In this document: positions 1-64,000 of the stretch, one piece after another | Layout of the letters: each line of letters opens with the position of its first letter | Position numbering within the stretch: position 1 is the first letter of the stretch | From: Diplonema papillatum | Taxonomy: Eukaryota; Euglenozoa; Diplonemea; Diplonemida; Diplonemidae | Direction of reading: 5' to 3' | Assembly: GCA_030068145.1 (NCBI GenBank) | Contig: JAPJBO010000454.1 | Span: 62,001 to 126,000, forward strand | DNA: 64,000 nt | Made by a program: the position numbers and the translations under genes | Notes under the pieces: model-generated | The model's input: the letters and a program-made list of their open reading frames with translations, nothing else | Database searches by the model: none | What the model was told of the DNA's origin: nothing

Positions 1-191
1 CCTAGCAATCAACTACGCGACTTCAAGTCGGCGCTAAGCCCGCAAAAGCTTTCTGCCCTATCAGCCCCAAATCACACGGCACCACGGTCAATAACCCGCA
101 TCAAATTCCGTCCCCCTCCGCATCAAATCCCACGTCCTATCAGCCCAATTATAAAATCACCCGTCATCACCATTCGCACCGCTGCCTCGCA

Positions 192-251
192 GTGCAGCAC
201 AGCGAATTTCGCCGAGCAGAAAACATCGAGGATGACATCGAAGATGACATC
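192..251 (+). other. possible short exon upstream of the EDRF1-like gene
   Basis: A short open stretch encodes an acidic peptide with repeated Glu-Asp-Asp-Ile, uses C-ending codons like the real exons, and is followed by a donor-like GTGAGG at 252. It ends in phase 0 whereas the next confirmed exon (911) needs phase 2, so it cannot be joined directly. It may belong to another exon chain or be chance. Confidence 0.2.
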
Positions 252-399
252 GTGAGGTCCATGTCCTCACGTGATGGTACAGCCGGCATATTTTTGTTTG
301 TGCGTATGTGTATCACCTGTATGGTAATTTCCACAGTACGCTGCCAACCGTCACTTTTTGATAATGACAACCGCGGTTGTTGCCATAAAACACAAACAC

Positions 400-760
400 T
401 GAGAGTAGAGTCAGACTAGAGTCAAGCTAGAGTAAGACGAGCGTCAGACTAGAGTCAGACTAGAGTCAGACTAGAGTCAGACTAGAGTCAGACTAGAGTC
501 AGACTAGAGTCAGACTAGAGTCAGACTAGAGTCAGACTAGAGTCAGACTAGAGTCAGACTAGAGTCAGACTAGAGTCAGACTAGAGTCAAGCTAGAGTAA
601 GACTAGCGTCAGACTAGAGTCAGACTAGAGTCAGACTAGAGTCAGACTAGAGTCAGACTAGAGTCAGACTAGAGTCAGACTAGAGTCAGACTAGAGTCAG
701 ACTAAAGTCAAGCTAGAGTCAGACTAGAGTTAGAATAGAATCAGGCAACAGTCAGAGACT
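400..760. repeat. 11-bp tandem array
   Basis: About 30 units of GTCAGACTAGA, with a few variant units (CAAGCTAGAGT) that recur at both ends. It lies directly upstream of the first confirmed EDRF1-like exon, so it is probably intronic. A shorter relic of the same motif is at about 30297. Confidence 0.95.
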
Positions 761-910
761 GCCAGAGACTGACTACAGTCAGGCTGAAGTCAGGCTAGAG
801 ACAGGCTTCAAGAAAAATATATAAATCCAAATCTTGCACTCTAAAAATGGACCCCCCCCCAACGTCCTCCCCCCGCCAAACAAACAAGCAAAAGCAACCC
901 ACTATTCCAG

Positions 911-1481
911 GAAGCCGAAGGCTGACGAAGCGGCCGACGTCGCGTCGCCGCAGTCGAAGGCATCGGACCACTCGGACAGCACTACCGGGACCGACAGCCG
1001 CCCGCTGGCTGAGATAGCCGAGAAGGGGTTGCCCATCTCCGAGCACCCGCCGTCGACGTTCTACAGGAACCTGAAGTGGCACTTCCAAGACCTGCAGATC
1101 CTGCTCGGGAGCGATCAACTCGTCATGCAGCAGGAGAACGGAAGCGAGGTTGCGTTGAAGCTGCAGGATGTGGAGCAACCGATCACGCGTACTGACGCCC
1201 TCGAGTACTGGCTGGACAACGTCATGAACAACGTGCCGCAGGTGGCCATCTGCTACCACAGGGACGGTGTCACCCAGGGGTACCAGCTGATCAACACGCA
1301 AGACATCCCGACCTTCCGCAAAGAGGCCTCTTTCGAGCCGCACATCGTGCAGGAGTACGCGGGCAACGTCCTGCACTGGCTCAAGGAGAACTGCACCCGG
1401 GAAGCCGGCAGCTACATCCTGTTGCGCGAGGGCAGAAATCGGCTGCAGCTCTACGACATCAGCGCCATGTACGAGAACCTG
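911..1481 (+). CDS. EDRF1: EDRF1-like, first exon in window
   Basis: Acceptor ...TATTCCAG at 910 follows a C-rich tract; donor GTGTGT at 1482; ends in phase 0. It encodes a Ser/Asp/Thr-rich leader and then the EDRF1 signature block (residues ~45-190 of this piece). The reading frame stays open a little upstream of 911, but there is no in-frame ATG there. Confidence 0.85.
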
Positions 1482-4400
1482 GTGTGTGTCCCCTTGCAAA
1501 CAGGAAACCAGAAAGAGCGCCAAGCCGGCAGCCGCTGCTTAGCGGTACGTGCATGCTGATCCATGTGGTCCATGTACTTAAAAAGTCCCAGTGCTTAACG
1601 ACTCTATCACGTGGGCGGCCCTGAGATTGCCCCCCTCACTGTTTTATCTCCCCCCGGCTCTCCACCACAGGACAATCAGGACAAGCAAGCAAGTCGCTCA
1701 GAAGCTGGAACTAGTTCGTCGCGCCAACTGGCCATTAGCGATGGTACGTTCACCCCAATCCTCCCCTTTTTCTTCCACGTGTGTCTCGGTTGGGGAACAA
1801 AAGCATAGGCGCAGTGTGTTCGTTTGAACGCGCCGAACAATTTTACACCGAATTTTGGACAAAATTCTGGACCAAAATTCTGAACCAATTCTGGACCAAA
1901 TTCTGGACCGGTCCAGAATTTAGGTCCAGAATTTGGTCCAGAATTTGGTCCTCAGAATTCAGTCCAAAATGTTGGTCCAGAAAGTTGGTCCATAATTTTG
2001 GTCCAGAATTTTGTCCAAAATTCTGGACCTACATTCTGGACCTACATTCTGGACTAAATTCTGAGCAAATTCTGGACCAAATTCCGGACCAAATTCTGGA
2101 CCAAATTCTGAACCAATCTGGACCAAAACTTTCCCCCCCGGATCCAACACACACCATACACCTCATTCAACAGCCGCATCGGCGAAGAAGACAGCGCGCC
2201 CCTTTGCTTACCCCGTCGCGATGCTGTGCCTGCGCATGGGCGGGTGCATCGCGCACACGGAGCAGGCGGACAAGGCGGTGACCCTGCTGAACAAGGCCCT
2301 CGACCTACTGCCGCCCGACACGGAGCCCACGCCTACTTGGCCCGGCGATGGTACGCCAAGGGCAAGGCTTGGACCAAACCTGGACCAATTTCGGGGACCA
2401 AATCCTGGATCAATTTCTGGACCAAGTTCTGGACCAAATTCTGGACCAAATTCTGGACCAAATTCTGGACCAAATTCTGGACCAAATCTGGACCAAAACC
2501 TTCCCCCGCGGATCCAACACACACCATACACTTCATTCAACAGCCGCATCAGCGAAGAAGACAGCGCGCCCCTTTGCTTACCCCGTCGCGATGCTGTGCC
2601 TGCGCATGGGCGGGTGCATCGCGCACACGGAGCAGGCGGACAAGGCGGTGACCCTGCTGAACAAGGCCCTCGACCTACTGCCGCCCGACACGGAGCCAGT
2701 GGTGAAGGCGCAGGCCCACGCCTACTTGGCCCGGCGACGGTACGCCAAGGGCAAGGCTTGGACCAAACCTGGACCAATTTTTGGACCAATTTTTTGGACC
2801 AATTTTTGGACCAATTTTTGGACCAATTTTTGGACCAATTTTTGGACCAATTTTTGGACCAATTTTTGGACCAATTTTTGGACCAATTTTTGGACCAATT
2901 TCTGGACCAATAATTTCTGGACCAATTTCTGGACCAATTTCTGGACCAATTTCTGGACCAAATCCTGGACCAAATCCTGGATCAATTCCTGGACCAAGTT
3001 CTGGACCAAATTCTGGACCAAATCTGGACCAATTTTTGCACCAAGTTCTGGACCAAATTCTGAACCAATCTGGACCAAAACCTTCCCCCGCGGATCCAAC
3101 ACACACCATACACGTCATTCAACAGCCGCATCAGCGAAGAAGACAGCGCGCCCCTTTGCTTACCCCGTCGCGATGCTGTGCCTGCGCATGGGCGGGTGCA
3201 TCGCGCACACGGAGCAGGCGGACAAGGCGGTGACCCTGCTGAACAAGGCCCTCGACCTACTGCCGCCCGACACGGAGCCAGTGGTGAAGGCGCAGGCCCA
3301 CGCCTACTTGGCCCGGCGACGGTACGCCAAGGGCAAGGTTTGGACCAAACCTGGACCAATTTTTGGACCAATTTTTGGACCAATTTTTGGACCAATTTTT
3401 GGACCAATTTTTGGACCAATTTTTGGACCAATTTTTGGACCAATTTTTGGGCCAATTTTTTTGGACCAATTTTTTTGGACCAATTTTTGGACCAATTTTG
3501 GACCAATTTTGGACCAATTTTTGGACCAATTTTTGGACCAATTTTTGGACCAATTTTTGGACCAATTTTTGGACCAATTTTTGGACCAATTTTTGGACCA
3601 ATTTTTGGACCAATTTTTGGACCAATTTTTGGACCAATTTCTGGACCAATTTCTGGACCAATTTCTGGACCAAATCCTGGACCAAATCCTGGACCAAATC
3701 CTGGATCAATTTCTGGATCAATTTCTGGACCAAGTTCTGGACCAAGTTCTGGACCAAGTTCTGGACCAATTTCTGGACCAAATTCTGGACCAAATTCTGG
3801 ACCAAATTCTGGACCAAATTCTGGACCAAATTCTGGACCAAATTCTGGACCAATTTCTGGACCAATTTCTGGACCAATTTCTGGACCAATTTCTGGACCA
3901 AATTCTGGACCAATTTCTGGACCAAATCTGGACCAATTTTTTTTTGACACCAAGTTCTGCACCAAATTCTTAACCAAGTCTGGACCAAAAACTTCCCCTC
4001 CGGATCCAACACACACCATACACCTCATTCAACAGCCGCATCGGCGAAGAAGACAGCGCGCCCCTTTGCTTACCCCGTCGCGATGCTGTGCCTGCGCATG
4101 GGCGGGTGCATCGCGCACACGGAGCAGGCGGACAAGGCGGTGACCCTGCTGAACAAGGCCCTCGACCTACTGCCGCCCGACACGGAGCCAGTGGTGAAGG
4201 CGCAGGCCCACGCCTACTTGGCCACCGCCGAGGTCGCCCGGCGGCGGTACGCCAAGGGCGAGGCGAAGGAGGACCCGGCGGCGGAGAAGGGGAAGAAGGG
4301 CAAACCGCACCCCGCGCAGCAGCAGCCGTCCGTCGCCGTCGAGAAGAAGGCGCTCGAGTGCAGCAAGGAAGAGCTCAAAAAGGCAGTCGGCGTCCTTCGC

Positions 4401-7400
4401 GACCACGGCCTCCACTTCCCCGAAGAAGTCGGCTTGCGGGAGCGACTGATCCACTGCCACATCGGCCTCGCTGTCGTCTCCGCCGCCGCCGACGACATAG
4501 GCGAGTGCCTGCGCTGGGTGACCGAAGCGGAGGGTTACATCCAGCAGTCCCGCCTTGCCGACAACTCTCGCCGGCCAAAAGCGATCGTCGGCGGGCAGAC
4601 CCCCACACCCGAGTCGGAAGCCGCGGCCGGCGGAGAGGTCCCAGCCGCGTCGGGGACGAAAGCAGCCGCGGCGGAGCACAAGCGGGGGTACCCGGACGAG
4701 CCGTACCTGGTGCAAGCCATCGCGAGGCTGCTCGAGACGCTGGGCGACGTCCACCAGGCCCTCGTCATGCGCCTCCTCTCTTCGTCCAACGGTTTGCATT
4801 TTTCTCTCTTCCGTGGTGGTGGTGGTGGGTACCAGGGAAAGCCTGCTACACTGGAACCAAGCTTCACGTGTTCGGCGGTACTGCAGAAGCACGGGCCCAC
4901 GGGTCAAGTGGCTACCGATTTCCCAAACTAAAGCATCAAGGCGTGGCGCACCTTGGGGCTTGGCGCTCGCGCTGAATGCAAGCTCATCGAGACGGTCAGC
5001 TTGTGGTGCGGTCAAAACGTACCTACTTTGACAGTCACCCGGAGAGACTTTTTGAAATCCCGAAAAGAGCAACTCTACCAAAACGCGCAGAGAAGCCGGA
5101 TCTCTCGGAGCTGCAAGCGAAGCTGGACAGCCACAAGGCGTCGTTTTTGCGGAACTGCACGCCGCTGAGCACAGTGGTCAACGAGAACGTGGACCGCGCC
5201 CTCAGCTTCTACAACTTGTCGTTGAAGCACGTCGCGAAGCTGGCGGAGAGCAAGTGCACACCCGCCGGGATAGAAGTGACGTACAGCAGCCAGGGCGAGC
5301 TGCCGATGAAGCTCAGGAAGATGTACAACATGAGTGCGACGAGCCTGATGCGGAAGAACCGACTCAGCAAGGCGCATCAGCCCTCAACAACATCTTCCTC
5401 GAAGAAGACTTGATGCTAACATGAAAGCAAGCATGAGAGGACAGTAACGAAGATTCCCCCCCGTACTCCTTAGTATCCGCTCAAAAAGCTTTTCACTCTA
5501 AAAAGAACCCATTCGACAACGGTCACCCGGAGACTTTTGGAATCCCGAAAATAGGAGGCAACCTCTAACTCCACCAAAACGCGCAGAGAAGCCGGATCTC
5601 TCGGAGCTGCAAGCGAAGCTGGACAGCCACCTGGAGAAGGACAGCCTCAAGGCGTCGTTTTTGCGGAACTGCACGCCGCTGAGCACGGTGGTCGACGAGA
5701 ACGTGGACCGCGCTCTCATGTTCTACAACTTGTCGTTGAAGCACGTCGCGAAGCTGGCGGAGAGCAAGTGCACACCCGCCGGGATAGAAGTGACGTACAG
5801 CAGCCAGGGCGAGCTGCTGATGAAGCTCGGGAAGATGTACAATTTGAGTGCGACGAGTTTGATGCGAGAGAACCGACTGAGCAAGGCGCACCAGCACTTG
5901 CTCCAGGCGAAGAATTGGTTCGAGCACGTGTCGGAGCCGGCGGCCTGCGTGCCGATGGCAACGGCGCTGCTGAACATAGGCAAGCTGATGCAGCGAATGG
6001 CGTCCGCCGACGCGTCGAAGCGGGCGGGTGTCGAATTCTCGCCGCAGGAGGAAAAGTACTTCAACGAAGCCATCTCGCACTACCACGCGGCGGCCAACAC
6101 GCTCACCCCGTCGAAGACGGCGAACGCCGGGCTGTACAACGACGCCTTGACTCTCTCCGCGAAGGCGCAGCTCCACCTCGGAATCCGGATCAAGGCCAAC
6201 CTCGTCAAGCTCTCCGCCGATGCGACGATCGACTACGAGAAACGCGCTACCGACCTGTTCCTCTCCGCCCTCAAAACCTTCCAGACCCTGCGCGACGAGG
6301 CGAGCGAAGCCGAAACATACGCGCATGTCGGGCAGTTGTCCGGCATCGCGCTGCAGACCGATTACGGCGCGCGGAAGGGCGCCAAGAAGCAGGACTCGGC
6401 CGCGAAGGCGGAACTGCGGCTCAAGAGCGCGGAAGGGTACTACAACAAGGCCATCGATTATTACGCGAACAAGAAAGACGACTGCATGTACCTCAAGCTC
6501 AAGCGCGAGGTCGCGCGCCTGCACCTCTTCCAGCGTATGATTTTTCTTTTACATAAGCGCCAGCTTGGAAGGAAATGCTCGACGATGCTGCCCGACAAAG
6601 AACAGAAGGGAACCCAAGTGCTGCAACTACCGAACCACGTGTTGAACGGACGTGAGGTCATGCGGGTCTACCCCGACACGACAAATCACACGAACACAAC
6701 AGGTCAAAGTCCTGAGTGAGAAAGCAACAAACGGTGGTGTAAGCGAAGAACAAATCAGATTGTGTTTGTATTGTATTTGCCCCTTACCTCTATATTTCCT
6801 CCCTTCCATTCGGAGTCGAAGCAGCAACGTCGGGTATTTTTGTAGAAGCACCTGCTTTGTAGGGAATACTTGAGGAGGCTGCCAGCTGCAAAAGATCAAA
6901 GGAGGTACATGTGCTGTAGCCCACACGAAACACAGGTGAATCTGGGTTCAGTGGCGGGCGTAAGCGTTCAACAAAAAAGACCCAATTTGTAGTTGTATCG
7001 TTTCTCCCCCTCTAGCCTCCTTCGAAGTAAGCACAAGGCAGCCCCTCGAGTATTTTGAAAGAGAAAAGCGCGGGGGCCCAAGACTAAATTCCGAAGGACC
7101 GAAAGTCCCCGTCCAAAGGACCCACTGAGGAGCTCTAACTTTGGATTGGTATGCGTTCAAGAGCGAAACCAGAGACAAAGAACGAGGTGCACACATCACC
7201 GCGGTGAAAAAAAAGAATACAGAGGAATAGTCCCTCAAGGTTCCAGACCCTAGTATGAGGCATTTGTGGGGAGTCACAGGGGTACCTCAGGGGCCTTCCG
7301 AGTAGGTCATTGCGACCATGGGGGGGCGATATATGCGAGTACCGAATCCTTGTTGTCGTCAACACGGTAACCACAACACTGCCACCTCGTTCACTTTGCA

Positions 7401-10400
7401 AGTTTCTTCCGTAGCTGAACATGAACTTGGCATCACTCTTCATCGCCTCTGATCAGCGGAATTGGAATACTGGAATCGAAGTGCGGACAAGTGCTGGAAG
7501 CAAAGGGTGGCAAACCCGAAAATGCCTCCGATCAGTGTAATTTGAATGATGAAAGGAAAGTGCGAACGACTGCCAGTACCCGCTTTCCAGGCTCACGCGA
7601 TACACCTGTCAGAATCTCCCCGACGGCAAACGCGAGTCTCTCCAGTTCGGTGCCAGTGAAACCAATACGAGCGACCAACCGCTCTGTCGCTCCCGCATCT
7701 GTTGTTCCTCGTTTGATTTAGCTGGTGGTACTTTGAAGTAGTTAGGCGCACTCAATCTCTTGTTCAAATGTGCTGGACTAAGAATCGAAGGCACCCTTTT
7801 TACTACGGCTCCTTTCACGAAGGAAAATGTGGATTCAACCTTGCATATATCTCTGTGGTCTTGTCCCTTTGTCCACTTCTAGGCCCCGGTACCCGTGACC
7901 CGTGCGCGACAGCGTGACTTGTGAAGACGAAAGGCCCCACTTCTCACGTGTGAGAGTCTCAAATAAATGGGGAAATCTTTTGAAAGGGTCCCCCCAACAC
8001 AATTTGTGAACCGCGACGAAGTTGGACGAGTGGCGCAAACTTTTGTGATGTCGTTTCGCGGTTAAAAGACGGACCTAAACTCACTTTCGATGGTTTCAAT
8101 GAACTTAAACAGCTCAAAATAGTCACTTTCCCTGTGGGGAACTTTTTGTGAAAGGGTCCCCCTATACAGTTCGTGCCAGTTGCCAGAAGCGACAAAGTGG
8201 ATTATCAAAAGCGACAAAGTGGATTATTACTGGATTGTATCCACTAATAATCCACTTTGTCGCGACAAAGTGGATTATAAATCCACTTTGTCGTAATCCA
8301 GTTATATAGAATCCGTTTTGTCGTTGACCCTTTATTTTACACTTTCTTCGACGAAGACTTGATGCTAGCATCAAGCATGCATGCGAGGCAGTGTTCTGCC
8401 TAAACATTAACCTTAAGTTTTCCCCCCTTTTCCAAATCTCAAAGGTAAATGTGCTACGAAACACAGGCAAATCTGGGTTCGGTGGCGGACGTAGGCGTTC
8501 ATCAAAAATGACCCAACTTTGTAATAGTACATCTGTACTGACGGGACATTTCCGGAACAACGGCCGCACATGAAAGAGAAAACGAAGCCAACGAAAAGTG
8601 CTAATACAGGAAACCCCCCCCAGAGAGGTTTATACCCTGTACACGCGAAGAACAAGAAACTTTTGCCTTATCATTTTCATCTGTCCTTTGGTCGGTTGAT
8701 GCTGATCGTCCGTTGCTTCGTTTATCAGTGCGAGCCCCAACTCCGGAAATGTTCTCCCCTTCGCCTCCGTCGAAATAAGCACCCAGGCAGTCCCTCGAGT
8801 ATTTTAGAGTTAGAGTTCGCTTGAAATTCCGGGGTTTTAGGGTCTCCGTGTGACCGTTCATGAATGGGTTCTCTTAGAGCAAGAAAGGGCTATGTGGTTA
8901 CGGGTCGTCTATTTAGTGCACGCTTTCGTTATGGGTTATGGCTAGCCATGTCCGGGACTGTTTGTGACCGACACCCAGTACATTCCTTCATGGAGTATAG
9001 TCTTGGGCCCCCCACGTTCTACAAGTTGAGCAGGGGTTGCCTTGTAGCCCGTACCGGTCTGTTGTCCGCACGATTTTCTATCTGTTCTCGCCATGGGCTG
9101 CGAAAAAGCGTTGCGGCGAAACAAAAATGCCGTCGAGTCACCACCCCAACAACGCAGTGTCGCAATCGTCATTGAAGGAGCAGCACTTCAAGGCTGCCGT
9201 CCGGGTGGTGGTGAGCACGAAGCACTGGCTGACCAGCGCGATGAAAGTATGCTCGTTTTTCTTTTGTACACAAGCGCCAGCTTACGGTACCAGGGAAAGC
9301 CTGCTACACGGGAGCCAAGCTTCACGTGTTCGGCGGTACTGCAGAGCCACGGGCCTGAAGCTTTTCGTGTTATTTTGCAAATGCTTTGAGCTATCTTTGT
9401 GTCTGTGCTTCTTAACCATGGTTAATTGCGCAAATGGTGTCAGCCGAAGCTGAAGAAAAAAAGAAGAAAAAAGGCACGCGGTGGCTATCAGTAAACTGCG
9501 TCGCGCACTCAGACAGAATTGACAGCATGTACTTGGAACCCCTTCTCACGGTCAGTAACCTGGACGACAACTATGCTGGACGAATATCAGGATTCGACGA
9601 CGACGAATATCTTCGGGATGTTTCGAAAATCTTCTCAAAAAATAACACTAAAATATCGGGTCAAAAGGGTTCCCCCCCCCCCAAAAAAAGACTCCAGATA
9701 CGCAAACTCTTTCGAATGCTGCACACGGGTATCCTTCAAGTGACCTCTAACTATCTGTTGCATACGCGTATCCGGATCTGAAAGCCGAAGACCTTGTAAC
9801 ACTTTACCGCAACCGAAGTCGCGAACCGGGTTCGGCTTGCACTGCAAAAGCAGCATAATTGTGTCTTGCGCCCGAGCGCGGAAATCCGCCACCCGCCATT
9901 CGGCTAGAGTGCAAGAACACAATTGCGAAGCGTACTACAAACGGATAGTGTTACAAAGGCGAACGAATCATGCGAGAACCTATGGAGGGGCCCCTCGACA
10001 GCTTTCAGAACACGGCATAGTAAGTCAAGAGTCGGATAAGCGTGTGCACATTCTACTCCCGTTTGATCTGCATTTTCCACCTTGCCCCCCTTTCTTTGAT
10101 CTGCTGTGTGTATTTGCGGGACTATTGCAAAACGTATCGAATGAAAGCTAGAAGAAAGTACAAACTAATTTTCAGTTTGCTCTGTTCAGTTTCTGTTTGC
10201 TCTGGAGTAGGTTTGATGTCATCTGGCGGGTTTTCTAAAGCCAGGTACCTCAGCACATAAGTTGACGATGGAGAATTGCTTCTCAATGGTTGCGCCTTCG
10301 TTCTAAAGTTGTGTACTGAGCCAGGTAACTGACTGATCCGTACATGCAGCCAGTTTTAGTTTGCTAGGGGGGGCGCGCAACGTTTCAGGTTCGGGTTCGT

Positions 10401-11726
10401 GATGTTCACCTTGCACTACACGTTCCAAGTGAAAGGTTCGAAGAATGGTTGAGGCGCAGCTCTTGATGGATGGAGGCACGGTTAACTTCACTTGTTGTTT
10501 GTGCGATTTAACCTACACACCTGGGTTCTGGTTAAACCGGTTCTTTTTAGCTGTAACAAATACTGTCTCCAGGGAAGCAGAAATTGGTAGTCGGAAAAAA
10601 TTTCGACCGAAAATTTTCGACCAAAATTTTTGACCAAAATTTTTTGACTAAAAATTTTGACCAAAAATTTTCGACCAAAAATTTTGACCAAAATTTTTTG
10701 ACCAAAAATTTTCGACCAAAAAATTTGACCAAAAAATTTCGACCAAAATTTTTTGACCAAAAATTTTGACCAGAACTTTTCGACCAAAAATTTTGACCAA
10801 AAATTTTCGACTAAAATTTTTGACCAAACATTTTGACCAAAATTTTGACCAAACATTTTGACCAAAAATTTGGACCCAAATTCTGGGTCCAAATTTTGGA
10901 CCCAAATTTTGGACCCAAAACCGAACCGAAAACCGACCCCGAAACCGAACCTTCCAGAATTAAATCTGAAAACCGAACCCAAAACCGACCCCAAAACCGA
11001 CCCCAAAACCGAACCTTCCAGAATTAAATCTGAAAACCGAACCCGAAACCGACCCCAAAACCGACCCCAAAACCGAACCTTCCAGAATTAAATCTGAAAA
11101 CCGAACCCGAAACCGACCCCAAAACCGACCCCAAAACCGAACCTTCCAGAATTAGATTTGGAAACCGAACCCGAAACCGACCCCAAAACCGAACCCTTCC
11201 AGAAATAAAACACCCCCCCCCCCAGTAACAACGGTCACACCCTAACCCCCGGGAAGTTCGAACACTCCCCTTTTTACAACTTTCTATTTTCTATTCTTGC
11301 GTCCCTTTCCTAGACGACATCTTCCTCGAAGAAGACTTGATGCATATCATCAACCATGCATGAGAGGCAGTGCTCTGCCCAAACATTAAACTAAGATTTA
11401 CCCCCGGGAAGTTCGAGCGAACTTTACCTCTATAAACCCTACAGGTGTTTGAGAAGGACGCCGACACCTTCACCGCCGAACTCAGCAACCTGCGAACGTT
11501 GATCACCGACACGCTGAAGGAAGGAGTCATGCTCTACGCAAACAGCGCGCCGCAAACAACGCCGAAGCGCAAACTGGACAAGAGTGCACAAGCCCGGCTG
11601 AACCCGTTAGACCAGACGAAGGAGCTGTACGCGAAGGCGTTGGACCTCGGCAGCAAAAAGCTGACGAACGAAGACCTCGTCCAGATCATCGAATCGATGG
11701 GCAAGCTGCACCTCCGGGAGGCGTGA
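911..11726 (+). CDS. EDRF1: EDRF1-like TPR protein (C-terminal ~905 residues, six exons)
   Basis: Spliced gene: 911-1481, 1671-1743, 4036-4791, 5587-6534, 9158-9246, 11445-11726. All five junctions are GT-AG and phase-consistent (0,1,1,1,0). The first exon carries the hallmark EDRF1 block: Tyr-Trp-Leu-Asp-Asn followed by a conserved run ending in a Leu-Tyr-Asp motif. Later exons carry the Pro-Val-Ala-(Met)-Leu segment, a TPR-like helix pair, and a Phe-Ser-Pro-(Gln)-Glu-Glu ... Tyr-(Phe)-Asn-(Glu)-Ala-Ile-(Ser)-(His)-Tyr segment that follows human EDRF1 order. EDRF1 is known as an erythroid differentiation-related nuclear factor in vertebrates; its role outside animals is unclear, so only the family is claimed. 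The human protein is about 1240 residues; here roughly 250-330 N-terminal residues are missing, because no in-frame ATG precedes the conserved block and position 911 looks like an acceptor. Introns are full of arrays, SINE-like repeats and partial exon copies. Confidence 0.85.
1671..1743 (+). CDS. EDRF1: EDRF1-like, small exon 2
   Basis: A 73-nt exon between TCCACCACAG and GTACGT. It enters in phase 0, leaves in phase 1, and encodes a short Gln/Ser-rich linker. The human protein also has a low-complexity linker near here, which fits. Confidence 0.7.
2174..2366 (+). pseudogene. partial copy 1 of EDRF1-like exon 3
   Basis: Nearly identical to the 5' part of the exon at 4036, including the ...TTCAACAG acceptor. 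It lacks two internal pieces: one around the Val-Val-Lys-Ala-Gln segment and 15 nt coding Thr-Ala-Glu-Val-Ala. It then runs straight into the GGACCA array with no clear donor. Interpreted as a truncated tandem duplicate. Confidence 0.85.
2544..2756 (+). pseudogene. partial copy 2 of EDRF1-like exon 3
   Basis: Retains the acceptor and about 210 nt of the exon, with the same 15-nt in-frame deletion as copies 1 and 3. The frame remains open into the following array and no convincing donor is present. Confidence 0.85.
3126..3338 (+). pseudogene. partial copy 3 of EDRF1-like exon 3
   Basis: Same structure as copy 2, with an identical breakpoint after the Ala-Lys-Gly codons. Here the breakpoint reads AAGGTTTGG, which creates a weak donor-like GT not present in copy 2. 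The shared breakpoint and shared deletion imply the copies arose from one another, not independently. Confidence 0.85.
4036..4791 (+). CDS. EDRF1: EDRF1-like, exon 3 (intact copy)
   Basis: Acceptor TTCAACAG, donor GTTTGC, phase 1 in and out. It encodes the TPR-like segment beginning after the Pro-Val-Ala motif, a Lys/Pro-rich loop, and a helical region ending in Leu-Leu-Ser-Ser-Ser-Asn. It is the fourth and only full-length copy of this exon in the region. Confidence 0.85.
4830..5012 (+). repeat. dispersed repeat family B
   Basis: Starts at GGTACCAGGGAAAGCCTGCT; homologous to 9285, 23350 (reverse), 46305 (reverse) and 60545 (reverse). In the reverse copies the other end is preceded by A/GAA-rich tracts. 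Probably a short retroposon; no promoter boxes were recognised. Confidence 0.8.
5029..5380 (+). pseudogene. partial copy of EDRF1-like exon 4
   Basis: Duplicates the end of intron 3 and about 290 nt of the next exon (intact copy at 5587), with the same ACGCGCAG acceptor. It lacks 18 nt coding Leu-Glu-Lys-Asp-Ser-Leu and stops abruptly after the His-Gln codons, joining unrelated repeat sequence with a stop and no donor. If spliced in, it would truncate the protein. Confidence 0.85.
5381..5450 (+). repeat. dispersed repeat with GAAGAAGACTTGATGC core
   Basis: A short repeat also found at about 8345-8420, 11310-11430 and 44400-44480, typically followed by GAGAGGCAGTG and a C-rich tract. It abuts the breakpoint of the exon-4 copy. 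Confidence 0.7.
5587..6534 (+). CDS. EDRF1: EDRF1-like, exon 4
   Basis: A 948-nt exon between ACGCGCAG and GTATGA, phase 1 in and out. It encodes the long helical TPR-like body of EDRF1, including an Asn-(Ile)-Gly-(Lys)-Leu-Met-(Gln)-Arg repeat and two Tyr-(Tyr)-Asn-Lys-Ala-Ile-Asp-Tyr-Tyr-type motifs. This is the best conserved part of the gene after the N-terminal signature. Confidence 0.88.
6545..6835 (-). mobile_element. SINE-like repeat family A, copy 1
   Basis: About 290 bp, beginning on the plus strand at ACATAAGCGCCAGCTTGG. Read on the minus strand it ends in an A-rich tail, as a retroposon would. Other copies are at 38645, 43850, 56655, 57028, 60950 and 63932. It lies only ~10 nt inside intron 4. 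Confidence 0.75.
6840..7065 (+). repeat. dispersed repeat family F, copy 1
   Basis: About 220 bp, from a GAAGCACCTGCTTTGTAGG end to CCCTCGAGTATTTTG. Homologous to 16375-16570 (inverted) and to 8440-8818, where it is interrupted by another element. Confidence 0.75.
7066..8187. other. intron 4 sequence without recognised content
   Basis: Mixed-composition intronic DNA. I see no convincing exon, RNA gene or array. Short matches to other intronic repeats occur near 7990 and 8150 (GAAAGGGTCCCCC, twice). Confidence 0.5.
8188..8325. repeat. palindromic GACAAAGTGGATTAT cluster
   Basis: Several direct and inverted copies of GACAAAGTGGATTAT and its complement within ~140 bp. They could fold into stacked hairpins. 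Possibly a small foldback element; no terminal duplication was identified. Confidence 0.7.
8440..8818 (+). repeat. family F copy interrupted by element E
   Basis: The two halves (8440-8527 and 8755-8818) align to consecutive parts of the family F copy at 6840. The intervening DNA is element E. This is a simple nested insertion. Confidence 0.7.
8528..8754. mobile_element. MITE-like element E, copy 1
   Basis: About 225 bp with inverted GACATTTCCGGAA / TCCGGAAATGTTC ends. A homologous copy lies inverted at 33689. One side extends past the inverted repeat by the palindromic GTACATCTGTAC segment, so that boundary is approximate. Confidence 0.7.
9158..9246 (+). CDS. EDRF1: EDRF1-like, exon 5
   Basis: An 89-nt exon with acceptor CAACGCAG and donor GTATGC. 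It enters in phase 1 and leaves in phase 0, matching both neighbours. It encodes an amphipathic segment rich in Val, Ser and Lys with a Trp. Confidence 0.7.
9285..9355 (+). repeat. repeat family B, truncated copy
   Basis: Only the first ~70 bp of family B (from GGTACCAGGGAAAGCCTGCT), joined directly to repeat family H. Confidence 0.75.
9356..9460 (+). repeat. dispersed repeat family H
   Basis: Contains AACCATGGTTAATTGCGC and GTGTCAGCCGAAGCTG. The same unit is inverted at 19455-19570, followed there by related sequence to about 19600. Confidence 0.7.
9461..10590. other. intron 5 sequence without recognised content
   Basis: Unremarkable intronic DNA with a few short C or A runs. No exon with matching splice sites and codon bias was found between exon 5 and the arrays that start near 10590. 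Confidence 0.5.
10590..10905. repeat. GACCAAAAATTTT array
   Basis: A 12-14-bp unit built on GACCAAAATTTT / TTTTCGACCAAAA, degenerate, about 24 units, grading at its end into GGACCCAAATTT units. It resembles the GGACCAAATTTT array of intron 2 and may share an origin. Confidence 0.9.
10906..11210. repeat. 64-bp tandem array in intron 5
   Basis: About four units, spaced exactly 64 bp (markers at 10951, 11015, 11079, 11143), each made of ACCGACCCCAAA subunits plus CCTTCCAGAATTAAATCTG. The unit contains a branch/acceptor-like CCTTCCAG. Confidence 0.9.
11445..11726 (+). CDS. EDRF1: EDRF1-like, terminal exon 6
   Basis: Acceptor CCCTACAG, phase 0, reading to TGA at 11724. It encodes a C-terminal helical segment with a repeated Ser/Thr-Asn-Glu-Asp-Leu-Val-Gln-type motif. 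Its 3' end is duplicated just downstream. Confidence 0.85.
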   Translation: MFEKDADTFTAELSNLRTLITDTLKEGVMLYANSAPQTTPKRKLDKSAQARLNPLDQTKELYAKALDLGSKKLTNEDLVQIIESMGKLHLREA

Positions 11727-11779
11727 GCAGGCATTGGCAGACTTCTCGACCAAAGGCGAAAAAGATGAAAGCCTTACTG

Positions 11780-11910
11780 CAGCGAAAACAACTGACGAGC
11801 GAAGATCTGGTCCAGATCATCGAATTAATGGCAAGCTGAGAGGCGTGAACGAAGCATTTGCAGACTTCTCGACCAAAGGCGAAAAAGATGCAAGCCTCAC
11901 TGGTTGCGAA
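11780..11910 (+). pseudogene. partial downstream copy of EDRF1-like last exon
   Basis: Repeats the last ~70 coding nt of exon 6, the stop region and the following ~60 nt (GACTTCTCGACCAAAGGCG occurs at both sites). It carries substitutions and small deletions, so it is an older copy. It has no acceptor of its own. Confidence 0.75.
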
Positions 11911-12356
11911 AACTGTGAAGACAGAGGAGTACGAAGATGACAAAGCATCCTGCGCTCCTCCTGCTTGGGTCCCGCGCGCATCGCCAGTAAGGCTTCGTGG
12001 CGGCTTTCTTTGCTGCAGCGGGAACTTCTAGCTGGTCCCCGCTCGCACCGCTGCCGATCCTTGTGCCTTCTCAATGAGAAGTCCGTGTGTTTTTTTAGTG
12101 CCGACAATTTTTGCGGCTTTGCCATACAATGGTGTGTATACCACCGTGCATACCATGCAGGGTCAAAACCTTGTGTCTTTTTAAAACGCTCCCGCGGGGC
12201 CAATGGACCCCAAATTTTTTTTTTGGAAAAAAAAAACTTTGCTCAATTTCATCAAAATTAGTGCAGAGTTTGTTCCAAAATTTTTAAAATTCAAAAAACC
12301 CAATTTTTTTCTGGTTTTTTTTTTTCGTAATAACAATTAATTGTAGGCGTAAAGTG

Positions 12357-12970
12357 CTTATATGGCCAGCAATGTTTCAAAATTGCTTTTATGGCCAGCA
12401 ATGTTTCAAAAAGTTGCTTATATGGCCAGCAATGTTTCAGAAAATTGCTTATATGGCCAGCAATGTTTCAAAATTGCTTATATGGCCAGCAATGTTTCAG
12501 AAAGCTGCTTATATGGCCAGCAATGTTTCAGAATTGCTTATATGGCCAGCAATGTTTCAGAATTGCTTATATGGCCAGCTATGTTTCAGGAAATTGCTTA
12601 TATGGCCAGCAATGTTTCAAAATTGCTTATATGGCCAGCAATGTTTCAGAAAACTGCTTATATGGCCAGCAATGTTTCAAAATTGCTTATACGGCCAGCA
12701 ATGTTTCAGAAAGCTGCTTATATGGCCAGCAATGTTTCAGAATTGCTTATATGGCCAGCAATGTTTCAGAATTGCTTATATGGCCAGCTATGTTTCAGGA
12801 AATTGCTTATATGGCCAGCAATGTTTCAAAATTGCTTATATGGCCAGCAATGTTTCAGAAAACTGCTTATATGGCCAGCAATGTTTCGATAGTTGCTTAT
12901 CCGGCCAGGGGTGCTTCTTGGGTATAATTTCTGGCAAATTTCTTGTGTCTTTATTTTTGGCCGAATTTTT
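12357..12970 (+). repeat. left inverted array of the foldback MULE
   Basis: About 19 units of a 28-32-bp repeat, GCTTATATGGCCAGCAATGT plus TTCAGAAAA. Past the last unit, inverted homology continues (GGCCAGGGGTGCTTCTTGGG at 12902) with the complement near 14585, so the array is part of a longer TIR. Confidence 0.9.
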
Positions 12971-13059
12971 GGGTTTATTTTTGGGTCAAATTTTCGGGTT
13001 TCTTTTGAGTCAAACATTTTGAGCAATATTTGGGTCAACTTTTGGCTCGAATTTTGTGC

Positions 13060-13890
13060 ATATTTGGGTCAACAAATTGCAATGCAGTCTGACATCAACG
13101 GCCTTTGTGGGCAATGCACACGGTCCACGAAACCACCAAGGTCCACGAAAAACATCGTCCAGTTCTCTGTGTCTTCGGCTAATCCGATTGCGTGGGCGAT
13201 AGGGACCGTGTTCTCCTCGCCGTCAAACCCGACAGCACAGAACAAGAGCCCTCCTGTGTGCTTCAGGTGCGCGGCGTCCACGATTACGATCGGACACATA
13301 TGAGGCAGTGCGGCAACACACGCACCGTGCGCGGCGAAGGCGTACTTGAAGCGGCCCGCCTTGTCTTCAACCACGCGGCAGGAAGCCGCCGGGTCCTCTT
13401 TCTCGACGGACGCAAAGTACGACCGTAGCAGGCCGTATGTATCCTCTCCAGCAATGCTGTTCTGATCAACAGCTCGCCTGCGGGCCTGAAGTGCCACGTA
13501 CGTGCTAATGTCGACGGAGAAGTCTGACTTTGCACGCGCCACAATGGCAGCAGAAGATAACTTGGCTCCTGGACGAGCCACGGCTGGATGGTGGTAGCCA
13601 GCCAGTCAGTTTGCAAGCCGAGCACGTGTGTGCTAGACTCGCACTGATGTTGAACACCCCATCCTCGCTTTCTCTAGCGTTGCACTGGAAAGGGCAGGCA
13701 TCACCGCTTTGCACCGCTTTGCACGAGAACAAAACTTTCTCCCGGTGCAGCTCGCGGTGAATGTTGCCCCGGTTCTGCTTGAGGCAAGCCTCAATCACCG
13801 CAGCCTGGAATGCATTTCGCCCTGCAAACGTACATCCAACCGATAGAAGCACGGATGCATCATGCGGGAAGATGGGGAGTTCGGGGGAAG
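13060..13890 (-). pseudogene. MULE transposase fragment (frameshifted, 3'-truncated)
   Basis: On the minus strand, 13890-13600 encodes a MuDR-type N-terminal domain: Val-Gly-Cys-Thr-Phe, then Phe-Ser-Cys-Lys, then Cys-Pro-Phe, then His-Thr-Cys-Ser. After a frameshift near 13590, the stretch 13581-13069 encodes the start of the MULE catalytic domain: Ile-Val-Asp-Ala-Ala-His with the first Asp, Gly-Gly-Leu-Leu-Phe-Cys-Ala-Val-Gly, the Pro-Ile-Ala-His-Ala-Ile segment, and a Met-Ser-Asp motif matching the second Asp. The remainder of the DDE domain is absent, and the frame ends in the TIR. The family cuts DNA at TIRs and usually leaves 8-11-bp duplications, longer than the 4 bp seen at the outer ends. 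Not functional as it stands. Confidence 0.75.
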
Positions 13891-14219
13891 CTCAGGCTCC
13901 CAAAAGGGAGGATGAACTTGCGCAGCTGGGGTTCCACAGGATCTGGTAGATCTGTTCCTGGCGGGGCTGAAGATTCTGGTGGTTGCAGGGGTTCAGGATG
14001 CGAAGCCGGAGGATCAGGCATTTCCTGGGCTTGTGACTGTGGCGCTGGTACGAGGGCCTTCAAAGTTAAAGCAAGCAATTCGGTATCGTGCTCCAGACCG
14101 TTGACGACATTGGACACGTCCGTTGTTGCAGCATATGAAAGGATACCGACAAGGTCGGCCTTTTCAAGCACTGGAGCGGCCAATATGATTATCTTCTGAA
14201 GTACCTCTGATGCCGACAT
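13860..14219 (-). CDS. N-terminal reading frame upstream of the MULE transposase
   Basis: ATG at 14219 (minus strand), 119 residues: a helical, hydrophobic first half with Val-Leu-Glu-Lys-Ala-Asp, then a Pro/Ser/Glu-rich linker. It ends in TGA ~25 nt before the zinc-binding segment of the transposase, which continues in another frame. It is likely the displaced N-terminus of the same transposase, or a small accessory protein of the element. Confidence 0.4.
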   Translation of the reverse strand: MSASEVLQKIIILAAPVLEKADLVGILSYAATTDVSNVVNGLEHDTELLALTLKALVPAPQSQAQEMPDPPASHPEPLQPPESSAPPGTDLPDPVEPQLRKFILPFGSLSFPRTPHLPA

Positions 14220-14499
14220 GATACTTCTCGTGATTTATGCCCCTAATTTTGAAACCTATCTTCTGGTGTTTGTTGGCGTGATGTTTTTTGTGTGATTTTG
14301 AACTCTAATGTTGAAACCTTGTGGCACGACCGTTTTTCACTGCGCCAAAGTCTGGTCTGCATCTGAGCTTGCACCTACCGACTGACGTTGCTCACTCCAC
14401 TGCAAGCCAAAACCGTGACAAATAATTGACCGCAAATACTACCCAAAAATTGACTCAAAATCACCCAAAATTTCGACCACCCAAAAATTCTGACCCAAA

Positions 14500-15205
14500 G
14501 TTTGACCAAGATGGCACCCCCGGACCAAAATTGCACCCTCGTAAAGAGATATCCAGAATTGGACCCAAAAAGTACCCCTGGCCATATAAGCAACTTTTTG
14601 AAACATTGCTGGCCATATAAGCAACTTTTGAAACATTGCTGGCCATATAAGCAACTTTCGATACATTGTTGGCCATATAAGCAACTTTCGAAACATTGCT
14701 GGCCATAAAAGCAATTTTGAAACGTTGCTGGCCATAGAAGCTATTTTCTGAAACATTGCTGGCCATATACGCAACCTCTGAAACATTGCTGGCCATATAA
14801 GCAGTTTATGAAACATTGCCACTGGCCATATAAGCAGTATTCTGAAACATTGCTGGCCATAAAAGCAGTTTTCGAAACATTGCTACTGGTCATATAAGCA
14901 GTATTGAAACATTTCTGCCCATATAAGCAGTTTCTGAAACATTGCTGGCCATATAAGCAATTTTGAAACATTGCTGGCCATATAAGCAGTAATCTGAAAC
15001 ATTGCTGGCCATATAAGCAGTATTGTGAAACATTGCTGGCCATATAAGCAGTATTCTGAAACGTCGCTGGCCATATAAGCAGTATTCTGAAACATTGCTG
15101 GCCATATATGCAGTTTTCTGAAACATTGCTGGCCATATAAGCAATTTATGAAACTTTAGTGGCCATACAAGCAGTTTATGATAAGTAGGCTGGCCATATA
15201 AGCCA
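14500..15205 (-). repeat. right inverted array of the foldback MULE
   Basis: About 19 units of AAACATTGCTGGCCATATAA, the exact complement of the left array, plus inverted flanking homology on the transposase side. The units are more varied than on the left. Confidence 0.9.
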
Positions 15206-15217
15206 TGTTGTCCTTAA

Positions 15218-15345
15218 TTGTAAACACGAAAGAGAACGCTGGCAGCGTGTTTGGGAGAAGATTAGCCTACCGATCATATTCACTCACTATCACTCACTAA
15301 CAGGCTAATCCTCCCCCGGCACGTACAAACAAACACACGCCTATT
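15218..15345 (+). repeat. dispersed repeat family G, copy 1
   Basis: Begins near GAAAGAGAACGCTGGCAGCG and ends CCCCCGGCACGTACAAACAA. A second copy is at 36597-36705. It lies between the right foldback array and the right outer TIR. Confidence 0.75.
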
Positions 15346-15493
15346 CTTTTTTGCCATTTCCCAAAAGACAAAAGGTTTTGACCCTGCATGATACACCGAT
15401 GCAATACCGTGCTGATATGGGTCTCATAGTGGGCCCATATTGGGTCACACGGCATGCTCAGCTCCCGATCTGGTGGTCTGAGGTTGTGTATAT

Positions 15494-15714
15494 CATGCAG
15501 GGTCAAAACCTTGTGTCTTTTTGGAAACGGCAAAAAAAAAAAAATTCTGGAAAAAAAATTGGGTTTTTTGAATTTTAAAATTTTGGAACAAACTCTGCAG
15601 TAATTTTTGCTGAAGTTGAGCGATTTTTTTTTTTTTTTTTTTCCAACTTTTTTTTTGGGGTCCATCGGCCCCGCGGGAGCGTTTTAAAAAGACACAAGGT
15701 TTTGACCCTGCATG
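15494..15714. mobile_element. 221-bp MITE with CATGCAGGGTC ends, ATAT target duplication
   Basis: Near-perfect ~30-bp TIRs (CATGCAGGGTCAAAACCTTG...), A/T-rich interior with GGAACAAACTCTGCAG, and flanking ATAT at 15490-15493 and 15715-15718. Opposite orientation to the copy at 19629. Confidence 0.9.
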
Positions 15715-15719
15715 ATATA

Positions 15720-16370
15720 TACGACGCGCGCGCGCGTAGGCCGCAGACACAAGCGTTTCTGGCCCCGAGGTCGGGAGCTCAGACCCAGATATCGGGATAT
15801 CGGGGTCCGCACGGCAAAGCAATGTTTCGCGCTCAGGAAAAAAGCGGCTGGTTTTAGCCGGAAAAAAAGTTTCAGGAAATCGACCGGTCTCGATTCACGA
15901 GGTGCTGCGTGCAGCTGCGTCGTGTTCCCCCGCCAAGAACGTGTCAGCTTTCTCTTCTCGTCAGAAGACGGCCAAGCCGCGAACACGGACGGGAAACGCA
16001 GAGGCGGGGGGGAGGCATTGACTAGCTTCTCCCCCGCTTCACCCGGCACGCGCAAGGGCGTTTCCTCGGCTGCGCTCGACGATGTCCCGCAGAAGAAGCT
16101 GATTTTTGGAAGGTTTGCCGATCAGAATGTTTTTGCGACAACATCTTGATTCGCATCTTGCCCGATTTGTGCATCAAGCTGATTCCGCCCCATGGGCGGC
16201 ATAGCCAAAGCTTACACTGTCGAAAATCGGCTGTTTTCGTGCGAGTCCTGCAGGTAAAAAAGAAACGCTCGAAGTTTAATCAGCCGGCAACCGCCTCTAG
16301 CCGGATATCCCTACGATTATCTATCGGAAAGAACGCGCGAGAACACCCAGCTTGAAAACCGAAGTTTTCA
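15720..16370. other. unassigned region, weakly coding-like
   Basis: Contains a 145-codon open frame on the plus strand (15712-16149) and GC-ending codons in another frame (about 15900-16020), but no recognisable domain, and the frames disagree. It could be a remnant exon; no functional call is made. Confidence 0.35.
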
Positions 16371-16374
16371 GCTC

Positions 16375-16570
16375 GAAAAAAATACTCGAGGGACTGCCTT
16401 GTGCTCATTTCGAAGGAGGTTAGAGGGGGAGAAAACAATACAACTCCCGCCACTAAACCCAGATTTACCTGTGTTTCGTGTGGGCTACAGGCACATTTAC
16501 CTCCTTTGGTCTTTCGCAACTGGCAGTCTCCTTAAGAATTTCCTACAAAGCAGGTGCTTATACAAAAAGA
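16375..16570 (-). repeat. dispersed repeat family F, inverted copy
   Basis: The complement of 6840-7065, from AAAATACTCGAGGGACTGCC to CTACAAAGCAGGTGCTTATA, somewhat rearranged in the middle. Confidence 0.7.
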
Positions 16571-17570
16571 AAAGAGAGCATTTGATCGTTCGCAGAATGT
16601 GAGAACAGGGCGAAATCACCACCACAAGGCAATTCCTTAAGGAAAAACATCAGAAACCCAAACAGCAGCCACAAAAGTTAGCCCGACTGGCTCCCGACCA
16701 CAGGGAACCAAGTTGGAGTTTAAGAGGATGTGCCCCCCCCCCCCTTTTTAACTGATTGCTCAGGCACGGTTGTAGGGGCCTTCTCCCCGTGACGGATTCG
16801 CCTGTGCTCTAGTAGCACGGGTGGTCCTGGCTGTGACGAGCTACGAACAGCCGCCTGACCGACCAGACTCACACCGCTGTCCTGTCTGCAGACACTCAGG
16901 TTCCGCGCTGATGATGGTCCGCCTTATGTGTCCGTGGCTTAAAGGACCGAAACACGGCGCAGACGGGACCAGTGCGGTGTTGAGCACCTACCCATTCCAA
17001 GCACGTTCTTGCAATCCCCGCTAGCCAAAGTGAGAAGAAGAGTGAAAGCGTACGTACAGTAGTGAGAAGAGAAGAGAACGAGTGAAAAAGAAGTTGGCGG
17101 CAGCACAAACTACCGGGCCAGCGGAGACCACCGCAAAAAGAATTCTGATGTTTCCTTATCCCTCAAAACCAGCACCAATAACAACGACCCCCCTGTCGCA
17201 CCCGAAAAGTGGGTTTGACACCCGCATACTTGACTCCAGCTTTAACTCCAGCTTCTGAAGCTGGCTCCACTGTGCTCGAACTGCCTGACAAACCAGACTC
17301 ACACTGCTGTCCTGTCTGCAGACACACTCTGGCTCCGCGCTTATGTGTCCGTGACTTCAATGACCGAAGCACGGAGGTACCAAAGCCTGCCGCGGCGAAA
17401 GTGTCCCCCTATTGTTCCAGTAGATCCGTTCCCAGCCACGACGAGTGAAGCTGCTGTGAAGCGGCACTTAGGTTTCAGAGGATACCGAAATAAAATCCTC
17501 GATGATGCTCGCAGTCAACCATCGGCTGCATGCCGATGGGTATCCCATCCGGAGCATCTACCGATTCATG
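16571..17570. other. repeat-rich intergenic region
   Basis: No gene seen. It holds two diverged copies of a ~90-bp unit (16855-16960 and 17283-17375) around CACTGCTGTCCTGTCTGCAG. It also holds a segment (17035-17190) shared with 60760-60885 that includes TTCCTTATCCCTCAAAACCA. Confidence 0.5.
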
Positions 17571-17574
17571 GTGT

Positions 17575-18640
17575 CTAGAAGTACCACACCGTAGTACTAC
17601 CTACAGAGTACCTGTGGTACTACGTGGTGGTATGTGGTGATATGTGGTGATCCCATCCGGAGCATCTACCGATTCATGGTATCTAGTAGTACCACACCGT
17701 AGTACTACCTACAGAGTACCTGTGGTACTACGTGGTGGTATGTGCGGAGCATCTACCGATTCATGGTATCTACGTAGTACCACAGCGTAGTCCTACCTAA
17801 CAGAGTACCCTGTAGCACCTGGTACTACGTGGTTAGTGCTACGTGGTGGTATGTGCGGAGCATCTACCGATTCATGGTATCTACGTAGTACCACAGCGTA
17901 GTCCTACCTAACAGAGTACCCTGTAGCACCTGGTACTACGTGGTTAGTGCTACGTGGTGGTATGTGCGGAGCATCTACCGATTCATGGTATCTACGTAGT
18001 ACCACAGCGTAGTCCTACCTAACAGAGTACCCTGTAGCACCTGGTACTACGTGGTTAGTGCTACGTGGTGGTATGTGCGGAGCATCTACCGATTCATGGT
18101 ATCTACGTAGTACCACAGCGTAGTCCTACCTAACAGAGTACCCTGTAGCACCTGGTACTACGTGGTTAGTGCTACGTGGTGGTATGTGCGGAACATCTAC
18201 CGATTCATGGTATCTACGTAGTACCACAGCGTAGTCCTACCTAACAGAGTACCCTGTAGCACCTGGTACTACGTGGTTAGTGCTACGTGGTGGTATGTGC
18301 GGAGCATCTACCGATTCATGGTATCTACGTAGTACCACAGCGTAGTCCTACCTAACAGAGTACCCTGTAGCACCTGGTACTACGTGGTTAGTGCTACGTG
18401 GTGGTATGTGCGGAGCATCTACCGATTCATGGTATCTACGTAGTACCACAGCGTAGTCCTACCTAACAGAGTACCCTGTAGCACCTGGTACTACGTGGTT
18501 AGTGCTACGTGGTGGTATGTGCGGAACATCTACCGATTCATGGAATCTACGTAGTACCACAGCGTAGTCCTACCTAACAGAGTACCCTGTAGCACCTGGT
18601 ACTACGTGGTTAGTGCTACGTGGTGGTATGTGGTGATCCC
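17575..18640. repeat. 111-bp satellite with internal hairpin
   Basis: Two short leader units, then about eight units spaced exactly 111 bp (GTGCGGAGC at 17742, 17853, 17964, and onward). Each unit contains GTAGTACCA and its complement TGGTACTAC ~60 bp apart, so each could form a stem-loop. Units are nearly identical, which implies recent expansion. Confidence 0.95.
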
Positions 18641-19002
18641 GCTCAGAGGTGGACGACACGAGTATCTTCATCAGACAACAGGCAAGAAGGCTGCAAAAAA
18701 TGAACGGCGTATCGCCCGTGCATCAAACACGTTATCCGCTGTTCCTGCAGCCCGGGTACCCTGCTCCATTACTACCGGGAACACCCACGTACGCCAAATT
18801 TCAAAATTTGAATGAGGAAGAGATAGCTTCTGCAACCAATGAAGTTGTTCAGTTAAGCAGTATTGGTTGGTTAACTGAACAACTTCAGTGAAAGGTCGCG
18901 CGCTGTGGCGCAAGTGCCGTGGCGCAAGTGCCAGCCGATTCCGACTGCTGGGGGGTCGAATCCCACTTTATCCCCCTTTAGCATCGGCAGGCACCAACAG
19001 CA
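18641..19002. other. unassigned sequence with a tRNA-like T-arm
   Basis: No gene seen. At 18905-18965 a doubled GTGGCGCAAGTGCC is followed by GGGGTCGAATCCC, which resembles a B box/T-arm, but no cloverleaf can be drawn. An inverted pair of AGTTGTTCAGTTAA-type sequences lies at 18842-18890. Confidence 0.4.
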
Positions 19003-19300
19003 ACCTATTCTCAAACTTTAAATGGGCGGGAGCTCGGGGTTACTTCATTGAACCCTGACGTAGAATCCTGGTTCTAAGCGGGCCACTTCTGGTAAGCAGG
19101 ACTGGCGACGCGGGATGAACCGAGAGCTGACTTAAGGTGTCCGAGTGATCGCTCATCAGATCCCACAAAAAGTGCCGGTTCATCTTGACAGCAGGACGGT
19201 GGCCATGGAAGTCGGCATCCGATAATGAGTGTGTAACAACTCACCTGCCGAATGCACCGGTCCCGAAAATGGATGATGCTCAAGCGATCCACCCATACTT
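19003..19300 (+). rRNA. 28S (LSU) rRNA fragment
   Basis: Matches the universally conserved LSU core from CCTATTCTCAAACTTTAAAT through GGGCCACTTCTGGTAAGCAG, GGATGAACCGAGAGC, GACAGCAGGACGGTGGCCAT and GTAACAACTCACCTGCCGAA. Only ~300 bp of a >3-kb gene is present, with abrupt ends, so it is a pseudogene-like fragment. It overlaps the fragment at 35570 by ~75 bp of LSU sequence. Confidence 0.85.
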
Positions 19301-19394
19301 GCGCACTTAACAATTGGCCAAGACGTACGAAAAAAATTCAAACCCTAATCCTGCAAAAAATAAGGTGCTTTCAGAAACACGAAACGCCTGCTGT

Positions 19395-19600
19395 CAAACC
19401 CCCGATCCAACATTCGAAAAGCCTCTCTAGGCGAAGCCCCGTTTTTTTTCACATTTCGTTACCAGCTTCGGCTGACACCATTTGCGCACTTAATCATGGT
19501 TAAGAAGACAACTGAAAGCAAAGACACAAAGATAGCCCAAAGCATCTGCAGAATAACACGAAAAGCCTCTAGGCAAAAACCCGTTTTCACATTTCTTTCC
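19395..19600 (-). repeat. repeat family H, inverted copy with duplicated tail
   Basis: The complement of 9356-9460 (CAGCTTCGGCTGACAC, ATGGTTAA). It is flanked on both sides by related CGAAAAGCCTCT...CCCGTTTT...TTTCACATTT segments. Confidence 0.65.
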
Positions 19601-19628
19601 AAAACCGGGGAACATCCCAACACAATAC

Positions 19629-19844
19629 CATGCAGGGTCAAAACCTTGTCTTTTTAAAACGCTCCCGCGGAGCCGATGGCCTCCAAAAAAAAAATTTGGA
19701 AAAAAAAAAAAAAAAATTGCTCAACCTCATCAAAAATTACCGCAGAGTTTGTTCCAAAATTTTAAAAATTCAAAAAACCCAATTTTTTTCCGGAAAAAAA
19801 AATTTGGCCATTCCCAAAAAGACACAAGGTTTTGACCCTGCATG
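19629..19844. mobile_element. 216-bp MITE with CATGCAGGGTC ends, ATAC target duplication
   Basis: Same family as 15494 and as the outer ends of the composite element. Flanked by ATAC at 19625-19628 and 19845-19848. The interior has GCTCCCGCGG and GCAGAGTTTGTTCC as in the others. Confidence 0.9.
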
Positions 19845-19849
19845 ATACC

Positions 19850-20735
19850 GGTTTTGGAAACCGAAGAACCGGCTCTAACTTAAACTTCTTACGGGGAATC
19901 ACCCAAAAGGTCCCACCAAAAAAAAAGAAGGACCCCAGTCGGACCCCAGAAGGGCCTCAAACAGGGGATTACCTTCTGTATCCACATTTGGACTGTCCGT
20001 CCAAAGTTGCAATGCTTATGCAAAAAAAGAGGGACATAAATGGCACTACACCATCACCCAGACCCCCGGCAGAGGTGGCCAATGTGCAATCCGAGGCACT
20101 CAGGGCCCAGCATTGTCGTGAAGATACGTCGCGTCGTGCGGTGTTGACCGCCTGGCCCCGGTACACAGAGGCCGCCGTAGCACGAAGAGTACGTTGGAAA
20201 GGGCATAGCAGCTCGTACCCACCCCTTCGCTAACGTCATTTCCTTCAGCAGGGAGAAGACCTCTACCAGACAAGCACAGACCCGGCCTGGGGCGCCATCG
20301 GGAGCACTCGGTAGCAAGAGGGGCCCATTCCTGAGTGAGGACGCAAAAAGCCGTCAGCGGTCCAAAGATGTGCCGGAGACCAAGCTAATGCCCCGCCTCA
20401 AATCGCAAAATATACCCAAACGGGCGACCAACCCACCTAAGCCCCCTCCAAAACGCCTCTGAACTCCAGAAGAAGTATCTACGCATCTACACATACTCCG
20501 CATGGTGGTGCATACACACCTAATATTACCTTTATACCTGTTTTCCCGTAGAGGTGTATGCGTCTCAAGAGTTTCGCGACCTCGAAATGGGCATCTCTTC
20601 GGTTACCCGGTGGTTTGCGCTGAACAGTTGGTCTGGGGATATAGTTAGGGCCGAGACATTCGCTTTCCCAACCCTCCTGGAGCAACTGTACTGTGACATA
20701 GCGGGCGGCGGGGGTCTGTTTGGTTGAACACACCC
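19850..20735. other. intergenic region, no gene recognised
   Basis: Moderately GC-rich single-copy DNA. An open minus-strand frame at 19969-20166 has mixed codon use and no recognisable domain. No splice chain could be built. Confidence 0.4.
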
Positions 20736-20740
20736 CGGAC

Positions 20741-21337
20741 TCCCACTCCGGATTGCGGGAGTGGCACTCCCTCAATGCGGGAGTACCCCCTCAATGCGAG
20801 AGTGGGACCCCCTCAATGCGGGAGTGGTACTCCCGCAATGCGGGAGTACCCCCTCAATGCGAGAGTGGGACCCCCTCAATGCGGGAGTGGTACTCCCGCA
20901 ATGCGGGAGTACCCCCTCAATGCGGGAGTGGCACTCCCTCAATGCGGGAGTACCCCCTCAATGCGAGAGTGGGACCCCCTCAATGCGGGAGTGGTACTCC
21001 CGCAATGCGGGAGTACCCCCTCAATGCGGGAGTGGCACTCCCTCAATGCGGGAGTACCCCCTCAATGCGAGAGTGGGACCCCCTCAATGCGGGAGTGGTA
21101 CTCCCGCAATGCGGGAGTACCCCCTCAATGCGGGAGTGGCACTCCCTCAATGCGGGAGTGGTACTCCCGCAATGCGGGAGTACCCCCTCAATGCGAGAGT
21201 GGGACCCCCTCAATGCGGGAGTGGTACTCCCGCAATGCGGGAGTACCCCCTCAATGCGGGAGTACCCCCTCAATGCGAGAGTGGGACCCCCTCAATGCGG
21301 GAGTGGCCGCTCCCGCTCTTTTTCACTCCCGCATTGA
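20741..21337. repeat. TCAATGCGGGAGT array (19/22-bp units, 63-bp higher order)
   Basis: Units of 19 and 22 bp alternate in blocks of three (GGGAGTACCCCCTCAATGC, GAGAGTGGGACCCC..., GGGAGTGGTACTCCCGCAAT). Palindromes ACTCCC/GGGAGT recur. All three forward frames are open for ~200 codons, a composition effect and not evidence of a protein. Confidence 0.95.
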
Positions 21338-21770
21338 CTTAGTATATGGCTGCTGAAGTCCGGGGTGCAGGCCCCTGCCACTTAGCACTGCCCCGTGCTA
21401 GTGTGCCGCTCACTTGCTTTTTCTTGCGTGCTATTTCCATTCTCGTCCTTTCGTTTTCTTTTTGGGTTTATCTCGTTCTGCTTTCCATGGGTTCCTTCGG
21501 GTTCGAGTCGCGTAGGGGGAAAATAAAAAAGAAATTGCAGAAGAAGTTTTCTTTTCCTTTTGTTTCCATTTGGTTTCGGAATTAAAAAGGACCGGTTAGG
21601 ACGCTAAGAGTGAGGGAGGACGCATATCAAGAAAATGGCAAAGAGAGCGAAATAGGAACTAAATAGCCGAAGGGCGCCCATCATCTTGGACCCAAGCAAA
21701 CTCTGGACGGGGGAGACCCTGCCTGAAGGAATCAACCACCCCCGGGTGGGCTAGTCTGGGGGTCGAGGAA
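21338..21770. other. intergenic region, no gene recognised
   Basis: T-rich then A-rich single-copy DNA. Near 21725-21770 it shares GGCTAGTCTGGG-type sequence with the SINE-like family L (29705, 57725). Confidence 0.4.
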
Positions 21771-21905
21771 TAACACCTGTGTTATTATTCGATTTGTCGA
21801 ATAATAATAAAAGTTCCGGGTAGCCGAACAGTAGCAGGATCAAATAGTGGTCGTGTTTTTAGACAACCAGACGTGTGTCAAATAACTGTTATTATTCGAC
21901 CCCCC
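21771..21905. mobile_element. ~130-bp MITE family C, copy 1
   Basis: Ends are inverted (GGTCGAGGAATAAC and GTTATTATTCGACC). The interior GTTCCGGGTAGCCGAACAGT is nearly identical to the copy at 35215. Diverged relatives lie beside the broken secreted-protein gene copies at 54072 and 54285. Confidence 0.85.
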
Positions 21906-22069
21906 CCCCTTCAAGTTGCCAACAGGAAAAAAGCAACAACAAAATTGCGGCCTTCGTGTGGCTGCCGTTCAGCCTTCCTGGTGTTTTTGTAGTCTCCGGT
22001 TGACAGTTGAGGGGTGGTCGCTTCGGCCACCCCAAGGAAAGGTTCTCCGGGCCAATGATTATCACAAAT

Positions 22070-22420
22070 ATATGCACAGCACACCGCAGTGCATCCATAC
22101 GTAGTAGATGTATGCTAAGTTGTGAAGCACAGCGAGGGATGCACAGCACACCACACGGCATACAAACGTAGTAGGTGAACTGCAAGGCGAGGTATGCACA
22201 GCCTACCGCATATCATCGAGCGTAGTAGGTGTACTGCTAGATGAGGTATGCACAGCACACCACATGGCATACAAACATAGTAGGTGAACTGCAAGGCGAG
22301 GTATGCACGGCCTACCACATATCATCCAAACATAGTTGGTGTACTGCTAAATGAGGTATGCACAGCCTACCACATATCATCGAACGTAGTCGGTGTACTG
22401 CTAGGTACAGCACACATCGT
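22070..22420. repeat. ~55-bp tandem array
   Basis: Six diverged units containing GAGGTATGCACAGC...CGTAGTAGGTG, alternating between two subtypes (ACTGCAAGGCG and ACTGCTAGATG). Confidence 0.9.
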
Positions 22421-22512
22421 TTGCCGATGTGGACTACGCATGCGTGCTATGACAGTGGACAGCTAGCTATTCAGGTGCTACAACGCTACGATGGTACGGA
22501 TCAGCACGGCAT

Positions 22513-22770
22513 TGTCGCGAGAAAGGAGAGGGCCCGCAGCTTTACAAGGCGGCGATCCCCCGCGAGACGAGCTCACCCGCCGGCCAGAGCGCCCGCTGCA
22601 GCACCAACTCCGGTGCCGCCACTCACTGTAGCAGAGCCGCAACTTGCAGCGCGCCTCCGGAGCGACTTACGCCCGCCGTAGCAGCACACCGACTACGCGC
22701 GAAACTCCCCGGAGAGATGGTCCCTGCACTCTAACTCGTCTCTTCTCTCTCTCTCCACTTGTCCACTGGC
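22513..22770 (+). mobile_element. 5'-truncated LINE copy with 17-bp target duplication
   Basis: About 230 bp nearly identical to the 3' end of the LINE at 47327 (last ~55 codons of ORF2, the TAG stop, short 3' UTR and a TCTC-rich end). It is flanked by ACGGATCAGCACGGCAT at 22496-22512 and 22771-22787. This is a textbook target-primed reverse-transcription product. It ends ~150 bp before the next gene's ATG. Confidence 0.9.
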
Positions 22771-22921
22771 ACGGATCAGCACGGCATCTGCATCCCTCTC
22801 GTTATCACGCAACCCCTGCAGGAACGGGGGTGGGAGGGGGAAGGCTCGCGTATTGGGCGGCGGCCGGCGATGGATGGCGGTGTATGGCGGGGCGAGTAGG
22901 GGAGAAGCGGGGCGGGGCGAG

Positions 22922-23292
22922 ATGAACGCTGTCCTGTACCCCACCGCGCCTTCCGGCAGAAGCCTGCGGAGCATCCTGCAAGAGATCACAGGCGGCGTCA
23001 GCCCGCCGCTGTCCGAAAGCCTCGCGCAGAACTGCGGCCAGGACTTGCTCTGCTCGGCGCTGTGGTGCCGGAAGGTCAACCACCACCGCGGCACCTCCGA
23101 ACGGGTTGTCTGCCTCACCGCGTGGGCCCTACTGCTGTGCGACCGGGAGGCCAACACCCGCCGCCTGGTGCCGCTGTCGTGCATCCTGAGCGCCGAGGTG
23201 GCGGCCCTCCCGCGCCCGAACTCGTTCCGGCTGCTCCTGCGCACGGTCCCGGCGCTGCCGGACTTGCTCCTCGACTTGTACCCGGACTCCCG
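22922..23292 (+). CDS. PH-like gene, exon 1
   Basis: ATG to donor GTATGG at 23293, phase 2. It encodes the putative PH-like core, with strong C/G-ending codon bias. Confidence 0.7.
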
Positions 23293-26200
23293 GTATGGCT
23301 TCCCTTGTTGCACAACCCGAAGAAGAAGAAGAAGAGAAGAAGAAGAAGAAAAAGGTCGCTCCTGTCCAGGGACGTGACGGTCAACCACAGCTTGCAAAGC
23401 TTGAGTCGGAGGCAGCACAGTGCCACAACCCCGTCCCGCTCTGCCCTGCGGCTGACCGTCTCGACGAGCTTGTGTTCAGCGCGAGCGCCAAGCCCCAAGG
23501 TGCGCCACGCCTTGATGCTTTAGTTTGGGGAATCGGTAGCCACTCGGCCCGTAGGCCCGTGGCTCTGCAGTACCGCCGAACACGTGAAGCTTAGCTCCCG
23601 TGTAGCAGGCTTTCCCTGGCACAACCCGACAGAAAGAAAATTTGTTTTACGTTTATCCATTTTTGGACTCAGAAAATTGACCCAAAATTTGGACCCAAAA
23701 TTCGGACCAAGGGTCATAGTTCGGGGAAAGAATTGGCCAAAACGGCCAAAATCTGAAAGAAATCGCTCAAATTTGCTCAAGATTTGCGAAGTGCAATTCC
23801 CTGCCAAAAGTTGAGGAAACCAATTTCCGACAGGGACTAGTCCTCGTTGCGGGCGCATTGCCCACGGGGACTAGTCCCCTATGACCCAAACCTTTTTGCA
23901 TAACTCCCTTCACGCACCTACATGGACCAGCACATCGACGCGCGTACGTTCGTGAGCGTGCTGGAACGGGTGAAGCTGCTCCGGGGGGAATGGCCGCCGG
24001 AGCAGCGACGGCGCTGCGGAAGCGGGCACAGCTGGCGAAGCCGAAGACGCACTTTGTCCCTTTGAACCTGAAGGAAGCCACCTGGAAGAGGTCGTCGAGC
24101 TCGTGCACCGACTACCGGTCGATGCCGCAGGCATTCCCGGAGTACCAACAGCTGGGGGCATCTCGTCCCCAACATTCGGACCAAGGGTCATAGTTCGGGG
24201 GATAATTGGCCAAAGCGGCCAAAATCTGAAAAAATAGCTCAAATTTGCTCAAGATTGGCAAAGTGCAATTCCCTGCCAAAAGTCGAGGAATACAATTTCC
24301 CACGGGGACTAGTCCCCTATGACCGAAACCTTGTTGTATCACTCCCTTCACGCACCTACAGGGACCAGCACATCGACGCGCGTACGTTCGTGAGCGTGCT
24401 GGAACGGGTGAAGCTGCTCCGGGGGGAATGGCCGCCGGAGCAGTTCGTGGCGCTGGTGCCCGATGCGACGGCGCTGCGGAAGCGGGCGCAGCTGGCGAAG
24501 CCGAAGACGCACTTCGTCCCTTTGAACCTGAAGGAGGCCCTCGAGATGGAGGAGCGCCTGCACCACCCGGAAGAAGTCGTCGAGCTGCCGGTCAAGCCGG
24601 CCGTGCCGTACACAGATTACCGGTCGATGCCGCAGGCATCCCCGGAGTACCAGCAGCTGGGGGCATCTCATCCCGACGCCACTCGTTTGTCGTACCTTGC
24701 GGCCGCCGATGGGCTACAACCGCTCCCCGACATCACCGGCCCCCTTGCTTTAACGGCTGATCCGAGTACCGCCCCTTTGCTCCCTCATCAACAGCCGCAG
24801 CTCCAACAGCACCAGCAGCAGCCGACCGCTGCTGGTGCAGCCTTCGACAACGCGCCGCCGCGCCGCTTCGTCGGTGCGGTCGACATGCCGGCCAGCCCGG
24901 CCTCGTCGCGGCCGCTGCTGCCCGCGGGGGTGCAGAGCCCGCCGCCGCACGCCGTGGTGGCGTCGCCGTTGCAAGGCTACCAGTTGTCTGCCATCGCCTC
25001 GGCGCCGCCGACGCACATCGTGGTCCCTTCGTCCGTTGCCGCTCGGGACAATGAGCCGGCTTGGATACCGCAAATGGTGTGTCTCTGTGTGTGTGTGTGT
25101 GTGTGTGTGTTACGGACCGTCTCGACTCTGAAAATCCCGGATTCTCAAGCGACCTTTCACTCTGAAGATTCTAAAACGAACTTGCACTCTGAAAATCCTG
25201 GACTCTCAAGCGAACTTTCACTCTAAAAATCCCGGATTCTGAAGCGAACTTGCACTCTGAAAATCCTGGTCTCTCAAGCGAACTTTCACTCCAAAAATCC
25301 CGGATTCTCAAGCAAACTTGCACTCTGAAAATCCTGGACTCTCAAGCGAACTTTCACTCTAAAAATCACGGATTATCAAGCGAACTTGCACTCTGAAAAT
25401 CCCGGATTATCAAGCAAACTTGCACTCTGAAAATCCTGGTCTCTCAAGCGAACTTTCACTCTAAAAATCCCGGATTCTGAAGCGAACTTGCACTCTGAAA
25501 ATCCTGGACTCTCAAGCGAACTTTCACTCTAAAAATCCCGGATTCTCAAGCGAACTTGCACTCTGAAAATCCTGGACTCTCAAGCGAACTTTCACTCTAA
25601 AAATCCCGGATTATCAAGCGAACTTGCACTCTGAAAATCCCGGATTCTCAAGCAAACTTGCACTCTGAAAATCCTGGACTCTCAAGCGAACTTTCACTCT
25701 GAAAATCCCGGATTCTCAAGCGAACTTGCACTCTGAAAATCCTGGACTCTCAAGCGAACTTTCACTCTAAAAATCCCGGATTCTCAAGCGAACTTGCACT
25801 CTGAAAATCCCGGATTCTCAAGCAAACTTGCACTCTGAAAATCCTGGTCTCTCAAGCGAACTTTCACTCTAAAAATCCCGGATTCTGAAGCGAACTTGCA
25901 CTCTGAAAATCCTGGACTCTCAAGCGAACTTTCACTCTAAAAATCCCGGATTATCAAGCGAACTTGCACTCTGAAAGTCCCGGATTCTCAAGCAAACTTG
26001 CACTCTGAAAATCCTGGTCTCTCAAGCGAACTTTCACTCTGAAAATCCCGGATTCTGAAGCGAACTTGCACTCTGAAAATCCTGGACTCTCAAGCGAACT
26101 TTCACTCTAAAAATCCCGGATTCTCAAGCGAACTTGCACTCTGAAAATCCCGGATTCTCAAGCAAACTTGCACTCTGAAAATCCTGGACTCTCAAGCGAA

Positions 26201-29200
26201 CTTTCACTCTAAAAATCCCGGATTCTGAAGCGAACTTGCACTCTGAAAATCCTGGACTCTCAAGCGAATTTTCACTCTAAAAATCCCGGATTATCAAGCG
26301 AACGTGCACTCTGAAAATACCGGATTCTCAAGCAAACTTACACTCTGAAAATCCCGGATTCTCAAGCAAACTTGCACTCTGAAAGTCCCGGATTCTCAAG
26401 CCAGCTTTCTTTTCCGAAAGTTTTTCACTCCATAAACACAGCCGTGGTTCGAACCATCGGACGAGCCGACCAGTCGCTCGCAGTTACTCGCGGCAAAAAT
26501 TACAGACGGGGAGCAGTTCTCGTTCCCGGCGAACCGGTATGCGATTTGTGCACCACTTTATCTTTAACCATACTTCAACACCCTTGTATGCGTGGTCACC
26601 ACGAGCAGCCGGCACGAGCTTCAGCTGTGGCATGAGAGTGCTGACAACTTGGGCTATACTCCGCTTCAGGGGTTACCCGTGATTGAATTCCAACACACAC
26701 ACACACGTTCCATCATGAAGGAGACAGCCTATGGCCGTGGATGCAATACTGCTCGGTCACAGACTGGGGCGCTGCGGCGAGTGCGAAGCTGACAACGAAG
26801 GGATCGCGAGGTGTTGTTCAAAGCACCACCCCCAGTTGAACACGGACCCCTACTCGCAACCAGCGGGATCATCTTGAAACTGAAGGAGGCGTGGGCGCCT
26901 CTCGCACAGGAAGGCACCACGTGAAAACAGGTCTACAACACACACCCGCACGGATACATGCTGCAACCAGCAGCACACGGGGCTCGAAGCAGGAAGCCTG
27001 CACCAATCAAGGCTACCGTTCTAAACAGCGCGTGATTACCACGAGCAGCCGGCAGGACCTCCAGCCGTAACGTAGTACATTTGTGCCGGTAAAGACCGGC
27101 GCCCAGCGAGACTAGAGGCAGCAGTTAACGTTCGGGAAACAGTAAAGTTCGGGCGAAGCTAAGTTCGGGCGAAGCAAAGCAAAGTTCGGGCGAGCAAAGT
27201 TCGGGCAAACCGAAGTTCTGGCGAAGCAAAGTTCGAGCGATGCAAGTTCTGGTCAGGCAAAGTTCCGGGGAGGCTAAGTTCTGGTGAAAGCAAAGTTCGG
27301 GCGAAGCTAAGTTCTGGTGAAAGCAAAGTTCGGGCGAAGCTTAGCCTAAGCCAAAGCAAAGTTCTGGTGAAGCTATGTTCGGCGAAGCAAAGTTCGGGCG
27401 AAGCAAAGCATAGTTCGGGTGAAGCTAAGTTCTGGTGAGGCTAAGTTCTGGTGAAAGCATAGTTCGGGCGAGCAAAGTTCTGGTGAGGCAAATGGGCGAT
27501 GCTAAGTTCGGGCGAAGCAAAGCATAGTTCGGGTGAAGCTAAGTTCTGGTGAGGCAAATGGGCGATGCTAAGTTCGGGCGATGCTAAGTTCTGATGAAGC
27601 AAAGTTCGGGCGATGCTAAGTTCTGGTGAAGTAAAGTTCGGGCAAAGCAAAGCATGAGGCTAAGTTCTGGTGAAAGCAACGTTCAGGCGAAGCAAAGCAA
27701 AGTTCGGGCGAAGCAAAGTTCTGGTGAGGCAAATGGGCGATGCTAAGTTCGGGCGAAGCAAAGCAAAGTTCGGGCGATGCTAAGTTCTGATGAAGCAAAG
27801 TTCGGGCGATGCTAAGTTCTGGTGAAGTAAAGTTCGGGCAAAGCAAAGCATGAGGCTAAGTTCTGGTGAAAGCAACGTTCAGGCGAAGCAAAGCAAAGTT
27901 CGGGCGAAGCAAAGTTCTGGTGAGGCAAATGGGCGATGCTAAGTTCGGGCGAAGCAAAGCAAAGTTCGGGCGATGCTAAGTTCTGATGAAGCAAAGTTCG
28001 GGCGATGCTAAGTTCTGGTGAAGTAAAGTTCGGGCAAAGCAAAGCATGAGGCTAAGTTCTGGTGAAAGCAACGTTCAGGCGAAGCAAAGCAAAGTTCGGG
28101 CGAAGCAAAGTTCTGGTGAGGCAAATGGGCGATGCTAAGTTCGGGCGAAGCAAAGCAAAGTTCGGGCGATGCTAAGTTCTGATGAAGCAAAGTTCGGGCG
28201 ATGCTAAGTTCTGGTGAAGTAAAGTTCGGGCAAAGCAAAGCATGAGGCTAAGTTCTGGTGAAAGCAACGTTCAGGCGAAGCAAAGCAAAGTTCGGGCGAA
28301 GCAAAGTTCTGGTGAGGCAAATGGGCGATGCTAAGTTCTGATGAAGCAAAGTTCGGGCGATGCTAAGTTCTGGTGAAGTAAAGTTCGGGCAAAGCAAAGC
28401 ATGAGGCTAAGTTCTGGTGAAAGCAACGTTCAGGCGAAGCAAAGCAAAGTTCGGGTGAAGCTAAGTTCTGGTGAGGCAAATGGGCGATGCTAAGTTCGGG
28501 CGAAGCAAAGCAAAGTTCGGGCGATGCTAAGTTCTGATGAAGCAAAGTTCGGGCGATGCTAAGTTCTGGTGAAGTAAAGTTCGGGCAAAGCAAAGCATGA
28601 GGCTAAGTTCTGGTGAAAGCAACGTTCAGGCGAAGCAAAGCAAAGTTCGGGCGAAGCAAAGTTCTGGTGAGGCAAATGGGCGATGCTAAGTTCGGGCGAA
28701 GCAAAGCAAAGTTCGGGCGATGCTAAGTTCTGATGAAGCAAAGTTCGGGCGATGCTAAGTTCTGGTGAAGTAAAGTTCGGGCAAAGCAAAGCATGAGGCT
28801 AAGTTCTGGTGAAAGCAACGTTCAGGCGAAGCAAAGCAAAGTTCGGGCGAAGCAAAGTTCTGGTGAGGCAAATGGGCGATGCTGCGTTCTGGTAGGTTGA
28901 CTCAAACTACCCAAGATGACCCAAAACCGCGAGATATTGAGAAACTCTGCAAAAACGCAAGTTTCGGGCACATCAGACCCGAAAACCAACAAACCCTGAA
29001 AAATCATTTTCGACCGGAAAAGTGTCCTCGGCCGGGGTCTTCGAACCCTGAAGGCGTGCGCCGTTCACTCTGCCATCACGGTGTCAGTGCCAGGGGGGAA
29101 AACTTCCTATGGAGACGCTTTCAGTGGCTTATATATGGGTCTGGTGCTCGGACCAAGTCCGAGCAACAAAAAAAAAAAGCACAGAATGCCCTGGCTGAGG

Positions 29201-32200
29201 GGCCCAGTAGTAATGCTACAGTACAGCAGTCACACTAGCAGTACACAGCACCGGTTACTGCACCTTTGGATCATCGTTGAAGCAACGTACAGCCTCAATT
29301 TAGGAACCTGCGACTGGCTCAATAGCTTGGAAAAAATTTCCGCGCCTGCGGCGCTGGTATTTCTGGCTTGTGTATTGTTTCATGACGTGTTGCCAAGAAA
29401 GCGAAGACCGCGGCTGTCCGCCCTGCTGTTGCAGATTACTGCCAAGTGTTCTTGAATGATCCCGGCACACTGCTAAAGTACCCCAACACTCGCCTTCTTC
29501 GCATGGCTCTTTTGCTTCCGAAGGACAGTCTCTGTGATGGACAGTAGTGACAACCACAAAGAGGTGCACCCTGTCGGATACATAAACGTGCTGTTGCGCC
29601 GCAACTGGGATTTTTAGTAACTCCGAGCAACTTTTGGACAGTTACGTGGGAGGAATTTTTATATATAAGGCCCTGGACGCTTTGCGAAAAAAAAAAAAAA
29701 AAAAGACGTTAACCCAAACAACTTCCGCCGGTAGAGAAATCTTGCCTAAAGGAATAAACTGCCTTCGGGTAGGCTAGTCTGACACTAGTTGTCGTCGGGG
29801 AAAAAAAAAAGAAAAAAAAAAAAAAACACTATAAAAAGTGCCCCCGGGCTTCGCCCGCGGACCCCCTAAAAAGTGGGGTTGGCTCGATAGAGCTATTATC
29901 ATACCTCTAGTCTCGGAATATAGCTGAAACCCTGGGGTATACTCCGCAACAGGTATCCACCTAGCACCTGCTCGTCATCCCTGATACCTAGGAAGCGGAT
30001 GGATACGTAGGGTGCTGTGGATACCACCGTTACATACTCGTGGGTGTGTACACACAACCCACCACCCACTAGCACGTATCGTGGTATCGGTGTATGTGGT
30101 GGTATCCACAGCACCTCGGTACCATCACCTCGTAGGTATCAGGGATGCTGGGTAGGTAGCAGCTGGTGGTATCCACCGATACACCATACTCGTGGGTGTG
30201 TACACACAAGCCATCCACTAGCAGCTAGTGTGGTATCGTGGTATGCGTAACCCACCGCCTCCCACCTATTCTACACCTCTCGTGTCACTGCACAAAGTCA
30301 GACTAGAGTCAAACTCAACAGGGTCTTCTTTCCCCGCTGACAGTTTCAAGTCCGTTCCCTTGACTGCTGTTTCGCCAGATAGAAGGTAGGGACAGAAGGA
30401 ATCTCATTGGTCCATTCATGCGCGTCTTTATTTAGAAGACGAGGCATTTGGCTACCTTAAGAGAGACCATTGAATCCCACACACACACACCCGCACAGTG
30501 ACTTCTGGGACAACTTCACGACGCAGTATCTGCTGTGTGACGGGGCTACCGATCCGCCGTACTCCGTTGTAAAGAGCTCGCACGACGCGGGAGTCACCCT
30601 CGTGAACCAGGTGTTCCTGCGCCGGTTCGTCGCCGGCTGGGACCTGGCCAACCCCTGCACCGTCACCCTGGCCGCCGCGTCCGGCGGCAGGGAGTCGTTC
30701 CAAGCGTGCAACGAGTTCTGGGGCTTCTTCCACCACAACGCGAGACCGCAGCCTTCTCCGGATCTGACCGTCCAGTGCGGGGGCTCCCCCCCGGTCTTGA
30801 CGACCAAAGCAGAGTGGCGGCGCGTCTGCCAGCTATGGGAAGAGCAGAAGCATCTTACAGCCGCCGACATGTATGCTTTTAGAACGTCTCTTTGGTTATG
30901 GCGTGATCCACAGTAGGAACCTTACCTTCCCATGAACTTACGAAGAACTTCCCAAGTGCACCCCATGTGCCCCAAATAGGGTAAAATGGCGAGTGGTGAC
31001 AATCATTTTGCATTTTTCGTACTTTCCGTGAAGTCCCAAGTTCCCAAGTACTTCCCGAGTACACCCAAGTAAGGCCACCGGATCACACAATGCTACTTAG
31101 TAAGGGCAACAACCAGGAACACACTGGTAGGTAGCGAGAAGGACGTATCTGCGGCTGCTGCGGCAGTTGCCCGGTGGCAACCCCACACGCAGAACGCGGA
31201 GAAGGGGAACGTGTTTTTCCAACTGCATTGAAGCCCTTCCCGACCGTAGGATCCGAGGAAGGTGCAAACATGGAGGGTGCTACGGTAGCCGTGCACGGGT
31301 CTTGGGCGCGTGCCTCGTGCAGGGCGGGTGCTTTGTGATCCGCCGCGATGCCATCTCTTGGTGCAATCCGGAGAGACCGGCGTCGAGTTTCGGCTCACAG
31401 CCGGTTCCCTCGGGCGGCAATCCTATGGGAGAGAGAGCGCCAGACACAATCCATCTAAAAAGGACCACACACCATGCTACTTAGTATTTAGGGATAGAGA
31501 CCACTCTATGACATCCTGTGTATGTACACTGGGGAGAGCAGAAGCCTTACAGCGACGTGTATGCTTTAGAACGTTTCTTCAGTGGTCAGTGTTTTCAAAT
31601 GTATTTTGGCGGGAGGAGAACTTAACTGAACTGCCTTCTCTAAGTTCTAAAACATACACGTCGGCGGTGTAAAGCTTGTGCTCTTCCCGGTGGACATACA
31701 CAGGGTGTATGTACCCCATTTTCGACAGTGGTCACCCGGCGACATCAAAACCCGGGATACCACGAAGCAAATTTTCACTCTAATTTCTCGACTACAAGTC
31801 GAGAAAAACAGTTTCCCCCGTTGGGCACATTTCTGGTTCCCTAAAGCGCATTTTTACCACAAAAACTTGCTCTAAGAGTACCCATTTACCAATGGTCACA
31901 CGGAGACCCTAAAACCCCCGGAATTTCCAGCGAAATTTTTTAACTCTAGAAATAAACTCTCCACAGGGCACGTGCATACGACGCCAGGATGCAGCAGATA
32001 GCCCGGAAGCGGGCCTCGCAGTCAAGCGGGCTGCGCAGGGTGACTGTCGACCCGCAGCGCCGGGTGTCCTACGGCCGCACGGTGAGCACGCAGACGCTGT
32101 CCGCTCCAGTCTGCGAGCACTGCCCTCACTGCACACAGGCCCGCGCCCGCGCCGCGCTGGCGGTGCACAGCCCGACGCAGAGCAACACCACCTTCCTGAG

Positions 32201-32534
32201 GACCCCCGGCCCTGGCTCACCGTCTGCCGGCCACCAGCCCCCCGCTGGCTCTGCGTACTGGGCCGTGCCGCAGCAGTTCGGGGCGCAGCACGCGGCGAAG
32301 CCGGCGCTGGGCTCGGAGAAGAACGTGTTCTGGACCACGTTCATGCAGGAGTGGGAGGCGGCGAAGGCGCCGGGGTCCCCCTCGTGGGCTGCCGGCAGCT
32401 GGGCTGGCGACCGGAGGCAGCACGTCTCGCGCCCGCCGCCTGGCTTCGTCGCTGCGACGCGTTCGGTGCTCGACGACCAGCACGTGTCCCCTCTGCGCTC
32501 CCGTCTGGTGCCGGGCCTGCGTGTTTCTCCTTGA
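22922..32534 (+). CDS. four-exon gene, possible PH-like domain protein (~675 aa)
   Basis: Exons 22922-23292, 24362-25078, 30499-30870, 31967-32534; all junctions are phase 2. The donor of exon 2 lies in a GT repeat: 25079 restores the frame, whereas 25077 would look more canonical but breaks it. The ATG was chosen because it opens the conserved-looking block and follows an in-frame purine-rich leader. Residues ~40-140 look like a PH fold: a Trp-Cys-Arg-Lys-Val strand, an [11 protein letters not shown] strand, then a C-terminal helix at the start of exon 2. Exon 2 continues into Gln- and Pro/Ala-rich low complexity; exons 3 and 4 match no family I know. Membrane or phosphoinositide binding would fit a PH domain but is inference. 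Partial copies of exons 2, 3 and 4 lie nearby. Confidence 0.7.
23350..23625 (-). repeat. repeat family B, reverse copy with GAA-rich leader
   Basis: The longest copy with 46305-46565: GACGGTCAACCACAGCTTGC through GCAGGCTTTCCCTGG, preceded by a GAAGAA tract. It lies in intron 1. Confidence 0.8.
23702..24175 (+). pseudogene. upstream partial copy of PH-like gene exon 2 and preceding intron
   Basis: A 474-bp direct duplicate of 24176-24670. It carries the end of intron 1 plus ~260 nt corresponding to the first ~300 nt of exon 2, with two internal deletions. The acceptor CCTACAG is mutated to CCTACAT, so the copy should not be spliced. The duplication boundaries are clear: the second unit starts (TCGGACCAAGGGTCATAG) exactly where the first ends. 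Confidence 0.88.
24362..25078 (+). CDS. PH-like gene, exon 2
   Basis: Acceptor CACCTACAG, phase 2. It encodes the helix following the PH-like core, a charged region with Lys-Pro-Lys-Thr-His-Phe-Val-Pro-Leu, a Gln-rich tract and a Pro/Ala/Ser-rich tail. Confidence 0.75.
25110..26400. repeat. intron array of CACTCTGAAAATCCTGGACT units (~33/67 bp)
   Basis: About 38 units of a ~33-bp repeat alternating two forms (GCACTCTGAAAATCCTGGACT... and TCACTCTAAAAATCCCGGATT...), giving a ~67-bp dimer. It is a tandem amplification of the dispersed intron motif also seen singly at 5510, 31880, 39585, 40650 and 41375. Confidence 0.95.
26401..27120. other. intron 2 sequence without recognised content
   Basis: Contains two related CACCACGAGCAGCCGGCA segments (26597 and 27037) and short CA repeats. 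No exon or RNA gene seen. Confidence 0.45.
27130..28885. repeat. AAGTTCGGGCGAAGC array with 196-bp higher-order repeat
   Basis: Short units (AAGTTCGGGCGATGCT, AAGTTCTGGTGAAGC) are organised into a 196-bp higher-order unit, repeated from about 27616 at 27812, 28008, 28204 (shortened by 37 bp), 28363 and 28559. Repeated identical minus-strand frames of 76 codons are by-products. Confidence 0.95.
28886..29700. other. intron 2 sequence with a tRNA-like remnant
   Basis: On the minus strand around 29090-29020 there is a D-arm-like GATGGCAGAGTG and a GGGTTCGAAGACCC T-arm-like segment ~25 nt apart, but the anticodon arm is missing. It may be a tRNA-derived SINE fragment. Otherwise no gene is recognised. 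Confidence 0.35.
29705..29826 (+). mobile_element. SINE-like family L with A-rich tail, copy 1
   Basis: About 95 bp (AACAACTTCCGCCGGTAGAG to TAGTTGTCGTCGGGG) ending in an A-rich tract and preceded by another A run. The second copy at 57725 ends the same way. Confidence 0.7.
29905..30255. repeat. long imperfect inverted repeat (GGTATCC/GGTGGTATCC rich)
   Basis: Repeated and inverted GGTGGTATCCAC, GTGTGTACACAC and CTAGCA motifs could fold into a long hairpin. Composition resembles the 111-bp satellite at 17575. Confidence 0.7.
30499..30870 (+). CDS. PH-like gene, exon 3
   Basis: Acceptor CCGCACAG after a CA repeat, donor GTATGC, phase 2 in and out. It encodes a Trp/Phe-rich, Cys-containing segment of ~124 residues with no recognised family. 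Confidence 0.7.
30871..31511. other. intron 3 with an exon-like remnant
   Basis: Around 31285-31460 an open frame with C/G-ending codons ([10 protein letters not shown]) looks coding but lacks splice sites that fit. It is bracketed by repeated ATGCTACTTAGTA at 31090 and 31472. Possibly a decayed exon. Confidence 0.35.
31512..31580 (+). pseudogene. decayed copy of the 3' end of PH-like exon 3
   Basis: Matches the last ~40 nt of exon 3 and the first ~25 nt of its intron (GAGCAGAAGC, TTACAGC, GTATGCTTTAGAACGT) with deletions. The donor GTATGC is retained but no acceptor is seen. Confidence 0.65.
31967..32534 (+). CDS. PH-like gene, terminal exon 4
   Basis: Acceptor CTCCACAG, phase 2 (the joined codon is ATG), reading to TGA at 32532. 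It encodes a basic start followed by a Ser/Pro/Ala-rich tail with paired Cys-Glu-His-Cys-Pro-His-Cys. The Cys/His cluster might bind metal but is too short to call. Confidence 0.72.
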
Positions 32535-32639
32535 GTGATTGGATTGTGCTCGGTAGCCTGTGCGCATCCTGGCGCTCTCGTCTGTTGGCAGGCCTCTAAG
32601 TTGACGGTGATCTTGGCTTGCACCACACGAGTGCTTTTG

Positions 32640-32752
32640 CTTTACAGCGTGGCACGCTCCGTGGTTGACAAGTAGCACGTGTCCCCTCTGCGCTTCAGTC
32701 TTTTGCTGGGCCTGTGGGTTCCTTTGATTGGATTGTGCTCGTCTCCGACTCG
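32640..32752 (+). pseudogene. downstream decayed copy of PH-like terminal exon end
   Basis: Repeats the last ~65 coding nt and the first ~30 nt after the stop (AGCACGTGTCCCCTCTGCGC and TGATTGGATTGTGCTCG), with substitutions that break the frame. Confidence 0.75.
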
Positions 32753-32839
32753 TTGGCTTGCGCATCTTCTCTCTTTAGCGAATCTGGCCGTCGGAGGCTG
32801 CGTGATGGAAGGTGGCCTGAGACCGGATAAGCGTCTGAC

Positions 32840-33016
32840 TAGTAAAGTGTGAAGCAATTTGCGGAGGTGCGGCCTGAAGGATATCGTTCTCGGGCACCAG
32901 TCGCTGGTGGCGGAATCAGGCAACCGCCGGGCGACGACGGCGATGGCTGAGCTGTCCCCGTTGACCGCAGGGAGGGACAGTCTGTCTCCAGGCTGGACCT
33001 CTGCCCGGAAGCTCAT
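32840..33016 (-). pseudogene. C-terminal fragment of the secreted-protein family, antisense
   Basis: The minus-strand translation (Phe-Arg-Ala-Glu-Val-Gln-Pro-Gly-Asp, Ala-Arg-Arg-Leu-Pro, Asp-Trp-Cys-Pro-Arg-Thr) aligns over ~55 residues with the C-terminus of the 590-aa protein at 54623. An in-frame TAG sits immediately upstream and the C-terminal Cys is lost. It is a diverged paralogous fragment, either a relic or the last exon of an otherwise unseen gene. Confidence 0.65.
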
Positions 33017-33688
33017 CCGGTGCTAGCTCACCCGATGCGAGCCAGATGTGGCTGACGGCCTCTCAGCGGCACTTGTAGCTGTGTGTATGTCGCCTTGTCG
33101 AACGCGATGCAGTAGCTTTGTGGAAAGAAAGATGGAAACGAACCCTGGTTCAGACACGAGTTCACTCGCCGTTACTAAGAGCATCGCTGTTGCTTTCTTT
33201 TCCTGCGCTGAGTGATATGCTTAAGTTTAGCGCGTAGATCTGCAACAGCTGAGGTCGGTGAGAGTTGCATTCGAACGACCCGTTTTTCCAAAAATCAATC
33301 CGTGCCTTTGAAGTGTGAACCTCACGAGACTAGACGATTTTTGGAAATTGTCAGTCGCTCTCATTGAAGTTCCATTGACCAAACACCATCCAATTTCATT
33401 AAACCTTGCGGTTCAACTCCAGAAAATATGCGATGCTTGTTTCTCGGACCCAGAATTTTAAAGGCATTTCCGTGGAAGATGTCGCTAAGCGGGTATGTGT
33501 GTGTATGTGAGGAGAGGAGTACAATGTTTGGATGTTTGCATAGTACCCCTGCCCAGCCTCGTAAAGAGTTCCATCGCGTACGTCTCATGGTGGAAACGGA
33601 AATGAGATTCCACTAGACGCGCCTTCGGCGCTCAAGCAAGCTTTCCAGTACGTGTCGGGCTTACTTTATGTCGAGCCAGTTAGAAATG
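33017..33688. other. intergenic region, no gene recognised
   Basis: Single-copy mixed DNA with a short GTGTGTATGTG tract at 33500. Nothing supportable seen on either strand. Confidence 0.45.
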
Positions 33689-33915
33689 GAACATTTCCGG
33701 AGTTGGGGCTCGCACTGATAAACGAAGCAACGGACGATCAGCATCAACTGACCAAAGGTGATGAAAATGATAAGGCAAATTCTTCTCGTTCTTCGCGTGT
33801 ACAGGGTATAAACCTCTCTGGGGGGTTTTTCCTGTATTAGCACTTTTTCGTTGCTTCGTTTTCTCTTTCTGTGCAACCGTTGTTCCGGAAATGTTCCCGT
33901 CAGTACAGATGTACT
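33689..33915. mobile_element. MITE-like element E, copy 2 (inverted)
   Basis: Inverted homologue of 8528-8754: ends GAACATTTCCGGA and TCCGGAAATGTTC, with the extra GTCAGTACAGATGTAC segment on the same side of the element. Confidence 0.75.
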
Positions 33916-35210
33916 GTTAAAAAAAAGATACGCAAAAAAACAAGCTGATCGTCCCTCGGGATCGACGGTAACACAAAAATCATACCAGCACCTTCCCTTG
34001 CCGAAAGCCACAACCAGCAGACCAGCTGTGTTGCGGTCTGGAGCGACGGCCATCGGAAGGAGTGCTATTGTTGTACCCATTTTTTGTTTCTCTTTTTTAT
34101 TCACCTCAGTAGACATTTCGTCCAGAGCACCGCTCGCTTCGTTCCGCGTAGCGTCTCTGCTTTTTTCCTCTTTTTTCGTTCTGTTTGAAAGTATGCGAAT
34201 TCTCCAGGGAATAGACTAGACCTCTTTTGAGTCCGTGCTGCTCACGATTGCGGAGTCGGAAACCCTGGTGTATCCTGAAGCAGGACCGACCCCCTTCGTG
34301 AGTGACAACAAAACAGTGTGTAAATGACAGAGAATCACAGTGATCACCCGCAACCACTTTCACCCGCGCCTTCGCTATCCCACCTCGTCTCAACCGGGGT
34401 CAAACGGAGGCGCAAAAGACTTCCTTATGGGTCCTTTGAAGGTCCTTTGAGGGTCCTTTGAAAGTCCTTTGAGGGTCCTTTGAGGATCCTATAGGTCCCC
34501 GCCGGGTTTGACGGCATGTCTCCCGGCCGTTTCTAGTACTAGCAATCTTGCGGGTTGCCCTTCAGTGTATTGCGCAGGCTAAAAAAGACGTAGGCAGCGT
34601 GGTTTGGTGGTTGCAGCAGAATTCCTTACCTGAAAAATGACACAGGGTAAATACAAGTGGGAAAACGCATCAACCCGCACGCAAACAAAACGAAGCGCCC
34701 TTGTCTTTTTTTAGTTCGCGCACATCTTCCCGGTTGCACCCCTTCGTTCAATGGGAAGCAGGGTTCCCCATGGGATAGCGCTTTAAAACTGGAGTTTCGT
34801 GTCAGCTAAATCCGAAGCCAAAGCCTTCGTGGGCTTCGCAATTCGACACAAACAGAAGTAATTTTCGATCACCAAGCAGTTTGCGAAACGTAGCAGCGCG
34901 CAGAACGCCGCGGCCGCCTCGCCTGACGGAGCCAATGCTCTGCCAACCAGTTAAAGGAAGTGAAACCAGTTGGCAGGAATTGGCCATGGGTCAGTCGGTC
35001 CTAAGGCAAGGTGTAATTGCTCGCCTCAAAGCTGCCACTGACGAGCTTGCTCGGACGTGCAGCCCCACCACCACCTTAGTAGGCGAAATGAACATGGCTT
35101 CTTCCTGTGCCACACAGACCCTATCCAACGAAGGTCCACCCGGAGAGTTTGTAACGGCCCGGAGAATGGAGATGCCACATCCCTTGCTGGTGCTTCGTTT
35201 GTAAAGGGGG
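33916..35210. other. intergenic region with a 12-bp tandem patch
   Basis: At 34428-34492 there are ~6 units of GGGTCCTTTGAA. Open frames near 34880-35200 show no recognisable domain. Otherwise nothing seen. Confidence 0.45.
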
Positions 35211-35214
35211 GGGA

Positions 35215-35355
35215 TGGTCGAATAACAACACTGTGAAATTATTCGATTTGTCGAATAATAAAAAAAGTTCCGGGTAGCCGAACAGTAGCAGGATCAAATA
35301 GTGGTAGTGTTTTTAGACAACCAGACGTGTGTCAAATAACTGTTATTACTCAACT
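35215..35355. mobile_element. ~138-bp MITE family C, copy 2
   Basis: Same interior as 21771 (AGCAGGATCAAATAGTGG, AGACAACCAGACGTGTGTCA); left end GGTCGAATAACAAC, right end GTTATTACTCAACT partly decayed. Confidence 0.85.
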
Positions 35356-35569
35356 CCCCCCTTTAGCTGGTTGCTCGAAACCGTGTGGATTCACTTGTTG
35401 CCCCTCTTCTGGTCCCGCTTTTCAATATTTCACTGTGCTCTTTTGCAAAGGTTGCGGCCTGGGTGTGGTCAAACCCACAAGCCGCACTGAAAGGGAGATG
35501 CGCTAATCCTTGAGGACGCAGCACAGCCCGATCCTGATTTACTGGAAAGGGATTTGGGGTTAAAAGTAC

Positions 35570-35885
35570 ACCTGTTGGGACCCGAAAGATGGCGAACTAT
35601 GCCTGGATAGGACGAAGCCGGGGGAAACCCTGGTGGAGGTCCGTTGCGGTGTTGACGTGCAAATCGCTCGTCAAAGCTGGGTATAGGGGCGAAAGACCCA
35701 TCGAACAATCTAGTAGCTGGTTCACTCCGAAGTTTCCCTCAGGATAGCTAGAACCAAAACAGGAGTTACGCCAGGTAAAGCGAATGATTCGAGGCATTGG
35801 GGAAATTGCTTCCTCGACCTATTCTCAAACTTTAAATGGGCGTGAGCTCGGGGGTACTTCATTGAACCCTGACGTAGAATCCGAG
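35570..35885 (+). rRNA. 28S (LSU) rRNA fragment
   Basis: Carries conserved LSU sequence from CCTGTTGGGACCCGAAAGAT through GGTATAGGGGCGAAAGAC, TAGTAGCTGGTT, GAAGTTTCCCTCAGGATAGC and TAAAGCGAATGATT to the CTCAAACTTTAAATGGGCG block also present at 19003. It is truncated at both ends. Confidence 0.85.
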
Positions 35886-36064
35886 TGAGAGAGGGATACT
35901 GTGTGGGCCAACGGATGCTGTTTGGTTGTCGCCACTTTACATACGTGGAAAGCGGCGTCGAGAAAGCGCGGAGGACCTTTGGGTTAAAATTGTTTGTTGC
36001 CTATTGGAGGGAAGGGTTGTTGTTCAGCAACACGACCGTTCAGGCGTGTTTGTCTTGGCATCAA

Positions 36065-36140
36065 AATCTTTTTGGGCCTTGGTTGGCTCCGGGGGAGAAA
36101 CCTTGGTGGAGGTCCGGTGTTGACGTGCAAATCGCTCGCG
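36065..36140 (+). rRNA. small 28S rRNA fragment
   Basis: A second, shorter copy of the GAAACCTTGGTGGAGGTCCG...GACGTGCAAATCGCTCG part of the fragment at 35570, with a deletion. It suggests local duplication after the rRNA piece arrived. Confidence 0.65.
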
Positions 36141-36211
36141 CAGCTGTTGTTCAAAGGTTAAGTGGCGAGATTTGAACCCGAGCAGATTTCTGCGGATTTC
36201 AGCAGCCGCGC

Positions 36212-36460
36212 TTCGTTCGTTGAGGCGAGCAATTTCCCCTTTGCCTTGGGCCAGCAAATGCACCTCGCCTCGGCGAGAGCAATTTCCGCGTTGCTTTGAG
36301 ACAACTACACGTTGCCTCGAGACGAACACTTACGCGTTGCTCGAGACAAGCAATCACACGCTTACTTTCAGGCGAACATCCTTTTGCCTGGCGAGGGTTA
36401 CGCGTTGCCTTAAGGCGAACAATTCCGCGTTGCCTCCAAGGCGAGCGATCAGGTGCTCTA
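36212..36460. repeat. degenerate ~25-bp GCGTTGCCTCGAGACGA repeats
   Basis: About nine diverged units around GCGTTGCYT(C/T)RAGGCGA. They are old, with many substitutions. Confidence 0.7.
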
Positions 36461-36596
36461 TGCAGCGAATCAGGAGATAACCGCAGGAACCGGCCTGAAA
36501 GCTCAAACCCTCGGAACAACAAGGCTCCTCAGTGCGCTACGCCGCAAGTCCAGTAGACCCGGTTGGAGACGCGGGATCCGGATGTGAGTTTGGCTG

Positions 36597-36705
36597 TAAA
36601 CTCGAAAGAGAACGCTGGCAGCGCGTTTGGAAGGAGATACTGGCCTAACGATCATGTTCACTCACCAACAGGCCAGTCTCCCCCGGCACGCACAAACAAA
36701 CTTCC
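36597..36705 (+). repeat. dispersed repeat family G, copy 2
   Basis: Homologous to 15218-15345, from GAAAGAGAACGCTGGCAGCG to CCCCCGGCACGCACAAACAA. Confidence 0.75.
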
Positions 36706-36956
36706 CAACGCCCAGGCCGACATACTAGCATCGGAGACGACGTCGATCGAACTCATGAACGCCGGCTGAGACCACTGCCGCCAGGCGTTAGCTAGCATGT
36801 CGATGCATTGGGCGAGTAAGCAGCTCTTGACCGCGGTCGGGCAAGACGCGACGGTATCCCAAAACGCGCTGTCGGAAGAAGAACGGCCAGACGCCAGCGC
36901 AGACATCCACGCGCCTATATCTTGTCACCTGCAGGCTCTCAAACCCCTTCAAGAAA

Positions 36957-37350
36957 GGGGCCAGCCCAACATGCATGCGCGTGGGGGGCTCAAGGCTAAA
37001 TTCAAAGCGAATTTCTTCTTGGCGTCGGTCGCAACACTTACGAACTTGGCTAGCCGTAGTTAAAGTGTGTGTAATCATGCCCACATCCCTCGTACTACCG
37101 AGACCCTAAAACACCGAACCTCTAAACCACAATAAACGCTAGAACTCTAACCAAGGGGCCAGCCCGACATGCATGCGCGTGGGGGCTCAAGGCTAAATTC
37201 AAAGCGAATTTCTTCTTGGCGTCGGTCGCAACACTTACGAACTTGGCTAGCCGTAGTTAAAGTGTGTGTAATCATGCCCACATCCCTCGTACTACGGAGA
37301 CCCTAAAACACCGAACCTCCAAACCACAATAAACGCTAGAACTCTAACCG
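36957..37350 (+). repeat. tandem pair of a ~185-bp repeat (family I)
   Basis: Two nearly identical units (36957-37140 and 37141-37350) containing TAAATTCAAAGCGAATTTCT and GGCTAGCCGTAGTTAAAGTG. A third copy is at 45838-46025. The pair ends ~100 bp before the PEF start codon. Confidence 0.85.
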
Positions 37351-37457
37351 AGGGGGCAGCCCAGGGTTCGAAGCCCTTCTCCGCATCAAGAGCACCCTTC
37401 TCTCTCCCTCTCTCCTCCCAGTCACCCTTCCCCTATCCCGAACTCCTTCCGGCGGCG

Positions 37458-37727
37458 ATGAATCCGTATACCCAGCCCCAGCAGTACCAGCAGGCGATGA
37501 ACCCGCAGCTGATGACGCAGCTGACGCAGTGGTTCAACTACGTCGACAGAGACCGATCCGGGCGGGTGGACACTAAGGAGTTGCAGGGTGCCCTCAAGCA
37601 AGCCGGCCTCAACTTCTCTCTGATGAGCTGCAACATGTTGCTCCGCCTCTTCGACTCAGACCGCACGGGGCAAGTCTCGTTCCAAGGGTTCTGCAACCTC
37701 TACCAGTGGGTCCAGTCGAAGCAGCAG
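37458..37727 (+). CDS. PEF exon 1
   Basis: ATG after CCGGCGGCG; donor GTGTGC; 90 codons with EF-hands 1 and 2. Confidence 0.92.
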
Positions 37728-39772
37728 GTGTGCGCCCTTTTGCCCATGATTCTGCGGGAGTTTCTGCTCTTCGTCTTGTCTGACGAGAACTGCCTAGAAG
37801 AGTTTCTGCTCTTCGAGCATCGATCGAATTGATCTTTGCACCGCCACGTTCTCATTCAAATCTGATCAACTCGATCGACAGTGATCAGCAAGCTAGTCAT
37901 CGTCGAATCGAGAGTCGAACGCAGTCTGAGAGATTAGATTTTCAAGCGATACTCAACCGCTGATGGAGCATGGACGAACCCAGCCTGCTAATGCGTTCGA
38001 CGGCCTGATGAGTCTCATGCTTCTACAATTTGCGTACCTGAGCCATTCCGTCCCTATCTCTTGAAACTGCATCAAAGTGCCTGCCGCTGTTTATCACACG
38101 GTCTATCAGGTCCATCCCTAGTCCCTAGAGCTGCATCGAATTGCCCGGCGCTGTATTCTTCGGTCTATCACGGTCTATCAAGAGGGGATGGACCGGCTCA
38201 GTACCCGCCGCCATCCTTAGATGTGGTGGCCCTTATTGCAGGCTCCTCTCCGGGATCGAGGCGGGTCGTGGCAGGCACGCAGCTGCTCGGCTATAGCCAG
38301 AGCTCCGGTAGTGCTATAGCCAGAGCTCCGGTATTGTGCACCAAGGGCCATCGCCACAGATATTCTGCATTCCGAGCTCTCAACCTAACCAAAACACCAC
38401 AGTCGTTCCTCCAGTTCGACCGCGACCGGTCTGGTGGTCTTGACATCTCCGAAGTCTACCAAGCACTTACGTCCGCCGGCTTCAACCTTGACCAACATTC
38501 GTTCTACGCTGCTATCAAAGTATGCGATTGATGATATCTTCACCCCGTACGCTTATCCTTTCATCCCGTGCCCAAAAGCGGCATCATATCCATCGACAGT
38601 GTGCACGATGCCTTCGTCTTCAATAGCCGCCGCGTTGAACCCGCTGTTTTTACATAAGCGCCAGCTTGGAAGGAAATGCTCGACGATGCTGCCCGACAAA
38701 GAACAGAAGGGATCCCAAGTGCTGCAACTACCGAACCACGTGTTGAACGGACGTGAGGTCATGCGGGTCTACCCCTACACGACAAATCACACAAACACAA
38801 CAGGTCGAAGTCCTGAGTGAGAAAGCAACACACGGTGGTGTAAGCGAAGAACAAATCAGATTGTGTTTTTGTGTTGTATTTGCCCCTTACCTCCCTATAT
38901 TTCCCCCCTTTCATTCGGAGTCGACGCAGCAACGTCGAGTATTTTCTTGCGTAAACGTCGCAGGGTACCCCGTTTTCTGTGGTAGCCGCCTCTCCCTGGA
39001 TCGTATTTGGGCCACTTTGGCACCCACACGGTCAACCTGTGCAGCCGTTTTTTACAGAGACTGGGCTAGGAGTTACGTTCAGGGGCTAAATCCTGAACAC
39101 CTGGAAAACTAGTTCAGGAGGAATCGAACCGCGGTTGAATGGGATAGTAGTCCGACGTCCTAACCACCTGACCAAGAGCCCCCCCCTATTGCTGTATTCC
39201 ATGAACAACAAACAGGCTTACGACCCCGATCAGAACGGGACGATGTCTGCAACAGAGTACGTCGGGCTGTGTGCCTTCCTGCAGATTGCGACCAACACCT
39301 TCCAATCGTTCGACACGCAGGTATCCGCCGCCTTTTCCTTCATAACAGAATGTGAGGGTACTACTCTTTCTACACAGTAGATGATTCACAACGAAAGCAA
39401 ACGGCAACCCCGCTTTCGCCCGAGCCTGACAACAAGCTACAAACGCACATCAGCAGCTGCGATCGTCTTCCTGTCCCAACGAAAGACCTACAGTCGGTAT
39501 CCGACCTAGAACCCTTTAGAATGCCATACTACGACACTCAATCCATATTAGCGCTTTAAAAGAACCCATTTGACGACGGCCACACGAAGACTCTAAAATT
39601 CCGGATTCTCAAGCGAACTTTAACTATAAAAAAGGAGTTCCGGCGGGCTTCATTTGCTTCACGTCGGCAGGCGACATTGCCCCGACACCAACAAAACCAA
39701 TAGCCACAGCATATGGGATCGGTCAACATGAACCTCAACCAGTTCATCTACGCAGCTGCGCAGTGCAAGTAG
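37458..39772 (+). CDS. penta-EF-hand (PEF) protein, 184 aa, four exons
   Basis: Exons 37458-37727, 38403-38519, 39216-39320 and 39710-39772; every junction is GT-AG in phase 0. The product is 184 residues, typical of the ALG-2/sorcin/peflin family. Five EF-hands: residues 30-41 (Asp-Arg-Asp-Arg-Ser-Gly...Glu), 66-77 (Asp-Ser-Asp-Arg-Thr-Gly), 96-107 (Asp-Arg-Asp-Arg-Ser-Gly...Glu), 132-143 (Asp-Pro-Asp-Gln-Asn-Gly...Glu) and a degenerate fifth near 162-173 that in this family serves dimerisation. A short Gln/Tyr/Pro-rich N-terminus replaces the long Gly/Pro tail of peflin. PEF proteins are cytosolic Ca2+ sensors that move to membranes and bind ESCRT/COPII partners; that role here is inference. 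Which PEF subfamily this is cannot be decided. Confidence 0.92.
38403..38519 (+). CDS. PEF exon 2
   Basis: Acceptor AACACCACAG, donor GTATGC, 39 codons with EF-hand 3. Confidence 0.92.
38645..38940 (-). mobile_element. SINE-like repeat family A, copy 2
   Basis: About 97% like the copy at 6545 over its whole length, again inside an intron close to the donor and antisense to the gene, with the A-rich end on the minus strand. Confidence 0.78.
39112..39186 (-). tRNA. tRNA-like pseudogene (minus strand)
   Basis: On the minus strand an A-box-like TTGGTCAGGTGGTTAGGACG and a B-box-like CGGTTCGATTCC are spaced as in a tRNA, with a 7-nt loop that could present ACT. The acceptor stem does not pair and the anticodon stem has mismatches, so it is a relic or tRNA-derived SINE, not a working tRNA. 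Confidence 0.35.
39216..39320 (+). CDS. PEF exon 3
   Basis: Acceptor CAACAAACAG, donor GTATCC, 35 codons with EF-hand 4 and the start of EF-hand 5. Confidence 0.92.
39710..39772 (+). CDS. PEF terminal exon 4
   Basis: Acceptor TAGCCACAG, phase 0; 20 codons then TAG. It encodes the last EF-hand half and the C-terminus ending Ala-Gln-Cys-Lys. An in-frame TAG at 39701 excludes an earlier acceptor. Confidence 0.9.
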   Translation, partial: HMGSVNMNLNQFIYAAAQCK

Positions 39773-39841
39773 TCCAGCCTGCCGACGTTACAACACTCAA
39801 TACGTATTAGCTTGAAAAGAACCCATTTTACGAAGGCCGCG

Positions 39842-40650
39842 CTCATCTACGCAGCTGCGCAGTGCAAGTAGTCCAGCCTGCCGACGTTACAACACTCAGC
39901 TTCAAAAGAACCCATTTTACGAAGGCCGCGCTCATCTACGCAGCTGCGCAGTGCAAGTAGTCCAGCCTGCCGACGTTACGACACTCAGCTTCAAAAGAAC
40001 CCATTTTACGAAGGCCGCGCTCATCTACGCAGCTGCGCAGTGCAAGTAGTCCAGCCTGCCGACGTTACAACACTCAGCTTCAAAAGAACCCATTTTACGA
40101 AGGCCGCGCTCATCTACGCAGCTGCGCAGTGCAAGTAGTCCAGCCTGCCGACGTTACGACACTCAGCTTCAAAAGAACCCATTTTACGAAGGCCGCGCTC
40201 ATCTACGCAGCTGCGCAGTGCAAGTAGTCCAGCCTGCCGACGTTACGACACTCAGCTTCAAAAGAACCCATTTTACGAAGGCCGCGCTCATCTACGCAGC
40301 TGCGCAGTGCAAGTAGTCCAGCCTGCCGACGTTACGACACTCAGCTTCAAAAGAACCCATTTTACGAAGGCCGCGCTCATCTACGCAGCTGCGCAGTGCA
40401 AGTAGTCCAGCCTGCCGACGTTACGACACTCAGCTTCAAAAGAACCCATTTTACGAAGGCCGCGCTCATCTACGCAGCTGCGCAGTGCAAGTAGTCCAGC
40501 CTGCCGACGTTACGACACTCAGCTTCAAAAGAACCCATTTTACGAAGGCCGCGCTCATCTACGCAGCTGCGCAGTGCAAGTAGTCCAGCCTGCCGACGTT
40601 ACGACACTCAGCTTCAAAAGAACCCATTTTACGAAGGCCGCGCGAAGACT
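39842..40650 (+). repeat. nine-unit 89-bp array made from the PEF terminal exon
   Basis: Units start at 39842, 39931, 40020, 40109, 40198, 40287, 40376, 40465 and 40554, exactly 89 bp apart. Each holds the last 9 PEF codons plus stop (TCATCTACGCAGCTGCGCAG...) and then ~57 bp ending CATTTTACGAAGGCCGCG. Units differ by about one base. There is no acceptor within a unit apart from the exonic CGCAG. Confidence 0.97.
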
Positions 40651-40735
40651 CTAAAATCCCGGATTCTCAAGCGAACTGTAACTCTCAAAAAGGATATACT
40701 GGCGGGCTTCATCTGCTTCAAACCAAAAACCACAG

Positions 40736-40798
40736 CATATGGGATCGGTCAACATGAACCTCAACCAGTTCATCTACGCAGCTGCGCAGTGCAAGTAG
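40736..40798 (+). CDS. second, complete copy of the PEF terminal exon
   Basis: An identical 63-nt exon with the same ACCACAG acceptor and ~20 nt of matching intron, placed beyond the 89-bp array. It could be used as an alternative last exon giving the same protein with a different 3' UTR. Whether it is used is unknown. Confidence 0.6.
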   Translation, partial: HMGSVNMNLNQFIYAAAQCK

Positions 40799-40799
40799 T

Positions 40800-42240
40800 C
40801 CAGCCTGCCGACGTTTCCGTTGACTGAAAAACGCAAAGAGAGATGAGCCGGCCCGCCCCCTGTCTACCGGAACTGCATCGCCTTGCCTGCCGCTGTCGGA
40901 TCACGGTCGCCCAGAGCGCGCGCTGAACGCGACGATCAAGACGAGCTGAAGAGATGAAAAGCATGCCACGGCACGGAATCATCGGTACTGAAGATCGTGT
41001 ATCGAGCAAGCTTTCACCCTTATGCCCAAACGCGAGACTCTTCTGTTCCCGCTCCTTCTTGCACGTAATTTGTGGTCCCCGGGTCTATTTTTTACGGTTC
41101 TCCTCATCGGAGCTGCACGCGAGCACAAATTCGCCGAAAAAGGTCTGCTACGTGGCCAACAAAGAAATGTCACTAACCAGGGGGGTCGATTCCCGTCCTT
41201 CCCAATGAAAACTCCATCACCTATCCTGGCGAGAACTTGGTGTCGGTCACAAGTTGTTTCGAACCTCGCCAAAGCGAGCAAGTATAGTGTACACGAAAGA
41301 AGCCATGCCCCCCCCCCCAAACCCACCCAGTACCTATTGGCTTTAATAGAACCCATTCGACGAAGGTCACCCGGAGACTCTAAAACCCCCGGATTCTCAA
41401 GCGAACTAAAACTCTGAAAACCTGTGGTTTCCATGCCCGGTGTCCCGCATCTGGTGAAGACCCACGAGAGCTTGCCTTAGGACACCTGCGTTAACGTGTG
41501 ACAGATGTGCCGCCCCAAACTCCCCGCCTGACTGGTGAACAAACTATGGACAGCCTCTCTGGTCCAAGTATTTTCCGGCTTCGGGGCTAGCCCTACATTT
41601 AGCAACATTTAGCTACAGTCTGTCTCTTTGAGTGATATCCGTTCGGCGGGTGTGGACCAGCGACCAATGCTGGCCAGTTATGTTGGATCCCGGTTGCGGG
41701 ATCCAGTTTTTCTGGTGTAACAACTGGACCCTGCAGCCTGGGTCTGGTGGGTCGCTTTGGCCTGTTGAGGGAAGTCCAGTGTCAAAGCATTTTTCATTTG
41801 TCAAGACCGTTGCCGCGCAGGTGCTTTGTCTGTCCCCATCTGCGCTAACATCCGCATGAAAATTGGATCGTCGGAGTTTTAAATGCTCATGAACGGCTTG
41901 CTTCCTCAACTTTTGTTTCACCTGCCCTGGTAGTGCTGTGAGGCACTTCTCCAAACGAGGGTTTGTCGCTGGACGGGTACGCTACGGATCCGCAGACCCT
42001 TACCCCACAAGGGAGCAGCTGCCGTCTTCCCATGCGAAAAGAGATAACCGCGACGCCCGGCGATGCAGATTGTCGCCACAAATCCTTTGCATTCTAACCC
42101 AAACTGCCGCTGTCTATCGCGGTCGATGGAATCGATCGGATGAAAAAGGAGGCATGCCCCACACGGGAATGTAACGACGCCAAGCGGCGGCGCAAAGAGA
42201 CGGGCGAGAGGAAGCGCCGGGAACACGAACTTTTGGTGCG
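40800..42240. other. intergenic region with intron-type repeats
   Basis: It holds one copy of the dispersed CATTCGACGAAGGTCACCCG motif (41345-41420) and a ~85-bp repeat (41945-42030) whose complement is at 63520-63640. A minus-strand open frame at 41613-41954 has no recognisable domain. Confidence 0.45.
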
Positions 42241-42277
42241 TTCGAAAAGGTAGCTTATTAGTCCTTCCGAGCAGCAA

Positions 42278-42635
42278 ATGCAGGGGGGCGACGATCAAGA
42301 CGCGAAAGCAAACATCACGATCACGTGCGAAGAGTCTGCGAGCCCGTGTGCAGGTCTCCAAGTCTCCAACCACGCCGACGGGGCAGATTATCGCCTGCAT
42401 GCGCGGCAGGAGGAGGCCCAGCGGAAGAGCAACAAAGCCGCGTGGCGGAGCACGCTCGACACCTTCTGCGCCGCCGTCGAGCACGTCTTCCGGGCGGAGC
42501 TGTGCTCCTTAGAGCAGCGGTCGCGGCGGTCGATACGCTGCGCTGCTTCGAATGGGTCCAGCGATATCGCGCCCCGGACGCCGATCCGCACATCTTACTC
42601 GACAACGCGGCCGTCCTAACACAAACTTGGGAAAG
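42278..42635 (+). pseudogene. damaged exon of an unrecognised gene
   Basis: From an ATG at 42278 the frame shows strong C/G-ending codons and an amphipathic segment (Ala-Ala-Trp-Arg-Ser-Thr-Leu-Asp-Thr-Phe...Phe-Arg-Ala-Glu-Leu). At about 42515 the coding signal moves to another frame (Thr-Leu-Arg-Cys-Phe-Glu-Trp-Val-Gln-Arg-Tyr ... Leu-Leu-Asp-Asn), ending at a good donor GTAGGC at 42636. A one-base indel is the simplest explanation. No downstream exon was found before the 52-bp array. Confidence 0.45.
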
Positions 42636-43019
42636 GTAGGCACAAACTCAGGTCAGGAGTCAGGAAGCCGTCAAGTGTTGGACCCAAATTTGGGCCAAAA
42701 CCGTCCTGAACCAGTGCGCTTACGGATTCTTCGTCTGCAGTTCTCGCACGGTGCATCACGTTACGCATCGGGTCCATCTGGCTCCTGGTACTGTGTCTCA
42801 CGGTAGTTCGCGCCATCAGGAGGGGATGGACGGGCAACAGAACGCTATGCAGCACGGTCCCGTCTGCTGTAGCAATTGCAGTCGCAGTCTTGTGTTGTCA
42901 CAGCCTACAACGGACCACCGCATATGTGCGTGAATTGGGGGTTGATAGTGGATCTTGAACGTCCACACTACGCCAGCCTTTCGCTGAGTGCCCCCGGAAG
43001 GGTCGCTTCTGCCGCGCCT

Positions 43020-43735
43020 TTCGTCGTGGTGCAACTCGTGTCGGCGGCACGTGTTTGCTGGGAGCCAGTGGCACAAGCAACTGGTCGACCATCAGCGGCA
43101 TGGCAAGTGCTGGGAGCTAGTGGCACGAGCAAGTGGTCGACCATCAGCGGCATGGCAAGTGCTGGGAGCCAGTGGCACGAACAAGTGGTCGACCATCAGC
43201 GGCATGGCAAGTGCTGGGAGTTAGTGGCACGAGCAAGTGGTCGACCATCAGCGGCATGGCAAGTGCTGGGAGCTAGTGGCACAAGCAACTGGTCGACCAT
43301 CAGCGGCATGGCAAGTGCTGGGAGCTAGTGGCACGAGCAAGTGGTCGACCATCAGCGGCATGGCAAGTGCTGGGAGCCAGTGGCACGAACAAGTGGTCGA
43401 CCATCAGCGGCATGGCAAGTGCTGGGAGTTAGTGGCACGAGCAAGTGGTCGACCATCAGCGGCATGGCAAGTGCTGGGAGCTAGTGGCACAAGCAACTGG
43501 TCGACCATCAGCGGCATGGCAAGTGCTGGGAGCTAGTGGCACGAGCAAGTGGTCGACCATCAGCGGCATGGCAAGTGCTGGGAGCCAGTGGCACGAACAA
43601 GTGGTCGACCATCAGCGGCATGGCAAGTGCTGGGAGTTAGTGGCACGAGCAAGTGGTCGACCATCAGCGGCATGGCAAGTTCTGGGAGTCAGTGGCACAC
43701 GCAGGTGGTCGACCAACAGCGGCATGGCAAGTGCC
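43020..43735. repeat. 52-bp tandem array with 208-bp higher-order unit
   Basis: About 13 units of a 52-bp repeat (GTGGTCGACCATCAGCGGCA...). Variant units recur every fourth position (CAAGCAACTGG at 43074, 43282, 43490), giving a 208-bp higher-order repeat. Forward frames are open by composition. Confidence 0.95.
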
Positions 43736-43849
43736 ACTTTGTTCCCGGCTTTTTTGGGTTGCACAACACGGCGGGGTCCAGCCGCAGAAGCTGGAGTTAA
43801 AGAGGCTGTGTTCGAGCCGCGCCCGAAGAGCGGGTGTGGCCCTGCTTTA

Positions 43850-44190
43850 GCTCCAGAATGCTCGACGAAGCTGCCAGACAAAGAACCGAAGGGATCCCAA
43901 GTGCTAGTAACTACCGAACACGCGTTGAACCGACGTGAGGTCACGGAGTTTTGTTCCCCCACGTGTGGATCCACAGGTACCACATGTGGATTTTGATTTA
44001 TTGGTCCACATTCACGGGAGTCCAGGTCCAGCCAGGTGTCACCAAGTCCAGTAGCCACCTAGCGACGCTATTTTCTTTTGCCGTCGCACATGAGGGGATA
44101 AGGGGGTTTCCCCCCTCGAACCTTAAGCGCCCCTGCCCTATATTCCCTCCCTTCCATTCGGGGTCAAAGCAGCTACGTCGAGTACTTTTG
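43850..44190 (-). mobile_element. SINE-like repeat family A, diverged copy
   Basis: Matches family A in blocks (ATGCTCGACGAAGCTGCCAG, CGTTGAACCGACGTGAGGTC, the final TCCATTCGGGGTCAAAGCAG) with inserted and missing segments. Confidence 0.6.
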
Positions 44191-44384
44191 AAGCTGGACT
44201 CCGCCGTGCACTGAAGGTTCACGGGTCACATCCCCCCCAGAGTGTTGAGCACATACCCATTCCAAGCACGTTCTTGCAAACCCCCCCCAGAGACCGGGCC
44301 CTGAACCTGCCATTTTTGTTGCGTTTAGTCTTTTCTTCTCCTGACAGCGTGTCAAAACCCACCAAAACGACACTTTTTTTATCC

Positions 44385-44600
44385 TTTTACGGACGGAGGA
44401 CGTATGAAAGGATGCCAAAAGAAGAACTGATGAGAGGCAGTGTCCTGCCTAAACGTTAAATTCAGATTTTCTCCCCCTCTCCCTCTTGGCATCGTCTCAT
44501 TATGCCAAAAAGGCAGAACTAGAGCTGGACTCCAAATCCTGCGCACACCAAAAATGATCAGTGTTTGCTGCTGAACCCTCTCCGTCCGTAAAGGGTTGAC
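44385..44600. mobile_element. possible inverted-repeat element (CCTTTTACGGACGGAG ends)
   Basis: CCTTTTACGGACGGAG at the left and CTCCGTCCGTAAAGG at the right, ~200 bp apart, enclosing a copy of the GAGAGGCAGTG repeat. No target duplication is clear. Confidence 0.5.
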
Positions 44601-44954
44601 GCACGGTGCACTAGTCATGCCATTCACTAGTCACTTTCTACTGATCTTACTAGTTATAAATCTTACTAGCCATATGACTACTGTCAGTAGCCATTCTTAC
44701 AAGTGAGTGAGTCCACTTTTGTGGGAAGAAAAAGTACACCTTCTGAAGGGATTTCATCACAAAATGCATTACTCGCTAGTAAGAAACAGTAAGAATCAAT
44801 AGTAAGAGTATCGGACCGCTCGTATGAATGAGTCATATTACTACTGAAAAGTAATCACTTTTCAGTAGTAATGTGCCTAGTCACGTCAAATCGGTAGTAA
44901 GCACTTTTCAGTAGTAATGTGGACACTGCTTTTCAAATGACTAGTGCACCGTGC
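44601..44954. mobile_element. ~354-bp MITE with perfect 18-bp TIRs (family K)
   Basis: GCACGGTGCACTAGTCAT at 44601-44618 and its exact complement at 44937-44954. The interior is rich in ACTAGT and in CTTTTCAGTAGTAAT direct and inverted repeats. Related ACTAGT-rich segments lie upstream of both 5' copies of the secreted-protein gene (47140, 54380). Confidence 0.85.
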
Positions 44955-45610
44955 GGGGTTTTGACCCCCTCCCACCTCTCCTACCTAGGCCCAGTGCTGG
45001 CTGCGAACGCCAGTCATCAACCGAACGTCCCGTGCAGTGCCCCTTGTTCTCTTGTTGTTTTTCTTCTTCTTTTTTTAGAAGCATTGCAAATCCTGCATGG
45101 AATAGCTGCCGAGACCGGCCCAAGTATTCTTCCGTACGAGCACCTCCTCGTAGGAAATACTCGAAGAGACGTAAAGAAGGGGGGGTCCCCGGTAACTGCT
45201 TCTGGCTGGTGGTCAGGCGAATGGCAAACCGTGGCTGCTCTTCTTTCCGCGGTTGAAGCCAACGACCGAAAGCGTCTTGGCTGCAGACTTGTTGCTGGCT
45301 GGTGCCCCAAGGGTAGGTGTGCCCACCACCGCCCTGAGACCACCCCTCATCAGGTTCCGTGCTGATGATGGTCCGCCTTATGTGCTCGTCACGTAATCCC
45401 CGGAAACTGGAGTTTCAAGGGAACATTCTCCAAGTGCATCTAGAGGGTTTATTCTAGGCACAGTGGTCAAACGATTCGCTTGCGATAATAATTACCGCCT
45501 TGTCGCACAAAATTATCGCACATAATCGGCATGCGATGTTGTGCGATGAGTCCATCATACTGTATTTTCCCAGGGTTTAATCGTGCGATAATGCGAATGA
45601 GGCTACTACC
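44955..45610. other. intergenic region, no gene recognised
   Basis: Mixed DNA with a fragment (45350-45385) shared with 16905. AT-rich ATAATCGCA/TGCGATAAT inverted repeats lie at 45480-45600. Confidence 0.4.
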
Positions 45611-45614
45611 CCAG

Positions 45615-45757
45615 AGTCAGATTCGCAATGATGGAAAAGAACAGGCGGCTGAGTGGCGACCGAAAGAGTCGCGACAGAACTGTGCCGCTGATGCCCAGGC
45701 GTCTAACCAAGCCTGGCGCACTTGTCCTTGCTTGATGGAAGAAGAAGACCCCCCACC
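45615..45757 (+). repeat. duplicated ~140-bp segment, copy 1
   Basis: Nearly identical to 46118-46262 (GTCAGATTCGCAATGAT to CTTGCTTGATGGAAGAAG). The copies are ~500 bp apart, a recent segmental duplication. Confidence 0.85.
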
Positions 45758-45837
45758 GCACGTCCTCCTCAACCCAACGGAAGTAAAAACGCATATTACA
45801 GACCGATACGAGCTGCATGGCAACCCCTGCTCAACAT

Positions 45838-46025
45838 CAATGCGCGTGGGGGGCCAAGACCAAATTCAAAGCGAATGTCTTCTTGGTGTCGGTCGCAACA
45901 CTTACAAACATGGCTAGCCGTAGTTAAAGTGTATAAGCATACCTACCTCATACTACCCGCCTCACAGCCTCAATGGTCAACCGGAGACCCTAAAACACCG
46001 AACCTCTAAACCACATTAACGCTAG
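45838..46025 (+). repeat. repeat family I, third copy
   Basis: Matches the tandem pair at 36957 (CAAATTCAAAGCGAATGTCT, GGCTAGCCGTAGTTAAAGTG, ACACCGAACCTCTAAACCAC). Confidence 0.8.
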
Positions 46026-46117
46026 AAAATGCGATAGTTGGATGATATTCGATAGTGCGAATCGTTTACTACTGTCTTGGGGATCCAACGGGGTCCAGCG
46101 GGCCAGAAACGATTGAG

Positions 46118-46262
46118 AGTCAGATTCGCAATGATCGTGCGTGGAAAAAGAACAGGCGGCTGAGTGGCGACCGAAAGAGTCGCGACAGAACTGTGCCGCT
46201 GATGCCCAGGCGTCTAACCAAGCCTGGCGCACTTGTCCTTGCTTGATGGAAGAAGAAGAAGA
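46118..46262 (+). repeat. duplicated ~140-bp segment, copy 2
   Basis: Second copy of 45615-45757, followed by a long A/GAA-rich tract that leads into family B. Confidence 0.85.
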
Positions 46263-46304
46263 AAAAAAAAAGAAAAAGAAAAAAGAAAAAGAAAAAGGAA
46301 AAAG

Positions 46305-46565
46305 GCCGCTCCTGGTCCAGGAACGTGACGGTCAACCACAGCTTGCAAAGCTTGAGTAGGAGTCAGCACAGTGCCGCAACCCCGTCCGCTCTGCCCTGTG
46401 GCTGACCGTCTCGACGAGCTTATGTTCAGCGCGAGCGCCACCCCAAGGTGCGCCAAGCCTTGATGCTTTGGGAAATCGGTAGCCACTTGACCCGTAGGCC
46501 CGTGGCTCTGCAGTACCGCCGAACACGTGAAGCTTGGCTCCCGTGTAGCAGGCTTTCCCTGGTAC
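46305..46565 (-). repeat. repeat family B, reverse full-length copy
   Basis: About 95% like 23370-23625 and also preceded by an A/GAA-rich tract; ends GCAGGCTTTCCCTGGTACC. Confidence 0.85.
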
Positions 46566-46569
46566 CTTG

Positions 46570-47130
46570 CTTGATGGAAAAAAAGAAACAGAAAAAAGCA
46601 TCGAATGCCACCAATCTGTACGCACAGACGGGATCGTCGGAAACACGAAAAAGGAATGAAAGAAAGGCGAACGACAAAAGGCCGAGAGCACCGAGTGATT
46701 CTAGCTCCTCTCGTCCTGTCGGTCAACTCAAAACGTTCGCGGTCTTTCGTCACCTTGGAGTCGTCGACTTGAACAAACGACGGCCTTTCCGTTTCCTTTC
46801 AGACTGCAGTGTCATGTCTTATCCGCCGCAACTATAGTGCAAAATTCAGCTCAGTAGCAACATGGGGGCATTTCTTGGGCCGGCGTGCTGTTCTGGAGGT
46901 ATCTGCAGAACCTCAACTGAAATGTGAACCGCATCCAGCAGCTATAGGCATGACAGAGTTGGCTTCCGTTCGGACGTCGTGAGCTGTCAGGCTCGGACGA
47001 CAGTGACCTGGAGAACTTTGATATGGGTTGCATGGCATTGCAGGGTTCTGAATCATACACTACTACAATAAAAGGGCCAGTCATCCTGGATGATAATCGC
47101 GTACGCTATCCAATCGTTGTGCAGAGTGTC
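46570..47130. other. intergenic region, no gene recognised
   Basis: Starts with an A-rich segment sharing CCAATCTGTACG and ATCGTCGGAAACAC with 57678. Nothing else seen. Confidence 0.4.
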
Positions 47131-47139
47131 GAGACATCA

Positions 47140-47326
47140 TCTTGCTGGTGAAAAAGGAGCAGTTGCATTCGTCATACTAGTAAGATTTCTGACTACAAAG
47201 ACCAGTAGTAAGTGACTAGTGAATGGCTAGTGTACCATGTTGTTCCCTCCCCCCTCCCCTTTACGACTTACTACTAAAACGCAAGGGACCCTCTCAAACC
47301 TATCCTCTGCACCTCTTTATCCATCT
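47140..47326 (+). promoter_or_regulatory. displaced upstream copy of the secreted-protein gene 5' flank
   Basis: Nearly the same as 54400-54588 (TTGCTGGTGAAAA, TTCCCTCCCCCCTCCCCTTT, CCTATCCTCTGCACCTCTTT). The continuation of this copy is found on the far side of the LINE at 53779, so the LINE inserted inside it. No TATA box is evident; a C/T-rich tract precedes the presumed 5' UTR. Confidence 0.8.
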
Positions 47327-47510
47327 GTACTTTATTGGTGGCTTGCCGTGGCTACCCTTGAAGGAAAGCGGCTCCGGGTTCTGCCCGGAAACACCTTGGG
47401 TGGAAAGAAGCGGGAGGGAGTTTGATCACATCAGAGAGTAAGAAAGAACGCAAGGGAGAGAGAGCAAAACCGTCTGTAGGGTGGCGGGCTTGCCTCGTTC
47501 ATCTTCGACG

Positions 47511-49361
47511 ATGGGGGACGTCGACGCACTGCTTGACCGGGCATCATGCTTGGCTGAGAAAGGCGTCGACGAGAAGGTGAGGCAGCAGCTGGTGAGAATG
47601 ATGAATCTCGTTCTCACCCTGATGGAAGCCGCGCACTCCGGGGCGCCGCCCGCATCCGAAGCAGGGAAACGTGGCCTGACAGTCACAAACGCACAGCCCC
47701 CGCCGCCGGACCGGACCCGGCCGGCGGTCGCCAGCGCACAGCCTCCGCCGCCGGACCGGACCTGCGCACCCCCGCTGCCGGACCGGACCCGGCCGGAGAA
47801 GACTCGGTCCTCTGCGTCTGCAGAGCAACCGAACCCACCGACGAACAACACCTGGGCGCAGAAAGTGCGCGATGCAGCGGCGGCGCAACCGAACACGCCC
47901 AAAGGGAGCACGTGGGCCGAAAAGACCCGACGCTCACGACCGAAGGCCGTCATGGTACTCGATGGCTGGGGAGTGCCAAAGGTCGAGTCCGGTGTCGAGA
48001 TGGGGAGCAAGAAAGGCGGCGTCCTTGTTGCCGCGAACACCGAGGATGCGGAGTACGCATGGGGGGCTGCCCTGGACCTCATCGGGGTCTGTCCGGGCGC
48101 AAAAGTAGCCGTCGTGTGCACCGTACCGTGGGCAGAGTCGGCGAGGCACCTGGTGGTGCTTTCTGACGGGAACCACCAGGACGTGTGGGCGAAGTACTAC
48201 AACGTCACCCCGCCGACGGTATCGTGCAAAACGGTCGCCCCCGGGCAGCCGACGACACAGGTGTGCCTATTCCAGGTACGTGCGGCTTATGTCCACGCCA
48301 CTACGTGGGAGACGGCGATGAAGGCTGGCCAGTCGGTCAGGATCATGGCGAAGAAGGCGGCGGAAGCCGAAGGTCTGCGCATGGACTGGTCGTCGGTGTT
48401 TACGAAGGTGCACCGACGTCAGGGCGTGTGTGAGGTGAGCGTCCGCGTTCCAGTCGAAGACGTGCCGAAGTTGCTTCGGAGCTCCGGGAAGGCCGGCACT
48501 TTCTGGAAGGCCATGTCGTTCGTCAACGGAACGGACACGCTGCCGGCGGTGTGGGTGAGCGACTGCGCCCTCGAGGAAGCGCGCCAGATAGCTTCCCGGA
48601 CACCGAACACTTTCGGTGTGATCGGCGGTGCGAAAACCGGCGTCTTCGGCATACGAACGACCCCGGAGCACGTCGCCGCCACGGAATCGGCGGTCGGGAA
48701 GAAGCTGTCGAAGCGCCAGCGTCGGGGTGACAAGTACATCGTCACCACGGCGTGTCCGGCGGAGCACCCGTCCGACCTCCTCGCCGCCTGCGCAGCAGCC
48801 GAATGGAATGTGGAGCCGGTCGGTTCGTTCAAACGGCGAGGGGATACTGTGTGCGTGGTCATTGCCGACCAGGGACCTCCGGCACCAGTGCTCTACCGCC
48901 TTGATCGGGCGTCAATCTCGATCAGGAAATACGACCGATCCATCGACGCGAGGCAAAAGAAGGGGTTCACCACACAGTGCCAGCGGGTGAAGATTAATCT
49001 CCCTCGCGAGTTCCTCGCGAGCCTCCAAGAACGCCCAGAACCCGTTCCTGGACAGAAGCGGAGCCGCGCCAGCGATGAGACGACGACCCAGGACAAGGTG
49101 GCGCGGGTCGACACCGCTGACAATATGGCTACCGACTGCCGGCACGCCAACTGGCAGGAGGCATACGAAAACGATAAAGCGTTCCTATGCGAAGTCTGCT
49201 GCAAGAGTATGCAAGTAGGACAGGCGAGGCGTCAATGTGCACACGGCCCCTGTGAGGCGGTGGTTTGCCATGCGTGCTGGGCTAAACTGCAAGACGCCCC
49301 CCCAACACCGCCCTCGCCTGCGCAGGCGCCCGCCGTCGACCCCGCGGACTCAAAATGGTGA
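47511..49361 (+). CDS. LINE ORF1 protein (616 aa)
   Basis: The first in-frame ATG after the 5' UTR is at 47511. An N-terminal helical segment (about residues 5-40, Leu-rich) could oligomerise. It is followed by Pro-rich repeats built on Gln-Pro-Pro-Pro-Pro-Asp-Arg-Thr (~60-100), a long unrecognised middle, a basic stretch near ~520 (Lys-Arg-Ser-Arg), and a C-terminal Cys/His cluster (about 543-594, with Cys-x2-Cys, Cys-Ala-His and Cys-His-x-Cys pairs) that looks zinc-binding. LINE ORF1 proteins normally bind the element RNA and act as chaperones; that role is inferred from position. The stop overlaps the ORF2 start. Confidence 0.8.
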   Translation: MGDVDALLDRASCLAEKGVDEKVRQQLVRMMNLVLTLMEAAHSGAPPASEAGKRGLTVTNAQPPPPDRTRPAVASAQPPPPDRTCAPPLPDRTRPEKTRSSASAEQPNPPTNNTWAQKVRDAAAAQPNTPKGSTWAEKTRRSRPKAVMVLDGWGVPKVESGVEMGSKKGGVLVAANTEDAEYAWGAALDLIGVCPGAKVAVVCTVPWAESARHLVVLSDGNHQDVWAKYYNVTPPTVSCKTVAPGQPTTQVCLFQVRAAYVHATTWETAMKAGQSVRIMAKKAAEAEGLRMDWSSVFTKVHRRQGVCEVSVRVPVEDVPKLLRSSGKAGTFWKAMSFVNGTDTLPAVWVSDCALEEARQIASRTPNTFGVIGGAKTGVFGIRTTPEHVAATESAVGKKLSKRQRRGDKYIVTTACPAEHPSDLLAACAAAEWNVEPVGSFKRRGDTVCVVIADQGPPAPVLYRLDRASISIRKYDRSIDARQKKGFTTQCQRVKINLPREFLASLQERPEPVPGQKRSRASDETTTQDKVARVDTADNMATDCRHANWQEAYENDKAFLCEVCCKSMQVGQARRQCAHGPCEAVVCHACWAKLQDAPPTPPSPAQAPAVDPADSKW

Positions 49362-52300
49362 GCCCTCAATTATACCACGCGTCATACGCGTCACACAACC
49401 TTACCCTCACTACATCCTCTGGGTCCGGCCCTCGCCTACCACCCTTACGTGTAGTAACGATCAACGTAACCTCGTTGTTAAAGAACGTGCTCCTCCTCTG
49501 CGGCATTGTGGCGGACGTCATCTGCTTGCAGGAGACGAAGCTGACGAGCACCGGGCAGAAGAAAATCCGGATGGCCCTGAAGGAGTGTGCTGCTCTCGAC
49601 GTCTGGCAGCCTTTCTTCGGTTCCTGCTGCGAAGGGCGTAAATGTGGCAACGACGTTCCATCCCAAATAACCGGGGGGAGCGCCGGTGTAGCAATCCTTG
49701 TGAGGAAAGGCCTGCCGGCATGCGTGGTTAGCCCGTTCGATGTCGTTGAAGAGCGGGCCTACGAGGCAGCTCGCTTCCTCCACGTACGTGTCGCGACCGG
49801 AAGCGGGAAGGGTGCGCTTCACGTGGTTTCGTTGTACGGACATTGCGGCCACTCGGCTCGGATTGAACGTGAGAAGTTGGTCGAGGGGGTTCTCTGGGGC
49901 ATGCGCCGGCGCCTGGGCGCGGTACCGATTGTAGTTGCAGGTGACCTGAACACAGACCCTCTGAACTCTCCTGCCCTACGCTTCGCACTGCGAAACGGGT
50001 GGACTGACTGTGCCGAGCTTCACGCGAAGTCCCTGAGCAGGCCTCCGGAGCACACCTGCTACCACGGGGAGCCGTCACGCATTGACCTTGTGCTTACCAA
50101 CGAAATCGCCTCTTCCGCTCTTGGAAACGTAGAAACCTTCGAGGCCGGGTTCCCGACACATAAGGCGATTCGAGCTGAGCTTCACCTCACCGCTTTCCAG
50201 CAACTTAACGCGGTGTTCCGCTTCCCCCGTGCCATCCCTGGATCCGGTCTGACTGACCGTACCGACACCGCAGCTCTCAAAGCTGTAGTCGCGAAATACC
50301 GACTCGCCGACCCGTGCCCCCGCGGACTAGAAGACAGCCAGAGGGTGGATTTTCTCTGGCTGCGTATCTCGCGGGCGGCGGAGGATTATCTGCTCCAGAA
50401 GTCCAAGATTGAGGGTAACCTGGCGGCCTACCGCGGGCGAGGAGAGCGGCGGAGGCTGAGCACCCAGCGCGTGTCCGCGAGGCCGTCCCCGGAGGGTGCG
50501 GGGGCCGACACCGCACCTCTGAAGAGAGCCAGGTGTCTTCTCGGACGCATGCGGGAATACTCGGCCGCACGAGCCAAATGGGAGGATATGTCCAGCGCCC
50601 CGTGCCCGTTGTCGCTCCTGCTCAAAGGGCAGTGGGACAAAATACGGTCGTTTCAAAGCTTCATCCTCCAGCGTACGGACGGGAAGTGTGCTTTGCCACT
50701 GATACCGCCATCGGCGAAGGCCGCGCGGGGCCTATCACACACTATCTCGGACGTGTGCCAGAGCCTGGCCCAGACTACGTTAAATTCGAGGTACCTGGAA
50801 ATCGCAAGGTGTCAGCGCGAGCTCCGTAACCCTCTGGGTAAGGAGTCTTTTGCTTGGGTGAAGAAGGAGGCGCCGCCGACATTCTATTTTACGAACGGTC
50901 GCGACGGGCGACTCACGGCGAACTTGGTGGAAGTTGACGCGACGGTAAGGAGGAAGTGGGACCCCGTGCTACGCATGTATGCCGGGAAAAAGGAACCCGA
51001 GTTCGCCCCCTTCCTGCGAGAATATGGTGACTTTATTGCGCAACACCCGTGCCAACTGGGCCCCATCACGGCCGACCGCCTACGGTCGATAGCGAGGAAG
51101 AAAGGTGTGCAATCGTCATGCGGCGTGGACGGCTGGCGCATGCGAGAAGTTGCGGCCCTGCCGGACACAATCCTGGAAGGGTTTGCTGCAGTACTGAACG
51201 AAGTCGAGGAGACGGGCCTATGGCCCGACGGGGTTCTAGACGCGCTAGTCACCCTGATTCCCAAGGGAGAAGGAGATGACCCCCTGAAGCTGCGGCCCAT
51301 CACCGTCTCCAGTGTCGTTTATCGTCTTTGGGCTAGTGTGCGTCTGCAGGAGGTTCTTGTCTGGCAAGAGCAGTGGATACACGAGTCTCAACATGGCTTC
51401 CGGAAAGGCCACTCCTGCGACGACGTCGTCATGGACATCGCGCTGTCGATAGAGGAATCCCTTATTAACGGAACGCCGCTACATGGGATCGCGCTCGACT
51501 TTGCGAAATGTTTTGACCGCGTTCCACAAGGTTTGGTACTCGACCTAGTTGAGGCTCTGGGGCTGCATGAGCGTGTGCTGGCGCCGCTGCGCCACGTCTA
51601 TAAGTACCTCAGACGTCGTTTCAAGTACCCGCTGGGAGTGGGCGATGAATTCAAGGTCACGAACGGCATCCTCCAAGGCTGCCCTATCTCCGTGGTCCTG
51701 ATCAACGCCCTTCTGTCCGTGCTCTCGAAAGCCCTGGTCAGCCGGGCACGAGTGAGTCCGAAGTCCTTTGCTGATGACTTGTACCTCCTCTCGCGACTCG
51801 CGAAGCTGCTCCAGGAAGGAATAGAAGTCACCGCGATATTCGGGAGTCTGACCGGCCTCGCTCTCAACGAAGGCAAGTGTGCCTCCTTCTCGACGTCGGA
51901 AAAAGGCCCCCGTCTCGAGGTTGGAGGCAAGGCGGTGAAGTCGGTGAAGACCGTTAAGGTTCTGGGCGTTCCCCTGGGCACAGAAGGGCCTGTGGACAAC
52001 GGTAGGTCTGACGCGACCGTGGAAGCCGCAGCCAGGCTGGAAGCGTCGCCACTGAAGCCGCGCACCAAGTTCCGCGTCATGCAGACGATCGCGGCATCCG
52101 CGCACTACGGCGCGGCCTACTGCGCCAACTCGGCCGGTGGCTTTGCGAACAACTCCGTCCTTCGCACGGCTCTCTCCGCCTGCTTGATTCCTCGCTCAAA
52201 TCGGGCGAAGAGCCCCCTCGCGACACTTACCCTTGTTGCGAAGGCGCACTTGTGCGATCCGGCATGCGCCTCCGGGTACAGCTCACTCCGCACCGCCGCG

Positions 52301-53704
52301 AAGCAATACCAGAAGGAGAGGTTTCGGCTGCGAATGGATGCCCTTCTTGTATCCGGGGCTGACGCCTCCTTAAAGGGCCCCGTCGGGCTGATATCCAATC
52401 TCCTTCGAGAGATACGTTTCCTGCCGGCGAAGCGGCACAGTTTCGAGTTGCTATCGTTCGAAGGTGCGACCGTGCCTTTTTCCGGGAAGGAGACACTGCA
52501 CTTCGTCCGTGAGGGCCTGCGTCTTCGAGCGTGGCGCTACCTGACGACACAAAGGCAAGGCTACTCGGGTATCGAGAGGGGGGTGGATGTGCGCCTGCTG
52601 AACAGACTGTGGCAGAACCGCGCGACGGAGGACAGGCTCAGCTTTGCAATCCGCAAATGCATCGCAGGAGCGGTGTACTCTCGCGAGTGGTGCAACAGAA
52701 AATGGGGAACGGGTGACGGCGTATGCGAGTTCTGCGACGGTGGGACGCCGGGGACCCTGCTGCACTATTTCTGGGAATGCCCGGGACCGGGGGGCAGGTG
52801 GGTCAATCTACGTTGCCGACTCGACGTCGCAGGAGTGGCGGCACAGAATATGCCCCTATGCCTGAGCACACGGGGGATTCCCCCCATCGGAACCCCGCCG
52901 GTACTCGTGGAGAGGGTCCAGAAGCTGATCGGGACCATCTCCATCGAGATGGCGCAAGCGCAGCGTAATATCGCGACGACGCGCCCCTGGGAGCTTGCCT
53001 CCGCCGCGGCAGGGAGATATGACGTTGAGCTGGCAAGGGACAGCCGTGAGCTCCTCACGAAGCAGATCGGGACGCGCTTCGCGGCGACGCTAGTCTACTG
53101 GCTAAGGAATCTACGTTGGGTCAACACCCCCCCTCTCCCTACGACCGGCGTGGAACTCGCTTTGGATTTTGAGGCCTACACGCGATCCAAGCTGCCTGGG
53201 GAAACGTTTGCCGAAAAAGGGTTGCAGATAGGATATCTAACACGAGCCATCAACGACCTAAGCTTTGCTGACACGGGGGCCTCAGCCTTCCCCGGGAAGT
53301 GGCGTCAGGGTGTATGCTCTTTACGCTGCCTGGGTGCGCCGGCAATGCCGGGATTCACACACCGTCCACGTTTTGCGGCTGGACGGAGGACAGAGGCGAT
53401 GTTAAACGGCATAGTAGCAGTTTGCTCCAAAGACAGCTGGAATGACGCCAAACCCGTGTACCCTCAGGACGTAGCCTTCGCTCAATGGAAGCTGAAGTTT
53501 CCCATCAAGGTGTTAGCCGCCGCCGTAGGCCGCGCAGTCGCGAGGAAGAAGAGGGCCCGCAGCGTTACAAGGCGGCGATCCCCCGCGAGACGAGCTCGCC
53601 CGCCGGCCAGAGCGCCCGCTGCAGCACCAACTCCGGTGCCGCCACTCACTGTAGCAGAGCCGCAACCTGCAGCGCGCCTCCGGAGCGACTTACGCCCGCC
53701 GTAG
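49355..53704 (+). CDS. LINE ORF2: APE endonuclease + reverse transcriptase (1449 aa)
   Basis: Residues ~33-275 are an AP-endonuclease-like domain: Gln-Glu-Thr-Lys with Glu60, Gly-Asp-Leu-Asn with Asp197/Asn199, Ser-Arg-Ile-Asp with Asp244, and Thr-His-Lys with His269. Residues ~625-870 are the reverse transcriptase: Leu-Ile-Pro-Lys, an Arg-Pro-Ile-Thr motif, Gln-His-Gly-Phe-Arg, Leu-Asp-Phe-Ala-Lys with Asp715, Gln-Gly-Cys-Pro, and Phe-Ala-Asp-Asp at 805-808. A Cys-rich knuckle lies near 1113-1141, and an Arg/Pro/Ala-rich tail ends the protein. It nicks target DNA and primes reverse transcription there. All catalytic residues are present. No RNase H domain was recognised. Confidence 0.93.
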   Translation: MVSPQLYHASYASHNLTLTTSSGSGPRLPPLRVVTINVTSLLKNVLLLCGIVADVICLQETKLTSTGQKKIRMALKECAALDVWQPFFGSCCEGRKCGNDVPSQITGGSAGVAILVRKGLPACVVSPFDVVEERAYEAARFLHVRVATGSGKGALHVVSLYGHCGHSARIEREKLVEGVLWGMRRRLGAVPIVVAGDLNTDPLNSPALRFALRNGWTDCAELHAKSLSRPPEHTCYHGEPSRIDLVLTNEIASSALGNVETFEAGFPTHKAIRAELHLTAFQQLNAVFRFPRAIPGSGLTDRTDTAALKAVVAKYRLADPCPRGLEDSQRVDFLWLRISRAAEDYLLQKSKIEGNLAAYRGRGERRRLSTQRVSARPSPEGAGADTAPLKRARCLLGRMREYSAARAKWEDMSSAPCPLSLLLKGQWDKIRSFQSFILQRTDGKCALPLIPPSAKAARGLSHTISDVCQSLAQTTLNSRYLEIARCQRELRNPLGKESFAWVKKEAPPTFYFTNGRDGRLTANLVEVDATVRRKWDPVLRMYAGKKEPEFAPFLREYGDFIAQHPCQLGPITADRLRSIARKKGVQSSCGVDGWRMREVAALPDTILEGFAAVLNEVEETGLWPDGVLDALVTLIPKGEGDDPLKLRPITVSSVVYRLWASVRLQEVLVWQEQWIHESQHGFRKGHSCDDVVMDIALSIEESLINGTPLHGIALDFAKCFDRVPQGLVLDLVEALGLHERVLAPLRHVYKYLRRRFKYPLGVGDEFKVTNGILQGCPISVVLINALLSVLSKALVSRARVSPKSFADDLYLLSRLAKLLQEGIEVTAIFGSLTGLALNEGKCASFSTSEKGPRLEVGGKAVKSVKTVKVLGVPLGTEGPVDNGRSDATVEAAARLEASPLKPRTKFRVMQTIAASAHYGAAYCANSAGGFANNSVLRTALSACLIPRSNRAKSPLATLTLVAKAHLCDPACASGYSSLRTAAKQYQKERFRLRMDALLVSGADASLKGPVGLISNLLREIRFLPAKRHSFELLSFEGATVPFSGKETLHFVREGLRLRAWRYLTTQRQGYSGIERGVDVRLLNRLWQNRATEDRLSFAIRKCIAGAVYSREWCNRKWGTGDGVCEFCDGGTPGTLLHYFWECPGPGGRWVNLRCRLDVAGVAAQNMPLCLSTRGIPPIGTPPVLVERVQKLIGTISIEMAQAQRNIATTRPWELASAAAGRYDVELARDSRELLTKQIGTRFAATLVYWLRNLRWVNTPPLPTTGVELALDFEAYTRSKLPGETFAEKGLQIGYLTRAINDLSFADTGASAFPGKWRQGVCSLRCLGAPAMPGFTHRPRFAAGRRTEAMLNGIVAVCSKDSWNDAKPVYPQDVAFAQWKLKFPIKVLAAAVGRAVARKKRARSVTRRRSPARRARPPARAPAAAPTPVPPLTVAEPQPAARLRSDLRPP

Positions 53705-53778
53705 CAGTGCGAAGAGAAGTGAGGAGACCGGAAACTCCCCGGAGAGATGGTCCCTGCACTCTAACTCGTCTCTCTCTC

Positions 53779-54072
53779 TCCATCTTTCGTCAGGTCGAAC
53801 GGAGGGGGAAACGCGGCGGAATGGGCGAAAACATGTTGAAAACGGCTCACTACGCCTTGTTGCTCTTGCTCCTCGGCTGGCTGTGGGGCGTCGAAGGGGT
53901 CTGCCCGGTGTTGTCGAGCCTGTCCGACCCGGCGGCGCTGTGCGCCGCGATGCGGGCGGCGCCGTGCCTGTCGTGGGCGGGCGGCGCGGGGCCCCGGATC
54001 GACTACAACATCAGCTGCACGATTCCCGGCGACTCGCAGTTCGAGCTGACGTGCGCCGTCGAGGCGGCATGA
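53779..54072 (+). pseudogene. truncated upstream copy of the secreted-protein gene
   Basis: Carries the same 5' leader, ATG (53821) and signal peptide as 54623 with one Val-to-Leu change. It deletes ~40 nt after the Leu-Thr-Cys-Ala codons and stops at TGA after 83 residues, running into MITE-C-like sequence. It could encode a short secreted peptide, but its promoter is separated from it by the LINE. Confidence 0.85.
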
Positions 54073-54181
54073 TGTGTCGAACAGCAGCAGGGTCAAACAT
54101 TCATCGTGTTTTCTGACAGCCAGGCGTGCGTCAAAATAGTTCACGCTGCCCTAGCCACTGGAAAAACAGTGTAGTGACTAT
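54073..54181. repeat. MITE family C-like segment between gene copies
   Basis: GTCGAACAGCAGCAGGGTCA and CAGCCAGGCGTGCGTCAAAA resemble the interior of family C (21771). The same segment recurs at 54291-54400, so it is part of the duplicated unit. Confidence 0.6.
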
Positions 54182-54290
54182 ACAACATCAGCTGCACGAT
54201 TCCCGGCGACTCGCAGTTCGAGCTGACGTGCGCCGGCGCCGCGCCGCTGCCGCTCTGGGCGCTCGACGTCCTCGTCGAGGCGGCATGATG
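54182..54290 (+). pseudogene. internal fragment copy of the secreted-protein gene
   Basis: About 105 nt identical to 54808-54905 (TACAACATCAGCTGCACGAT to GACGTCCTCGTCGA), with no start codon. It ends at the same GAGGCGGCATGATG breakpoint as the copy at 53779. Confidence 0.85.
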
Positions 54291-54379
54291 TGTCGATCAG
54301 CAGCGGGGTCAAAATCAAGTATTGATAGTGTTCTCTGACAGCCAGGCGCGTGTCAAAATAACTCACGGTGCCCTAGCCA

Positions 54380-54622
54380 TTGGAAAAACAGTGTAGTGAC
54401 TAGTCATCTTGCTGGTGAAAATGGAGCAGTTGCATTAGTCATATGACCTAGGAAGACCAGTAGTAAATGACTAGTGAATGGCATGACTAGTGTACCGTGG
54501 TGTTCCCTCCCCCCTCCCCTTTACGACTTTACGACTAAAATGCAAGGGACCCTCTCAAACCTATCCTCTGCACCTCTTTATCCATCTTTCGTCAGGTCGA
54601 ACGGAGGGGGAAACGCGGCGGA
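54380..54622 (+). promoter_or_regulatory. 5' flank and leader of the secreted-protein gene
   Basis: Includes an ACTAGT-rich piece related to MITE family K (ending GACTAGTGTACCGTGG), a C-rich tract, and a pyrimidine-rich leader leading to AACGGAGGGGGAAACGCGGC just before the ATG. Conserved with the displaced copy at 47140. Promoter elements cannot be defined from sequence alone. Confidence 0.5.
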
Positions 54623-56395
54623 ATGGGCGAGAACATGTTGAAAACGGCTCACTACGCCTTGTTGCTCTTGGTCCTCGGCTGGCTGTGGGGCGTCGAAGGG
54701 GTCTGCCCGGTGTTGTCGAGCCTGTCCGACCCGGCGGCGCTGTGCGCCGCGATGCGGGCGGCGCCGTGCCTGTCGTGGGCGGGCGGCGCGGGGCCCCGGA
54801 TCGACTACAACATCAGCTGCACGATTCCCGGCGACTCGCAGTTCGAGCTGACGTGCGCCGGCGCAGCGCCGCTGCCGCTCTGGGCGCTCGACGTCCTCGT
54901 CGAAGCCGGTGCGAATTTCACGGTGAAGCGGTGCGCAATTACCCAGTTCGTCCGAATCCACGGCAGCGGCCGCCTTCTGCTGGAAGACGTCACCGTGCGC
55001 GGTGGCCTGTATCTCTCCGGCCTGCCAAACGCGACGCTGGACAGACTCGTCGTCGAAGTCGAACCCGGAGGGCAGTTTTCCGCAGCCGACGCAACCGTCC
55101 ACGCGACTTCGCTGATAGTACGCGGGGTGGGGCAGTCCACGCAGAACTCCGAGGCATGCTTCACCGTCACCAACGCGTCGCTCACCGCCGACACGCTGAA
55201 CGTGTCGGACTGCGCCGCGAGCAACCGGAACCTGCTCGTGCGGGACGGCGCGTTGGAGGTTGCAACCTTCGATCTCCGCAACTGCAACGCGCAATACATG
55301 ACCGCTTTGTTCATGCGGTCGGCGTTGCATTTCACCGAGTGGATTGTTGAAGACATGCGCTCCGCGGGGTTCGCGGTAGCGCAGACCCAGGACTGCCGCA
55401 TCGTCGCCGAAACAGCGTCGTTCAGCCGCTGTTCGGGGTCGATGACGGTGCTTTCGCTGACGGGAAAGAGCTCGGTTTCGTCCTTCGGGATTCTGCTGCT
55501 CGCAGGGAACATCGTTTTCGGCACCGTGCTGGAGATTTCGGCGGGGCATGTCGGCGTGCATGCGCTCGTGTCCCGGTGCAGCGTTCGCGATCGGTCGTCA
55601 CCGTACACGTCGAAGGCGCTGGAAGTGCACTGCCGCAGCGCGAGGATCACGGTTGGGGAGTGGGCAGTGGACCTGAATGACGGAGGCCCCAGCGTTGCGC
55701 TCACCGACTGCCCGGAGCTCCACGAAAACCGCAGCGTCGTCCACGCAGACGCGCCGCATTCCTTCACGGACGCGTTTGCCAACCCCGTCGAGCCTTCGCG
55801 GGGGTTCTGCGGGCACGCCTGCGATGCGAACTACCCAGCAGGGTTCGCGGTCCGCATCGCCTACAGCGTTGATCCCGTCGTGTCCGAGCGTCTCGACTCT
55901 ACCGGCGCGTTTGCTGATGCAGGGTTTCCGCTGTCCCTCGTTAACATCCCGCGGAGTCTGTCGGACGGTGCTGTCGTGCACCAGACCCCGATGGGCAACC
56001 TACTAGGCGGGCAGCGCGTTGAATTCGAATGCTGCCCAGGCAGCCAGCCGTGCGAGTTCTTCGTCAGCCTGTACAGCTGCGCCGGGTGCGCGGAAGCGAG
56101 CGACGGGGGGCTGTGGCCCGGGTTGCTCGAGAACGAAGCTGACTGGCAGAGGGGGCCCTGCGCGCCGTCGTTCAGATACCTCGACGAGGACGTGCTGCAC
56201 CCGATGGCCACGTTCCGGGCCCAGGTCGAGGCTGGGGACAGTCTGGCGCTCGCTGCGGCGACGGACGGACTGCCTTTCGCAGCTTTCGCCCGGAGGATGC
56301 CGCCTGGCAGCTCCCCCCCCAGCTGGTGCCCAAGGACTGTGGCATTCGGGCCTCACATGCCTTCCACGTGCTCCGACCACTGCTTCGTCTATTAG
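54623..56395 (+). CDS. secreted, Cys-rich protein, 590 aa, intronless
   Basis: Clear signal peptide: a short charged start, then Leu-Leu-Leu-Val-Leu-Gly-Trp-Leu-Trp, with likely cleavage after Val-Glu-Gly (~residue 26). The mature chain has many Cys, several Asn-x-Ser/Thr sites, and short alternating hydrophobic repeats from ~80 to ~350 that could form a right-handed parallel beta-helix (pectate-lyase-like fold). The C-terminal ~200 residues form a separate Cys-rich region ending in Cys-x3-Cys-Phe-Val-Tyr. No transmembrane segment follows the signal peptide, so export or wall/surface attachment is likely. No enzyme family or catalytic set was recognised. A paralogous C-terminal fragment is at 32840. 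It is the only multi-hundred-residue host gene here without introns. Confidence 0.82.
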   Translation: MGENMLKTAHYALLLLVLGWLWGVEGVCPVLSSLSDPAALCAAMRAAPCLSWAGGAGPRIDYNISCTIPGDSQFELTCAGAAPLPLWALDVLVEAGANFTVKRCAITQFVRIHGSGRLLLEDVTVRGGLYLSGLPNATLDRLVVEVEPGGQFSAADATVHATSLIVRGVGQSTQNSEACFTVTNASLTADTLNVSDCAASNRNLLVRDGALEVATFDLRNCNAQYMTALFMRSALHFTEWIVEDMRSAGFAVAQTQDCRIVAETASFSRCSGSMTVLSLTGKSSVSSFGILLLAGNIVFGTVLEISAGHVGVHALVSRCSVRDRSSPYTSKALEVHCRSARITVGEWAVDLNDGGPSVALTDCPELHENRSVVHADAPHSFTDAFANPVEPSRGFCGHACDANYPAGFAVRIAYSVDPVVSERLDSTGAFADAGFPLSLVNIPRSLSDGAVVHQTPMGNLLGGQRVEFECCPGSQPCEFFVSLYSCAGCAEASDGGLWPGLLENEADWQRGPCAPSFRYLDEDVLHPMATFRAQVEAGDSLALAAATDGLPFAAFARRMPPGSSPPSWCPRTVAFGPHMPSTCSDHCFVY

Positions 56396-56507
56396 CCGGA
56401 TCGGCTTTGGACTGGTAGACGAAGGACGACCGCCGCATTGCGGGTCTTTAACCGGCCGGTAGATTCGGCCTTTGTAGTTTGCCTGCGAATGCTGCGTGGC
56501 AATTCGG
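56396..56507 (+). other. 3' flank of the secreted-protein gene
   Basis: Contains inverted pieces (GGCCGGTAGATTCGGCC). The segment, including the last seven codons, is repeated at 56891-57023. Confidence 0.5.
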
Positions 56508-56654
56508 CATATTCCTTTTGGAAACGCATCTGCTTCGTGGAGGCAATCCTTGAGGGGACAGCCGGTTGCGAAATCTCAAAGGGGCTAGTGTGGTACTCAT
56601 CGGCATGCCGATGAGTACTCCCCACTATCGCAACAGCATTCCGATCTCAAGGTC

Positions 56655-56770
56655 GCTCAAAGTGCTGTAACTACCGAACCACGTGTTGAACGGACGTAAG
56701 GCCATGCGGGTCTACCCCTACACGACACGAAACCCAAACACAGTAGATCAAAAAGTCCTGAGTCAGAAGA
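56655..56770 (-). mobile_element. SINE-like repeat family A, fragment
   Basis: The central part of family A only (GAACCACGTGTTGAACGGAC to AAAGTCCTGAGT). Confidence 0.7.
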
Positions 56771-56883
56771 CAGGAATTGGAGCTGGCGTCTTCTGGCCTC
56801 TCGCACTGGCTTGGCTACCTGGGGCTTGTGCTGACCCCTTCCTCCGGTCGGCTCGTGCATCTCCATCTGAAAACAAAGGGTGA

Positions 56884-57027
56884 AACCAACCGACCACTGC
56901 TTCGTCTATTAGCCGGATCGGCTTTGGACTGGTAGACGAAGGACGACCGCCGCATTGCGGGTCTTTAACCGGCCGGTAGATTCGGCCTTTGTAGTTTGCC
57001 TGCGAATGCTGCGTGGCAATCCAGCGT
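56884..57027 (+). pseudogene. downstream copy of the secreted-protein gene 3' end
   Basis: Repeats CCGACCACTGCTTCGTCTAT plus stop and ~110 bp of 3' flank, near-identical to 56373-56505. Both copies are followed by family A. Confidence 0.9.
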
Positions 57028-57145
57028 ATTTCTTTTACATAAGCGCCAGCTCGAAAGGAAATGCTCGCCGATGCTGCCCGACGAAGAACAGAAGGGATCC
57101 CAAGTGCTGTAACTACCGAACCGCGTGTTGAACGGACGTGGTCTG
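57028..57145 (-). mobile_element. SINE-like repeat family A, fragment
   Basis: Starts TTTTACATAAGCGCCAGCTC and contains a 10-nt internal deletion in the GGACGTGAGGTC region. Confidence 0.72.
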
Positions 57146-57640
57146 CCCCTACACGACAAGACGTCGTAACCTGGCGGAATTCTTGAAGGGAACACGTCTG
57201 CACATGTTTGCGGAAACCGAACCACCAAAACGAGAATAGGTGAGTTGCAGCTCTTGACAAAAGATAGATGGAAAAAAGAAGGTGTTTTTATTCTTCGCTT
57301 TTTCTCACGAACGAGGGGGTCGGTCCTGCTTTTGGCTTTGTAGGTTCTCCCGACTCCCCAATCCGTGGTTAGCACAAAATCGAGAGGTCTAGTCAACTAT
57401 TCCCTGCAGTATTAACATACTTTCAAGAAAGAAACGGACTCGCACCACCTTCGGTGGGCGAGTGGCGAAGCTTGGAATGCAGCACTTCACAACAACCAAT
57501 CCGTCCCGCGCCATCGAACAGCGACAATTACCGAAAGGAAATCGCGAAATAATGCGACGTAAAAGCAAACGGGCAGAGGAAACCACTGACCCGGAGCCAA
57601 AGCCGCGAGCGAAGCGAACTCAATCAAAAATTCAAAATGC

Positions 57641-57678
<38 letters not shown>

Positions 57679-57720
57679 AATCTGTACGTCCATTCGGAAT
57701 CGTCGGAAACACAAAAAAGG
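57146..57720. other. intergenic region with a long A tract
   Basis: Single-copy DNA ending in a >30-nt A run at 57643-57676. A plus-strand open frame across the A run is a composition artefact. No gene recognised. Confidence 0.45.
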
Positions 57721-57724
57721 CAAG

Positions 57725-57830
57725 AACGCTAACCAAACAACATCCGCCGGTAGAGAAACCTTGCCTAAAGAAATCATCTGCCTTCGGGTAGGCTAGTCTG
57801 ACACTAGTGGTCGTCGGGGGAAAAAAAGAC
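57725..57830 (+). mobile_element. SINE-like family L with A-rich tail, copy 2
   Basis: AACAACATCCGCCGGTAGAG to TAGTGGTCGTCGGGGG, then A7. About 90% identical to 29705. Confidence 0.72.
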
Positions 57831-57939
57831 AGACGCTTCGTTTTGTTTCGTGCGTGCCGGTTGGTCGTTTCCCACTTGTATTTACCCCGCACGGTCGAAC
57901 TGCAGCAATTTGCTCGAGCTGAAGTCCGGCATCAACTGC

Positions 57940-58200
57940 GGGTGTGACCACACCCGGAAATAGGGTGTGAAATAGGGTGTGCACAACCGGAAATAGGTGT
58001 GAAATAGGGTGTGCACAACCGGAAATAGGGTGTGAAATAGGGTGTGCACAACCGGAAATAGGGTGTGAAATAGGGTGTGCACAACCGGAAATAGGGTGTG
58101 AAAGAGGGTGTGCACAACCGGAAATAGGGTGTGAAATAGGGTGTGCACAACCGGAAATAGGGTGTGCACACCCTATTTCACATTCTATTTCCGGGTGTGG
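57940..58200. repeat. 33-bp array ending in an inverted half-unit
   Basis: Six to seven units of AACCGGAAATAGGGTGTGAA...GTGTGCAC. The right edge turns back on itself (GGGTGTGCACACCCTATTTC), and the array is bracketed by GTGACCACACCCGG and CCGGGTGTGGCACACC, so the whole forms a foldback. Confidence 0.9.
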
Positions 58201-58294
58201 CACACCCGCTCTTTGGAGAGTCTGGTTTCACTCGAGCAAAAGTTGCTGGCGTTCACCGGAACGTGTCAGTTAGACTTTGGCGGACAATGTCCGG

Positions 58295-59867
58295 CATGGG
58301 GTCTCGAGCCTCATGGGGTCTCGAGCCTTATGGGGTCTCGAGCCTTAAGGGGTCTCGAGCCTTAAGGGTCTCGAGCCTTAGAGCCTTATGGGGTCTTATG
58401 GGGTCTCGAGCCTTATGGGGTCTCGAGCCTTATGGGGTCTCGAGCCTTATGGGGTCTTATGGGGTCTCGAGCCTTATGGGGTCTCGAGCCTTATGGGGTC
58501 TCGAGCCTTATGGGGTCTCGAGCCTTATGGGGTCTCGAGCCTTATGGGGTCTCGAGCCTTATGGGGTCTCGAGCCTTATGGGGTCTCGAGCCTTATGGGG
58601 TCTCGAGCCTTATGGGGTCTCGAGCCTTATGGGGTCTCGAGCCTTATGGGGTCTTTATGGGGTCTCGAGCCTTATGGGGTCTCGAGCCTTATGGGGTCTC
58701 GAGCCTTATGGGGTCTCGAGCCTTATGGGGTCTCGAGCCTTATGGGGTCTCGAGCCTTATGGGGTCTTATGGGGTCTCGAGCCTTATGGGGTCTCGAGCC
58801 TTATGGGGTCTTATGGGGTCTCGAGCCTTATGGGGTTTTGAGCCTTATGGGGTCTTATGGGGTCTCGAGCCTTATGGGGTCTCGAGCCTTATGGGGTCTT
58901 ATGGGGTCTCGAGCCTTATGGGGTCTCGAGCCTTATGGGGTCTTATGGGGTCTCGAGCCTTATGGGGTCTCGAGCCTTATGGGGTCTCGAGCCTTATGGG
59001 GTCTCGAGCCTTATGGGGTCTCGAGCCTTATGGGGTCTTATGGGGTCTCGAGCCTTATGGGGTCTCGAGCCTTATGGGGTCTCGAGCCTTATGGGGTCTC
59101 GAGCCTTATGGGGTCTCGAGCCTTATGGGGTCTCGAGCCTTATGGGGTCTCGAGCCTTATGGGGTCTTATGGGGTCTCGAGCCTTATGGGGTCTCGAGCC
59201 TTATGGGGTCTCGGGCCTTAGCCTGGGGTCTCGAGCCTTATGGGGTCTCGAGCCTTATGGGGTCTCGAGCCTTATGGGGTCTTATGGGGTCTCGAGCCTT
59301 ATGGGGTCTCGAGCCTTATGGGGTCTCGAGCCTTATGGGGTCTCGAGCCTTATGGGGTCTTATGGGGTCTCGAGCCTTATGGGGTCTTATGGGCCTTATG
59401 GGGTCTCGAGCTTATGGGCCTTATGGGGTCTCGAGCCTTATGGGGTCTTATGGGGTCTCGAGCCTTATGGGGTCTCGAGCCTTATGGGGTCTCGAGCCTT
59501 ATGGGGTCTTATGGGGTCTCGAGCCTTATGGGGTCTTATGGGGTCTCGAGCCTTATGGGGTCTTATGGGGTCTCGAGCCTTATGGGGTCTCGAGCCTTAT
59601 GGGGTCTCGAGCCTTATGGGGTCTCGAGCCTTATGGGGTCTTATGGGGTCTCGAGCCTTATGGGGTCTCGAGCCTTATGGGGTCTTCGAGCCTCGAGCCT
59701 TATGGGGTCTCGAGCCTTATGGGGTCTTAGTGGGGTCTCGAGCCTTATGGGGTCTCGAGCCTTATGGGGTCTTATGGGGTCTCGAGCCTTATGGGGTCTT
59801 ATGGGGTCTCGAGCCTTATGGGGTCTTATGGGGTCTTATGGGGTCTCGAGCCTTATGGGGTCTTATG
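58295..59867. repeat. 17-bp GGGGTCTCGAGCCTTAT array
   Basis: About 1.57 kb of the 17-bp unit, with occasional shortened GGGGTCTTAT units that shift the phase. All plus frames are open for hundreds of codons because the unit has no in-frame stop; no protein is claimed. Confidence 0.97.
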
Positions 59868-59889
59868 CAAGGAAGATAAAATACACTGA

Positions 59890-60080
59890 CTCAGCCTGAA
59901 TAAAATAGAATAAAATAAAATACAATAAAATACACTAAAATACAATAAAATACAATAAAATACAATAAAATACAATAAAATACAATAAAATACACTAAAA
60001 TACAATAAAATACAATAAAATACAATAAAATACAGTAAAATACAATAAAATACAATAAAATACAATAAAATACAAGCACC
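59890..60080. repeat. 10-bp AATAAAATAC array
   Basis: About 18 units of a 10-bp A/T-rich repeat with rare C/G variants. It directly follows the GGGGTCTCGAG array. Confidence 0.95.
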
Positions 60081-60540
60081 CGGTAACAGTAGCAGTTCTT
60101 CAGGTTTGCACCCTGGGCCAAAAGTCTCGCTACATTTTGTTACCGTTTTGTAGACTTCCTTTGCTGCTGTTGGTTTTAGGGTGCCACAGCATTCTACTCG
60201 TACCTAATTGTTGAAAATGCTCAGGAAAATTAGGCGTCGTTTCACACCTGGGTCCAGCAACAGCATCTTGTTATGACTTTTTGCGCTTTGCTTTACCTAC
60301 AGGACAGTGCTCGCAAGTGCAAAAAGTACTTTGCGTGAATGTAACATGATTCCTATGCGTTCTGCTGGATGTTCTGCTGGAATGTACAGACTGGCTAATT
60401 TACCGGTTTGTTTTGGGTTAACCCCTAAAAATGTGTGAACTTGCACTCTAAAAAAAATTTCCCCTGTTGAAGTTGCTTAAACTGTGGGTAGACAGTGCCC
60501 ATCAAAATTGAACCATACCACGTGTATATTATTTTTCAAA
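60081..60540. other. intergenic region, no gene recognised
   Basis: AT-rich, with one TTGCACTCTAAAAAA motif at 60440 of the dispersed intron type. Nothing else seen. Confidence 0.45.
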
Positions 60541-60544
60541 TTTT

Positions 60545-60640
60545 CGGGTAGCCACTTGACCCGTAGGCCCGTGGCTCTGCAGTACCGCCGAACACGTGAA
60601 GCTTGGCTCCCGTGTAGCAGGCTTTCCCTGGTACCTGTCG
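60545..60640 (-). repeat. repeat family B, short reverse copy
   Basis: The last ~95 bp of family B (GTAGCCACTTGACCCGTAGG to TTTCCCTGGTACC). Confidence 0.8.
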
Positions 60641-60759
60641 TCGGGGGGGAAAAAAAAAGGCTTAATACTCACCCTGCATTAGTAAGCCGGCCCACCCCCT
60701 ATTTCTTGGAACTGCATCGCGAATGTGTTCGTGGTGTCGGCCCCAGGAGTCTTTTTTGG

Positions 60760-60885
60760 CTAGCCAAAGAGAGTAAAAGAGTGAAAGAGTACGCACAGCA
60801 GTGAGCAGAGAAGAGAACGAGTGTAAAAGAACGGAGGTAGGCCTTTTCCTTATCCCTCAAAACCAGCACCAATAACAACGACCCA
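60760..60885 (+). repeat. dispersed repeat shared with 17035
   Basis: AGAGAACGAGTGTAAAAGAA and CCTTATCCCTCAAAACCAGC match 17035-17190. Confidence 0.7.
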
Positions 60886-60949
60886 CCCCCTATTTCTTGG
60901 AACTGCATCGAATTTCCTGCCGCAGTGAATCGCAGTCCACCCCATACGT

Positions 60950-61065
60950 GTTTCACATAAGCGCCAGCTTGAAAGGAAATGCTCGACGATGCTGCCCGAC
61001 AAAGAACAGAAGGGATCCCAAGTGCAGTAACTACCGCACCACGTGTTGAACGGACGTGAGGTCAT
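60950..61065 (-). mobile_element. SINE-like repeat family A, truncated by the 13-bp satellite
   Basis: Family A from ACATAAGCGCCAGCTTG to GGACGTGAGGTCATGC, where the sequence turns into the satellite. The element's own GTCTACCC lies exactly at this point, so the satellite may have grown from it. Confidence 0.75.
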
Positions 61066-63226
61066 GCAGTAGACCCTGCAGCTAGACCCTGCAGCTAGAC
61101 CCTGCAGCTAGACCCTGCAGCTAGACCCTGCAGCTAGACCCTGCAGCTAGACCCTGCAGCTAGACCCTGCAGCTAGACCCTGCAGCTAGACCCTGCAGCT
61201 AGACCCTGCAGCTAGACCCTGCAGCTAGACCCTGCAGCTAGACCCTGCAGCTAGACCCTGCAGCTAGACCCTGCAGCTAGACCCTGCAGCTAGACCCTGC
61301 AGCTAGACCCTGCAGCTAGACCCTGCAGCTAGACCCTGCAGCTAGACCCTGCAGCTAGACCCTGCAGCTAGACCCTGCAGCTAGACCCTGCAGCTAGACC
61401 CTGCAGCTAGACCCTGCAGCTAGACCCTGCAGCTAGACCCTGCAGCTAGACCCTGCAGCTAGACCCTGCAGCTAGACCCTGCAGCTAGACCCTGCAGCTA
61501 GACCCTGCAGCTAGACCCTGCAGCTAGACCCTGCAGCTAGACCCTGCAGCTAGACCCTGCAGCTAGACCCTGCAGCTAGACCCTGCAGCTAGACCCTGCA
61601 GCTAGACCCTGCAGCTAGACCCTGCAGCTAGACCCTGCAGCTAGACCCTGCAGCTAGACCCTGCAGCTAGACCCTGCAGCTAGACCCTGCAGCTAGACCC
61701 TGCAGCTAGACCCTGCAGCTAGACCCTGCAGCTAGACCCTGCAGCTAGACCCTGCAGCTAGACCCTGCAGCTAGACCCTGCAGCTAGACCCTGCAGCTAG
61801 ACCCTGCAGCTAGACCCTGCAGCTAGACCCTGCAGCTAGACCCTGCAGCTAGACCCTGCAGCTAGACCCTGCAGCTAGACCCTGCAGCTAGACCCTGCAG
61901 CTAGACCCTGCAGCTAGACCCTGCAGCTAGACCCTGCAGCTAGACCCTGCAGCTAGACCCTGCAGCTAGACCCTGCAGCTAGACCCTGCAGCTAGACCCT
62001 GCAGCTAGACCCTGCAGCTAGACCCTGCAGCTAGACCCTGCAGCTAGACCCTGCAGCTAGACCCTGCAGCTAGACCCTGCAGCTAGACCCTGCAGCTAGA
62101 CCCTGCAGCTAGACCCTGCAGCTAGACCCTGCAGCTAGACCCTGCAGCTAGACCCTGCAGCTAGACCCTGCAGCTAGACCCTGCAGCTAGACCCTGCAGC
62201 TAGACCCTGCAGCTAGACCCTGCAGCTAGACCCTGCAGCTAGACCCTGCAGCTAGACCCTGCAGCTAGACCCTGCAGCTAGACCCTGCAGCTAGACCCTG
62301 CAGCTAGACCCTGCAGCTAGACCCTGCAGCTAGACCCTGCAGCTAGACCCTGCAGCTAGACCCTGCAGCTAGACCCTGCAGCTAGACCCTGCAGCTAGAC
62401 CCTGCAGCTAGACCCTGCAGCTAGACCCTGCAGCTAGACCCTGCAGCTAGACCCTGCAGCTAGACCCTGCAGCTAGACCCTGCAGCTAGACCCTGCAGCT
62501 AGACCCTGCAGCTAGACCCTGCAGCTAGACCCTGCAGCTAGACCCTGCAGCTAGACCCTGCAGCTAGACCCTGCAGCTAGACCCTGCAGCTAGACCCTGC
62601 AGCTAGACCCTGCAGCTAGACCCTGCAGCTAGACCCTGCAGCTAGACCCTGCAGCTAGACCCTGCAGCTAGACCCTGCAGCTAGACCCTGCAGCTAGACC
62701 CTGCAGCTAGACCCTGCAGCTAGACCCTGCAGCTAGACCCTGCAGCTAGACCCTGCAGCTAGACCCTGCAGCTAGACCCTGCAGCTAGACCCTGCAGCTA
62801 GACCCTGCAGCTAGACCCTGCAGCTAGACCCTGCAGCTAGACCCTGCAGCTAGACCCTGCAGCTAGACCCTGCAGCTAGACCCTGCAGCTAGACCCTGCA
62901 GCTAGACCCTGCAGCTAGACCCTGCAGCTAGACCCTGCAGCTAGACCCTGCAGCTAGACCCTGCAGCTAGACCCTGCAGCTAGACCCTGCAGCTAGACCC
63001 TGCAGCTAGACCCTGCAGCTAGACCCTGCAGCTAGACCCTGCAGCTAGACCCTGCAGCTAGACCCTGCAGCTAGACCCTGCAGCTAGACCCTGCAGCTAG
63101 ACCCTGCAGCTAGACCCTGCAGCTAGACCCTGCAGCTAGACCCTGCAGCTAGACCCTGCAGCTAGACCCTGCAGCTAGACCCTGCAGCTAGACCCTGCAG
63201 CTAGACCCTGCAGCTAGACCCTGCAG
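61066..63226. repeat. 2.16-kb perfect 13-bp satellite (CTAGACCCTGCAG)
   Basis: About 166 copies with no variant unit that I can see. The unit contains a PstI-type CTGCAG palindrome and TAG in every frame, so it is non-coding on both strands. Such uniformity means very recent expansion or homogenisation, and the true copy number may differ from the assembly. Confidence 0.98.
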
Positions 63227-63930
63227 CGGCGGTGCGTCGCCCGGTCGTGTCTTGCCCGTGCCTTCGACTTCTCGCCGCTGCGTTGCCACCCCCCCCGTGG
63301 GTAGTGGGTCTGGGGTCGGAAGCTGCTGGTCAGGACACCCGCCTTCTCCCAGTGGCCGCGCTCTGGTCGCCCCATCCTTTGTTCGCCATCTTTTGGGCAC
63401 GTGTGCCGTACGGCGGGCGATTTCGAACGCCCGCATCACCGCTTCGAAGGCCGTACTGGCACGAGAGTTGTAGAATAGGTGGGAGGCCGCAACAATGAAA
63501 TACCACTACTCTTGTTGTCGCTTTACTTATCCAATGCTGGGAAGACGGCAGCTGCTCCCTTGTGGGGTTAGGGTCTTGGGATCCGTAGCTTATCCGTTTC
63601 CAGCGACAAACGGGCTTCGGCACGCGAATCCTCGTTTGGAGACACCAGTCAGGTGGGGAGTTTGGCAGGGGCGGCACATGTGTTACACATTAACGCAGGT
63701 GTCCAAAGGCAAGCTCAGCGGGAACAGTAATCTCGCGTAGAGCATAAGGGCGTAGCTTATCCGTTTCCAGCGACAAACGGGCTTCGGCTCGCGCAACTGC
63801 CGCAGGGACTGAAGGCTTACTCGAAATGTCCAGCATGCACCCGTCAAATTGCCCGCAACTGCCGGCATAGCTATCTGGCACCCCCAAGCACTTCATGTAG
63901 CCATGCCGCCTGCTGCTTTTTTTTTTTTTT
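63227..63930. other. intergenic region with repeat family M
   Basis: At 63520-63640, GAAGACGGCAGCTGCTCCCT and neighbours match the complement of 41945-42030. The CTTATCCGTTTCCAGCGACA piece is repeated at 63590 and 63757. No gene recognised. Confidence 0.5.
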
Positions 63931-63931
63931 T

Positions 63932-64000
63932 TTTGCATAAGCGCCAGCTTGGAAATAAATGCTCGACAAAGCTGCCAGACAAAGAGTCGAAGGGTATAAA
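63932..64000 (-). mobile_element. SINE-like repeat family A, cut by the window edge
   Basis: Begins with a 20-nt T run and GCATAAGCGCCAGCTTGG; read on the minus strand this is a 3' poly(A) tail, the clearest of all copies. Confidence 0.8.

Follow-up and report, generated by a model that had tools for sequence, protein, structure and literature searches.

In the genes of amphioxus, tandem duplication of intron/exon boundaries has been described under the name of 'mirages' (PMC3087553; PMC3902484). In the portions of these two reports consulted, either the 3' end of an intron and the 5' part of the next exon are repeated upstream of the intact exon, or the 3' boundary of an exon is duplicated; units measure 10-160 bp or so, inner units are alike and the boundary unit is divergent, and the intact gene is kept. 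One of the two reports adds TnC and PGBD5 to the cases (PMC3902484, in the part consulted). In potato, according to sections of the original report, an intron-exon structure copied in tandem gave rise to an additional intron and exon via a cryptic splice signal (PMC4974935), and a review, likewise consulted in part, covers a model of intron gain by tandem duplication (PMC3443670).

We analysed a window of 64,000 nucleotides (positions 62001-126000 of contig C454, in an assembly of 271.4 Mb and 2,910 contigs), whose partial exon copies, judged by their structure, appear to be a further and dense instance of the mirage kind. They also resemble, as duplications inside genes, the internal gene duplications that Gao and Lynch reportedly described in 2009 as common in eukaryotes. 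An earlier note on this DNA had listed extra partial copies of exons in all four host genes and knew of no description of them as a genome habit; the amphioxus mirages, as far as the consulted parts of those reports go, already describe copies of this sort (PMC3087553; PMC3902484). In the open-licence literature, we found no report of them in this kind of genome.

Gene models in the window were drawn by eye from splice sites and open frames, with Pfam matches for EDRF1 and the EF-hand gene and homologues for EDRF1; exon numbering is internal to the window. Each of the 14 exons was compared by blastn with the DNA up to 5 kb away, which gave 22 rows, and the window was also compared with itself. 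The copies listed earlier were recovered by these comparisons, and blastn, direct alignments and tblastn with EDRF1 homologues together confirm them nearly as listed, the copy of the 'PH' exon-3 end alone being weak. The features of the EDRF1-like gene are as follows.

911..1544, plus strand: EDRF1-like exon with the EDRF1_N domain, without local copy (Pfam PF23788, 6e-32; P0002 match; blastn)
2127..2368, plus strand: exon-3 copy 1, acceptor-bearing intron tail and 5' part of the exon, with 19- and 15-bp deletions (alignment, blastn)
2497..2757, plus strand: exon-3 copy 2, with a 15-bp deletion (alignment, blastn)
3077..3338, plus strand: exon-3 copy 3, one substitution in 260 against copy 2 (alignment, blastn)
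3351..3939, plus strand: 12-bp minisatellite, of the type lying between exon-3 units (TRF, period 12, 49 copies)
4036..4791, plus strand: intact exon 3 (P0002 residues 419-654; chain open)
5014..5384, plus strand: exon-4 copy, intron tail and 5' part of the exon (342/367 aligned bases)
5587..6534, plus strand: intact exon 4, TPR region (PF23723, 8e-11; homologue tblastn)
11445..11726, plus strand: last exon (P0002 residues 1008-1096)
11779..11901, plus strand: copy of the 3' end of the last exon and its flank, directly abutting its source at 11650-11778 (107/120 aligned bases)

The joined chain of four exons (803 residues) aligns over 98% of its length, at 45% identity, with P0002, a homologue of 1,098 residues from a transcript collection whose last-exon match lies at 11442-11717 (tblastn). 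A homologue search revealed no N-terminal EDRF1 exons, in the 10 kb upstream of the window either. Exon blastn places the three upstream copies of the exon-3 5' part at 2174-2327 with 2340-2368, 2544-2757 and 3126-3338, a single upstream copy of exon 4 at 5091-5384, and a single downstream copy of the last exon at 11779-11838 (11779-11901 with flank), in agreement with the numbers given earlier. The exon-3 copies are separate tblastn matches, beside the intact exons, for three EDRF1 homologues, P0002, P0003 and P0006 (2122-2352, 2546-2731, 3128-3313), and the exon-4 copy is a separate match for P0002 and P0003 (5111-5374). In each exon-3 unit the intron 3' end, including the acceptor, is followed by roughly the first 195 to 230 exon bases, and the units are spaced by the 12-bp minisatellite. 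A 560-codon open frame (2291-3970) spans two of the copies together with the minisatellite DNA that lies between them and beyond; the 12-bp unit is stop-free in that frame.

Copies 2 and 3 are 1/260 bases apart and have a 15-bp deletion in common; against the intact unit, copy 1 has 6 substitutions and copies 2 and 3 have 7 each. Compared with the intron tail, the exon part of the units is poorer in substitutions (p 0.09, 0.02 and 0.02), which tandem duplication does not explain. Such a pattern speaks for alternative or decoy exons that are functional and under selection, as does the fact that all three copies retain the acceptor and an identical first exon stretch, copy 1 moreover reaching a possible donor after 177 nt, a length divisible by three. 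However, in copies 2 and 3 this donor comes after 196 nt, which would shift the frame, the remaining copies lack one exon edge and several carry out-of-frame deletions, while the transcript-derived P0002 aligns to the chain with each exon used once over 98% of it. We therefore hold a functional role to be highly improbable.

The last exon of the PEF gene is the second place where copies form an array.

39710..39772, plus strand: PEF last exon, proximal complete copy (blastn; splice sites by eye)
39843..40643, plus strand: 89-bp array, its unit made of the final 29 bp of the exon, the 3' flanking DNA and the first part of the following element (TRF 39809-40643, period 89, 9.4 copies, 99%; blastn)
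40736..40798, plus strand: PEF last exon, distal complete copy (63/63, blastn)

The ten downstream copies of the earlier list correspond, by blastn, to nine 29-bp 3' ends and one whole copy (40736-40798). The 89-bp array is bounded on both sides by a complete last exon and the element upstream of it, the layout expected if amplification had crossed the joint between two tandem copies.

The two remaining genes matched no Pfam family, so that their labels, 'PH-like' and 'secreted', lack family support, and for the secreted protein the homologue search returned the protein itself alone; the exon structures of both are accordingly less certain.

23694..24169, plus strand: copied end of the intron with the 5' part of 'PH' exon 2, adjoining the intact unit at 24168 (414/440 aligned bases, several indels)
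24362..25076, plus strand: intact 'PH' exon 2, putative gene label (splice sites by eye; codon model)
31530..31586, plus strand: weak copy of the 'PH' exon-3 end (direct alignment; absent from the blastn rows)
32654..32773, plus strand: copy of the 'PH' exon-4 end (94/110 aligned bases; blastn)
53749..54061, plus strand: 5'-end copy from the secreted-protein gene (302/310 aligned bases)
54181..54402, plus strand: second, nested 5' copy of the secreted-protein gene, abutting 54004-54180 (alignment)
54623..56395, plus strand: intact secreted-protein ORF, an orphan (open frame; homologue search)
56890..57036, plus strand: 3'-end copy from the secreted-protein gene, of which 23 bp are coding, with the 3' flanking DNA (143/147 aligned; blastn)

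Exon blastn found one upstream copy of 'PH' exon 2 (23924-24169) and one downstream copy of the exon-4 end (32655-32723, 78%), both as listed earlier; the 22nd row is an inverted 30-bp match inside exon 2. For the secreted-protein gene, blastn and alignment likewise yield two upstream copies of the 5' end, 53821-54066 and 54181-54281, the latter beginning inside the exon and nested with the former, and one downstream copy of the 3' end, limited to 23 coding bp at 56890-56912 and extending to 57036 with its flank. The claimed copy of the 'PH' exon-3 end stands on a weak direct alignment (51/54 aligned bases, several gaps) some 630 bp downstream; it is not among the 22 rows of the 14-exon blastn (up to 5 kb), and self-comparison of the window reveals an inverted pair at this place (31511-31572/31708-31644). 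Tandem duplication does not explain this copy, at such a distance and with an inverted partner.

By grouping the blastn rows with their flanks by hand, we obtained eight clear units in the window (EDRF1 exons 3, 4 and last; 'PH' exons 2 and 4; PEF last exon; 5' and 3' ends of the secreted-protein gene), the weak 'PH' exon-3 copy being left out. In all eight, the flank crosses an exon edge and the copy lies on the side that matches that edge, and the same match of side and edge holds in 5/5 cases outside the window (L028, L037, L042, L068 and L075). These copies are, very probably, best explained by local head-to-tail duplication that is blind to genes. If a segment running from a to b were duplicated head to tail, the new joint would read b then a, and each old neighbourhood would be kept once. 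With a in an intron and b in the exon, the unit would hold the 5' edge and a partial copy would lie upstream of the whole exon; with a in the exon and b beyond it, the unit would hold the 3' edge and the partial copy would lie downstream. A segment with one breakpoint inside an exon would thus leave the exon whole, with a partial copy on its outer side. At EDRF1 exon 3 and the PEF last exon, units may later have expanded into minisatellites, copies would decay as they suffer small deletions and take up repeats, selection presumably purges duplications that interrupt coding sequence, and splicing would ignore the copies. Because the side of a copy is tied by tandem geometry to the exon edge in the unit, neither selection nor a special machine is needed to account for it. 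Of the shared mechanism proposed earlier, a local duplication process is therefore retained, given direct, local, edge-spanning copies in head-to-tail or array form, but not the idea that it tolerates only outward copies, since in 8/8 and 5/5 instances the edge contained in the unit accounts for the side.

Copy and source abut directly at 11778/11779 (EDRF1 last exon), 24168/24169 ('PH' exon 2) and 54180/54181 (secreted). By eye, a 3-bp CCC is common to both sides at the 'PH' exon-2 junction, and near-matching GCGAAAAC words occur at that of the EDRF1 last exon, which may point to short homology at the junctions. Other units in the window are separated from their source by about 115 bp (exon 4), 144 bp (secreted 5'), 370 bp (secreted 3') and 74 bp ('PH' exon 4), and a dispersed repeat lies inside three of these four spacers; outside the window, the spacers measure 209, 146, 57 and 135 bp at L075, L028, L037 and L068. 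If these units also arose by a tandem event, spacers of 57-370 bp require that insertion, deletion or filler at the joint be added to the model. The spacers found with several copies, like the inverted partner beside 'PH' exon 3, would be more natural if short stretches around exons were template-switched nearby and inserted with filler, selection then removing the copies that land in exons and leaving the 'outward' ones. Yet copies of a 5' edge should then occur on both sides, and all 13 grouped units are concordant, as are 8/8 spaced units (leaving aside L042, the ninth, whose longest copy pair overlaps). Moreover, at distances of up to 1.5 kb, direct repeats take up 30.9% of the window bases and inverted ones 1.0%, the latter being about 30 times rarer. 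As a general explanation template switching is therefore unlikely; for some events, the spacers and the scarcity of substitutions in the exon-derived bases of the exon-3 units leave room for its local action, beside the head-to-tail duplication that we favour.

Long near-identical arrays assemble poorly, and our evidence is the assembled sequence; haplotypes or repeats left uncollapsed or unresolved could thus mimic such copies. But the identities of the units vary from 85.5% to 100%, with distinct deletions and inserted repeats, and similar copies are found on other contigs, so that an assembly artefact is hardly credible.

Compared with mirages, the units at EDRF1 exons 3 and 4, 'PH' exon 2 and the PEF last exon span an intron/exon boundary (for PEF, the acceptor lies in the whole copies), whereas the other units of the window cross a gene end rather than an intron boundary and include start or stop ends with their flanks. 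Head-to-tail repetition is found, as abutting units and arrays, but strictly so only in part, several units being spaced. Homogenised inner units occur in one array only, where exon-3 copies 2 and 3 stand at 1/260 from each other, and the intact unit differs by 6-7 substitutions and a 15-bp gap. In contrast to mirages, some units are separated by the 12-bp minisatellite or by dispersed repeats, and 7/14 exons are touched in a single window. The definition of mirages also includes absence of interference with regular splicing and length instability between haplotypes or cells; the likeness drawn here is one of structural features. The potato case, in the part of its report consulted, is similar in being a tandem intron-exon copy in which the copied exon contains a cryptic 5' splice signal (PMC4974935), but there splicing turns the copy into a new intron and exon, and the window copies are known from DNA alone.

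Does the process target exons? The copies are much more similar than chance would allow, but the density of tandem duplication predicts the number of exons touched. When the map of 14 exons was slid round the window in 250-bp steps (255 shifts), the mean number touched was 6.7, against 7/14 observed, and 54.5% of the shifts reached 7. Duplications take up 19.5% of exon bases versus 37.5% of noncoding bases outside retroelements. The genome-wide question was addressed on a sample of loci rather than on the whole genome: places around kinases, around two dispersed repeats and eight chosen places, with flanks of mostly 1.5 kb. Exons there are predictions of a codon model trained on kinase cores rather than verified exons; this model recovers the main exons of the window, where 2/10 of its predicted segments are retroelement ORFs. 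A local copy was found for 5/69 predicted exons outside the window (70 screened, minus one in L001, which lies inside it), all direct, with the 5' part upstream at L028, L042, L068 and L075 and the 3' part downstream at L037. By a looser count, a local direct repeat touches 8/70 predicted exons, against 14.9 expected from shifting. Tandem duplication is thus general and exons are not its target, since the count in the window equals that of shifted maps and the count outside falls below expectation; the same figures do not support the suggestion of a genome habit directed at exons.

The window is nevertheless richer in copies than the places sampled. In the same screen, 5/10 of its predicted exons have copies, or 5/8 without the two retroelement ORFs, against 5/69 elsewhere, a comparison whose p-values are not unbiased, the window having been chosen for the effect. 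In 6-kb tiles, direct-repeat coverage is 27% in the window versus 9.1% over eight 6-kb pieces hand-picked at round coordinates on larger contigs. In part, then, the count shows the locus to be exceptional, an outcome that the earlier note had itself named as a refutation. A kinase gene, L042 (G000:C229 near 97687-98472), has several decayed upstream copies of an exon start, like EDRF1 exon 3, and is the only one of 30 protein-kinase loci with a copy of the matched core, in a sample of top-scoring single-exon genes that includes two cores shortened by contig ends (L044, L057) and look-alikes (such as L043/L044 and L057/L058). Among 40 Cpn60/TCP1 matches (38/38 candidates scored) there was no partial local copy at the protein level, a comparison of uncalibrated sensitivity that misses short copies; profile overlap between nearby matches never exceeded about 10 positions, except for two whole-gene copies on C50.

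It is conceivable, though we would regard it as doubtful, that parts of this genome are passing through a phase of very active local tandem duplication, with a large share of multi-exon genes bearing 'mirage' edges, from fresh to decayed. If so, they would offer a natural series, outside cephalochordates, in which tandem duplication makes decoy splice sites as well as new introns and exons. Should the density hold for more genes, the locus would be a useful case in which splicing must choose the fourth of four near-identical EDRF1 exon-3 acceptors, and one of intermediate stages in intron gain by tandem duplication. The puzzling pattern of 'outward copies only' becomes a consequence of geometry and background duplication, and shifted exon maps are the null model that such claims need.

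Mobile elements and satellites lie nearby. A dispersed element E of about 85-110 bp occurs at 5493-5547, 31865-31953, 39549-39640, 40608-40700 and 41325-41431 and, on the minus strand, at 8789-8889; a first look at the genome gave 1,504 candidates, of which 40 were scored. It lies within 150 bp upstream of 3/11 acceptors and downstream of 0/10 donors, and is possibly introner-like or a carrier of branch sites. The intron after 'PH' exon 2 (25125-26401) contains a 34-bp-based satellite array made from pieces of the element E tail. Retroelement-like ORFs (LINE, judged by eye) occupy 47442-53701, and sequence near the 3' end of this element recurs at 22514-22751 (90%), each of the two lying just upstream of a gene start. 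A minus-strand ORF at 13072-13605 resembles, by eye, a fragment of a MULE-type transposase, and a 13-bp satellite extends over 61065-63227 (TRF, 166.5 copies, 99% matches).
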